Virus record (IMG/VR): IMGVR_UViG_3300032285_000968
Coordinates: 1-38,778 of that record
Direction: 5' to 3' (one strand)
Source of the DNA: a virus
Length of the DNA: 38,778 bases
Shown here: positions 1 to 38,778 of the stretch, piece by piece
Layout: each line of letters starts with the position of its first letter
How positions within the stretch are numbered: the first letter of the stretch is position 1
Position numbers and translations under genes: made by a program
Notes under the pieces: generated by a model
Database searches by the model: none
What the model was told of the DNA's origin: nothing
The model's input: the letters and a program-made list of their open reading frames with translations, nothing else

Positions 1-309
1 AAAAACAGATCCGGGATGACAATGAACTACATCGATGGCTGAAGTATTGTCCGTATTTGCCCAGGCTCGATCTATAATTAGTTCGGTTCCTTGATATAAT
101 CCAAGTGACCTCCACAATGAATTAACTCTCACTAGGGTAGCGTCTAACAAATCTGCTAGTACAGGGTCTTTTAAATCTACGAAATTTGACTGGTTATTAG
201 GAACTTCTTCTTTTGCTACTGCTTGTTTGCTAAAATGTTCTAAGGAATTATTATCTAATTCCAAATAATCTGTTGCTATAGGTGTAGTAAAAATGTGCTG
301 TAGTTCCAC
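1..309 (-). CDS. 2OG-Fe(II) oxygenase-like protein (PF13759/TIGR02466 type), N-terminal part, cut by window edge
   Basis: The minus strand is open from a GTG at 309-307 to the edge of the window, giving 103 residues; the C-terminus lies outside. GTG is chosen as the start because a GGAG ribosome binding site (319-316) stands 6-7 bases upstream and no ATG exists in this frame. The protein begins MELQHIFTTPIATDYLEL, the opening usual for this family, and ends with H96-C-H98-P-G-S, which matches the family's 'HxHPxSxxSG' metal-binding block; W83 and N85 precede it as in related proteins further along the window. The distal histidine and the 2OG-binding arginine would be beyond the edge. It lies downstream of gp13 on the same strand but has its own sigma-70 type promoter, so it may start a separately regulated, possibly early, unit. 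The family call rests on motif recognition only. Confidence 0.7.
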   Translation of the reverse strand, partial: MELQHIFTTPIATDYLELDNNSLEHFSKQAVAKEEVPNNQSNFVDLKDPVLADLLDATLVRVNSLWRSLGLYQGTELIIDRAWANTDNTSAIDVVHCHPGSVF

Positions 310-333
310 AGAACTTCTCCATGATCAAACTAC

Positions 334-362
334 ACTATAGCACTTACAGACTAGAATGTCAA
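334..362 (-). promoter_or_regulatory. Strong sigma-70 type promoter with extended -10
   Basis: On the minus strand TTGACA (362-357) is followed by a 17-base spacer and TATAGT (339-334). A TG dinucleotide one base before the -10 box makes an extended -10. The predicted start is near 327, giving a short leader that carries the GGAG site (319-316) of the GTG-start oxygenase gene. This is the only such consensus-like host promoter I noticed in the window; the other candidates are T4 late-type. Confidence 0.75.
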
Positions 363-368
363 GAGTTT

Positions 369-1160
369 TTAACCCAATATGAATGTCATTGGTTGGCCGC
401 CTGCTTCAAGATCCATGACTGATTTTTCTAATTTTTCGATCTCTTTATCGCCTTCCTGCTTGAGGGCAGTACCGTTTAACTGGCTACCACTCTGTGGGCC
501 AGCGATAGTAGAAAATTTGCTACGTGCTTCGCCTAACATCTGTTTGCATGTGGCAAGCGTGTAATCGTATACCCATTGTTTGGCATATATATCCTGCAAG
601 ATGACAAAGTCAGGACGGAAGTTATCTGTGCGTACAAGTATCTGCTCGCCCTGGGCAAATGGACGTTGCAGGATTGTCAATTGGTGCTTGGTTGGATTCC
701 AAGCAAATTCGATGAAACTGCCAAAGATGCGCCCTAACAATTTCTGATATCCACTATACATCTCATAGGTAGCAATACCACCTAGTTGGCTAGAATTCAT
801 CAAGTAGGTATTAGTGTACGCCAAGTTAAAGGGTTCAAACAGACTGCCGCCCGCGCCTTGACCAGTCCTACTTCCAATACTGCGTCTAAATACTGTACGC
901 ACATTAATTACTTCGTTAGGAAGGATATATTCGTTTACGTCTACTTGTAATTCTAGGAAAAGATAGCTTTCTTCTACACTATTACTGCTTTTCTGTCGGA
1001 ACTTGGCAATAGCCCTGTTCAGTGCTGTTTCATAATGCGCTGGATCTAGCTCTACATCAACCATGCCGTCGCCCAGCATCAGTTTGACATAGTCAAAGAC
1101 TTTGTTACGCTCTTGTGTGCTAGTTGATAAACTAGGATCTGCTGGATAGATATCTGCCAT
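369..1160 (-). CDS. 13: Neck protein, T4 gp13-like (head completion)
   Basis: This is a close match, from memory, to the gp13 neck proteins of marine T4-like phages. The N-terminal part has 'DYVKLMLGDGMVDVELDP', followed by blocks around 'VEESYLFLELQ', 'FEPFNLAYTNTYL' and 'RIFGSFIEFAWNP', and later 'MLGEARSKFSTIAGPQ'. T4 gp13 works with gp14 to close the filled head and join it to the tail. I chose the start at 1160 (MADIYPADP, 263 aa) because GGAG at 1172-1169 lies 8 bases upstream. An in-frame ATG at 1178 would add six residues (MSGETK), but it sits inside the late promoter motif and has no ribosome binding site. The gene is divergent from the gp14-like gene and shares the palindromic promoter region with it. 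Confidence 0.85.
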   Translation of the reverse strand: MADIYPADPSLSTSTQERNKVFDYVKLMLGDGMVDVELDPAHYETALNRAIAKFRQKSSNSVEESYLFLELQVDVNEYILPNEVINVRTVFRRSIGSRTGQGAGGSLFEPFNLAYTNTYLMNSSQLGGIATYEMYSGYQKLLGRIFGSFIEFAWNPTKHQLTILQRPFAQGEQILVRTDNFRPDFVILQDIYAKQWVYDYTLATCKQMLGEARSKFSTIAGPQSGSQLNGTALKQEGDKEIEKLEKSVMDLEAGGQPMTFILG

Positions 1161-1176
1161 TTTGGTTTCTCCACTC

Positions 1177-1198
1177 ATATTTATCTTACGATAAATAT
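1177..1198. promoter_or_regulatory. Divergent pair of T4-like late promoters forming a palindrome
   Basis: ATATTTATC (1177-1185), TTAC (1186-1189) and GATAAATAT (1190-1198) form a perfect 9-base inverted repeat. Each arm reads GATAAATA outward, one mismatch from the T4 late consensus TATAAATA. The minus arm ends 5 bases before the gp13 ribosome binding site. The plus arm ends 5 bases before the ATG of the gp14-like gene. The site therefore looks like two back-to-back late promoters; a protein-binding palindrome is the alternative. Confidence 0.6.
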
Positions 1199-1202
1199 CA
1201 TT

Positions 1203-2363
1203 ATGCCACGATTATCCCTTTATAGACCCGAACGAGGGCAAGACTACAAATTTATAGACCGCCAAGTTAGCGAAATGTTCCAGGTTGGCGGTACTGACAT
1301 GTATCTGCACAAATACATAGGTACCACTTATGTTGACAGCAACGGCAATACTGTTGCTAAAGATCAAACACAGATACAGGATTTAATGTTCCTGGAAAAT
1401 CGTGATAGAAAATACGATACTGAAATATACAAAATACGCGGTTGGTATAACGTACAAAATATAGATTTTAATCTAAGTCAATTTGGATTGTTTATAGATA
1501 ACGATACTATATTCATGACTGTGCATATTAATGACTTTATCAAATTTATTGGGCGTAAACCAGTCAGTGGAGACGTGTTCGAACTACCGCATTTGCGAGA
1601 TGATTTCGCAGTCAATGGGTATTCAGTCGCACTGCCTCGTTATTATCAAATTACAGATGTTGGCCGTGCTAGCGAAGGTTTTAGTCCTACATGGTTTCCG
1701 CATCTATATAGATTAAAATGTACCAAGATTAATGACAGCCAGCAATTCCAGAATCTTTTAGATCAAGTAGCGACTGATTCACAAGGTGTTCCAGATCCTG
1801 CAGGCACTACGTTGAAGAGCTTGTTAAGTACCTATCAGAATGACCTAGCAGTCAATGCCGCAGTCTTGTCAGAAGCAGAAGCTAATGCTCCTAAGAGCGG
1901 ATATGAAACTAGACAATTTTACACCATGGCTGTTGATCCTGAAAACGGTCGACCTATTATCAAGACTGCCGATGATTCGATGTTAGATGCCAGTATTACT
2001 ACAGAATCTGCCGCGACGGTTGATGGTAAACCTATGCGCAGTGGTTATACCGGTTATCTGCTAGGTGACGGATTCCCTGTTAATGGTTATACTTTTGGAA
2101 GCGGTATACAGTTTCCTGACACGGCAGAAACTAATGATTATTTCTTAAGGAATGATTTTATGCCTAGCAGATTATTTAGATTTGACGGTACTAGATGGCT
2201 TAAAGTCGAAGACAGTGTTCGAATGACCATGACCAATAATGATACCAGAAATACTCTTAAAACTAGCTTTATCAACAATACAAATACAAATACTATTGGT
2301 GGCGAGGTCGTACAAGAACGCCAAAGCCTTAGCCAAGCACTTAAACCTAAGGCGGATCTATAA
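1203..2363 (+). CDS. Virion structural protein, gp14-like neck family of marine T4-like phages
   Basis: A 386-residue protein whose N-terminal two thirds follow the gp14 pattern: an opening 'YRPERGQDYKFIDRQVSEMF', 'GGTDMYLHKYIG', 'LFLENRDRKYD'-like and 'DTIFMTVHIND' segments, then 'SGDVFELPHL' and 'GFSPTWFPHLYRLKC'. T4 gp14 is about 256 residues; this one has a C-terminal extension with 'LFRFDGTRWLKVEDSVRMTMTN' and a tail ending 'SLSQALKPKADL', as in the equivalent cyanophage structural protein. It overlaps the next gene by one base (TAATG), so the two are probably translated together. No Shine-Dalgarno sequence precedes the ATG; the late promoter motif ends only five bases away. The exact T4 number is uncertain because marine T4-like phages carry more than one protein of this fold. 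Confidence 0.65.
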   Translation: MPRLSLYRPERGQDYKFIDRQVSEMFQVGGTDMYLHKYIGTTYVDSNGNTVAKDQTQIQDLMFLENRDRKYDTEIYKIRGWYNVQNIDFNLSQFGLFIDNDTIFMTVHINDFIKFIGRKPVSGDVFELPHLRDDFAVNGYSVALPRYYQITDVGRASEGFSPTWFPHLYRLKCTKINDSQQFQNLLDQVATDSQGVPDPAGTTLKSLLSTYQNDLAVNAAVLSEAEANAPKSGYETRQFYTMAVDPENGRPIIKTADDSMLDASITTESAATVDGKPMRSGYTGYLLGDGFPVNGYTFGSGIQFPDTAETNDYFLRNDFMPSRLFRFDGTRWLKVEDSVRMTMTNNDTRNTLKTSFINNTNTNTIGGEVVQERQSLSQALKPKADL

Positions 2364-3793
2364 TGCAGTTTTTTTATGACGGACAGATACGTAGATATCT
2401 AGTACAGATTATAAGAGTCTTTAGTAACTTCGTAGTCAAATACGGCGACGGAACATTACATCAAGTGCCTGTAAGTTACGGCGATCCTGATAGACAAGCG
2501 GCCGCAATATTAAGACAAAATAGCGAAAATGCTATACAAAGCATTCCTAGGATCGCAGTGCATGTTACTGATATACAATTAGATCGTAGTAGGTTAGGAG
2601 ATGCTACGTACATCGGTAAGCAACATATAAGAGAAAGAGATATCTTCACAGATCCTACTACTGGAAATCCTACATATTCATCTGGACAAGGTAAAAACTA
2701 TACGATCGAAAAGCTAATGCCAACGCCATTTAAGTTAACTGTTAAGGTTGACATTTGGACCAGTAGCACTGAGCAAAAATTACAGTTGTTGGAACAGATC
2801 GTAGTACTGTTTAATCCTAGCTTAGAAATACAGACCACTGACAATTATATCGACTGGACCAGTTTAAGCGTGTTAGATCTAACACAGTTACAATGGAGTA
2901 GTAGGCAAGTTCCTGTAGGCACTACAGATGCTATAGATCTAGCTACATTAACATTAGAGGCCCCAGTTTGGATTAGTCCGCCAGTTAAAGTCAAGAACTT
3001 GGGTGTTATTACTAATATTATAACCAGTATATATGGTAGCCAAGGTCCGGATTATCAGGGTTATATCGATGGGTTAGGTGTTGATATGAACACCGGCGAC
3101 AATAATCCTGTATTAAGTGATTTATTAAGCACACAGTATGTCTCGAACAGCGGTGATTTTGGGCTACTACTTTTAAACAGCCAGGCACAGATACTTAACC
3201 CCGGAAGCAATGTTTCAGCGACTAACGACAGTTTAGATGTACCAGTAAGTTATAGCGTACCGATTAATTGGAGCGATTGGTTGCTTTCTTGTAAAGGTAC
3301 ATATGTCGGTGGTTCTAGTAAGATTTATTTCATGCAACCGACAGGATATGAAGTTAGTGGAACATTTACTATAAACCCGTTGGATGATACTACTATCAGT
3401 ATTACTTTAGACTCCAGCACATATCCAAGCAATAGCATCATACCAAGCTCTTATCGAAGCAGAAGTACCGGAACATTTGATGCCATCATCGATCCACAAA
3501 AAAGCTATGTTGGAAACGGTATAGATAATGTGCAAGCAGGAGATAGATTCTTGCTAATCGAAGATGTTATCACCAATACTATAGCTTGGGGATCGTTCCA
3601 AGCCAAGGCTAATGATATTATAGAATGGGATGGATCTGCGTGGACTACAGTATTTGACCATACTCAATATTCCAACACCATAGTATATCTAACGAATATA
3701 TACAGTGGAGTGCAATATAAGTGGAATGGAGTTGCATGGGTCAAATCGTTTGAGGGCGAGTATAGGGCAGGTACATGGAGAGTAGCGTTGTAA
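2363..3793 (+). CDS. Tail sheath stabiliser/tail completion protein, gp15-like
   Basis: A 476-residue protein. Residues 1-230 follow the T4 gp15 layout: 'FYDGQIRRYLVQIIRVFSNF', then 'VPVSYGDPDRQAAAI', 'IPRIAVHVTDIQLDR', 'MPTPFKLTVKVDIWTSSTEQ', 'LEQIVVLFNP', and finally 'APVWISPPVKVKNLG'. gp15 caps the tail tube and sheath and contacts the neck. The C-terminal half (about 240-476) is an added beta-rich region that includes 'GDRFLLIEDV' and 'IIEWDGSAW' segments, also found in marine phage relatives. The start overlaps the stop of the gp14-like gene, and the last 19 bases overlap the Nudix gene. Assignment is by motif order; relatives may be named simply 'virion structural protein'. Confidence 0.65.
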   Translation: MQFFYDGQIRRYLVQIIRVFSNFVVKYGDGTLHQVPVSYGDPDRQAAAILRQNSENAIQSIPRIAVHVTDIQLDRSRLGDATYIGKQHIRERDIFTDPTTGNPTYSSGQGKNYTIEKLMPTPFKLTVKVDIWTSSTEQKLQLLEQIVVLFNPSLEIQTTDNYIDWTSLSVLDLTQLQWSSRQVPVGTTDAIDLATLTLEAPVWISPPVKVKNLGVITNIITSIYGSQGPDYQGYIDGLGVDMNTGDNNPVLSDLLSTQYVSNSGDFGLLLLNSQAQILNPGSNVSATNDSLDVPVSYSVPINWSDWLLSCKGTYVGGSSKIYFMQPTGYEVSGTFTINPLDDTTISITLDSSTYPSNSIIPSSYRSRSTGTFDAIIDPQKSYVGNGIDNVQAGDRFLLIEDVITNTIAWGSFQAKANDIIEWDGSAWTTVFDHTQYSNTIVYLTNIYSGVQYKWNGVAWVKSFEGEYRAGTWRVAL

Positions 3794-4224
3794 AAGATAA
3801 GATAGTGTGTAGTGGCGCATTAATTTACGCTAAGAAAACTCACAGGATTCTACTTTTACAAAAAGCACACGGCAAACATGAAGGAACTTGGGGACTAGTA
3901 GGCGGTACTACTATAGAAGGTGAAAATCCCTGGCAAGGTCTGCAGAGAGAAATCATAGAAGAAATCGGTTCTCTCCCCAAAATAATCAAAACGATTCCAT
4001 TAGAAACATTTGTCAGCAACGACTATGTCTTCAATTTCCACACTTATCTCTGCGTTGTAGAAGATGAGTTTGTTCCTGTACTTAGCGACGAGCACACAGC
4101 GTGGGCTTGGGCTGGTATAGATACTGCTCCTAAGCCCCTACATCAGGGATTAAGAAACAGTTTTAGTAATCGTGCCATGCGCACAAAATTGCAAACTGTG
4201 TTTGAAGTTATGGATTTAATCTAA
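3775..4224 (+). CDS. Nudix hydrolase
   Basis: The Nudix box GX5EX7REUXEEXG is complete at residues 44-65: G44, E50, R58-E59, E62-E63, G65. The preceding strands ('VCSGALIYAKKTHRILLLQK', 'GTWGLVGG') are those of the Nudix fold, and the length (149 aa) is usual. Members hydrolyse nucleoside diphosphate-linked compounds using divalent metal at the box glutamates; the substrate cannot be read from the sequence. The gene starts inside the end of the gp15-like gene (19-base overlap) and is followed after two bases by the first oxygenase, so it is expressed with virion and tailoring genes. A role in pruning nucleotide-linked substrates of the island is possible but is inference. Confidence 0.9.
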   Translation: MESSVVKDKIVCSGALIYAKKTHRILLLQKAHGKHEGTWGLVGGTTIEGENPWQGLQREIIEEIGSLPKIIKTIPLETFVSNDYVFNFHTYLCVVEDEFVPVLSDEHTAWAWAGIDTAPKPLHQGLRNSFSNRAMRTKLQTVFEVMDLI

Positions 4225-4226
4225 CT

Positions 4227-4814
4227 ATGTGGAAAATACCAAGTATTTCTAAACCTATAGAGCCTTATGCCTGGATGCAAAATGTCTTTACTCCAGAAGA
4301 ATTAGATCTGATTATCGATATCGGAAAATCGCTTCCGTTAGTCAACGGCGGAGTGAATGATGCAAATACTCCTGCCAGCACAGCCGTTCGCAGGAGCAAG
4401 ATTGCGTGGATATATCCCGAAGTTAGCAACACTTTTATATTTGTAAAACTTACCGATGCACTGTTAAGGATCAATGATACCTTTTTTAATTACGACCTAA
4501 CTGAGCTAGAAGATTTACAGTTTACAGAGTACGATTCCAGTTACGAAGGAATGTACAGAAATCATACAGACGACGGTTACGATACAGAAAAATATAGAAA
4601 ATTAAGTTTTACATTGCAACTGTCCGATCCAACCGATTACGAAGGCGGCGACTTGCAACTGTATCGCTGGAAACTAGATCAACCTAATGTAGTAAAGAAA
4701 GAAAGAGGTCTTTTATCAGTCTTTACCAGTAGCACAATACACGAAGTAACACCTGTAACTAAAGGAACACGGTATACATTAGTAGGATGGGCCAATGGAC
4801 CAAGATTTCGCTAA
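4227..4814 (+). CDS. 2OG-Fe(II) oxygenase, PKHD/prolyl-4-hydroxylase-like
   Basis: A 195-residue protein with the full non-haem iron set: H113-T-D115, distal H172 and 2-oxoglutarate-binding R182. Between them is the family's 'LSFTLQLSDPTDYEGGDLQLY' stretch (126-146) and 'GLLSVFTSSTIHEVTPV' (161-177), as in PiuC/PKHD-type hydroxylases. Such enzymes hydroxylate an unactivated carbon while decarboxylating 2-oxoglutarate. The substrate is not evident; proline or other residues in proteins are the best-known targets of the group. It is the first of twelve such genes in this operon and overlaps the next by 20 bases. Confidence 0.85.
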   Translation: MWKIPSISKPIEPYAWMQNVFTPEELDLIIDIGKSLPLVNGGVNDANTPASTAVRRSKIAWIYPEVSNTFIFVKLTDALLRINDTFFNYDLTELEDLQFTEYDSSYEGMYRNHTDDGYDTEKYRKLSFTLQLSDPTDYEGGDLQLYRWKLDQPNVVKKERGLLSVFTSSTIHEVTPVTKGTRYTLVGWANGPRFR

Positions 4815-5367
4815 AGTAAACATTGTTAGTCTATGGCCAACATCTATACTGATGACAGAATATCATGAGAATTTGCCTGATTTAATTTCTGAAATCTACA
4901 GATTATCAAACGAGACAAACAATATTAAAAAATCTAACTATGGTGGTTGGCAAAGTAATGTCGATCTATATAGCAATGATAAATTTAAACCACTTTGTCA
5001 ATACATAGCTAAAATATGTTTTGAACAATTTGGAAAGGACAGCACTACTATACATCAGATGTGGGTAGGCATTAATAAAAAATATCATCACAATGTTATT
5101 CATAATCATGGTTCACAGTATCATGTATCCGGTGTATATTATGTTAGTGTGCCTCTGGAGTCAGGGGATATTGTATTCCGAGACCCTCGTCCTGCCGCAA
5201 CTAGTTCGTCAGCTCGGGAGTTATTTGATAAAGGAGAATGTGAAAGATTTAGACCTTATTCTGGTCTCATATTATTATTTCCTTCATACCTAGACCATTT
5301 TGTTTTACCCAGTGAAAGCGCCGAGGATCGTATCTGTATTAGCTTCGATCTAACGCTAAAGGACTGA
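4795..5367 (+). CDS. 2OG-Fe(II) oxygenase-like protein (PF13759/TIGR02466 type, HxH)
   Basis: A 190-residue protein that opens with 'VSLWPTSILMTEY', the usual N-terminus of this family. It carries 'IHNHGSQYHVSGVYYVSVP' (102-120) with H103-N-H105, then 'SGDIVFRDPR' (123-132), 'LILLFPSYLDHFVLP' with H168, and R179 in 'EDRICISF'. These are the expected metal and 2-oxoglutarate positions, except that the first pair is HxH rather than HxD. The family is called putative 2OG-Fe(II) oxygenase and activity is mostly unproved. It starts within the end of the previous oxygenase and ends one base before the next gene, whose AAAGGA binding site lies inside this reading frame. Confidence 0.75.
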   Translation: MDQDFAKVNIVSLWPTSILMTEYHENLPDLISEIYRLSNETNNIKKSNYGGWQSNVDLYSNDKFKPLCQYIAKICFEQFGKDSTTIHQMWVGINKKYHHNVIHNHGSQYHVSGVYYVSVPLESGDIVFRDPRPAATSSSARELFDKGECERFRPYSGLILLFPSYLDHFVLPSESAEDRICISFDLTLKD

Positions 5368-5368
5368 T

Positions 5369-6016
5369 ATGTTTTTAGATAACAAGATAATAATTATAGA
5401 TAATTTTTATAAAGATCCCGATGCTGTTCGTAAATTTGCGTTGTCGGAGCCATATAAAACTTGCAAAGAAGCACCCGGCGGCGGCAATTGGCCAGGTCGA
5501 CGAACTGATTTTTTGCATGAAATTAATACTGATATAAGCGATGAGTTTCATAATACTTTCTTAGGTAATCTTTTAGAAAATAATCCTATCAAATATCGAG
5601 GATATATCGAAACAAACTTCCAATTGTGTTACGAAAGCGACGGCGATTCCTGGGTACACTATGACACTCCGACTTGGCACTGTACACACGTGGGTGTAGT
5701 ATATCTTACACCAAATCCTCCGGAAAATTCTGGAACATTATTCTACGAATTTGACGAAACATATCGTGCCGAGTTTGAAAAGTATGCGGCAAAACATAAT
5801 TACAAGTGGTATGGCTTGAATAGAGACCAGGACAAAGAAGAATTCCATAAGTTTTTTAAAATGACTATGCAGATACCAAATGTATACAACAGGGCTATAT
5901 TATATGGGCCACACCGTTGGCATAAGTCAGATCGATATTTTGGAGATACACCAGAAAATGGAAGATTATTCCAGCCATTTTTTGTTAATTTAGAATTTTT
6001 GTATGATGAAAAGTAA
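5369..6016 (+). CDS. DUF6445-like putative 2OG-Fe(II) oxygenase
   Basis: A 215-residue protein beginning 'IIIIDNFYKDPDAVRKFALS', the DUF6445 opening, with 'WVHYDTPTWHCTHVGVVYLT' (95-114) containing H97-Y-D99, then 'NSGTLFYEF' (120-128). Near the end come 'GPHRWHKSDRYFG' (180-192) with H185 as probable distal ligand and R199 in 'GRLFQPFFVN'. In bacteria DUF6445 genes often sit beside tryptophan halogenase-like genes (established context, from memory), and this gene shares an operon with three. The product is probably a soluble non-haem iron oxygenase of unknown substrate. The end overlaps the SGNH gene by 14 bases. Confidence 0.7.
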   Translation: MFLDNKIIIIDNFYKDPDAVRKFALSEPYKTCKEAPGGGNWPGRRTDFLHEINTDISDEFHNTFLGNLLENNPIKYRGYIETNFQLCYESDGDSWVHYDTPTWHCTHVGVVYLTPNPPENSGTLFYEFDETYRAEFEKYAAKHNYKWYGLNRDQDKEEFHKFFKMTMQIPNVYNRAILYGPHRWHKSDRYFGDTPENGRLFQPFFVNLEFLYDEK

Positions 6017-6653
6017 ACCTACACTTGCTATATACGGAGATAGTTTTGCAGACCCGAGGTGGGTTGAAAATGACTATCCAGCATGGTCAGAATTATTAGA
6101 AGAAAATTTTACAGTTACTAATTTTTCTTTTACCGGAACTGGTATGTGGTGGAGTTATGATAAATTTATTGAAACACATGAAAAATTCGATACTGTTGTA
6201 TTTGTTGTAACTGTTCCTGGCAGGATACACATAGAATGCAAGGATGCCCACTTAAATTTAAATCCAGCAACATGGCCTGTTTGGAGTGGTATCAACATGG
6301 GCGATATGTATTTTAGATATTTTTATTCTCCTAAGAGAGAAGATTGTTTCCATAAATTTATGGTTGATGATATTTTAAAAAGAAATAATATTCTAGTAGT
6401 TCCAGCATTCAAAGAAAGTATTCCGGGCCACGAAGGCTGGTCACTATGTCATCTAGCAGATACTGAACTGGCATTCTACGATTTAAAGCACAATGGTTGG
6501 AACGAAAAGAGAAAATGCCATATGACTAGAGAAAACAACAGAATGGTTTATAATAAAGTACTAGAGGCGGTCGATAACGGTTCTAAGATTTTAAATCTAC
6601 AGGAATCTGATTTTGTTCCACCAGCCGATCCTTTAACAATGTATTGGAAGTAA
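6003..6653 (+). CDS. SGNH/GDSL-type hydrolase
   Basis: A 216-residue protein starting 'KPTLAIYGDSFADP': G12-D13-S14 is SGNH block I with the nucleophile serine. 'FSFTGTGMWWSY' (41-52) fits block II (oxyanion glycine), 'TVVFVVTVPGR' (64-74) block III, and H173 in 'KCHMTRENN' is a plausible block V histidine. Such enzymes are esterases or deacetylases and act on acyl groups of sugars, lipids or peptides. There is no signal peptide, so it acts in the infected cell or on assembling virions. It overlaps the preceding DUF6445 gene by 14 bases and ends one base before the next oxygenase. The asparagine of block III is replaced by a T/P-rich turn, so function is less certain than fold. Confidence 0.65.
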   Translation: MMKSKPTLAIYGDSFADPRWVENDYPAWSELLEENFTVTNFSFTGTGMWWSYDKFIETHEKFDTVVFVVTVPGRIHIECKDAHLNLNPATWPVWSGINMGDMYFRYFYSPKREDCFHKFMVDDILKRNNILVVPAFKESIPGHEGWSLCHLADTELAFYDLKHNGWNEKRKCHMTRENNRMVYNKVLEAVDNGSKILNLQESDFVPPADPLTMYWK

Positions 6654-6654
6654 C

Positions 6655-7224
6655 ATGGAATATAAGATTATAAGAAATTTTACAGATATCGATACTTGCA
6701 ATCGCCTGGTCGATCGTCTAGATCGATTTTATAAAGACCAACTAGATCTGCCGCCTGATAATCAATGCCCAAACAGCCCATCATTCTATGGTATTTTTAA
6801 CGACGAATCACAACTATGGTTGCCGCGCATCGAAGAGGCGGTAGAAAAGAAACTGTTTCCAACATACACTTATTCAAGGATATACACTAAAGGAGAAGTT
6901 CTACCTCCCCATGTAGACAGAGACGAATGCGAATTTAGTTTTACACTGGCATTAAGATACGATAAAGATATCTGGCCCATATACTTGCAAACCAGCGAAG
7001 GTGTAAAGGAAGTATTTTTAGACAATGGAGATATACTAATTTATAAAGGTGTTGAAAATATACATTGGCGGCTAGCTTTAGAAAATCAATTCCATTACCA
7101 AGGATTTTTCCACTATGTAGATCAAGACGGCCTATTTGCACACAAAAAATTTGATGGCAGGTCTACTTTTGCAACCACACAAGATGCAGTCGATGAACTA
7201 CTAAGGAGAAAAAATGTACTATAA
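6655..7224 (+). CDS. 2OG-Fe(II) oxygenase-like protein (HxD type)
   Basis: A 189-residue protein with 'YSRIYTKGEVLPPHVDRDECEFSFTLALRYD' split across 73-103: H86-V-D88 are the first iron ligands, followed by 'WPIYLQ' and 'FLDNGDILIYKGVENIHWR' (121-139) with H137 and R139. The spacing and 'G(D)xxxYxG...HxR' ending are those of phage and bacterial prolyl-4-hydroxylase-like proteins. In this type the 2-oxoglutarate arginine lies two residues after the distal histidine. The C-terminal 30 residues continue as a helix. The end overlaps the next gene by 11 bases; AGGAG for that gene is at 7204-7208. Confidence 0.75.
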   Translation: MEYKIIRNFTDIDTCNRLVDRLDRFYKDQLDLPPDNQCPNSPSFYGIFNDESQLWLPRIEEAVEKKLFPTYTYSRIYTKGEVLPPHVDRDECEFSFTLALRYDKDIWPIYLQTSEGVKEVFLDNGDILIYKGVENIHWRLALENQFHYQGFFHYVDQDGLFAHKKFDGRSTFATTQDAVDELLRRKNVL

Positions 7225-7813
7225 CGACGAGTTTAAGTATATGCTAATCGATGTTCCCTACATAGCAGAGAATATCGAAGATATCAAACGTATGACCGCA
7301 GTAGGTGTTGACAAGTTTAAGCGGAAGTTTAATCTAAAAAATCATGCCAATAGTACCGATAATATTACTTGGCAGTTTTCTAACTATAATGTATACAGCG
7401 TTTGCTCGTGCAATCAGTGGTTTTATAACATCTATAAGAATCTAGTTACAGGCATACGAGAATATCATACTCTTTCAAATACTCCTATACCGTCCCAATT
7501 ATGGATGCAGTCGTGGATTAATAGCCACACCCCAAAACAAGTTCTAAAATCACACAATCACGACTGGCCGTTGCACGGATATATCAGCATCGAACCCATG
7601 AAATCCTGCACTGTTTTTACCGACAAACCGAACGGTAAGGAGCTATACCGCGTAGAAAACAAAGTCGGACAGATTTATATAGGGCCCGGGTACAGATTCC
7701 ACCACGTTGAAATGTTAGAGCCGTTTGCAGGCGAACGCATTACATTTGGATTCGATCTAGAGAACAGGGATCGCATTATCGATAATATGGGTCTCATACC
7801 AATAATCATCTGA
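7214..7813 (+). CDS. Putative cupin/2OG oxygenase-like protein (HxH type)
   Basis: A 199-residue protein. 'LWMQSWINSHTPKQVLKSHNHDWPLHGYISIEP' (starting at 96, two segments) resembles the 'W.N.h..g....HxH....HG.i.i' core of HxH family members, with H114-N-H116. 'GQIYIGPGYRFHHVEML' (152-168) offers H163/H164 as distal ligand and R175 in 'GERITFGFDL' (173-182) as 2-oxoglutarate contact. The double-stranded beta-helix pattern is clear; the chemistry is inferred. It is the last gene before the only intergenic gap in the unit (7814-7863). Confidence 0.6.
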   Translation: MYYNDEFKYMLIDVPYIAENIEDIKRMTAVGVDKFKRKFNLKNHANSTDNITWQFSNYNVYSVCSCNQWFYNIYKNLVTGIREYHTLSNTPIPSQLWMQSWINSHTPKQVLKSHNHDWPLHGYISIEPMKSCTVFTDKPNGKELYRVENKVGQIYIGPGYRFHHVEMLEPFAGERITFGFDLENRDRIIDNMGLIPIII

Positions 7814-7828
7814 GCTTAAAAAAATCTG

Positions 7829-7851
7829 CGTAAATACTCGGTATATAAATG
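7829..7851 (+). promoter_or_regulatory. T4-like late promoter candidates
   Basis: The only gap longer than a dozen bases in the rightward unit after position 1203 contains CGTAAATAC (7829-7837) and TATAAATG (7844-7851), six and seven matches of eight to the late consensus TATAAATA. TATAAATG ends 3 bases before the GAGG ribosome binding site of the next gene, so if used it would give a very short leader; the upstream copy would give a normal one. It suggests that the second part of the island, including all halogenases, can be transcribed independently. Confidence 0.45.
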
Positions 7852-7863
7852 ACCGAGGAACCC

Positions 7864-8451
7864 ATGATTAATAAGAATTCAGAAATTTATCTTTTAGAAG
7901 ATGTCGTATCTCCGGATACTTTTGTTAACGTTTCGGCAGATCTAGACGGCGACATATGGAAATACGGCGTGATGACTCCTTACATAGGAGCCGAGATCGA
8001 GGATGATACTAAATTTTGGTACTGCGACATGTTAAAAAACAGATGGCAGGAACTGATATTTCGGGATATTATCCTCAAGCTAGAAACGGTACATCCGCAT
8101 ACTTCACAATATCAATTTAAAAGCATGGACGTTAAGGCTGGCGGGAAAACTGCCGGCATGAATGGCGATGTGCATATTGATCGCACATTTAATTTCAATG
8201 TAGAAGGCGACGGATATATGACTTTTTGTTATTTTCCTAACAGAGAATGGAAAGATGAATGGGGCGGGGAACTAGTGTTCTACGATGCAGAAGGCGATGT
8301 TATTGCAAGCATATTGCCTAAACCAAACACATGCGTAGTATTCGACAGTAATATTCCACATCAAGGATTCGGCCCGAATGCTGGCTGCGATGTATTAAGG
8401 AAATTTATATCTTATAAGACATTTGTACACAAACAGTGGAACAAAACTTAA
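7864..8451 (+). CDS. 2OG-Fe(II) oxygenase (HxD type, 'EWGGEL' subgroup)
   Basis: A 195-residue protein from the ATG at 7864, chosen because GAGG at 7855-7858 lies 5 bases upstream. An in-frame ATG at 7849 lies within the promoter-like TATAAATG and lacks a binding site. The iron set is H104-I-D106 ('DVHIDRTF'), H166 ('NIPHQGFGP') and R179 ('DVLRKFISYK'). Between them is 'EWGGELVFYD' (132-141), where the conserved GGxL turn matches prolyl-hydroxylase relatives. It is the first gene after the internal promoter and is followed by the small zinc-ribbon-like gene. The substrate is unknown. Confidence 0.8.
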   Translation: MINKNSEIYLLEDVVSPDTFVNVSADLDGDIWKYGVMTPYIGAEIEDDTKFWYCDMLKNRWQELIFRDIILKLETVHPHTSQYQFKSMDVKAGGKTAGMNGDVHIDRTFNFNVEGDGYMTFCYFPNREWKDEWGGELVFYDAEGDVIASILPKPNTCVVFDSNIPHQGFGPNAGCDVLRKFISYKTFVHKQWNKT

Positions 8452-8462
8452 AGGAGATTCTT

Positions 8463-8714
8463 ATGGAAGGGAAAAAGATTCCACGTATCATACGTAAAGT
8501 AGATGGGCAACATAGGCGTCAACACTTTAACGACAAAATACTGATAGTCTCTGAGCATATCGCTCAAGAGCGTCTTGGTATTTGTAAAACATGTACATCT
8601 TTTGAAGATTTTGGATGCACAGTGACTGGGTTTTTCATGCCCGTTACTGTTAAACAAAAATCACAACAATGCCCATATGGAAAGTGGAGCACAAACTATA
8701 CTGTCGAGGAGTAA
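8463..8714 (+). CDS. Small cysteine protein, degenerate zinc-ribbon-like (CxxC...C...CPxGKW)
   Basis: An 83-residue protein; the start at 8463 is fixed by AAGGAG at 8451-8456, six bases upstream. It is basic at the N-terminus (KKIPRIIRK, RR) and has C41, C44, C52 and C70, ending 'CPYGKW'. Marine phages and bacteria encode many small proteins with the pattern CxxC-x(n)-CxxCGCxM..K...CPxGKW, thought to bind zinc. Here the middle knuckle is reduced to 'CTVTGFFM', leaving four cysteines. The function is unknown; a structural or partner role for the neighbouring enzymes is possible. It lies between an oxygenase and a DUF6065-like gene, with one base to the latter. Confidence 0.65.
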   Translation: MEGKKIPRIIRKVDGQHRRQHFNDKILIVSEHIAQERLGICKTCTSFEDFGCTVTGFFMPVTVKQKSQQCPYGKWSTNYTVEE

Positions 8715-8715
8715 A

Positions 8716-9477
8716 ATGTCTGTTATCAAAGTAGGATACACTCCTTGGTTTGAAAAATCTCCCAATACTAGCGGCCTGGGGCCGCTAAACTATTATGGCT
8801 GGCAAGAAATCGTACACTATGATCTAGAAAAGCTAGACACTTGGAAAGATTCTAAAGTTGGATTTATGAAATGCCCGGCTTTTTTAAAATATGTAGAACA
8901 GATTTGGGTTATACGAGCTCTCGTAGATGTTGAAATATCATGGGACAAGCATAATGCAGTTCTGAACAGCAACTTACCACCTCTGGCACACGATGCAATG
9001 GTCAAAGTACACTGGGGAGATTTCGATCCTAAGACTGATAAACCGGTAGTAGCCATTAACAGTGCAATGCTTTTATTTGCCGATGAAGAAGTATGGGTAG
9101 ATTTTTTACCACCTTGGAATCATATAGATCCTCGCTGGAGATTGATGCCTGGTAGTTTTGATATATGTAACTGGCAGAGGCCAGTAGTTCCTACTTTCGA
9201 AATGTTAGAAGATAAGATACAATTTAAGAGGGGACAACCATTGGCATATGTAAGGTTCCGCAGTAGGAATCCACAAGATATGTTCCAGTTGATTAAACAC
9301 CCCCGCACAGAAGAATTAGATCATATTGTTAACTCATCTGTATCAGTTAAATCATATCAAAATAATCTAAGCTGGAAAATTGTTACAGGTATGATTCCTA
9401 ATAAGCTACGTCCTAAAAAGATGGTAAAATCTGAGCCATGGATCTGTAAATTCTTTAGGAAGATATTAAACAAATGA
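8716..9477 (+). CDS. DUF6065-like protein (paralogue of the gene at 15181)
   Basis: A 253-residue protein starting MSVIKVGYTPWFEK; GAGGAG (8706-8711) is four bases before the ATG at 8716. It shares with the protein at 15181 a 'CPA...Y....W/YVI.A..DVEI.W' segment near residue 55, a central 'PPWNHIDPRWRLMPGSFDICNWQRPV' type stretch, and 'IQFKRGQPLAYVRFRS' towards the C-terminus, which is the DUF6065 ending 'kGxPxxxxxP'. DUF6065 has no assigned activity and is found near halogenase-like genes. The end overlaps the first halogenase by four bases (ATGA), which implies coupled translation. Family assignment is from pattern, not a search. Confidence 0.55.
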   Translation: MSVIKVGYTPWFEKSPNTSGLGPLNYYGWQEIVHYDLEKLDTWKDSKVGFMKCPAFLKYVEQIWVIRALVDVEISWDKHNAVLNSNLPPLAHDAMVKVHWGDFDPKTDKPVVAINSAMLLFADEEVWVDFLPPWNHIDPRWRLMPGSFDICNWQRPVVPTFEMLEDKIQFKRGQPLAYVRFRSRNPQDMFQLIKHPRTEELDHIVNSSVSVKSYQNNLSWKIVTGMIPNKLRPKKMVKSEPWICKFFRKILNK

Positions 9478-10940
9478 TTAAATCGATGACTATATTAGGC
9501 GGCGGAACTAGTGGCCTAGTAACGGCGCTGATACTTAACAAATGGTATCCCACTATGGGCATCACTATTGTAGAATCTTCCACTATTGGAATAGTGGGCG
9601 TTGGCGAAGGTTCGACTGAACACTGGAAAACGTTCATGGATACAGTAGGAATTAATGTCAAAGAACTAGTACTCGAGACCGGTGCCACTTTTAAATCAGG
9701 AATCAAATTTGAAAACTGGAACGGTGATGGCAAATCTTATATGCATTCACTACACATCGACCACACTCAGATGATGGCTAACGGACAAGCTGGTGTGTTG
9801 CTTAAGATGATATGTGATGGAGAAACACAGCTATATCCCGACAACATTGCTAAATCTATGCACCACTATCCGTTAGATCAGCAAGTAAACCAATTTCATT
9901 TTGACACATTTAAATTAAACGAATTCCTGCATAAGAAATGCAAGGAAAGAGGCGTTGTTATAGTCGACGATGATATACAAGATGTCGAAATAGACAATGA
10001 AGGATATGTTTCTAACTTAGTTAGTATACACGGCAAAAAATATACCTCTGAATTCTTCGTTGACTGTTCGGGATTCGCTCGTGTCATTAGTTCTAAATTA
10101 GGAGCGAAATGGATCGACTGTAAAGAATACTTACCCATGGATCGTGCTATAGCGTTTCCTACAGAAACTACAGCTGAAATCCCATCGCATACTTTAAGCC
10201 GTGCATTATCGAGTGGATGGAACTGGAGAATTCCTACACAGGATCGATATGGTAACGGCTATGTTTATTCTAGCGAGTTCCTAACAGACGATCAAGCTGT
10301 AGAAGAAATACAGCAATACTACGACAAAGAAATAAAGATAGGTAAGAGTTTTAAATTTTCAGCAGGCTATGTTGATAAATTCTGGATTAAAAATTGTGTT
10401 TCTCTAGGACTTGCCGGAAGTTTCGTAGAACCATTAGAAGCCACTAGCATAGGTACTAGCATACAGCAGGCATTTATGTTAGGAGGTTCGATAGTTAACT
10501 GGACACGCGGTGATGAATTGATCCGAGATGTCTACAATAAGGCCTTTGAATCTGTTGCAAAAAATATCATAGATTTTGTACAGATACATTATATTACCAA
10601 GCGCAATGATACAGAATTCTGGAGAAGTTGTAAACATCTGAAATTAACTGATTTCAATCAACAGACATTCGAACATTTTAAGAACGTATTGCCAAACAAA
10701 TCTTATTTTTCAAATACAAACTGGGTGCTATTTTCAGAATTAAACTGGATACAGGTTATTGCAGGATTAGAACAGTTTGATCTCGATAAACTCCGAGCTA
10801 TATGGCATGCACAGCATCCTGGAGTAATAAAAGAAACTGAAGAAATGTTAGTTAAGATGAAGATTTTTTACAGGGATGTACTAACATTCAGCCACAGAGA
10901 CGCATTAGAATTCCTTAAGAAAGAAATCAAAGTAGTCTAA
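9474..10940 (+). CDS. Flavin-dependent tryptophan halogenase-like protein 1 (PF04820)
   Basis: A 488-residue FAD enzyme. G9-G10-G11-T-S-G14 is the Rossmann GxGxxG, 'GVGEGSTEHW' (42-51) the second FAD motif, K74 in 'ATFKSGIKFENW' aligns with the catalytic lysine of PrnA (K79), and W249-N-W251-R-I-P254 is the halogenase signature WxWxIP. 'FVEPLEATS' places E322 at the PrnA E346 position, with T324/S325 where the halide is held in PrnA. All key residues are therefore compatible with halogenation. These enzymes use FADH2 and oxygen to make HOX, so a flavin reductase must come from the host or elsewhere in the genome. The length is typical of the family. It overlaps neighbours by 4 and 1 bases. 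Substrate unknown; free tryptophan is not implied. Confidence 0.88.
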   Translation: MIKSMTILGGGTSGLVTALILNKWYPTMGITIVESSTIGIVGVGEGSTEHWKTFMDTVGINVKELVLETGATFKSGIKFENWNGDGKSYMHSLHIDHTQMMANGQAGVLLKMICDGETQLYPDNIAKSMHHYPLDQQVNQFHFDTFKLNEFLHKKCKERGVVIVDDDIQDVEIDNEGYVSNLVSIHGKKYTSEFFVDCSGFARVISSKLGAKWIDCKEYLPMDRAIAFPTETTAEIPSHTLSRALSSGWNWRIPTQDRYGNGYVYSSEFLTDDQAVEEIQQYYDKEIKIGKSFKFSAGYVDKFWIKNCVSLGLAGSFVEPLEATSIGTSIQQAFMLGGSIVNWTRGDELIRDVYNKAFESVAKNIIDFVQIHYITKRNDTEFWRSCKHLKLTDFNQQTFEHFKNVLPNKSYFSNTNWVLFSELNWIQVIAGLEQFDLDKLRAIWHAQHPGVIKETEEMLVKMKIFYRDVLTFSHRDALEFLKKEIKVV

Positions 10941-12442
10941 TGAAACGAGATATTATAGTCTTAGGTGGAGGCGGTGCAGGATGGATCACTGCTTTATTTT
11001 TAAAAGAAAAATTTCCTAATATTAGTATCACGGTCGTTGAAGATCCTAACACTCCTCCTATTGTTGCAGGTGAAAGCGGTTCCGCTTTATTCAATAAATT
11101 ATTAAATTTTTTAGGAATAGAATTCAATGAGTGGATTCCCGCAGTTAACGCTATGCCAAAACTGGGCGGACGATTAGTTAACTGGAACGGCATTGGTACC
11201 TCGTTTGTGCATGGTCTAGTACCTCAATGGTACAGCGCACGATACGACGGTGAATTTCCTGCGTTTGGAGACTCGATAGATTTTATATCCACAGCAGTTG
11301 CTCTAGACGTTCCAGTAGATAAGATATTTTATGCGGCAGACCTACAGAATACCAATAAAATACCCATAACTCCGGCAGGAGGTGTCAATAGTTTTAATGT
11401 ATTAACGATGCCCATGTGGCATTTTGATAGTAGGGCTAATGCAACATTCATGAAGGAAAGAGCCCTTGAAAAAAATATCAAGTTGGTAGAAGGAAAATAT
11501 ATCAGCTGTACCAAGACACCACGTGGGGATATCAGCAGTATACTGTTAGACGACGGGTCTGAACTAAAAGCCGATTGGTATTTTGATTGTTCTGGATTTG
11601 CTAGATTGTTACTGAAGAAAGAACTAGGCGTAGAAGAAAACGATCTTAGCGATTATTTTCCAGCAAGTTCGGTCTTAGCATGGTGGGATGATCCTACTAT
11701 AAAAAATTATACCGGTCTCACAGCTATGAAACACGGTTGGAGCTGGGAGATTAATCTACAGCATAGAGCTGGAAACGGATACATCTATGACGAACAACAT
11801 GCATCTGTCGATGAGATCGTACAAGAGATAGAAGAGACATTCAATAAAAAGATCACGCCTGTGGCGAATCTAAAATTCCGACCCTCGTTGCTTAAAGAAG
11901 GATGGAGGAATAACGTAATAGCTATCGGTTTAAGTAGCGGGTTTTTAGAACCATTAGAATCTAATGGGCTTAGTAGCATTGCAGAACAACTAAAAGCTGT
12001 AGAAAATTTCTGGAACCCTGAAAGTCTAGGAGGGTGGGATCGTGATTGTTATAACAGATACACTGCTGAAGTCATGTCTGATATATGCGATTTCTTATGT
12101 CTGCATTATAGAGGAAAACGCAATGATACTGAATTCTGGAGAGATCATAACACTAATCCAATAAGGATTTCAGACAAATTACGAGAAAGATTAGATGGCG
12201 CTAGGGAAGGTGTATTAGGAATCGATGATGTCCAAGGATACGGTATAGAAAATTACATAGTTGTCATGCAAGGTCTTAGCTTAATTAATAAAGAAAAATT
12301 AAAGAATCGACTATTGGCAAAAAGATCTACTATATTTGAAGATTTTGAAAAACATTATAATATACTGTCAAAAGAGATTGCTCAAATTAACGAAATATGT
12401 TACACTACAGAACAGTGGAGATCTATAATTTATGGAAAGTAA
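10940..12442 (+). CDS. Flavin-dependent halogenase-like protein 2 (PF04820, divergent motifs)
   Basis: A 500-residue paralogue of the preceding gene. The FAD motif G9-G-G-G-A-G14-W is intact and K74 in 'MPKLGGRLVNW' is in the catalytic lysine position. The second motif reads 'VAGESGSALF' instead of 'GVGExS', and the signature is W267-S-W269-E-I-N272, with asparagine replacing the proline of WxWxIP. At the halide site 'FLEPLESNG' gives E340, N342, G343, with asparagine for the PrnA threonine. It is therefore either a halogenase with altered halide or substrate use or a related monooxygenase. 'RGKRNDTEFWRDHNT' near residue 396 is shared with halogenase 1 ('TKRNDTEFWRSC'), so the two are duplicates. 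Start and stop overlap both neighbours (1 and 11 bases). Confidence 0.8.
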   Translation: MKRDIIVLGGGGAGWITALFLKEKFPNISITVVEDPNTPPIVAGESGSALFNKLLNFLGIEFNEWIPAVNAMPKLGGRLVNWNGIGTSFVHGLVPQWYSARYDGEFPAFGDSIDFISTAVALDVPVDKIFYAADLQNTNKIPITPAGGVNSFNVLTMPMWHFDSRANATFMKERALEKNIKLVEGKYISCTKTPRGDISSILLDDGSELKADWYFDCSGFARLLLKKELGVEENDLSDYFPASSVLAWWDDPTIKNYTGLTAMKHGWSWEINLQHRAGNGYIYDEQHASVDEIVQEIEETFNKKITPVANLKFRPSLLKEGWRNNVIAIGLSSGFLEPLESNGLSSIAEQLKAVENFWNPESLGGWDRDCYNRYTAEVMSDICDFLCLHYRGKRNDTEFWRDHNTNPIRISDKLRERLDGAREGVLGIDDVQGYGIENYIVVMQGLSLINKEKLKNRLLAKRSTIFEDFEKHYNILSKEIAQINEICYTTEQWRSIIYGK

Positions 12443-13049
12443 TATAGAAACTATTAACCTATTTCCTATACCAATTAAAAAAGTCAAAATCATTCCCTCG
12501 GAACATCAATATAATTCGTTGGGCAGTTTGATCGACAGGTTACTGTCTAGTACATCCGAAAATAATTGGGCACTAGAATCAGGAAAATCCACAGGCGAAT
12601 TAGATCTATATCTCTACAAGAAAATAGAGATGAAATGGTTAGTCGATGCCGCTTTACTCCATGCAAATAATTATTGGCAAGATATGGATTATAGGAGAGG
12701 TGCAAAAGTATCTATAACCAGCAGTTGGGCGAATTTACATACATACGGCCAGGTTACCGGCGAGCACAGCCATTGCGGTGGCGCAGTCAAAGCACACATT
12801 TCTGCTGTATATTATCTTAAAAAACCCAAGGATTCAGGAAACATAAAGTTTACTGATCCGCTAGAATATATACATAAAATGACACCGGCTCATAACTACG
12901 ATGAAACATTCGGTAGTACGTATTGCGAAGTCGATACAGATCAATTCGACCTGATACTATTCCCAAGCTGGTTAAAGCATCAGACACAGCCTAATATGTC
13001 CTACGACGATCGTGTGGCAATTAGCATAAATTTTATAGGAACTTGGTAA
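12432..13049 (+). CDS. 2OG-Fe(II) oxygenase-like protein (PF13759/TIGR02466 type, HxH)
   Basis: A 205-residue protein and the clearest family member here: 'INLFPIPIKKVKI' at the start, 'SSWANLHTYGQVTGEHSHCG' (97-116) with H112-S-H114, 'ISAVYYLKKPKDSGNIKFTDP' (123-143, read as two blocks), 'LILFPSWLKHQTQPN' with H183, and R194 in 'YDDRVAISIN'. It sits between halogenases 2 and 3, overlapping each (11 bases and TAATG), so the three proteins are probably made in similar amounts. That position makes a joint action with the halogenases more likely than for distant members, which is inference. Confidence 0.8.
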   Translation: MESNIETINLFPIPIKKVKIIPSEHQYNSLGSLIDRLLSSTSENNWALESGKSTGELDLYLYKKIEMKWLVDAALLHANNYWQDMDYRRGAKVSITSSWANLHTYGQVTGEHSHCGGAVKAHISAVYYLKKPKDSGNIKFTDPLEYIHKMTPAHNYDETFGSTYCEVDTDQFDLILFPSWLKHQTQPNMSYDDRVAISINFIGTW

Positions 13050-14632
13050 TGATTGTTGATAGTATTGTTATTGTAGGCGGCGGAACAGCCGGGTGGATGA
13101 CTGCGGCCACGTTAGTTAAGCATTTTCCTAATAAGAAAATCACGCTAATCGAAAGCGCAGATGAACCAACAGTCGGAGTTGGCGAAAGTACTATCGGCGG
13201 AATCAATGATTGGTTAAACTCGTTAGACATCAATGAAGATGACTGGATGAAGGCCTGCGATGCTAGTCTTAAACTCAGTATCAAATTCACAGATTGGGCC
13301 GGGAAAGGGTCCGGATCATTCCACTATCCGTTTGGAGAATCATGGACTGTTGGCACTGCGCATGGTATCAACGATTGGTATATTAAAAAAGCATGGTACC
13401 CGGAAACTCCTGTCAGTGATTTCTGCGATTGTTTCTTCCCGCAGATGGAATTAGTCTATCAGAACAAGGTTACAAAAAACGAAGAAGGCGAATTACCCGG
13501 TTGGAGGTATGACAGAGACGTTGCCTATCACTTTGATGCCGCAAAATTTGGAGCATGGCTGAGAGAAGGATATTCCAAGCCACGTGGTGTACAGCACATA
13601 GTAGGCACTATAAAAGAGAATGTTGCTACCGATAAAGACGGTGTTCAGTATTTAGAATTAACCACTGGTGAAAAAATTACTGCGGATCTGTATATTGATT
13701 GTACAGGATGGAAGAGTTTATTGTTAGGTAAAGCATTAGGTGTTCCGTTTATCAGTTATGAGCACCTGTTGCCCAATAACAGTGCATGGGCTACTAGATT
13801 GCCCTACACAAATAAAGTAGACGAACTAGAAGGTTATACTAACTGTACAGCAATCAGCAACGGCTGGGTTTGGAATATTCCGTTATGGAGTCGCATTGGT
13901 ACAGGCTACGTCTTTTCCGACAAGTATATTTCTAAAGAAGATGCGCTAGAAGAATTTAAAAACTATCTAAAGACTGATAGAGAAGTTAAAGTAGATCCAG
14001 CCGTCGTTGAGTCTCTCGAATATCGATTTATCAAGATGCGTATTGGCATTCACGAAGAGCTTTTCCATAAGAATGTGTGTGCTATCGGTCTATCAGCCGG
14101 ATTCATAGAGCCGTTAGAATCTAATGGGTTGTTTACTGTACACGAGTTTCTACATCAACTTGTAAAAACACTAGGACGTCGGGACATAGGCATGATTGAC
14201 AAGATGGGATTCAACAAGACATCTACCGGCGCATATGATTCATTTGCAGAATTTGTCAGCATGCACTATACACTAAGCCAGAGAAATGATACACAATATT
14301 GGCTCGATGCTCGCGAACGACTCGGCGGCCGATCAAAAGAAATAGGAATCTATAAGAGCTATGGTATCGATAATGCCATATTCAAGAGAGATTTCTCCTC
14401 GGCGTTCGACGGAACCATGGGAGGATTGCCTATGATTGCAACCGGATTAAATTATTTTCCCGTAGACCTTAACACTATACGCAGGACAGAGTTTAAGCAT
14501 GGCATAAATTTATCTTTTGTTAATGATTCTTTTGAAATATGGGAATCAAATAAGGTTTACTGGAAATCGGTTGCTGATAAATCACCTACTATTCTGGAAT
14601 ACCTAGAGTCAAAGTATGATAATTCCAAGTAA
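13049..14632 (+). CDS. Flavin-dependent tryptophan halogenase-like protein 3 (PF04820)
   Basis: A 527-residue protein from the ATG at 13049 (AGGA at 13037-13040, 8 bases upstream; an upstream in-frame TTG at 13043 is less likely). All signatures are classical: G10-G-G-T-A-G15-W, 'TVGVGEST' (41-48), K75 in 'ASLKLSIKFTDW', and W273-V-W275-N-I-P278. The 'FIEPLESNG' block gives E357, N359 and G360 at the halide site. 'HYPFG' and 'YHFDAAKFGAWLRE' stretches are typical of bacterial tryptophan halogenase-like proteins. It is the longest and most canonical of the three and is less like the other two than they are like each other. It overlaps the next gene by 17 bases. Confidence 0.88.
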   Translation: MIVDSIVIVGGGTAGWMTAATLVKHFPNKKITLIESADEPTVGVGESTIGGINDWLNSLDINEDDWMKACDASLKLSIKFTDWAGKGSGSFHYPFGESWTVGTAHGINDWYIKKAWYPETPVSDFCDCFFPQMELVYQNKVTKNEEGELPGWRYDRDVAYHFDAAKFGAWLREGYSKPRGVQHIVGTIKENVATDKDGVQYLELTTGEKITADLYIDCTGWKSLLLGKALGVPFISYEHLLPNNSAWATRLPYTNKVDELEGYTNCTAISNGWVWNIPLWSRIGTGYVFSDKYISKEDALEEFKNYLKTDREVKVDPAVVESLEYRFIKMRIGIHEELFHKNVCAIGLSAGFIEPLESNGLFTVHEFLHQLVKTLGRRDIGMIDKMGFNKTSTGAYDSFAEFVSMHYTLSQRNDTQYWLDARERLGGRSKEIGIYKSYGIDNAIFKRDFSSAFDGTMGGLPMIATGLNYFPVDLNTIRRTEFKHGINLSFVNDSFEIWESNKVYWKSVADKSPTILEYLESKYDNSK

Positions 14633-15191
14633 TCCATGGCCTAGTTTAATTTATAAATCACACTACGATGGCGATCTCAGTGAGATCGTAACAGTGGCCA
14701 GTGCGATTTGTAAAAACATAACAGAAGATCATGGATTAGAAGACGGTGGAAAATCAACTTGGGATCGAACTATCAGTATACTAGACTTGCCTGAATTTGT
14801 TGATCTAAAACAATGGTTGATAGATCGACATTCCGAAGCATGGAACGCATGGGGTTTCAATGATCACAAGCGACATCTACATAAAAGCTGGGTAAACTGG
14901 CATCCAACAGGAGCCAGTACTAGAGAACACGATCATGGTGCTGTACATTTAGTCATAGTGGTATATCTACAGCAACCAGAAAACGGTGGAAATATACAAT
15001 TTAAAGATCCGTTGCAATACCACTGGAGCTCTTATCCTAGCCCTGATACTGACAATTGGAAAACTATCGAAGTTAAGACCGGTGATGTACTATTTTTTCC
15101 CGGTTTTCTACGACATCGCACTGAACCTAATACCGGTACAGGTGATAGATTTGTACTAACAGCTAACATAACGGCACAATATGCTCTTTAA
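14616..15191 (+). CDS. 2OG-Fe(II) oxygenase-like protein (PF13759/TIGR02466 type, HxH)
   Basis: A 191-residue protein with 'SWVNWHPTGASTREHDHGAV' (91-110), where H105-D-H107 and the intervening D106 leave open which residues bind metal. It continues 'VVYLQQPENGGNIQFKDP' (114-131), 'TGDVLFFPGFLRHRTEPN' (154-171) with H166, and R177 in 'GDRFVLTAN'. The N-terminal 'PWPSLIYKSHYDG' is the family's usual opening. It is most like the protein at 12432, and the two flank halogenase 3, which suggests duplication as a halogenase/oxygenase pair. Overlaps of 17 and 11 bases link it to its neighbours. Confidence 0.8.
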   Translation: MIIPSNPWPSLIYKSHYDGDLSEIVTVASAICKNITEDHGLEDGGKSTWDRTISILDLPEFVDLKQWLIDRHSEAWNAWGFNDHKRHLHKSWVNWHPTGASTREHDHGAVHLVIVVYLQQPENGGNIQFKDPLQYHWSSYPSPDTDNWKTIEVKTGDVLFFPGFLRHRTEPNTGTGDRFVLTANITAQYAL

Positions 15192-15921
15192 TAAAAAACA
15201 AACACCGATTATAGAATTTAGTTGCAAGGAATGGGCCATAAGAAAACATGCCCCAGTACTGCCTTCTATACATTTTCTTCCTAAAGAGTATGAAGATCTG
15301 CCAGCTGGGAATAAATGTCCGTTTGATCACTTTCAAGAAGCATCGTTACTAAGCATTAAATTATGCCCTGCGGTTGGCAATTATCTAAACGCAGGATATG
15401 TTATACCTGCATGGTGCGACATTGAGATCACATTTGAAGACAATAATTTTAGAATAAACTACAGCAATCTGAACTATCAGCATCGTACACATCCTGAAGA
15501 ACAATTTAAAGGCATGTTTGATCGATTTAAGATGCGAACAGATATCAAATTAGACAGCCCGTGGGCTATTAAAACTGCACCCGGTTATAGTGTTATGTGG
15601 ATGCCCATGTGGTTCCACAACAATAATTTCCAAGCAGTTCCTTCCATAGTCGATACTGATTCGGTTCCAAATCATAATCCTATAAACATCATGCTATTTG
15701 AAGCAAAGACCACAATTATTAAGATGGGAGATCCATTAGTACAAGTGATTCCTTTTAAGAGAGAACACATTACAGGTGTTAGTAGAGAATATACCGAAGC
15801 AGACTATAAACGCAAAGATGCATTAATGGGTTTAGGACAACTATCTAAGTACGGCTGGCGACAATTTATCAAGAAAAATGTAAAATATTTGTTAGACCGT
15901 AAGGATCTCGATTTGCCATGA
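15181..15921 (+). CDS. DUF6065-like protein
   Basis: A 246-residue protein with 'LCPAVGNYLNAGYVIPAWCDIEITFEDNN' (from about 61), 'SPWAIKTAPGYSVMWMPM' (about 121-138), and 'TTIIKMGDPLVQVIPFKRE' (about 177-195). The 'W.I.T.PGYS......' and 'G.P..Q.IP.KR' blocks are those of DUF6065, a family of unknown activity found in phages and bacteria. It resembles the gene at 8716, so the three halogenases are bracketed by two members of one family. The C-terminus 'YGWRQFIKKNVKYLLDRK' is basic and helical. It is coupled by overlap to both neighbours (11 and 4 bases). Confidence 0.65.
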   Translation: MLFNKKQTPIIEFSCKEWAIRKHAPVLPSIHFLPKEYEDLPAGNKCPFDHFQEASLLSIKLCPAVGNYLNAGYVIPAWCDIEITFEDNNFRINYSNLNYQHRTHPEEQFKGMFDRFKMRTDIKLDSPWAIKTAPGYSVMWMPMWFHNNNFQAVPSIVDTDSVPNHNPINIMLFEAKTTIIKMGDPLVQVIPFKREHITGVSREYTEADYKRKDALMGLGQLSKYGWRQFIKKNVKYLLDRKDLDLP

Positions 15922-16517
15922 TAGATATAAACGATATTATCGTATTAGATGATGTAATTAACAAGACATATCAACATGCCTTAGAAAATGTACTGCTAGA
16001 AGAAATGGGGGCTCATTGGTTTTTGCTAGATGATGTCGCATATCCAAGCCCAGCAGTCAGCATCTGTCGCCCTGGAATAGTACATCCTTTGTTTGAACAG
16101 AACAAAGGAATCATGAGTTCTTTATATAACTTAACATTGCCCATGGTGTTTGAAGCTGTTTCTAACATTGATTATACTTTTGGAGAAGTCGTAAGAGCAC
16201 GTTCGTTCATACAATTTCCTACAGGCGCTAATCTTGTCAATCATCCACATATAGATACTAACGAACAGCATCTAGTATGCTTATATTATGTAAACGATAG
16301 CGACGGTGACACTGTAATCTATAACGAGACTGCGGACGATATTCAAAATTTACCCGGAATAGATACAAGTATGCTAACTATTAAGCAAACTATTTCTCCT
16401 AAGAAAGGACGTGCGGTATTATTTAATGGTAGAAGATATCATAGTAGCACTACGCCTATAGCTAATAAAAGGTGTATAGTGAATTTTGATATCACAGTAA
16501 GGATTAAAAATGCTTAA
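15918..16517 (+). CDS. 2OG-Fe(II) oxygenase (HxD type), tandem paralogue A
   Basis: A 199-residue protein with H111-I-D113 ('NHPHIDTNEQH'), H175 ('GRRYHSST') and R185 as the iron and 2-oxoglutarate residues. 'LVCLYYVNDSDGDTVIYNE' (119-137) and 'SPKKGRAVLFNG' (160-171) complete the double-stranded beta-helix core, in the pattern of phytanoyl-CoA/prolyl-hydroxylase-like marine phage proteins. The first residues 'IIVLDDVI' match the next gene's 'FIVIDDVV'. ATGA overlap joins it to the DUF6065-like gene, and an 8-base overlap joins it to its duplicate. Confidence 0.8.
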   Translation: MIDINDIIVLDDVINKTYQHALENVLLEEMGAHWFLLDDVAYPSPAVSICRPGIVHPLFEQNKGIMSSLYNLTLPMVFEAVSNIDYTFGEVVRARSFIQFPTGANLVNHPHIDTNEQHLVCLYYVNDSDGDTVIYNETADDIQNLPGIDTSMLTIKQTISPKKGRAVLFNGRRYHSSTTPIANKRCIVNFDITVRIKNA

Positions 16518-17184
16518 TTTAGACGAATTTATCGTGATAGACGATGTAGTAAGTCCGCAGTTTCAGAAATTAATCGAAGAATGGTTGTTGTCTCCGGCTA
16601 GTACATGGTCTTTTGCACGTGATGTTGCCCTAGATGACAATGTTATCGATAATCTAAAACTAAACTCAAGACCCGGATTCAGCAAAACGCTGTTTAGCCT
16701 CAAGAGCGGAAAATCTAATGACCTGTATCCTATGATTTTACCATTAGTTTTCGAAGCTAGCGCAAAAGCAGGACTGCATGTAGGAACTGTTTTGTTTTCT
16801 AGAAGTTTTATAACACTTCCAATTCCTGGCGATACCGGCAATACTTTTGACCATGTGCATGTTGATACACCCGATGAGCATATAGTTTGTCTATACTACG
16901 CAAATGATAGCGATGGCGATACTGTATTTTTTGATTGGACTGTTCCTCAATTATTAGAAGACCCGGAAATACAGCAAGCTCTAGAAGCCTCGGGTCATAA
17001 TTACAATGATCAGACATTGTTAGATCTACTAGATAAACGTATTGCAAAGAGCGATTTTAAAGTAATAAAAAGAGTAACTCCTAAGAAAGGAAGAGCTGTA
17101 TTCTTCAACGGTTTAAGATATCATTCGTCAACTAGATGCACAGCTGGATATCGTTTAATCGTTAATACTTGCTTCAGGCCATGA
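16510..17184 (+). CDS. 2OG-Fe(II) oxygenase (HxD type), tandem paralogue B
   Basis: A 224-residue protein that repeats the preceding one: 'RSFITLP', H117-V-D119 ('HVHVDTPDEH'), 'IVCLYYANDSDGDTVFFD' (125-142), 'TPKKGRAVFFNG' (190-201), H205 ('LRYHSST') and R215. It differs by an insertion of about 25 residues between 142 and 185 (a helical 'EDPEIQQALEASG' segment), near the expected substrate mouth, which could change specificity. AAGGA just upstream of the ATG at 16510 is a good ribosome binding site. It is a clear local duplication product. Confidence 0.8.
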   Translation: MLNLDEFIVIDDVVSPQFQKLIEEWLLSPASTWSFARDVALDDNVIDNLKLNSRPGFSKTLFSLKSGKSNDLYPMILPLVFEASAKAGLHVGTVLFSRSFITLPIPGDTGNTFDHVHVDTPDEHIVCLYYANDSDGDTVFFDWTVPQLLEDPEIQQALEASGHNYNDQTLLDLLDKRIAKSDFKVIKRVTPKKGRAVFFNGLRYHSSTRCTAGYRLIVNTCFRP

Positions 17185-17741
17185 TTATGAAATATCAAGA
17201 ACACACAACTAAATCAGGAAATAAGATTAAAGTATGGGATGACTTGTATAGTTATTCTGAACGTGTTGCTATGCTAAGGGGAATCACCGAAAGTGATTTT
17301 AAGTTTCGTTCGACTTACGATAATGAACTTGAAAATCAGGAAGGAACTTGGTCAGTATATTGTGATTTAAATCTAAATCTAACTACTATGCTACTTGTAG
17401 ATAAAGTTCCTGAATTAAGGAAAGAATTTGCAGGATATCATCCATTCAGGTCATGGGTAAATTCCTCGACTAAGGAAACAGATCATGCATTCCATCCAGA
17501 TTCCGATGACCCTACATGCAAGAGCATGTTATATTATGCAAATATCAAATGGGATCATCTAAATTGGGATGGTTATACTATCTGGAGGACTCCGAATCTA
17601 GATGATATAGAATTTGTTAGCGATTTTATACCTGGAAGGATAGTTGTATTTGATAGCATAATTCCGCACAAAGCTTCTATCGCTAGTAAACGGGCACAAC
17701 CATTTAGATTTACTATTAATACTATCTGGAAACCACTGTAA
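17181..17741 (+). CDS. Putative 2OG-Fe(II) oxygenase-like protein (HxD type)
   Basis: A 186-residue protein from the ATG at 17181, whose ATGA overlaps the previous stop; an upstream in-frame TTG at 17169 would add four residues and is less likely. 'FRSWVNSSTKETDHAFHPDSDD' (two blocks from 89) carries H105-P-D107. 'SMLYYANIKWD' and 'GYTIWRTP' follow, then 'GRIVVFDSIIPHKASIASKR' (152-171) with H163, and R176 in 'FRFTINTIWK'. The order of elements fits the fold, with 'IxFDSxxPHxA' being a typical distal histidine block. It stops within the start of the last gene (TAATG). Confidence 0.7.
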   Translation: MIMKYQEHTTKSGNKIKVWDDLYSYSERVAMLRGITESDFKFRSTYDNELENQEGTWSVYCDLNLNLTTMLLVDKVPELRKEFAGYHPFRSWVNSSTKETDHAFHPDSDDPTCKSMLYYANIKWDHLNWDGYTIWRTPNLDDIEFVSDFIPGRIVVFDSIIPHKASIASKRAQPFRFTINTIWKPL

Positions 17742-18322
17742 TGTCTAGCGATATACAATGGGTTGGGTCTATTCCAATAGCCAGATCATTCTGGAAGGAA
17801 TTCGATCAGCATAAGAATGCTATTGTAGATCTATGCCTACGGCAAGAAAAAACAAACGTTATAGAATCAAACATTGCAGTAGATTTAAAACAAAATATGT
17901 GGGAATCAAATTTTAATTTTTTGTCACAGCCAAGTCTAACTGAACTTAATACATGGATGCATTCCGTAACTTCTGATTTTGTCAGTAATGTTAACAACAA
18001 ATCCCACAGGATTGCAATAACAGAAAGCTGGGCTCATGTTACTAGACCTTCGGGATATCATGGACCGCACAGGCATCCGTGGTCAACCTGGAGTGGGATT
18101 TTTTATGTTTATGCAGACGATCCGTCAGTTGCCAACAACACATTCCTTAATCAATTCAATATGCCTGTGATTCCTGGGTATGAATTTTTCGAAGAAGAGA
18201 TGCAGATAGAATTTAAAGCAGGGTCACTCGTGATTTTCCCAAGTACAATGTTGCATTACGCAAAACCATACTTGGGAAATGATAAGAGAATAGTTATTAG
18301 TTTTAACAGTGTCTGTCTTTAA
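17741..18322 (+). CDS. 2OG-Fe(II) oxygenase-like protein (PF13759/TIGR02466 type, HxH)
   Basis: A 193-residue protein and the last gene of the rightward unit. 'ESWAHVTRPSGYHGPHRHPW' (95-114) includes H110-R-H112; 'SGIFYVYADD' (118-127) follows; 'GSLVIFPSTMLHYAKPYLG' (161-179) carries H172 and R183 follows in 'KRIVISFNS'. The G-I-x-F-x-DP strand is replaced by a longer 'NTFLNQFNMP' loop, so it is the most divergent HxH member. The stop codon TAA at 18320-18322 abuts the stop of the converging tail gene with no space for a terminator. Confidence 0.75.
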   Translation: MSSDIQWVGSIPIARSFWKEFDQHKNAIVDLCLRQEKTNVIESNIAVDLKQNMWESNFNFLSQPSLTELNTWMHSVTSDFVSNVNNKSHRIAITESWAHVTRPSGYHGPHRHPWSTWSGIFYVYADDPSVANNTFLNQFNMPVIPGYEFFEEEMQIEFKAGSLVIFPSTMLHYAKPYLGNDKRIVISFNSVCL

Positions 18323-18964
18323 TTAAACAGCAAGTGTTTCGATACTTCCGTTTCCATCAACTGCGGATACAGTTGCTACACAGTTATAGCCAGTGCCTGT
18401 AAGATGTACAGTATCTCCAACTTTGTAACCATGTCCTCCTACTGTAGCGATAACTTGATAAGTTCCTTGTGCATGACGTACTTTGAATACAGCGCTCGAA
18501 CCGGATCCATTAGTTGTTCCAGATACTCCGGAAAATACTTCTGCGATAACACCATTTTCTCCGACCATCTGTACTCCGGTTGATGCTATCGGATCTGCCG
18601 GATCGTATGCTACTGGTTTAGGAATTCCTGTTTTAACTGCTTGTATAGCCTTAAACCATTCACCGTCGACTGAAATACCGCCAGTATCTCTGATTTCTTT
18701 CCATAGCATATCCATCTGATCACCTGCTGGAGGATATGCTCTCATGCGTTGCATGTTGAACGGTTCTACAGGATTTCCAAATTCATCCTTGGATGCACCG
18801 TGTGGATCCTCAAAGGTCAATTCTTGGGGATCATATAGGTAGTATGATTCAGTATCGTCAGGGCAATCTACCCAGTACAGATTATCATGCACTTCAAAAT
18901 CTTCACCCATATTAACAACTTGGATTACCCTAGAGTTGCCACTGTCAATTAATGCTCTTTTCAT
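18323..18964 (-). CDS. Phage tail-associated protein with YPPxGDQ motif
   Basis: A 213-residue protein. Residues 1-50 ('RALIDSGNSRVIQVVNMGEDFEVHDNLYWVDCPD') and 'YPPAGDQMDMLWKEIRD' (about 77-93) with 'GEWFKAIQAVKTGIPKP' are typical of small proteins next to phage tail fibres, where the YPPxxDQLDxLW block recurs in tail-fibre assembly or connector-like proteins. The C-terminal 80 residues ('GYKVGDTVHLTGTGYNCVATVSAV') are a beta-rich segment like those inside fibres. Start at 18964 has AAGGA upstream, between it and the stop of the adhesin gene. A role as a fibre chaperone or virion part is inferred. Confidence 0.5.
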   Translation of the reverse strand: MKRALIDSGNSRVIQVVNMGEDFEVHDNLYWVDCPDDTESYYLYDPQELTFEDPHGASKDEFGNPVEPFNMQRMRAYPPAGDQMDMLWKEIRDTGGISVDGEWFKAIQAVKTGIPKPVAYDPADPIASTGVQMVGENGVIAEVFSGVSGTTNGSGSSAVFKVRHAQGTYQVIATVGGHGYKVGDTVHLTGTGYNCVATVSAVDGNGSIETLAV

Positions 18965-18974
18965 TTGTTATTCC

Positions 18975-19922
18975 TTATCTGTATTCATAAACGATTACAA
19001 TTCCTTCACGGCCGCTTCTACCGCCTTGACCATTATGCCCTGGACTGATAGCAACGCCGCCTGTACCAGGTGCCGCAACCTGAGATTGGCTCCAGTCAGG
19101 TCTGTCTCCGATCATAGATCCGCCCCAATATGTTCCGCCTCCGATGCCGCCAGAAGCACAACTTGGACTATACTGATCCATGTTATTATGGCTTCCGCCC
19201 ATGCCACCGTATGTATTAATCTGTCCGCCTGATCCTATGCCGCCATGGCCGCCGCAATGCTGAGAATTGTTGCTAGAACCGTATCCACCTGTAGCACTTG
19301 CATAGCCGCCAAAACTACTGGTTCCGCCTTGACCACTGAATCCAAAATAAACTCCGCCTGCTCCACCACCGCCTACTGTTACTGAAACTGTAGTGATACC
19401 CGTAGCATCGATTACTCTTTCACAGAATCCACCACCGCCACCACATTCGGAATATGCTCTTGCTCCGCCACCGCCGCCGGTAACTAGCACATGTATAGTG
19501 CTTACATCCGGGCCGCTTTTTGTATATGTATAAGTTCCTGCAGAAGTATAAGTGTATATACCTTTTAATCGTGTTTTTAGAGAGTCATCTGCAATAAATT
19601 TAGAACCGCCTGATGACATTAATTTAGTACCTGCGCCGGTAGATGCTCCAATTTCAGTTATTGCATTGCCACCGATAGTTGCAGTTCCTACAGTAGCAGT
19701 AGTGTTAGTCCAGTTTGTTACTGATATAGTGCCACCTGTGATAGAAACGTTGTTGCTATCTTGGTTTGCAATAGTACCTAAGACTTTAACAGGATTATTT
19801 GATGCATTTCCAACCCATGCTTTCTTATCTGCAATGTTAACCGCTAGCTCACCAGGATCTAGACTACCGTTTGCAGGAACGTTTGATGTTGTAACTGAAT
19901 TTTTAAATCTAATTTTTGGCAT
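18975..19922 (-). CDS. Glycine-rich tail adhesin-like protein 1
   Basis: A 315-residue protein in three parts. Residues 1-60 ('MPKIRFKNSVTTSNVP...LDPGELAVNIADKKAWVGNA') are a common phage fibre N-terminal segment ('GELAVNxADxKxYxGN'), probably for attachment. A short 'SLKTRLKGIYTYTSAGTYTYTKSG' linker follows. Residues about 150-315 are a glycine-rich domain ('VTGGGGGARAYSECGGGGGFCERV', 'VSVTVGGGGAGG', 'ATGGYGSSNNSQHCGGHGG') ending 'GIVIVYEYR'. This is the glycine-rich fibre tip fold known from many phages (PF21722-like; compare the polyglycine adhesin gp38 of Salmonella phage S16). The middle loops differ most from its two paralogues, as expected for receptor-binding loops. It starts two bases after the stop of adhesin 2, within the same unit. 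Confidence 0.7.
   Translation of the reverse strand: MPKIRFKNSVTTSNVPANGSLDPGELAVNIADKKAWVGNASNNPVKVLGTIANQDSNNVSITGGTISVTNWTNTTATVGTATIGGNAITEIGASTGAGTKLMSSGGSKFIADDSLKTRLKGIYTYTSAGTYTYTKSGPDVSTIHVLVTGGGGGARAYSECGGGGGFCERVIDATGITTVSVTVGGGGAGGVYFGFSGQGGTSSFGGYASATGGYGSSNNSQHCGGHGGIGSGGQINTYGGMGGSHNNMDQYSPSCASGGIGGGTYWGGSMIGDRPDWSQSQVAAPGTGGVAISPGHNGQGGRSGREGIVIVYEYR
19372..19411. repeat. Near-identical 40-base segment shared by adhesin genes 1 and 3
   Basis: Positions 19372-19411 and 21833-21872 are identical except for one base at the thirtieth position (c versus t). They encode the same strand, VSVTV with flanking ATGITT, of the glycine-rich domain. DNA identity above what the protein needs points to recent duplication or gene conversion between the two adhesin genes. 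Confidence 0.8.
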
Positions 19923-19923
19923 G

Positions 19924-21426
19924 TTATTTGTACTCGTAAACTAGGCAAATTCCGGTATAACCATCTGAACCGTTATGGTTTCCTGCACCACCCGGACCGC
20001 CGCCACCCGGGGCTGCGACTGGGTTAAATCCGTGGCTTCCATGTCGACCTTGTCCTCCGCCACCAAAGAAACTTGCGCCACCTTGGCCAGAACCACCAGA
20101 GCCTTGGTTGTTATAGTTTCCTAGATGTCCGCCGCCACCACCACCATATAGATTAAATTGTCCGCCGGAACCTACTCCACCGTGTCCGCCTGCGTGACTG
20201 CGGTTCTGATTAGCACCGTAGCCGCCAGTGGCTGAACAGTATGATCCAAAAGATGTTGTACCGCCTTGGCTTCCAAATCCAAAATAGTAACCGCCACCAG
20301 TTCCGCTACCCACTGTGACACTCACTGTCGATATCTGTGAAGCGTCGATCCATCGTTCGCAGAATCCGCCAGCGCCTCCTGATTCGTGGTAGCCTCGGCC
20401 GCCGCCGCCACCTCCAACACAGATAACTCGGATCATTCTTACATCCGAACCGCTCTTGGTGTATGTGTTGTTACCAGTGTAACTGTAGAGATTCTTTAAT
20501 GTTCCGGTAAAGTTGCTGTCGATATATGATTTTACAGCGTTTTCTGTCGCTAATTGTGCAAAATCAGTTGATAAGCTGGTACTAGTCGTTACACTAGTCA
20601 CTGGGGTATTACCACCGCGTATCCATAATTTCACATGGCTGATATAGAATGCTTCGTCTGAAGCATCTTGGTTTAGATCTGTGTGATGCTTGACCTGTAT
20701 AGTAGATGCAGTGTGGCTGGTCCAATCTGTGGTTACTTGGAGATAACCGTCGTATAACTGATCTCGACCTTGTGGGTTATCAGTGCTTGGGTTTCCGTTC
20801 CAAGGAGCATAGGAATAATATTTGTTACCCCACCACGATAGTGTAGTATTGTTATAACTGGTTAGATTGCTAGGTGGAGCACTGTTAACCTTGGTCCAAC
20901 TGGCCATCTGCACATAACTGGCTGCATCGTTAGTCACGTACACTTGGTTAGCTTCGTTGTCCCATGAATCCACATGGTGTATATAACATTCATATTTTAT
21001 CTGGGTGTGGGCCGGAATGCCTGATAGCGATAGGATATAATCTCTAGGGCCAGCAGTCCAACCGTGTATGTAACAGTTGCCAAGACCTGCACAATCTGTC
21101 ATATTGTAATATGTGGCATCGTTCCAGTTGCCGATAGTTGCACGGCAATCAGCATCTTCGTTGTACCATATACGCTCACCTGCATTTAAGGTCAAACTAG
21201 TAAAATTAGCGTTGGTCGCTGTGTTAGTGGCGCCGCTTACAGATCCGCCAGTGATGCTAACACTGTTACTTTCTTGTCCAGCGACAGTTCCGATGATCTT
21301 AACCGGATTTCCGGAAGCATCACCTATGTTTACATTGTTATTTGTCGTAGTAACAGCAAGCTCTCCGCGGTTTAATGAACCTGCGCCGGGAGTTGTTGTT
21401 CCTGTTTTAAGTCTAATTACTGGCAT
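19924..21426 (-). CDS. Glycine-rich tail adhesin-like protein 2 with an extra beta-sandwich domain
   Basis: A 500-residue protein with the same attachment segment (MPVIRLKTGT...RGELAVTTTNNNVNIGDA) and the same glycine-rich end as its neighbours (about 330-500, ending 'GICLVYEYK'). Between them, residues about 85-275 form a domain the others lack. It contains 'HHVDSWDNEANQVYV' and 'HTDLNQDASDEAFYISHVKLWI', a pair of motifs ('DSWDNE' and 'QDASDE.... i....l.i') that I recognise from putative beta-sandwich domains of surface proteins in ciliates and some bacteria. A fibre tail 'LSTDFAQLATENAVKSYIDSNF' links the two domains. It may bind a surface ligand by this added domain. The start has only a weak AGG upstream; the gene stop and the adhesin 1 start are separated by a single base. 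Confidence 0.7.
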   Translation of the reverse strand: MPVIRLKTGTTTPGAGSLNRGELAVTTTNNNVNIGDASGNPVKIIGTVAGQESNSVSITGGSVSGATNTATNANFTSLTLNAGERIWYNEDADCRATIGNWNDATYYNMTDCAGLGNCYIHGWTAGPRDYILSLSGIPAHTQIKYECYIHHVDSWDNEANQVYVTNDAASYVQMASWTKVNSAPPSNLTSYNNTTLSWWGNKYYSYAPWNGNPSTDNPQGRDQLYDGYLQVTTDWTSHTASTIQVKHHTDLNQDASDEAFYISHVKLWIRGGNTPVTSVTTSTSLSTDFAQLATENAVKSYIDSNFTGTLKNLYSYTGNNTYTKSGSDVRMIRVICVGGGGGGRGYHESGGAGGFCERWIDASQISTVSVTVGSGTGGGYYFGFGSQGGTTSFGSYCSATGGYGANQNRSHAGGHGGVGSGGQFNLYGGGGGGHLGNYNNQGSGGSGQGGASFFGGGGQGRHGSHGFNPVAAPGGGGPGGAGNHNGSDGYTGICLVYEYK

Positions 21427-21432
21427 GTCATG

Positions 21433-22374
21433 TTACCTATATTCATATACTACACAAATTCCGTACATTCCATCGTATCCAGCAGAAAAACTACCGTTTC
21501 CATAGAAGTTATGACCACCTCCACCTGAACCTGGTGCCGCAACGTTCTGCGCAAATCGTTCAGTGTAGTGAGATCCTGCGTTTCCGCCGCCAAAGAAGCT
21601 CTGCCCGCCGTGTCCAGGATTATGATGGCTCGAACTGTGTGCATTCTGATGCCCTGATCCGCCGCCGCCATGTGTATTAACGTTTCCGCCATATCCTACG
21701 CCGCCGTGGCCACCGCAATGTTGATAGTTGGCATTTGCGCCAGATCCACCACCTGCAGAGCAATATCCACCAAAGCTAGTGGTGTTGCCGCCGCCACTGA
21801 ATCCAAAATATTGGCCACCACCACCGCCACCACCTACTGTTACTGAAACTGTAGTGATACCTGTAGCATCGAGCACTAGTTCCGACATGCCGCCTGCACC
21901 GCCGGCTTCTCCGTAGCCGCGACCGCCGCCGCCTGCTCCAACACAGATGACTTTCAGACGTATCACATCAGTTCCGCTTTTAGTATAAGTTCCTGAACTG
22001 GTAAATGTGATGATGTTTTTTAGGCCGCCTTTCTTACTGGAGATATAACTGGCCACAGCATTTTGATTTGGTACTAGGTTGTTGCTAGCGCCCAATGATG
22101 TGCTAGTTGAAACACCTGTTATCGTCTGGCCGCTGTTCAACTGCAAATTAGATGTAGCTACTGTTCCACTTGTGATAGGCGTTGCACTAATAGATCCTCC
22201 AGTGATACTGACAGCATTGCTGTCCTGACTGGCTAAAGATCCTCCGATTGTTTGTACACCGCCGTTACCAAGATATAACTTTGCATCGGCGATATTTACG
22301 GCTAGTTCGCCTGTTGCAAGAGAACTAGGAACAGAGCTTGCAGTTGTGGATCTTTTTAATCTAATTTTTGGCAT
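21433..22374 (-). CDS. Glycine-rich tail adhesin-like protein 3
   Basis: A 313-residue protein with attachment segment 'MPKIRLKRSTTASSVPSSLATGELAVNIADAKLYLGN', a linker 'STSLGASNNLVPNQNAVASYISSKKGGL' (the 'vPtQ.Av..YI' element of fibres), and a glycine-rich domain from about residue 135 ('ICVGAGGGGRGYGEAGGAGG', 'SVTVGGGGGGGQYFGFSGGG', 'GGGSGANANYQHCGGHGG') ending 'GICVVYEYR'. GGAG (22383-22380) lies five bases before the ATG at 22374. It is the first of three tandem paralogues; glycine framework strands are conserved and the loop tips vary. Probably a trimeric or monomeric receptor-binding tip, by analogy. Confidence 0.7.
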   Translation of the reverse strand: MPKIRLKRSTTASSVPSSLATGELAVNIADAKLYLGNGGVQTIGGSLASQDSNAVSITGGSISATPITSGTVATSNLQLNSGQTITGVSTSTSLGASNNLVPNQNAVASYISSKKGGLKNIITFTSSGTYTKSGTDVIRLKVICVGAGGGGRGYGEAGGAGGMSELVLDATGITTVSVTVGGGGGGGQYFGFSGGGNTTSFGGYCSAGGGSGANANYQHCGGHGGVGYGGNVNTHGGGGSGHQNAHSSSHHNPGHGGQSFFGGGNAGSHYTERFAQNVAAPGSGGGGHNFYGNGSFSAGYDGMYGICVVYEYR

Positions 22375-22403
22375 TCTGTCTCCAATGTCTTCTTATACTT
22401 GCT

Positions 22404-22946
22404 TTAGAATGTTCCACCGTCGATGTAACCAGTTCCGCCCATGCTAGTGTTCAGTGTTAATTGAGTAAATGTAGCAGTGGCGGCAGTGGCGGCTCCAATA
22501 ACAACATTATCTAATGACCCAGCTATAGTTGCTGGAGCAATAGTTAATCCGCCTGTTGGACTGATTGTCACAGGCTGTGCCGGACTTAGTGTAACTGCTG
22601 AATTTACGTTTGCTATGATAGGATTTCCGTGATTCAAAGATAAAACATAATTAGTACCGTTAGAAACGACTGAAATAAAAGCATTAGGAACCACTGAATA
22701 TGTAGCACCTGTCTGGGTCGCTAGACTTGAACCGATAAAATATCCACTTGGTGTCGATAATGTCACGCTAGCCGTACCTTTGTTGTAAAAGTTCTGCATA
22801 GAACCTGGTGAACTTGCAGGATCACCTAATGTTAACGTAAAAGTGCTACTGCTGTTGAATTCAGTCAGCGCCGCGTTGCTAGGAGCGGCCGCACTAGTTG
22901 TCGTTGTAGCAGTTGTTGTTAAAGGTATCGAACTATATCGTGCCAT
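22404..22946 (-). CDS. Small tail fibre-like virion protein
   Basis: A 180-residue beta-rich protein, low in charge, rich in Ser, Thr and Ala. Residues about 45-115 ('QNFYNKGTASVTLSTPSGYFIG...YSVVPNAFISVVSNGTNYVLS') look like a small beta-barrel seen in phage fibres, and residues about 135-170 ('GSLDNVVIGAATAATATFTQLTLN') are the 'GxIDNxxIGxxTxAxGxFTxLT' element common in phage tail fibres, usually a trimer-forming beta segment. The gene lies between the 111-residue protein and adhesin 3. GAGAGA upstream of the ATG is a fair ribosome binding site, and a GCTAAATA motif lies further upstream. Confidence 0.6.
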   Translation of the reverse strand: MARYSSIPLTTTATTTTSAAAPSNAALTEFNSSSTFTLTLGDPASSPGSMQNFYNKGTASVTLSTPSGYFIGSSLATQTGATYSVVPNAFISVVSNGTNYVLSLNHGNPIIANVNSAVTLSPAQPVTISPTGGLTIAPATIAGSLDNVVIGAATAATATFTQLTLNTSMGGTGYIDGGTF

Positions 22947-22973
22947 AATATCTCTCTTTTTAGTTAGTTACTA

Positions 22974-22981
22974 TATTTAGC
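22974..22981 (-). promoter_or_regulatory. Weak T4-like late promoter candidate
   Basis: On the minus strand GCTAAATA (22981-22974), six of eight matches to TATAAATA, lies just after the stop of the 111-residue gene and about 28 bases before the ATG at 22946. It could let the small fibre protein and the adhesins be transcribed apart from the giant fibre gene. A motif this short and AT-rich may be chance. Confidence 0.3.
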
Positions 22982-22983
22982 TA

Positions 22984-23319
22984 TTAGCTAAGGCTAGTTT
23001 CAATGCCATATACGTTGACATTAACCGTAGCTGGTGAGCAATTAACCCAGATGTAAGGGGCATTGCTCGAGCTAGCTACTAGCCCTGTTCTTTCAAAAAC
23101 ACCTCCGTTGGCTGCGACGCTAGTAGCGAATTCGATGAATTCGCTAGATGTTGGTGCGCTACCAGATGTGCTGACTGCTAGTTTTATTGTTGCTGGAGCT
23201 CCTCCAGTGTTGGTAAAACTCACGTTAAACACAGAATAGTAGCCAGTCTGTACGGTATATGTTAGCTGGTTACCAGTGCTGGGTGTTCCTGAGTATAATC
23301 TTCCTGTATTTGATGCCAT
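22984..23319 (-). CDS. Small virion protein common in marine T4-like phages
   Basis: A 111-residue protein: 'MASNTGRLYSGTPSTGNQLTYTV' at the start, 'FNVSFTNTGGAPATIKLAVS' (31-50), 'FIEFATSVAANGGVFERTGLV' (about 61-81) and the ending 'VNVNVYGIETSLS'. This pattern ('GRLY.GTPS', 'YIE..t....ng..erTGlvl', 'vnVyGiEe') recurs in small beta-sandwich proteins beside tail fibre genes of marine phages; no function is known to me. GGAG (23330-23327) seven bases upstream supports the ATG at 23319. It lies 21 bases downstream of the giant fibre gene and is probably co-transcribed with it. Confidence 0.6.
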   Translation of the reverse strand: MASNTGRLYSGTPSTGNQLTYTVQTGYYSVFNVSFTNTGGAPATIKLAVSTSGSAPTSSEFIEFATSVAANGGVFERTGLVASSSNAPYIWVNCSPATVNVNVYGIETSLS

Positions 23320-23340
23320 TTTATTTCTCCAATTTTATTT

Positions 23341-26300
23341 TTAACGTTGTCCAAAGAATACTAAAGCTACTGGTGCTCCATCTATTCCGCCTGTAAAGTT
23401 CATCTTTGATGTAACTTGTATCGCATTGCCGGCAGTATTATAGATTTGGTCATTTTGAATCTTAATCTGTCCAGCGGTCAGTGTATTTACGTTCAATGCA
23501 CTCTGTCCGCCACCAATTTGAGCTGTAATATAGCTCTTGATAGCTTTCTGTGTTGGCAGAATGTTATCGCTGTTAGCAACGAAGAACGGATCTGTCGAGA
23601 AGCTAGTAATCGTAGCAGAGTTTACACCTAAGTTAACCGAGTTCAAAGTCAAGCTCTGTAGACCTGCTAGGTTAAACGCACTAGCGTTCAATGTAGCAGT
23701 ACCAGTTGACTGCTGAACTCCGAACAAGTTACCAACGTTGAAGTTACCGTCTTGGTCAGTACTTGTAAAGAACACACGACCTCCACCTGTTTGATATTGC
23801 TGATTAGCTTGTATAGCATTTCCAGCAACTACATACGGATAGTTAGTTTGTGTTTGATTACCAGTACCGATATACAAGAAGTCGTGTCCTGTTAGACGTA
23901 CTTGACTGTATTTCAATCGTGTAGTAATCAGTGTACCATGTACAGGAGCATTCAATGTAGTCAAACTTGGGTTGATCGTGAATGTTGCTGTGTAGTAATT
24001 GTTACCTGTTCCTGGTTGGATCAACTGGCTAGCATTTGTAGAAACTAGCTTGTACCACTGATTAGCACCAGTAATTGTAGCAAATTGTACGTTTGCACCA
24101 GCTGAAGGCAATCCAGTGTATGTGCTGACAAAGTTGACGTTGATTGTGCTACTTGTATTTTGATACAAATCGCTATATCCGTCGCCTAATGTTGTTGCTG
24201 TAGCAGTAGTATTATTAGTACCACGTGTTGCAAAACTTGGGTTGCCTAATGCGCCATCGCCCAAACGAGCACGTAATCCAACGTCTATCACGTGATTCGG
24301 ATCGAATACTCTGACCACAGGACCAGCTCGATAAATCATACCAGACGGTGTTGTTGTGCTTAGTGTTACTGGTGTAGTTCCTCCAGGTGTTGCAGTTACT
24401 TGGAAAGTTCCTGCTGGAGCACTGGTTACAGTTACACTTGAACCGATCACATAGTAAGTTGTGTTAACAGTTAGTCCGCTAGTAGTTACAGTATTAAATT
24501 CAATTGGCTGATTGTTAGCAGTACTTGTGCTTAATCCTGTGATGTCATCCGCTGTAATAACGTTTGTACTAGTCGTTGTTGCAGTAACGTTACCTTTTGG
24601 ATATCCGCTTCCTGGTTCAACTAAGCGCACTTCAATCACGCTGTTGCTTGCTACCTTGACACGACCTAGTGTTCTAGCACCAGTCCTAATGCTGTTGGCC
24701 ACAGTTCCAGCTGTACCACTTACTGCTACGAATAGCGGAACAGCTCCTAGTGTTACACTGGCTTGTGGATTACCGAATGCTATACCAGTCCAGCTAGTGT
24801 AGCTTGGCAGTGTGCGAGCAGTCCAGTTAATACCGTCCCAGCTTGTGGCACAGACGTTAGTACCTGTTTTGCTAGTCCAAGAACCTGTATCGCTAATCAC
24901 TGATGTGATCGGACTTAATGTTGGGCTAGAGCTTAGTGTAATGTTATTGCCACTGATGCTTGCGATATAGTATGTAGAACCCGATGTTAAGTTTCCTAAC
25001 ACTGCTCCAGATACTAGAGTCCAGCTACCTGCTGAATTAGTTAATGCAAAATTGCTTGTACCACCATATGCAGTAACTATGCTTATCTGTGTACTGCTTA
25101 TTACTTCTGATACAAAGTAAGTTACACCGTTAGTGATACCGCCAAATGTTCCGCCAGCCACAGTAGTCCATGCTCCATTACCGTTGCCGGGATTGAATAC
25201 ACTGCCACCATAGCTTGTGCTAATAGTGATTTGATTAGCACCAGCTGTTGGATTGATAATGTAGTATGTTGCACCGCTAGACAAGTTGCCATACGTTGCA
25301 CCTGCTACGAATGTCCAAGCACCATTTGCACCTGCTGTTACTGTAACAGATCCAGTTCCATATGATGTGTACAATGTGATATTGTTTCCGCTCGGTGCAC
25401 CTGCTAGATAATAAGTAACACCGCTTGTGATTCCGCCAAATACAGCACCTGCTGTTACGCTTACTGATTGACTTGATGTAGTCGATAATGTAAAATCGCT
25501 GGTTGCTGTGTTAGTAGTTCCAACAGCCAGTGTATTACCAATAATCTTAGTGATATAATACACTGAACTTGATAACAAGTTACCAACGTTAGTTCCTACT
25601 TGGAATGATTCGCCTACCAACATACCTGTTGTGTTACTTACAGTAATTATGTTACCAGTAAATGTTAATGTTGCAGGACTTCCTGAACTTGCAACTGTCT
25701 GCGAAACACTTACAGCATATGTACCTTGCTGGCCTGGAGTATAGAAACTATAATTTCCAGCGGCCTGCTGTGTAAGTGTAACTGCGGCACCAGCGGCATT
25801 TGCTAATGGCACTGTTGTACTAGATGTGACATATGTCGGGCCAACGTATGTTCCGTTAGGAACACCGGTACCACTTATTAGTTGTCCAATAGCAATACCA
25901 GTTCCGTTGTTAACAACAAAAGTACTAGTTCCTGAACTGCCTCCGCTAGAGTAACTTGGAGTGACTGAAGCTGTGTTAGTTGCTGTTAGCTGTGTAGTAA
26001 TATAAGTTCCAGCTGTTGTGGTTGAACCAGATACGACCATACCGTTTACAATGCTAGCACTTGGTGCAAACATCATAGTTAAAGTAGTACCAGCAATGTA
26101 ACTAGTACCGCTTGCTGTTGAATTAGTAGTAGCTGTTAGTGTTGTTGCCTGTGTAACGGCTGTGAATACAATGCTCTCTCCTGAAACAAGTCCTGTACTA
26201 CTGCTTAATGTAAAGGCATTGCCAGCAGTAGTTGCCGCTGTTAAAGTACCAGTCTGTGTCACTGCTGTGAACACGATTGGTTCGCCAGCTGACATACCAG

Positions 26301-29300
26301 TGTTCGAACCTACAGTAATTAAATTACCTGTACTTGATACTGCTGTTGCTGTAGTTGTCTGTGTCACTGCTGTGAACACGATTGGTTCGCCTATAGTCAT
26401 ACCAGTTGTAGAATTAACTGTGATAATATCACCTGTTGATGTGATAGGAGTAGCAGTTATATTCTGACTAGAACTTACTGTATAGCTTACACCACCTATC
26501 GCACTACTTGCGATAGTGCCTAAGGTCTGGCTAATAGTCCAAGTACTGCTTGAACCAGATACGATATAAGCACTGAACGCACCGCTGATAGCTGTGCTTG
26601 GAACTAAAGTTGTTGTATTAACAGTATATGCTGAACCTGTAATAGTCTGACCTGTAATAGTCTGACTTGGGGTTACGTTGTAAGTACCTTGTACACCTGC
26701 GGCAACCGATGTATATGTACCGGATGCTTGTGTATGGAATGGTTGACTTACAGTAATCACAGCGCCTACAACGTTTGTAATATAAGTGTTATTAAACAAA
26801 CCAGTACCAGTAATCAACTGTCCTACAGCAAATCCTGAACCAGAAGCTAATGTCACTGCTGTTGCAGCCGGAGCACCGCCTGATGAGTATGCTTGGCTAC
26901 CTAGTGTGCCAGCAGTGCCTGTAACTTGGGTAACAATAAATGTACCTGCTGTTGTTGTCCCACCGCTGATTACCATACCAGGAATAAATGAACCACTTGC
27001 CGGAGCACTAGTCATAGTCAATACTATTGGCGTAGCAGTTGTACAAGTTGCTGTTTGGCTGATGCTTACATACCATGTGCTACTTGCACTAGTAGGAGTA
27101 CCAGTAATGTTAGATACAATAACTGTACCAGCTGTAACTGTACCACCGCTTAGTACGTATCCTGGTTGTATGCTACCACTGTTAGCAGACACAGTAAGAA
27201 TGTTGCCTGAAATGTTACCTGTAATAGTTTGTCCAGAACCCGGAGCGATACCTGCATTAGTTGATGCACTAGTAGCAGTTACAGTTCCAGTAATATAAGT
27301 GGCATAGTTGGTAATACCTGTTCCGCTTAATTGTTCGTTAGTCTGTATTGCTGTTGCACTACCTACACTGTAAGAACCGGTTAATGTAAGAATACCAGTT
27401 TGTACTCCACTTGGCCAGTAGTTGGCAAGAATGTAACCAGTTCCATTTGTAAATGCTGTACCGGTTAGTGATTGTCCAATAGCAACTGTTCCTGTTGGGG
27501 TTCCAATAGTTAATGTACTACCACTGATGCTCGATCCTGTAGAAGTAAAACTGTTGCTAGCTGTAATATAAGTTCCAGCAGTTACACCAGAACCAGTTAA
27601 CTGCTGTCCTACAACTACTTGTCCTGTCTGAGGAATAGCTGTAAAGACTGTGCCTGCATTACCACTAGTACCATTAGATATAAATGATGTACTTGCGTTA
27701 ACGGCTACTGTATGAGCTGCCAAACTAGATGTTCCGGTTTGTGTCACTTGTGTTGGCACAATGCTATTACCTACGTTCAATCCAGCAGTGCTACTTAGTG
27801 TTACTAAGTTAGTACCCGAAGCTGTTGCTGTAATAGTAGGAGTCGGCATGTTAGCTACTGCAACAAACTGTCCTTCTCCGTATGCCACTGATTTCCATTG
27901 TTGTGTAGTTGGAAGTCCTGATGCATATGTTCCGTTTACGCCCGACTTGTTGCTTGCTAGTGTCCAGTTAGTACCATTATTCAAACTGTATGCAACATAA
28001 GTTCCGTTAGAAGATACTGCCAAGAATCGTCCGTTACCGTAAGTTACGTTAGTCCATGCAGTTGCTACGCTCGGTAATGATCCGCCAGCTGTAAATGTCG
28101 CACCGCCGTTGCTTGATACAACGGTTGAAGTGCCGCCGTTTTGTACAGCAACAAAAAATCCGTTACCATAAGCAACACTTGCCCAGTATCCTGAGCTGAT
28201 GTTTCCGCTAGTGATAGTAGAAGCAACCCATGTAACGCCATCAGTGCTCTTAGAAATTGTACCTGCTGTAGATACAAGTCCGCCCACTGCTACGAATACA
28301 CCGCCGCCATATGCAAGAGATTTAAAGTTTTGGTTAGTACTGTTATTAGTAACACTGCTTGACCATGCACTTGACAAACCAGCAGTAGTTGAGTAGGCAG
28401 AAGTAGTAGAACTACCAGATATCGCTACCCACTTAGCATTGCTATCAGTGATAGTTACTGTTGGAGTTGCAGTATATCCATAACCCGAAACAGCCAGAGT
28501 CAATGCACTAACGCCATAGTTAGTTAACGTGATACCAGTTCCAACACTTGCCTGTGTAGCCACGTAAGTAAATTGAGCACTGCCCAATGTTACATTGGTT
28601 AGAGTTGTTGAATTTGCATAATCAAATGTTGGTGTTCCGCTATATGTACCAGATCCTGCACATAGATAAATTCTACCTGCGGCTGTCTGATAATAAGTTC
28701 CACTTGTTACTGCTCCTCCTGGAGTATAAGACGTTGGAGTTAGTCCTTGTGGCTGGCTAATAGTTATTGTTGGAGTGCTGAAATAATTTTTACCCCAGCT
28801 GTTCATTGTAATACCAGAAACAATGCTAGTAACTGCTGTTACGACAGGAGCATTTACACCCGTAGTATATCCGCTACCGTTAATGCTCATAGTTACAGCA
28901 ACAATAGTTCCATTTAGTACTTGGCACGTTGCTGTCGCACCAGTACCAAATCCAGACGGAGCTACAATGTTGATTGTTGGAGGTGTTGTGTAGTTATATC
29001 CACCATTAAGAATTGTAATGCTTACGATCTGTGAAGCACTAGAACCAGTTCCAACCACCGCTTGTAGTACTGCGCCGGTTCCTCCTAAACCACCGATTAG
29101 AGCGGTAGCTACGGCACCTGAACCGCCACCATATACAACTCCTACCCAGTTTTCTGTTGAACCTGGCAGTGCGCCACCTGCGGCCCACGTTTTACCATCA
29201 GTGCCTAGTGCAGTACCTGTACCGCCTGTTGCGATAGAAACATAATATCCATCGCCGTACACTACAGATCCATAAGTACCTGTTCCAAGTGCAGGCAATG

Positions 29301-32300
29301 TTCTTGCTGTTGCATTGAAACCCGGTTCAGTGTAAGAAATCCTTGGTTCAATAGTATAAGTTGTTGTTAAGTCTGTTGTATTTGTATAAACGGCTGTTAG
29401 ACCAGATCCAGTTGTGTTACCTGGAACTACGTGATCCCAACCTGCGGCAAACAATCCTGTTCCTACAGTACCAGTTATACTTAGACCCGATTGTGTAGTT
29501 GTGATAGCAACTACTGGGCCGCCTGGTACTAAACTAACTGAGAAGCTAGCAGTACTTAGATTTAATGCTGAAACATAATAAACTGTTCCTGCATCTAATC
29601 CGTTAAAACTAGAAGCAAATGTAATTGCCTTACCAGCTGTTAAAGTATTAGTAGCAGTAATTAGATTATTAGTAATTGCTGTTGCAGTTACAGTTACAGT
29701 GCTTGCCGCACCGCCAGCCAATGTCACAGCATTTGTACCATCAGAACTTAATGTAAATTGTGTTGGTGTCAATGCTATTACATAATACAAAGATGCTGCC
29801 GATAGATTATCAAAAGCCGCATTTAAGTAGATTGGCATGTTTAGATACATGCTAGCTGTACTTGTAGTTGTTAATAAGTTTACAGTACCACCGATAGCTG
29901 TCGATGACTGAGACACAGACTGACTAATAGTCCATGTAGATCCGCTACCGCTACCGCTTAGGTTAGAAACAATATATGTTCCTGCTGGAATTGCTCCACC
30001 GCTAATTATGGCTCCTGGAACAATCGTACCGCTTGAAACTGTACCGATAGTTAGGGTTGTACCGCTAATGCTCGAACCAGTTGTAGCAAAAGTTGCTCTA
30101 GTAGAAGCTGATACCATTAATGGTGCAAAACTGTCTTTAACAACTGTACAAATCTTAGTACCGTTTACGTTTGTTAAAATGTTTGCATATTGTCCAACAC
30201 CAGTACCACCTGTTAATGTGATTCTCATGTTGTTGTAGGCATTTGTCAAGGCAGCATCTGTTGCTGCCAATGTGAAGAATCCTAGAGTGCTAGCCTGTCC
30301 AGTGTTACTTGCTGTTACATAGCTTGTACCACCTACGCTAGAATTACTTACAGTGCCAGTATCGATGATTCGTGTTTCAAAAACGCTTGCGTTTCTAAAT
30401 TCATCCGAGGTAATTGTTGGTGGAACACCGGATGCACTGACCGAGAACACAGTATTAGAATAAGAACTACCAGCGTTGCCGTATTCTAAACGCAATACTT
30501 GGTTTGTAGTATCTGTCAATACTGATGTGATCTGTGCCTGTGCCGCACGGTTGTTGATGTTACAGAATATAGGAGTTTCAGTAGTATCAGTACCTTCTGC
30601 TACGACTCCGTATGTACCATAAGAACTGTTACCGTTAGTAGCACGTATACGTCCACCTAGCTCTGCCATATATCCAGCATAACTGTAGTAGTTGAACACT
30701 GAAACAAGTTCTGACAGTGAATTAGCACCAGTAGTCATCCAACCAATGCCGTCGCCGATAATACAAGTGTAATCGTTGGACACCATAGAACGGTAACCGC
30801 CGGCATGTAATGCTCCGTCGACTTTAGCACCATAACATGCATAACCAAACATTGTGCAGTTTTGTACATAGCATGAACGGCCATATACCCATGCGTTACT
30901 GTCGTTTGGTCCAAATCCTGGATCAAGACTAGTAAATGCGCCGCCTGTTGGACGTTTTGTTCCGTAGGCTAGGCTCGAGTTTGTTAGATAACCTTTTAGA
31001 CCGTTCATAGTCATGTTGCGGATACCGCAACTGTTACGAACTAGCCACATATCCGAACCCGAAGAGCCATTAATTGCGTTCAATAATACTTGAGCCGCTC
31101 TTAAGCTTCTGTAATTTCCAGTGTACTGCAAGTCATAAATGATAGCATTTAGGAAATAATTTATATCGCTCTGTGTATCCGGATTCTGATAATAGTATGC
31201 TACGCTCATAGAACCAGAAGAAGCTGTTAATGTTACATTTGGATACACTGTTCCAGTATTGGTGTTTAGATAACCTTCAGCTGTTGTAATTGTAAACGTT
31301 GTAGTAGATGAAACACTAGAAACATAATATAACGATGTGTTGTTTATTCCACCGAACAATCCGCCCGCAACTGCTGTAACACCAGTAATACTAGGCTGTG
31401 TAGCAAAAGAAATCGCTGTGCCGCCAATAGTAGATGCAACTGTTAAGCTAGTACCGCTAGCAGTTTTTACATAATATGCATTGCCTGATGTTACTCCGCC
31501 GCCTGATCCTGTTCCAACGTTTGCCGAGAACACGATTGGCATTCCTGCAACAATTCCTGCTGGCATCGAAGCACTAGTTGTAATAGTAGTTCCAGTGCAA
31601 CTTGCTATAGAAATAGTATAAGGTGTATAGCTAAATTTTACAGGATCGTTTACGTTTAGATTGTGCGGAGCACTTGTTGTAAATTCTCCGGTAGTTGAAC
31701 TTGTTACTGTATAGGTGTAAGTATTTGCGTAATATGCTGTTGTCTCTGCAAGCAAGAATGGTATATTTGCACGTAATATTTCAACACCCTTGGCAATTCC
31801 AAGATTGTTGTTATATGTGATAGTACCATTAACTTCAGGAGTTAGCGAACTTTGTCCTTTGTTCAACATATTGATTACAATATTTGTTGATGTAACAACG
31901 CTAGCTGCCTGTGTTGAATAAGAACTAATGCTTGCAGTTATTAGTGTCTGCAAATAATTTAATGAAGCAATAGTTGCTTGTTTTTCGTAACCTAATACTT
32001 GATAATCCTGAGTTCTGTTGTATGCCCTACCAGCAGTAACGCTAGCAAAATTACTACCTAACAGCATGTCATACATTGCCGCTGTAGTAACTTTAACAAC
32101 ATCGCGTTGAACATAAGTTGAATTGTATGTCAACGCTGGATAAGTTGTGTTAACATATGTGTTTACTTGTGCTTGATAACTGTTAGAAGTTGTTAATACA
32201 AATGTCAATCCAGTTAGCGATCCAGTAACTGTTGTAATAGCTGAGCCGCCTGAAGTAGCAGATAATGTAAAGGTTGAAGAACCATTTGTTCCTACAACAT

Positions 32301-35300
32301 AATAAGTTGTTGGGCTAGAATAGCCAACTAAATTTCCGTTACCAATCAATGTTCCGCTTACAGTGATAGTATTACCATAACCTATAGTTATACCTGCACT
32401 AGTGAGGCTAGTACAACTAAATGTACCGCTAGTTCCAGTTATAGTCAATGCGGCTAATGTTGTAGCAGTAGTAGTACCAACTAGTGAAGCACTTACTGTA
32501 TTAAATGCTGTCAGGCTGCTAGAGTTAGTCCAACCTAGATATGGCATATTAATAGTTTGTAGAGGAATCGATAAACCAGTTCCGTTCGTAAATGTTGCTA
32601 CAGTACCATTGTAACTAGTCGACAATTGGAATTGTGTAGTTGTTAGTCCTGAACTTAGAACATAGTAAATCTGGCCAGAACCGATAACTGTGCTTGACAA
32701 TCCATTAGCAGTTGTCTGTGGTATTACGATATCGCCTGCTACTAGACCGTGTACTGAATTGCCAATAGTAACAGTATTATTACTGCTGTATGATGCAGAA
32801 GTAAATGTGATAGCTACACCTAGATAAGCGTTAGTTAACGAAGATGCTAGGGTTACAGTTGTAGAACTTGTAGTAGTTGCCGCAACATAGTATGTTGTGC
32901 TAACAGCTAGACCACCACTTGTTGAAATACTTGCGCCAGTTGTGATAGGTGTACCTTGCACATAACTTGCCGCTGTACCTAATGTTACATTAACACCAGC
33001 CGCTGTAGCAGTAATAGTGTTTGAAGTAGTGCCAATTGTAAAAGTGTTTCCACTAGCAATAGTTGTAGCAGTTACAATAGGAGCACCATTAGTTAATCCG
33101 TTAGTAACATATCCTAATACTACTGTCATCAATGTATTGAAACGGCCTGCATCTCTGGTAGAACCAACAGATCCAGATGCAGTTGGCAATACTTGTGCAA
33201 CAGATCCTAATGGAGTTGCTACTGCTGTTCCTACAATAACTTGCTGTGCAATAGTGCTGATATAGTTAAGCGCATTAATAAATGCTGTAGACAAACCGCT
33301 AGCAATCTGCGTACCGTACAATGCAGAATAATAAGCCATACCTGCTTCTTGAGATTGCCAGTTACCACCGTAAGTTAAATCATAGTGGATAGCATCTAGA
33401 ACATAGCCTGCATCTCTCTGTGTTTTAGCCACTGAGTAATTAGGATTAGTTGTGATTGAGCTATAGTTAGTATTGATATAAGCGATAACTTCTGACAATA
33501 AGAACGCTCTGTTAGCTTCTAATAGTGCTACAGTTGCGCTGGCATCCGATACTGTTACTGAAAGAATTCCACCTGAACTTACTTGTGTCACATTAAGAAC
33601 GATATCGTTTGTAGAACGCTGTCCACCTATGCTATCTCCATATATACGGAGTTTACTGCTAGTTGTATAGCTTGCACCCGGTGTAGTTACTACGATATTG
33701 AATCCATAATATCCGTTGCCATTGCTGATTCTAGTAATAGTGAAAGCCGCTGTGCCGTCACCACCGCCTGTTACACTTGCGGCTGTCACACCAGTATAAG
33801 TTGCTAATGGTAACCCTTGTTGCGGCCAAATAACTTGCGTTGGTGCCGCGCCGTTTGTCAAATAATTATTGATATCGTCAATAGTTGCTTGTGTTTGTAT
33901 AACTGCTCCACTGGCTGCAATCATCTTCATCTTGTAATACATGAAGTTAATAGCGCCTAATGTTGGAGGAAGTTGTCCGCTTGCAGTTGAACGCAAGTTA
34001 GTAGCACTTGTATTGGCACGATTAAATGCTCTTCCTGCCTGTATAGCATTAAAGTTTGAACCATAAACCATGTCATAGTTCAATGCGTTTACAATCAGTA
34101 ATGCATCTCTATTGATAAGAGCTGAATTTGAAAATACTACTGACTGATAATATTTGCTGACCCACACTGTGGCATCGCTAGCAATATTAGTGTTTAGAGC
34201 TGCCACAGCATTATAAGCTGTCTGCAAGTCTGAAGCTTGTGCTCCGATGTACGATGATATCGCAGTGTCAGGAGTACCGTTAGTGATATAGTTGGCTACG
34301 TTATAGATGCGATCGAACAAGAATGCACCAGATGCCGCACTTCCTGCTGTTCCTGAACCATTGACAGTTAATGAATTTCCAGATTGTGCAGTGAATGAAG
34401 TCTTCTGTGCAATCTTAGAAACAATAGTTGCCATGTACTGGAACATCTGTACAAATCCAGCTTTTTCCGTAGTTAGGATCTGTAGTGCATTCAAGGAATA
34501 ATAGCTTGCGCCTGCTACTAATGATTGAGAATTTCCACCGTATGTTAAATCATAAAGTATGCTGTCTAGGATATAGCTGATATCTCTAGAACCTTTTGAT
34601 AAACCTACAGCACCTTCTGTTGAATATACCGCAGGATAATTGTTTGCTAGATATTGAAGTGTATCAGCAATAATAAATTGATAATTCTGTCTTACTTGTG
34701 TTAATGCATAGCTATAGCCAGTTGTGTTTCCTGTACTATTGGATACACCTTGGCTAGTAGTGCCATAGACAGCATTAGTTAACGATGCAGTGTTAAAACC
34801 AGTCGGTTGTGGCATAACTATCACTGGTTCATTGTTCAATCCGTTGGCTGCTAAACTGTAAAGTATATCAAAACTAGATTTTAAATTAGTGATAGCAGTA
34901 GCACTGCCAGTTGAAGCGGCCGGAAGACTTGTAACCTGTGCAACACTATTACCTGTGCTTGGTGTTATAGTAGTGTTTGACATCAAGTTTGGAATTAAAC
35001 TTCTAATCCTTGTCAAGGCTGCTTGTGATTTAGGAACAACTGTTGCCAGCTGTGGATCAGCCGCAAATGGTTGTACTACTGTAGAACGCAATTCGTCTCC
35101 AACGATTGCAGTAAAAGCCGGGACGTTGATTGGAAGGATTTCGTTGTAAGTTCCTGTCTTAACACTAATTGTAGTAGATGGATTGATTACCGCAGGAATG
35201 CTTACATTAGTCTGTGCGGTTAATGCGTTAGTCACTATAGTGATCAAATTCTGTACAGTAGATGCTGATCCAGATTCTGCTGTGTATAAATTATTAGTAA

Positions 35301-38300
35301 TCTGACTAGCCATCGAAGCTGAAGTAAATGTTCCGCCGTTATTCAATGTCTGATATAGCGAAGCTTGTTGGATCGCTGAATTAGAAAGAACACTCGGAAC
35401 AAGAGTTGTTTTCATAAAACTCAAACTTGCTACAAATGGATTGATATCGTAGCTGTAGACTCCACTAGTCAACGTTCCATTGCTGAAGAATGCATTAGTG
35501 TTTTTAGTTGTCTGGGAAGTTCCGCTGTGTGTTAGGTCAAAGTTTGCGCCTTCGATAATCAAGCCAGCATCTCTTTCTGCTTTACTTGAACTGTAAACAT
35601 ATGCACCAGTGTTTGCTGTTGATGTTGTAGTCAATAATACTACAGAACTGCTACCTTGTGTTGCTACTACAGTGAAGTGTGTAGAATCGATTACTTGATA
35701 GACATAATAAGTGCTTCCTGCTGTTACGCCACCTGCTGTTGCACTGAACACGATTGGCATGCCAACATACATATTAGCAGTAGTAGTCTGGAATGTTGTT
35801 CCTGAACCTGGTGTTCCTACTGTAAACTGGTTTGGTCTTGTTGGATCGCCGTTTACAGTTGTTCCTGTAATATTAAAAGTATAGTTATAAGTTACATATG
35901 CGGCTGTTTCTTTCATTATGAACTGTTTGTTCATAGATAATAGCATACCTGAATTAGGGTTTAAGTATCCTGCTTCTACCTGTTGGCAAGCATATCTAAT
36001 GCTAGCCCAAGGTTTATCGATAGTAGTTCCTTGCCCGTTACCTGTAGTGTCTATACCGTTAGGTGCAACATATACGATGTTATTAATCTGGCCATAGTAC
36101 TGCCAAGCTGGTTGATTATTATTAACACGAAGAATTTGTCCGTCTGTTCCGATAGGTAGACGTGTTGGTCCAGTAGAACCATAGTAGAACATATCACCTT
36201 GTGTGGTTAATGTTGCTTGTTCAGTACCAGATGCCAGTAGGTTCCAGTAAGTTGCAGAAGTATCTGCATCTGGTCTATTTGCTAAACTGGCAGTGTGTGC
36301 GCTTACGCATACATAGGAGCTTGCTCCCCAAAATGTAACATCGCCTGCAACGTATGTTCCAGCATTATACCATGTTGTCGAGAATCCCGAAACAGTAATA
36401 CCAGTAATAACTGTGCTACCTACTGTCGAGATTGTGATAGTAGCATCGTTTGCTGGACTTATTCCACCCAATGAAGTACCATAGATCTTGATAGTTTCTG
36501 CGGCAGTGTAACCTGTACCACCGGTTGCTATTGCTACGGAATAAACAGTACCGGCTCTAGTAATGTTAAATGTTGCACCAGTTCCAGAAGATGTAGTGAT
36601 GCCAGCACGACCTGTAATAGTTGTAGTAGAAACTGTTTGAGTTTGGCTTACAGTCCATGTTGAGCCTGATCCAGAAACAATATATGTTCCTGGAAGTATT
36701 GTTCCTCCTGATAACTGCATACCCACTGTTATAGTGCCGCTTGCTAGAGTGCCTACAGCTAATGTAGTGCCAGTAATCGTCGAATTATTCATAACTGCTG
36801 GCACTAGAGTGACAGCAGAATATATTACGCTAGTTTGAGGATTGTACTTAATACCAGTGTTTAGTACAGTCCAATATGTAGCATTTGGTGGTGTTAAATT
36901 GCTAGGATTATCCAATATAGCAAGATAAGTGTATCCGCCTATGCGAACTACATCGCCTACTTTATATGTAGGAGATGCACTAACGGTATAATCATTTCGG
37001 AAATTAAAACCAGTTGTATAAATTTGCCAGTAGGCTGTTGCTGTGCTAGGAGTCTGTGGACTTGCACTTCCATTGTTTTGTACACAGGCATAGGTGTATC
37101 CGCCGTATGTAACAAGATCACCTACAACATAGTTATTAGCAGAGTTGTAAGTGTTCATAAATTCAAAACCACCTACAAACTGTGTAAACTTAGCTGAATC
37201 TAATGCTGTTCCTGAAGCAGTGTGTGCTTGTGTACAGATCCACAAATCTGCACCGTATCGAACGATATCGTTTACACGATATCTCATTGCGGCTGCGGTG
37301 ATAGTAACTTGAGAACCACTGCTTCCTACAGTCTGGCTTGGAGTAATAGTCCATGTACTGGCAGCGGTTCCTGTAGAACCGCTTCCTGTTAAGCTAGCAG
37401 TAACAGTAGTTCCTGATGCTAGGCCGCCGCCGCTGATAATTTGATTTGTAGAAAGTGTTCCACTGTTACTACTAGATGCTATTACGCTTAGTGTTAAAGT
37501 AGTTCCAGAAGTATAACCAGTCAATGTTGCACCAGAGCTCCATAGACCTAAATATGTGATACCTGCATTGAATACTGTCCATTTTCCTTGATCCTGTTCT
37601 AGTCCAAGGCTGTAAGTATTAGCACTAACGTGTGCGGCACTACAAACATATGTGAATCCACCATAGCTTACAATGTCATTAACTTTGTAACGAGTGTTGA
37701 TGGTCCAGGCACTATTATAACTGAAACTAGTTGCAAAAGTAGTCCATTTGCTAGAATCTGCTTCGAGACCTAGCTGACTTGTTCCAGCGACTGTTCCTAA
37801 TGTAGTTACAGCATAGCTGCCAGTTAAGGCAAATTGTACTTGAGAAGTAGTGCAAGCTGTTACCGTAAATGATCCGTTAATGTTATTAATAACACCAGTA
37901 GTCTGTGCAGGACTAAAACCGGCAGTGGTAATAGTTGCACCTACAAGGAACGGTTGTACTGCTTGGGTTGAAAATGTAATAGTAGCAACGCCGCCAGTAA
38001 CTGTAATACCTGTAGCTGTTATAGTAGCTGTAGAAGATGCGCTAGTATGTGCAGTTGTACACTGATACACATATCCGCCATATTGTACCAAATCGCCTAA
38101 TTGATAATATGTAGCATTAGACCATGCGCCGATCCATTTTGTTCCGTCAGCTACTATATTCCAACAAGTTGGATTAGCATTCAAGTCTGTAGCAAACAGC
38201 GAACTAGACGAATGACTTAAAACACAAATATATGTTTTACCGTTAACGGTTACAACGTCATCTACTGCGTAGGATGTACCGCTAGCGGTCCAGTTTCCTT

Positions 38301-38340
38301 GATAAACAAACTTAATCCTACCTAATTTATATTCTGCCAT
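23341..38340 (-). CDS. Giant modular tail fibre protein (4999 residues)
   Basis: One uninterrupted reading frame of 5000 codons. Order of parts: residues 1-740, seven W/Y...GDxVxYGGxxYxC modules like CBM5/12; about 755-780, 'VAPNGIDTTGNGQGT' at the start of a beta-helix core; about 920-2410, six copies of a 'RDxxYxLDAIxYDLxYGGN' helical module; about 2430-2600, a beta-helix face ('RNMTMNGLKGYL', 'RSCYVQNCTMFGYACYG'); about 3020-4560, beta-propeller-like blades with a large insert; about 4670-4999, the tip usual in marine T4-like fibres ('GGRVFFTSTDQDGNFNVGNLF', 'ILPTQKAIKSYI'). Threonine, serine and glycine dominate and cysteine is rare. The protein should form a very long trimeric fibre for host binding. 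AGAAGG (38356-38351) and a late promoter motif precede the ATG. Relatives I recall are considerably shorter; the excess comes from inserted low-complexity modules. Confidence 0.9.
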   Translation of the reverse strand: MAEYKLGRIKFVYQGNWTASGTSYAVDDVVTVNGKTYICVLSHSSSSLFATDLNANPTCWNIVADGTKWIGAWSNATYYQLGDLVQYGGYVYQCTTAHTSASSTATITATGITVTGGVATITFSTQAVQPFLVGATITTAGFSPAQTTGVINNINGSFTVTACTTSQVQFALTGSYAVTTLGTVAGTSQLGLEADSSKWTTFATSFSYNSAWTINTRYKVNDIVSYGGFTYVCSAAHVSANTYSLGLEQDQGKWTVFNAGITYLGLWSSGATLTGYTSGTTLTLSVIASSSNSGTLSTNQIISGGGLASGTTVTASLTGSGSTGTAASTWTITPSQTVGSSGSQVTITAAAMRYRVNDIVRYGADLWICTQAHTASGTALDSAKFTQFVGGFEFMNTYNSANNYVVGDLVTYGGYTYACVQNNGSASPQTPSTATAYWQIYTTGFNFRNDYTVSASPTYKVGDVVRIGGYTYLAILDNPSNLTPPNATYWTVLNTGIKYNPQTSVIYSAVTLVPAVMNNSTITGTTLAVGTLASGTITVGMQLSGGTILPGTYIVSGSGSTWTVSQTQTVSTTTITGRAGITTSSGTGATFNITRAGTVYSVAIATGGTGYTAAETIKIYGTSLGGISPANDATITISTVGSTVITGITVSGFSTTWYNAGTYVAGDVTFWGASSYVCVSAHTASLANRPDADTSATYWNLLASGTEQATLTTQGDMFYYGSTGPTRLPIGTDGQILRVNNNQPAWQYYGQINNIVYVAPNGIDTTGNGQGTTIDKPWASIRYACQQVEAGYLNPNSGMLLSMNKQFIMKETAAYVTYNYTFNITGTTVNGDPTRPNQFTVGTPGSGTTFQTTTANMYVGMPIVFSATAGGVTAGSTYYVYQVIDSTHFTVVATQGSSSVVLLTTTSTANTGAYVYSSSKAERDAGLIIEGANFDLTHSGTSQTTKNTNAFFSNGTLTSGVYSYDINPFVASLSFMKTTLVPSVLSNSAIQQASLYQTLNNGGTFTSASMASQITNNLYTAESGSASTVQNLITIVTNALTAQTNVSIPAVINPSTTISVKTGTYNEILPINVPAFTAIVGDELRSTVVQPFAADPQLATVVPKSQAALTRIRSLIPNLMSNTTITPSTGNSVAQVTSLPAASTGSATAITNLKSSFDILYSLAANGLNNEPVIVMPQPTGFNTASLTNAVYGTTSQGVSNSTGNTTGYSYALTQVRQNYQFIIADTLQYLANNYPAVYSTEGAVGLSKGSRDISYILDSILYDLTYGGNSQSLVAGASYYSLNALQILTTEKAGFVQMFQYMATIVSKIAQKTSFTAQSGNSLTVNGSGTAGSAASGAFLFDRIYNVANYITNGTPDTAISSYIGAQASDLQTAYNAVAALNTNIASDATVWVSKYYQSVVFSNSALINRDALLIVNALNYDMVYGSNFNAIQAGRAFNRANTSATNLRSTASGQLPPTLGAINFMYYKMKMIAASGAVIQTQATIDDINNYLTNGAAPTQVIWPQQGLPLATYTGVTAASVTGGGDGTAAFTITRISNGNGYYGFNIVVTTPGASYTTSSKLRIYGDSIGGQRSTNDIVLNVTQVSSGGILSVTVSDASATVALLEANRAFLLSEVIAYINTNYSSITTNPNYSVAKTQRDAGYVLDAIHYDLTYGGNWQSQEAGMAYYSALYGTQIASGLSTAFINALNYISTIAQQVIVGTAVATPLGSVAQVLPTASGSVGSTRDAGRFNTLMTVVLGYVTNGLTNGAPIVTATTIASGNTFTIGTTSNTITATAAGVNVTLGTAASYVQGTPITTGASISTSGGLAVSTTYYVAATTTSSTTVTLASSLTNAYLGVAITFTSASYSSNNTVTIGNSVHGLVAGDIVIPQTTANGLSSTVIGSGQIYYVLSSGLTTTQFQLSTSYNGTVATFTNGTGLSIPLQTINMPYLGWTNSSSLTAFNTVSASLVGTTTATTLAALTITGTSGTFSCTSLTSAGITIGYGNTITVSGTLIGNGNLVGYSSPTTYYVVGTNGSSTFTLSATSGGSAITTVTGSLTGLTFVLTTSNSYQAQVNTYVNTTYPALTYNSTYVQRDVVKVTTAAMYDMLLGSNFASVTAGRAYNRTQDYQVLGYEKQATIASLNYLQTLITASISSYSTQAASVVTSTNIVINMLNKGQSSLTPEVNGTITYNNNLGIAKGVEILRANIPFLLAETTAYYANTYTYTVTSSTTGEFTTSAPHNLNVNDPVKFSYTPYTISIASCTGTTITTSASMPAGIVAGMPIVFSANVGTGSGGGVTSGNAYYVKTASGTSLTVASTIGGTAISFATQPSITGVTAVAGGLFGGINNTSLYYVSSVSSTTTFTITTAEGYLNTNTGTVYPNVTLTASSGSMSVAYYYQNPDTQSDINYFLNAIIYDLQYTGNYRSLRAAQVLLNAINGSSGSDMWLVRNSCGIRNMTMNGLKGYLTNSSLAYGTKRPTGGAFTSLDPGFGPNDSNAWVYGRSCYVQNCTMFGYACYGAKVDGALHAGGYRSMVSNDYTCIIGDGIGWMTTGANSLSELVSVFNYYSYAGYMAELGGRIRATNGNSSYGTYGVVAEGTDTTETPIFCNINNRAAQAQITSVLTDTTNQVLRLEYGNAGSSYSNTVFSVSASGVPPTITSDEFRNASVFETRIIDTGTVSNSSVGGTSYVTASNTGQASTLGFFTLAATDAALTNAYNNMRITLTGGTGVGQYANILTNVNGTKICTVVKDSFAPLMVSASTRATFATTGSSISGTTLTIGTVSSGTIVPGAIISGGAIPAGTYIVSNLSGSGSGSTWTISQSVSQSSTAIGGTVNLLTTTSTASMYLNMPIYLNAAFDNLSAASLYYVIALTPTQFTLSSDGTNAVTLAGGAASTVTVTATAITNNLITATNTLTAGKAITFASSFNGLDAGTVYYVSALNLSTASFSVSLVPGGPVVAITTTQSGLSITGTVGTGLFAAGWDHVVPGNTTGSGLTAVYTNTTDLTTTYTIEPRISYTEPGFNATARTLPALGTGTYGSVVYGDGYYVSIATGGTGTALGTDGKTWAAGGALPGSTENWVGVVYGGGSGAVATALIGGLGGTGAVLQAVVGTGSSASQIVSITILNGGYNYTTPPTINIVAPSGFGTGATATCQVLNGTIVAVTMSINGSGYTTGVNAPVVTAVTSIVSGITMNSWGKNYFSTPTITISQPQGLTPTSYTPGGAVTSGTYYQTAAGRIYLCAGSGTYSGTPTFDYANSTTLTNVTLGSAQFTYVATQASVGTGITLTNYGVSALTLAVSGYGYTATPTVTITDSNAKWVAISGSSTTSAYSTTAGLSSAWSSSVTNNSTNQNFKSLAYGGGVFVAVGGLVSTAGTISKSTDGVTWVASTITSGNISSGYWASVAYGNGFFVAVQNGGTSTVVSSNGGATFTAGGSLPSVATAWTNVTYGNGRFLAVSSNGTYVAYSLNNGTNWTLASNKSGVNGTYASGLPTTQQWKSVAYGEGQFVAVANMPTPTITATASGTNLVTLSSTAGLNVGNSIVPTQVTQTGTSSLAAHTVAVNASTSFISNGTSGNAGTVFTAIPQTGQVVVGQQLTGSGVTAGTYITASNSFTSTGSSISGSTLTIGTPTGTVAIGQSLTGTAFTNGTGYILANYWPSGVQTGILTLTGSYSVGSATAIQTNEQLSGTGITNYATYITGTVTATSASTNAGIAPGSGQTITGNISGNILTVSANSGSIQPGYVLSGGTVTAGTVIVSNITGTPTSASSTWYVSISQTATCTTATPIVLTMTSAPASGSFIPGMVISGGTTTAGTFIVTQVTGTAGTLGSQAYSSGGAPAATAVTLASGSGFAVGQLITGTGLFNNTYITNVVGAVITVSQPFHTQASGTYTSVAAGVQGTYNVTPSQTITGQTITGSAYTVNTTTLVPSTAISGAFSAYIVSGSSSTWTISQTLGTIASSAIGGVSYTVSSSQNITATPITSTGDIITVNSTTGMTIGEPIVFTAVTQTTTATAVSSTGNLITVGSNTGMSAGEPIVFTAVTQTGTLTAATTAGNAFTLSSSTGLVSGESIVFTAVTQATTLTATTNSTASGTSYIAGTTLTMMFAPSASIVNGMVVSGSTTTAGTYITTQLTATNTASVTPSYSSGGSSGTSTFVVNNGTGIAIGQLISGTGVPNGTYVGPTYVTSSTTVPLANAAGAAVTLTQQAAGNYSFYTPGQQGTYAVSVSQTVASSGSPATLTFTGNIITVSNTTGMLVGESFQVGTNVGNLLSSSVYYITKIIGNTLAVGTTNTATSDFTLSTTSSQSVSVTAGAVFGGITSGVTYYLAGAPSGNNITLYTSYGTGSVTVTAGANGAWTFVAGATYGNLSSGATYYIINPTAGANQITISTSYGGSVFNPGNGNGAWTTVAGGTFGGITNGVTYFVSEVISSTQISIVTAYGGTSNFALTNSAGSWTLVSGAVLGNLTSGSTYYIASISGNNITLSSSPTLSPITSVISDTGSWTSKTGTNVCATSWDGINWTARTLPSYTSWTGIAFGNPQASVTLGAVPLFVAVSGTAGTVANSIRTGARTLGRVKVASNSVIEVRLVEPGSGYPKGNVTATTTSTNVITADDITGLSTSTANNQPIEFNTVTTSGLTVNTTYYVIGSSVTVTSAPAGTFQVTATPGGTTPVTLSTTTPSGMIYRAGPVVRVFDPNHVIDVGLRARLGDGALGNPSFATRGTNNTTATATTLGDGYSDLYQNTSSTINVNFVSTYTGLPSAGANVQFATITGANQWYKLVSTNASQLIQPGTGNNYYTATFTINPSLTTLNAPVHGTLITTRLKYSQVRLTGHDFLYIGTGNQTQTNYPYVVAGNAIQANQQYQTGGGRVFFTSTDQDGNFNVGNLFGVQQSTGTATLNASAFNLAGLQSLTLNSVNLGVNSATITSFSTDPFFVANSDNILPTQKAIKSYITAQIGGGQSALNVNTLTAGQIKIQNDQIYNTAGNAIQVTSKMNFTGGIDGAPVALVFFGQR
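24865..27846 (-). other. Insert of about 990 low-complexity residues inside a propeller blade of the giant fibre
   Basis: The blade preceding it reads 'QQWKSVAYGEGQFVAVAN' (ending at about residue 3497) and the expected continuation 'NVCATSWDGINWTARTLP' appears only at about residue 4495. Between are Thr/Ser/Gly-rich repeats such as 'ITVxSxTGMxxGExIVFTAVTQT', 'GGTxxAGTxIVxxxxG' and 'xYYxxxxxGNNITLSxS'. The repeats carry no obvious Asp-box or glycine/histidine enzyme motif and look like stacked short beta-strand modules. Confidence 0.6.
26252..26391 (-). repeat. Exact 35-base direct repeat, period 105 bases
   Basis: Positions 26252-26286 and 26357-26391 are identical over 35 bases and start exactly 105 bases (35 codons) apart, within the inserted region of the giant fibre. 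They encode the shared GEPIVFTAVTQT segment. A further, diverged copy continues at about 26148-26181. Base-level identity shows recent tandem duplication of a 35-residue unit. Confidence 0.85.
31100..35590 (-). other. Six-copy helical module 'RDxxYxLDAIxYDLxYGGN' in the giant fibre
   Basis: Six related segments lie near residues 925, 1255, 1415, 1645, 2085 and 2390: ERDAGLIIEGANFDLTHSG, SRDISYILDSILYDLTYGG, NRDALLIVNALNYDMVYGS, QRDAGYVLDAIHYDLTYGG, QRDVVKVTTAAMYDMLLGS, QSDINYFLNAIIYDLQYTG. Each is followed by a stretch of about 40 residues with A-G-xxY/F and a helix, then Thr/Ser-rich spacers. They punctuate the beta-helix region and are also familiar from marine phage fibres. The copies are divergent, so duplication is old. 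Confidence 0.65.
36230..38330 (-). other. Seven CBM5/12-like modules at the N-terminus of the giant fibre
   Basis: Module anchors in order from the N-terminus: W17...Y24-AVDDVVTVNGKTYIC; WIGAWSNATYYQLGDLVQYGGYVYQC... ; NTRYKVNDIVSYGGFTYVC; MRYRVNDIVRYGADLWIC; NYVVGDLVTYGGYTYAC; TYKVGDVVRIGGYTYLA; GTYVAGDVTFWGASSYVC. Most then have AH and a W about 20 residues later. The pattern is that of chitin/cellulose-binding CBM5/12 modules and of similar modules in marine phage fibres. At the N-terminal end they may serve as virion-proximal shaft pieces rather than receptor binders. Modules 2, 4 and 7 contain low-complexity inserts. Confidence 0.65.
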
Positions 38341-38360
38341 GTTATTTTATCCTTCTCTAA

Positions 38361-38369
38361 GTATTTATC
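38361..38369 (-). promoter_or_regulatory. T4-like late promoter for the giant fibre gene
   Basis: GATAAATAC (38369-38361) on the minus strand is one mismatch from TATAAATA and ends 5 bases before AGAAGG (38356-38351), the ribosome binding site of the giant fibre gene. The arrangement repeats that of gp13 (same motif, same 5-base distance to the binding site). It lies in the 46-base gap after the preceding fibre gene. Confidence 0.6.
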
Positions 38370-38386
38370 TTACTGTTATTTCTAGG

Positions 38387-38778
38387 TTATCGCTTTGCCC
38401 AACTACGGGCAAAAAAGTCTAAAGCTGCCATATTACCATCTACACCTGCGCCAGCTCCCGCAATATTCACTTTGCTGGTCATCCTTACACGTGATCCTGT
38501 AGTTCCTGCAGGCACTGTAGATCTAATAAATGTAGCTCCACCTACTACGACTGTTCCTGCTGTCAACTGTCCTGTAAATGTATTTGAACCGCCTTGACTT
38601 AGTCGACTAGTAATGTAGGATTTAATAGCTTTCTGTGTTGGTAAAATGCTATCACTGTTTGCTGTAAATGATCCATCTGTACTAAACTGTGTAATTTGTA
38701 CACTCGATTGGCCAACAGCAATTCCTCCAAGACTCAAACTTTGTAGTCCAGTCAATCCAAACTGGCTAGCACTCAATG
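38387..38778 (-). CDS. Tail fibre protein, C-terminal part only (5' end outside window)
   Basis: The last 130 or so codons of a gene that enters from the right edge. 'LSASQFGLTGLQSLSLGGIAVG', 'ITQFSTDGSFTANSDSILPTQKAIKSYI' (read as two blocks) and the ending 'VDGNMAALDFFARSWAKR' match the C-terminus of the giant fibre residue for residue in places ('FVANSDNILPTQKAIKSYI', 'GAPVALVFFGQR'). It is therefore a paralogous marine T4-like tail fibre, whose shaft lies outside. No start codon should be assigned within the window; the TTG at 38776 is simply an internal leucine. Confidence 0.85.
   Translation of the reverse strand, partial: LSASQFGLTGLQSLSLGGIAVGQSSVQITQFSTDGSFTANSDSILPTQKAIKSYITSRLSQGGSNTFTGQLTAGTVVVGGATFIRSTVPAGTTGSRVRMTSKVNIAGAGAGVDGNMAALDFFARSWAKR

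Follow-up and report, generated by a model that had tools for sequence, protein, structure and literature searches.

A conserved phage island of halogenase and oxygenase genes linked to glycine-rich fibre genes

Between the tail genes and the receptor-binding fibre genes of a large uncultured phage lies an island (4227-18322) that encodes three PF04820 halogenases and twelve proteins of 2OG-Fe(II) type, together with two DUF6065-like and two small proteins. The window, that is, the whole stretch of DNA analysed, comprises 38,778 nt (positions 1 to 38,778 of IMG/VR record IMGVR_UViG_3300032285_000968). The same kinds of enzyme genes were linked to glycine-rich fibre genes in other phage genomes. 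It is probable (about 0.58) that they constitute a fibre-linked module, in which late-made oxidative enzymes modify the phage's own glycine-rich receptor-binding fibre tips.

Gene content of the island and its surroundings

The ORFs were located where the first-pass annotation had placed them (Table 1), and its main description of the island was borne out. Pfam assigned all three flavoproteins to PF04820 with matches spanning 400+ positions, the HxD and HxH proteins number exactly seven and five, and all island genes lie on one strand. Counted from the NUDIX gene through the last island gene, one of the 19 junctions is 35 bases long; the other 18 overlap (15) or touch (three, of 0-2 bases).

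Table 1. Coordinates, strand and supporting evidence for the features of the window
Feature	Coordinates	Strand	Evidence
Neck protein gp13 homologue (head-tail adaptor Ad2)	369..1178	-	PHROG 211 E 6.7e-32
Virion structural protein, gp14 position	1203..2363	+	PHROG 11591 E 1.9e-84
gp15 tail sheath stabiliser, jumbo-phage type	2363..3793	+	PF16724 E 6e-23
NUDIX hydrolase, in gp14-gp15-NUDIX synteny	3775..4224	+	PF00293 E 1.8e-15
A1 HxD 2OG-Fe(II) oxygenase	4227..4814	+	PF13640 E 2.6e-15; H113/D115/H172/R182 conserved
A2 HxH 2OG-Fe(II)-type oxygenase	4795..5367	+	PF13759 E 2.5e-19; H103/H105/H168/R179
A3 DUF6445, HxD type	5369..6016	+	PF20043 E 5.5e-11; H97/D99/H185/R199
A4 SGNH-hydrolase-like, GDS motif only	6003..6653	+	No Pfam/PHROG match; kept in related loci
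A5 HxD oxygenase-like, weakest assignment	6655..7224	+	PHROG 2954 E 1.5e-39, PHROG 3531; H86/D88/H137
A6 HxH 2OG-Fe(II)-type	7214..7813	+	Weak PF13759 E 3e-4; PHROG 2696, 81; H114/H116/H164/R175
A7 HxD 2OG-Fe(II) oxygenase	7849..8451	+	PF13640 E 2.3e-10; H109/D111/H171/R184
A8 small zinc-ribbon-like protein	8436..8714	+	DUF6171 28.1 bits, cut-off 27
A9 DUF6065-like, adjoins halogenases	8677..9477	+	PHROG 17480/7084; aligned with A12
Hal1 flavin-dependent halogenase	9474..10940	+	PF04820 E 5e-101; GGGTSG, K74, WNWRIP, EPLE
Hal2 flavin-dependent halogenase	10940..12442	+	PF04820 E 1.9e-84; catalytic Lys and EPLES retained, WSWEIN
A10 HxH 2OG-Fe(II)-type	12432..13049	+	PF13759 E 5e-19; solved relative 2rg4
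Hal3 VirX1-type halogenase	13043..14632	+	PF04820 E 1.6e-104
A11 HxH 2OG-Fe(II)-type	14616..15191	+	PF13759 E 1.2e-13
A12 DUF6065-like	15181..15921	+	PHROG 7084 E 3e-37
A13 HxD 2OG-Fe(II)	15918..16517	+	PF13640 E 6e-6; H111/D113/H175/R185
A14 HxD 2OG-Fe(II)	16510..17184	+	PF13640 E 3e-4
A15 HxD 2OG-Fe(II)-type	17169..17741	+	PHROG 274 E 8e-14; HPD at 109, without distinct relatives
A16 HxH 2OG-Fe(II)-type	17741..18322	+	PF13759 E 3e-17
G0 conserved small protein, possible fibre chaperone	18323..18964	-	PHROG 1787
G1 glycine-rich fibre tip	18975..19922	-	PF21722, PHROG 863
G2 glycine-rich fibre tip with extra domain	19924..21426	-	PF21722, Mtd_N
G3 glycine-rich fibre tip	21433..22374	-	PF21722; model like Pam3 fibre
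F4 conserved protein, fibre cluster	22404..22946	-	Position kept in related loci
F5 small conserved protein, fibre cluster	22984..23319	-	Position kept in related loci
Giant tail fibre, 4999 aa, five CBM_5_12 modules	23341..38340	-	PHROG 9851 E 8e-115; PF02839

The Pfam search placed most of the oxygenase-like proteins in known families: 10 of 12 matched PF13640, PF13759 or DUF6445 at E<=3.4e-4, eight of them above the curated cut-off and A6 and A14 below it, while A15 reached only 0.03 and A5 had no match. The weaker assignments, those of A5, A6 and A15, are backed by PHROG relatives and motifs; PHROG 3531 was also matched by A1. The HxD facial triad and the Arg are present in the HxD proteins having relatives, and most oxygenase families keep the second His and the Arg, A5 being the least clear in both respects. 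In the five HxH proteins a third His replaces the carboxylate, as in the solved relative 2rg4. A14 is a paralogue of A13 (36% identity). Given the oxygenase motif, the PHROG name ferrochelatase for A5 is probably wrong; DNA endonuclease V (A7, A13-A15) and minor coat protein (A3) were judged misleading in view of the oxygenase motifs and Pfam matches.

Three other assignments of the first-pass annotation held in part. The two DUF6065-like proteins were connected to that family through relatives, 2 of 31 of which matched PF19541 (best E 9.6e-7); the model of A12 (pLDDT 77.8) has a fold resembling dUTPase (Foldseek, dUTPases E 3e-5). The zinc-ribbon-like protein barely exceeded the DUF6171 cut-off, and the proposed SGNH hydrolase has a GDS motif and gave no Pfam or PHROG match.

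In the halogenases, K74 is invariant, E322 is nearly invariant and GGGxxG is present, with WxWxIP in Hal1 and Hal3 and WSWEIN in Hal2. The catalytic residues are thus intact in all three, and activity is predicted from their sequences. Relatives of Hal1 in the PDB include 9luq and PrnA. Hal1, Hal2 and Hal3 fell into separate well-supported clades of the tree and are therefore old paralogues. A PF01613 flavin reductase gene was not found in the related G001 or in five isolates, and the idea that these phages supply their own flavin reductase was rejected. The exact T4 late promoter consensus TATAAATA was absent from the window and its near-matches were rarer than chance, hence uninformative; matches in a sigma-70 promoter scan were at chance level.

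The best isolate matches of the window gp15 were Phosso, PA5oct-type phages and Atu_ph07, all of which are jumbo myoviruses. The protein at the gp14 position precedes gp15 likewise in L022, L036 and Ettore, and the order gp14-gp15-NUDIX was also found in Ettore. By these sequences the phage is placed near jumbo myoviruses and not among cyanophages; a Kyanoviridae identity was ruled out because gp15 was nearest to jumbo myoviruses and the photosystem reaction-centre family PF00124 had no match in G001.

On the fibre side, G1, G2 and G3 exceeded the PF21722 cut-off. Sequence searches of the PDB gave no match for the glycine-rich fibre proteins or for G0, and a fold search then found the Pam3 fibre for the former (G3 model versus 7ypx, Foldseek E 2.8e-9, TM 0.51/0.62). 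The models of the glycine-rich proteins thus resemble the receptor-binding head of this cyanophage fibre, the glycine-rich domain of which has been reported as receptor-recognising (PMC9608196). A tblastn search with G2 matched two phage records only, probably owing to the low-complexity filter.

Conservation of the locus and linkage to glycine-rich fibre genes

Gene order, the conservation of which the first-pass annotation had set as a check, is kept in diverged IMG/VR contigs, at least eight in number and ~50-77% identical in protein. The conserved block runs gp14-gp15-NUDIX, oxygenases, zinc-ribbon, DUF6065, halogenases, DUF6065, oxygenases, and converges on G0-G1-G2-G3-fibre. One contig of 270 kb carries four halogenases in tandem. 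Since the gene set recurs in unchanged order in many contigs, the island is not a chance assembly.

The same enzyme set and glycine-rich fibre proteins were detected in Kyanoviridae, including the Syn9/Syn10 VirX1 locus, in a different arrangement: fibre, glycine-rich protein, G0, halogenases, DUF6065-like protein (in most isolates) and oxygenases follow each other on one strand. Because the same parts are adjacent in this different arrangement, their adjacency has outlived rearrangement. The glycine-rich fibre proteins of Syn9 are gp36, gp38 and gp39. G0 stands between fibre tips and enzymes in the window and keeps this place in Syn9, S-RIM44, P-TIM40 and P-RSM6. In S-RIM44 the one-strand array is followed by gp13-15, and in Sf-CH11 a simpler block likewise lies ahead of gp13-15. 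A compact version (glycine-rich, two oxygenases, halogenase, two oxygenases, glycine-rich) is found in Sf-CH11 and four other loci (L064, L039, L050, L029). Oxygenases also adjoin a second glycine-rich/fibre locus without a halogenase in S-RIM44 and Sf-CH11, and an oxygenase gene of P-RSM6 is flanked by two glycine-rich fibre genes. The locus is therefore not unique: smaller versions, including that of Syn9/Syn10, are present unremarked in annotated cyanophages.

Rotation tests on six long genomes, related to each other and picked for carrying a halogenase, demonstrated linkage for halogenases within 6 kb of a glycine-rich ORF (11/16 versus 2.4 expected, p<=5e-4) and for oxygenases within 10 kb (46/75 versus 16.9 expected, p<=5e-4); oxygenases within 4 kb were not significantly enriched (10 versus 8.0 expected). 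Of 27 non-redundant viral halogenase loci, 26 had an oxygenase within 3 kb; a glycine-rich ORF lay within 5 kb in 20 of them and was lacking at that distance in seven. The first-pass annotation had named the adhesins and fibres as candidate substrates of the island; the linkage to fibre genes passed the test across genomes, and their modification, like late expression, is inferred.

Some oxygenases sit in replication regions, and cyanophage genomes carry short PrnA-like halogenases at other places. Glycine-rich parts close to halogenases looked richer in Tyr and His than the few lying far from one; most of the former belong to a single family, and this difference was not relied on.

Possible function and its alternatives

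For viral halogenases such as VirX1, and for the abundant phage 2OG oxygenases, the conserved linkage makes the glycine-rich receptor-binding fibres a concrete candidate natural substrate, one that can be examined in cultured Syn9, Syn10 and S-RIM44. The island enzymes would be made together with the late tail genes and, as a non-redundant set, would act on the glycine-rich tips, and possibly on other fibre parts, ahead of virion assembly. Side-chain hydroxylation would be the task of the 2OG-Fe(II) enzymes; VirX1-type halogenases using host-supplied FADH2 would halogenate exposed aromatics, e.g. Tyr, Trp or His. The active site of VirX1 is unusually large and accessible, and its aromatic substrate scope is broad (PMC8407142). 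The host-binding surface may thereby be hardened, shielded or diversified. The fibre side is possibly a hot spot of accessory genes, in which case the linkage may reflect location and not function.

An unlikely alternative is that, during infection, the island serves to build or tailor a small metabolite bearing halogens and hydroxyls (an antibiotic, signal or protectant), in the manner of PrnA in pyrrolnitrin synthesis. PF04820 enzymes of known function mostly serve natural-product pathways, and VirX1 takes many small aromatics in vitro (PMC8407142). Bacterial relatives adjoin TonB-dependent receptors, and an MFS transporter was a neighbour in one case that was tested; the TonB-receptor neighbourhood suits small-molecule uptake equally well. 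However, Pfam and PHROG searches of the island proteins matched no scaffold-building enzyme or transporter, so that scaffold enzymes near a halogenase, the mark of a natural-product cluster, were not seen, and such a product would leave the adjacency to glycine-rich fibres in unrelated lineages unexplained. That the enzymes act on some other macromolecule seems about as unlikely; candidates are nucleic acid, a different virion protein or, for superinfection exclusion, a glycan or protein on the host surface. The 2OG enzymes do include nucleic-acid and protein hydroxylases, and the virion genes gp13-15 also adjoin the island, but Pfam scans matched no AlkB or base-modification family, cytoplasmic enzymes would not get to the outer surface, and the linkage is to glycine-rich fibres and not to capsid genes.

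That the island is a hot spot of auxiliary metabolic genes shifting the 2-oxoglutarate/nitrogen status of the host appears quite improbable. This role was proposed in 2010 for cyanophage 2OG oxygenases (PMC3037559), and cyanomyoviruses are known to have a hyperplastic region carrying host genes; such a role would, however, not need twelve divergent oxygenases and three old halogenase paralogues in conserved order. The island shows no admixture of unrelated metabolic genes, and many oxygenases track fibre genes, not metabolic genes.

Modification of the fibre tips is thus the preferred reading. A broader proposition, to which we give a little under an even chance, is that phages carry a transferable post-translational tailoring system, of up to four or more halogenases in tandem and a dozen oxygenases, devoted to the halogenation and hydroxylation of the tips of their own receptor-binding fibres, and that this is the physiological role of VirX1-type halogenases and many phage 2OG oxygenases. 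If so, phages would alter the chemistry of host recognition by enzymes, beyond sequence variation, and protein-acting halogenases would become available as tools.

Comparison with known systems

Arenbergviridae/PA5oct-type and Phosso jumbo phages share gp14 and gp15 homologues with the window, Phosso and Atu_ph07 have a gp13 homologue too, and Ettore (Arenbergviridae) has the NUDIX gene after gp14-gp15 as in the window; unlike the window, the stretches of Arenbergviridae/PA5oct-type and Phosso genomes examined lack the island. The tryptophan halogenases PrnA, RebH and PyrH have the fold family, the catalytic Lys and Glu and the WxWxI motif in common with the island enzymes. However, the phmmer alignments of Hal1-Hal3 to PrnA end at PrnA residues 414-434, before the C-terminal region by which PrnA binds free tryptophan, and no pathway genes lie nearby. 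G3 resembles the Pam3 tail fibre gp24 (7ypx) in predicted fold and glycine-rich domain, whereas its N-terminal part is longer. The accessory 2OG-Fe(II) oxygenases of Kyanoviridae belong to PHROG families 61, 81 and 274, as in the window, which differs in having twelve in one block of conserved order. The closest PDB match of Hal3 is VirX1 of cyanophage Syn10 (6qgm, E 1.3e-104), and the Syn9 VirX1 locus likewise contains a DUF6065-like protein, oxygenases and glycine-rich fibre proteins, with two halogenases. Compared with the Syn9/Syn10 locus, the window has three halogenases of three clades, more oxygenases, the opposite fibre orientation and a jumbo-myovirus backbone.

Layout of the enzyme island and its flanks

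The window, 38,778 bases long, is a virus fragment from IMG/VR, and its main features are listed below. The enzyme island is packed like an operon behind gp15 and encodes three PF04820 halogenases (Hal1-Hal3), twelve oxygenase-like proteins, two DUF6065-like proteins, one zinc-ribbon-like protein and one SGNH-like protein. From the NUDIX hydrolase gene onward, 15 of the 19 junctions overlap, three are separated by 0-2 bases and one by 35 bases. On the opposite side, the genes converging on the island encode a small protein that is a possible fibre chaperone (G0), three glycine-rich fibre proteins (G1-G3), two further small proteins and a fibre of 4999 residues.

Features of the window and their coordinates
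Feature	Coordinates	Remark
gp13, gp14-position protein, gp15 and NUDIX hydrolase	369 to 4224	profile matches
Enzyme island, 19 genes	4227 to 18322	all on one strand
Island ORFs with conflicting PHROG names	5369-6016, 6655-7224, 7849-8451, 15918-17741	
DUF6065-like protein A9	8677-9477	
DUF6065-like protein A12	15181-15921	
4999-aa fibre with five CBM_5_12 modules	23341-38340	converging on the island
Partial second PHROG 9851 fibre ORF	38387-38776	adjoins the 4999-aa fibre at the window edge

Enzyme families and fibre tips

The twelve oxygenases carried either an HxD (7/12) or an HxH (5/12) motif, and the latter is also present in 2rg4, a solved PF13759-like protein. The second His and the Arg were conserved across most of the oxygenase families; the assignment was weakest for A5 and A15. 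Some island ORFs bear the PHROG names minor coat protein (A3), ferrochelatase (A5) and DNA endonuclease V (A7 and A13-A15), which conflict with oxygenase motifs and Pfam matches. Judged from these motifs and matches, the three names are probably wrong labels.

In all three halogenases of the window, the GGGxxG motif for flavin binding, the WxWxI motif and both catalytic residues (Lys and Glu) are retained, and the nearest solved structure to Hal3 is VirX1, the halogenase of cyanophage Syn10. In the tree, Hal1, Hal2 and Hal3 fell into separate supported clades across contigs, which marks them as paralogues of long standing that have been retained, not as products of recent duplication. The number of halogenases varied among other loci: four stand in tandem within the same island at 47584-62877 of a 270 kb relative (G001, also L013), and five halogenase ORFs each were present in L045 and L046. 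A relative of Hal2 at 6362-7840 of L023 reads EPLG in place of EPLE, which contains the catalytic Glu, and is perhaps an inactive copy.

The model of the DUF6065-like protein A12 (pLDDT 77.8) resembled dUTPases, with a Foldseek E of 3e-5 and a TM score of around 0.6 by target. A dUTPase-like fold is a possible assignment for this domain family of unknown function; the hint concerns the fold alone. In the fold search, the model of the glycine-rich protein G3 (mean pLDDT 75.9) matched the fibre of cyanophage Pam3 with an E of 2.8e-9, and tail-tip proteins of Bxb1 were also matched. For the Pam3 fibre, receptor recognition is reported to lie with its glycine-rich domain (PMC9608196). In L066, L043 and L030, the glycine-rich fibre tips are also Cys-rich, with repeated aromatic motifs.

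Linkage to fibre genes and the proposed role

The linkage of the enzymes to glycine-rich ORFs was evaluated by circular rotation in six long genomes. Eleven of 16 halogenases lay within 6 kb of a glycine-rich ORF (2.4 expected, p<=0.0005), and 46 of 75 oxygenases lay within 10 kb (16.9 expected, p<=0.0005), but the six genomes are related, so these p-values overstate independence. At 4 kb, the linkage of the oxygenases was not significant in the same rotation of the six genomes. IMG/VR halogenases formed 52 non-redundant clusters, and the 27 with nearly full 5 kb flanks were counted. A glycine-rich ORF was present within 5 kb in 20 of these 27 loci and an oxygenase within 3 kb in 26.

Among bacterial relatives, 38 of 69 usable loci had, on the same strand, a neighbouring gene for a protein of 850 aa or more. 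Six of these neighbours that were tested were TonB-dependent receptors or carriers of the plug domain, and a seventh large neighbour was an RHS-repeat protein. TonB-dependent receptors adjoin the bacterial PF04820 relatives in L198, L211, L233, L206, L169 and L213. The bacterial context also places the halogenase family beside surface proteins, yet it is equally compatible with substrate uptake.

The gene content, the motifs, the packing, the conserved order and the fibre linkage are direct observations. Modification of the fibre or tail tip is the role that we favour for the island, with a probability of a little under 0.6. In this reading, the island would be co-expressed with the late genes, its enzymes would hydroxylate and halogenate the fibre tips, and the modification may affect host binding. 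Reducing power would be provided by the host; a profile search found no PF01613 reductase gene in G001 or in five isolates. The cyanophage prnA and 2OG genes are long-known accessory genes whose roles are speculative (PMC3037559; PMC2984593; PMC10452541), and phage 2OG oxygenases, found by Phold, are widespread among marine phages (PMC12774648). In the literature searched, of which the coverage was partial, we noticed no earlier proposal that prnA or 2OG enzymes act on fibres.

Related phages and cultured isolates

The best matches of gp15 were to jumbo myoviruses, namely Sinorhizobium phage Phosso (36%), PA5oct-type phages (33%) and Atu_ph07 (30%). The whole locus is present in the 270 kb IMG/VR relative G001, in which no photosystem reaction-centre family was found. 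Gene order was nearly constant across the IMG/VR relatives L004-L025. A compact version occurs in L064, L039, L050, L029 and the isolate Sf-CH11 (L093), where a glycine-rich gene, two oxygenases, a halogenase, two oxygenases and a second glycine-rich gene are followed by gp13.

The Arenbergviridae phage Ettore has the same gp14-gp15-NUDIX order as the window, but the island is absent from the stretches of it that the analysis covered. The Kyanoviridae isolates Syn9, S-RIM44, P-TIM40 and P-RSM6 have a row of a fibre, glycine-rich proteins, a G0 homologue, two halogenases and oxygenases, and most of these four loci also encode a DUF6065-like protein; the block of Sf-CH11 is simpler, with one halogenase. 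The glycine-rich proteins of the isolates share 39-42% identity with G3. Relative to the enzymes, the fibre cluster is turned one way in the isolates and the other way in the window, indicating that the pieces have been kept together through rearrangement.

Follow-up and report, generated by a model that had tools for sequence, protein, structure and literature searches.

Ig-like domains have been described on tail fibre, baseplate, tail tube and capsid proteins of phages and on Hoc (Fraser et al., 2006, reviewed in PMC9022992), and in one tail tube protein such a domain sits between two strands of the core. In the nozzle protein gp17 of phage SU10, a seven-bladed propeller with velcro closure carries an inserted chain of Ig-like nozzle domains (PMC9509320). 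Tandem arrays of BACON domains are associated with the tail of crAssphage and, according to the parts of PMC6949934 drawn on here, have grown by internal duplication of single domains together with horizontal transfer. Tail fibres have also been identified as a hotspot of protein-fragment exchange, in a survey built on ECOD domains (Smug et al., 2023; PMC10684548). In the giant fibre analysed here, about 1,000 residues sit inside the sixth blade of a propeller and do not form a linker between domains.

The fibre gene and its propeller

The window, that is, the stretch of DNA analysed, is a whole virus record of 38,778 bases. Genes of neck and tail-sheath type neighbour its giant tail-fibre gene and point to a myovirus. 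Six stretches at the N-terminus of the fibre match CBM_5_12 in Pfam (PF02839; 91.6 bits against a gathering score of 26.2), and among the PHROGs the whole fibre matches phrog_9851 (tail fiber protein; E 8e-115), with the best stretch at the C-terminus (aa 4799-4941). The sole repeat found by Tandem Repeats Finder across the whole window is a 15-bp unit present twice. The repeating blades noticed in the original prediction are real, starting at aa 3022, 3065, 3338, 3386, 3429, 3482 and 4517, and seven four-stranded blade repeats are seen both in the sequence alignment and in the strand pattern of a model of the relative L015 (see below). The features are as follows.

23341..38340, minus strand: giant tail-fibre gene, a single open frame of 4,999 aa (translation)
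29293..29319, minus strand: first propeller strand, FNATARTLP (aa 3008-3016), from sequence and strand E16-21 of the L015 model; the alignment to 2z2n spans model residues 14..544
29149..29277, minus strand: blade 1 (aa 3022-3064), from sequence, alignment and the L015 model
28330..29148, minus strand: blade 2 (aa 3065-3337), including an insert of ~215 aa, from alignment and the L015 model
28186..28329, minus strand: blade 3 (aa 3338-3385), from sequence and alignment
28057..28185, minus strand: blade 4 (aa 3386-3428), from sequence and alignment
27898..28056, minus strand: blade 5 (aa 3429-3481), from sequence and alignment
27847..27897, minus strand: first half of blade 6, strands a and b, WKSVAYGEGQFVAVANM (aa 3482-3498), from sequence and alignment
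24853..27846, minus strand: in-frame insert of 998 aa in 998 codons (aa 3499-4496), from alignment to relatives
24793..24852, minus strand: second half of blade 6, strands c and d, CATSWDGINWTARTLPSYTS (aa 4497-4516), from sequence and alignment
24652..24792, minus strand: blade 7 (aa 4517-4563), from alignment

On the model, FNATARTLP is the probable velcro strand completing blade 7. The insert of blade 2 consists of GGYxYTTPPTI-type repeats between strands one and two and is present in every aligned relative. It had been predicted that about 1000 residues lie within a single blade at 24865-27846, and this holds, in that 998 in-frame residues split blade 6 after aa 3498 and the alignment moves the predicted coordinates by no more than 12 bases. 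The first half, WKSVAYGEGQFVAVANM, stops at 27847, and the second half opens with CATSWDGINW at aa 4497 (24852).

Blade 6 in relatives and in structure models

Viral contigs were scanned with both flanks of the insert, which gave 26 loci, and a profile scan added 80; the collection scan yielded at least 462 relatives of the family. Alignment to shorter homologues, which had been suggested along with the original prediction, is clear in its outcome: among the matches listed, the two halves of blade 6 are contiguous (25 or fewer residues at the junction) in 88 of 94 distinct relatives, and L015, for example, reads straight through as WNQVSYGEGLFVAIA-PSSNI-CATSWDGINW. The remaining six comprise one relative with a motif spacing of 48 and one with 65, both ambiguous, and four lineages in which the same hairpin of blade 6 holds 480, 993, 1,002 and 1,034 aa. 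L001, with 1,002 aa at the junction, and L005 are 100% identical to the window across the matched stretches and, on this sequence identity, are probably the same virus or a near-identical one. Inserts at the same residue also occur in contigs with differing IMG sample identifiers (L002, L074 and L014/L021/L070), which, together with the contiguous halves in most relatives, rules out chance or misassembly as the source of the split blade.

The natural insert-free relative L015 was chosen for modelling of the propeller. AlphaFold2 predicts its uninterrupted domain with a pLDDT of 82.4 and a pTM of 0.77, and places the junction in a turn between strands 478-482 and 488-492. Residues 14..544 of the model align to all of 2z2n, the seven-bladed virginiamycin B lyase (Z 31.5, rmsd 2.2 Å over 278 residues), and the ring is closed by N- and C-terminal strands that come together in one blade. 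The ring is thus complete once the halves are contiguous, and it is strands b and c of blade 6 that flank the insert. Because the halves are contiguous in relatives and the uninterrupted relative matches a complete seven-bladed propeller, the insertion lies within a blade and is not an interdomain linker, as had been proposed; the L015 ring uses both halves as blade 6 and does not place them in separate domains. A second model, of the natural L014 propeller with its 480-aa insert (1,128 aa modelled), has a pLDDT below 40 over most of the insert and low confidence downstream, probably because of a shallow alignment that is misaligned around the insert. Because confidence in this model is low, closure of the propeller ring around the insert is a point that we infer rather than read from it.

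Content of the insert

Threonine, serine and glycine make up 21%, 14% and 13.5% of the insert, which is richer in these residues than the rest of the fibre. Its earlier description as Thr/Ser/Gly repeats nevertheless has to be replaced, as what fills the insert is a series of ~15 diverged modules, each 35-80 aa long, with M2/M4-like modules in the N-terminal two thirds and M3-like modules, of the TYYI type, in the C-terminal third. The full module map contains 15 hits covering 789 of the 998 residues. To avoid circularity, the module profiles took their seeds from cassettes at other places in the family, and every insert was masked during training; these insert-blind profiles detect seven M2 and seven M3 modules (14) in the insert of the window and none in 200 locally shuffled inserts.

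Searches of the insert against Pfam, PHROG and NCBIfam gave no significant match, and Ig-like, FN3, Big and BACON models in these libraries matched neither the fibre nor the insert. A PDB profile search of the modules returned hits such as neocarzinostatin and antibody light chains at E 0.01-1, which are not significant, and a tblastn search of isolated-phage records with the insert and single modules returned nothing, although with the low-complexity filter on this does not imply absence. Comparison of the M1, M2 and M3 profiles by hhalign gave probabilities of 1-28%; because these are low, a single superfamily is not claimed for M1-M3. The M4 profile also detects M2 and M3 modules. Two internal features bear on how the array has changed.

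26113..26427, minus strand: tandem units of ~105 bp (35 aa) in the insert (repeat search)
25702..25941, minus strand: module nested in a module, SGGSSGTSTFVV...TGTYVGPTYV (insert alignment; M4 match E 1e-17)

The units at 26218-26322 and 26323-26427 are 72% identical, and another copy that has diverged further comes after them; tandem duplication thus produced part of the array. Where the window has the nested module, L074 carries an uninterrupted M2 module. Aligned over their full length, the inserts of the window, L002 and L074 show 49-61% identity and differ by gains or losses of entire modules; the L014 insert shares their ends but is shorter. Between the window and L002, differences at the three codon positions of the insert (0.33/0.25/0.54) are like those of the flanks, as is divergence at four-fold sites (0.50 in the insert; 0.46 and 0.53 in the flanks), which indicates that the insert is a constrained part of the protein. 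On these comparisons it was probably already present in the common ancestor of the two.

Modules elsewhere in the fibre and in other virion proteins

Three further features of the window contain modules outside the propeller.

37789..38019, minus strand: M1 module (aa 108-184) within a CBM_5_12 repeat (module profile, Pfam)
37297..37536, minus strand: 80-aa stretch with an M2-like module (aa 269-348; alignment, module profile)
29890..30099, minus strand: 70-aa M2 cassette (aa 2748-2817; alignment, module profile), which some relatives have and others lack

Beside the first of these, the Pfam CBM_5_12 match breaks off at profile position 30 of 44, and the second is found in the window only among 19 aligned fibres. 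The full-length alignment of these fibres contains 17 presence/absence regions of at least 30 aa, many of them 70-93 aa, and the same module families explain many in-frame presence/absence differences, typically of 70-90 aa, at other sites of the fibre, including modules inside modules. A 67-aa M2 cassette in a CBM5/12-like repeat is filled in L024/L026 and empty in L016 and L020; a 75-aa M1 cassette within an M3-like module is filled in L007 and empty in L013; and the b-c hairpin of blade 7 holds one M3 module of ~71 aa in L014/L070 that is absent from the window. In the clean pairs L026/L020 and L007/L013 the flanks share 76-88% protein identity, and the two junctions, read as DNA, are joined in frame with no evident target-site duplication. 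The module profile matches disappear in reversed and locally shuffled fibres. The empty and filled sites and the module profiles support the further prediction that repeat modules invade loops of fibre domains in frame, and blade 6 is not special as an insertion site among the aligned fibres.

Modules of the M1 family occur in 86 ORFs of 80 scanned loci, and in 75 of the 86 no similarity to the fibre was detected outside the modules. Of ten M1-bearing ORFs that were scanned, two are tail sheaths and two are head-class virion structural proteins; a tail fiber protein, a gpJ-like tail fibre and a tail protein are also among them. It is conceivable, if distinctly unlikely, that M1-M4 (~60-90 aa) form a shared cassette library of environmental phages, being inserted in frame into loops of virion proteins that are unrelated to one another (the giant fibre, tail sheath, J-like fibre and head protein), nesting and growing into arrays through an undescribed recombination route that favours exact module boundaries. 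With modules that lie outside the searched family libraries, and with one family present in tail sheath and head proteins, annotation of the structural genes of environmental phages probably misses many of them.

Origin of the split blade

The reading that accounts best for these observations, with a probability of roughly 0.85, is that stable domains of the fibre form a scaffold which accepts in-frame module cassettes in exposed hairpins and loops, the blade-6 array of ~15 modules being a side arm. The scaffold would consist of the CBM5/12 repeats and the seven-bladed propeller, whose loops and hairpins would take in-frame cassettes for modules of ~60-90 aa that are probably beta-rich. The b-c hairpin of blade 6 houses a cassette array in the lineages of the window, L002, L074 and L014, and that of the window would owe its ~15 modules and 998 aa to duplication and loss of modules and to insertion of modules into one another. 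The ends of a beta-hairpin are adjacent, so an array placed in the turn need not disturb the blade and the propeller should still close; in propellers the b-c loops share one face, and the array should therefore extend outwards there as a side arm, presumably a long one. By analogy, such an arm may serve adsorption, spacing or host-surface binding, the last two being suggested by the CBM5/12 repeats and by proposals made for phage Ig-like domains (PMC9022992). The most likely recombination route is illegitimate or short-homology recombination between phage genomes and then between module copies.

The history of the array at blade 6 is a separate matter. Carriers occupy two separate positions, window/L002 and L074/L014-L070, both in a tree built from the C-terminal region and in one built from the propeller with the insert removed, and a single clade of carriers is rejected in the C-terminal tree (AU p 0.00028). 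This excludes one gain with neither loss nor transfer after it. Between the window and L074 the insert is 50% and the flank 52% identical; homologous inserts whose divergence equals that of their flanks are compatible with an old transfer of the block or with an old gain and several losses, but not with the array having been gained twice independently. The insert may have moved as a block between fibre lineages through homologous recombination in the flanking propeller, with one gain and one transfer, a history that we regard as possible but somewhat doubtful. The shared residue of insertion and the shared terminal sequences (PTPT.T.T ... G[SA]W.S..G) in two non-sister clades speak in its favour, whereas the equal divergence of insert and flank between the clades argues against it, meaning that any transfer must be old, and the propeller-based tree likewise needs two changes.

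It is rather unlikely that the long form is ancestral and that most relatives lost the array by clean in-frame deletion, with no recent invasion at blade 6. If the array was gained once long ago and later lost in several lineages, carriers should stand at two separate positions in both trees with inserts homologous end to end and diverged like their flanks, as observed. However, the 88 relatives without the array would require several losses that each restored the hairpin, the filled state at other sites is limited to small lineages (L024/L026 for the CBM5/12 cassette, the window only for aa 269-348), and the internal 105-bp tandem units are a sign of array growth.

A mobile element in the fibre gene (intein, homing-endonuclease element or transposon) would explain precise in-frame insertion at one conserved residue, but this is highly improbable and was rejected, as Pfam, PHROG and NCBIfam show no splicing, intein, endonuclease, transposase or reverse transcriptase domain in the fibre, the content consists of modules that recur in other virion proteins, and the two clean junctions lack an evident target-site duplication. 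It is equally hard to believe that the blade halves are separate domains resembling one blade by accident, since the distance between them is the sole point in favour, against their contiguity in relatives and their joint use as blade 6 in the uninterrupted ring.

Aligned empty and filled sites within one giant fibre family make growth by in-frame domain capture, as proposed above, readable event by event. The set of sites can be read for which loops accept modules, for unit size, and for array expansion and nesting.

Comparison with known systems

The closest named protein is UniProt A0A6J7WHK8 from an uncultured Caudovirales phage, a BFVD structural match to the L015 model at 50% identity. 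In 50,697 phage records, tblastn finds no match to the part of the propeller that precedes the insert, whereas the C-terminal ~130-160 aa are 45-54% identical to phrog_9851 cyanophage-type tail fibres in S-SSM7, S-CAM1, P-SSM2 and Mosig EXVC030M.

As with phage Ig-like domains (PMC9022992), small domains, in this case probably beta-rich, occur across several classes of virion protein. Unlike Ig-like domains, M1-M4 match no Pfam, PHROG or NCBIfam model, and ~15 modules share one hairpin, with modules nested in modules. SU10 gp17 is likewise a seven-bladed phage tail propeller with an inserted chain of domains, a likeness of architecture; its domains enter between blades 2 and 3 (PMC9509320), whereas the insert described here splits a blade between two strands, and gp17 is a different part of the virion. 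For the BACON arrays of crAssphage, the parts of PMC6949934 drawn on here describe no interruption of another domain, and the domain family differs from the modules of this fibre. A text search of Smug et al. (2023; PMC10684548) turned up neither propellers nor nested insertions. Ig-like domains, the SU10 propeller and BACON arrays are thus precedents, and what is new in the present fibre is a blade split by ~15 unnamed modules, together with modules nested in one another.

Gene content around the giant fibre

Blade 2 of the giant fibre's propeller (28330-29148, minus strand) has an insert of its own, about 215 aa long and made up of GGYxYTTPPTI-type repeats, which is common to all of the relatives aligned. 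Nested inside it is an additional stretch of about 60 aa that one aligned relative, L019, does not have. A shorter contig (L001/L005; IMGVR_UViG_3300037189_002516) is 100% identical to the window across the matched fibre stretches, and probably represents the same virus or a near-identical one.

Directly upstream of the giant fibre lies a partial ORF (38387-38776, minus strand), which is probably the end of a second, related fibre gene because it matches the same C-terminal stretch of the tail fiber family phrog_9851 as the giant fibre does. Three tandem paralogues (18975-22374, minus strand), each with a glycine-rich C-terminal domain, occupy the region of highest G+C in the window; for two of them the match is to the tail fiber assembly family phrog_863, for the other to Pfam Gly_rich_2, and all three are possibly adhesins.

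Adjoining the tail genes, a run of small genes (4227-18322, plus strand) holds an unusually dense cluster of modification enzymes. Several of the encoded proteins are 2OG-Fe(II) oxygenases, and three are tryptophan halogenases, located as follows:

9474-10940, plus strand, tryptophan halogenase
10940-12442, plus strand, tryptophan halogenase
13043-14632, plus strand, tryptophan halogenase

M1 modules in tail sheath proteins

Modules of the M1 family also occur in phage tail sheath proteins at two other viral loci:

L159, ORF 1294-5184, aa 319-384 and aa 570-638
L172, ORF 905-4498, aa 329-396

These modules lie inside or adjoining the sheath-matched part of each protein, and both proteins, at 1,200-1,300 aa, are longer than the 915 positions of the family profile.
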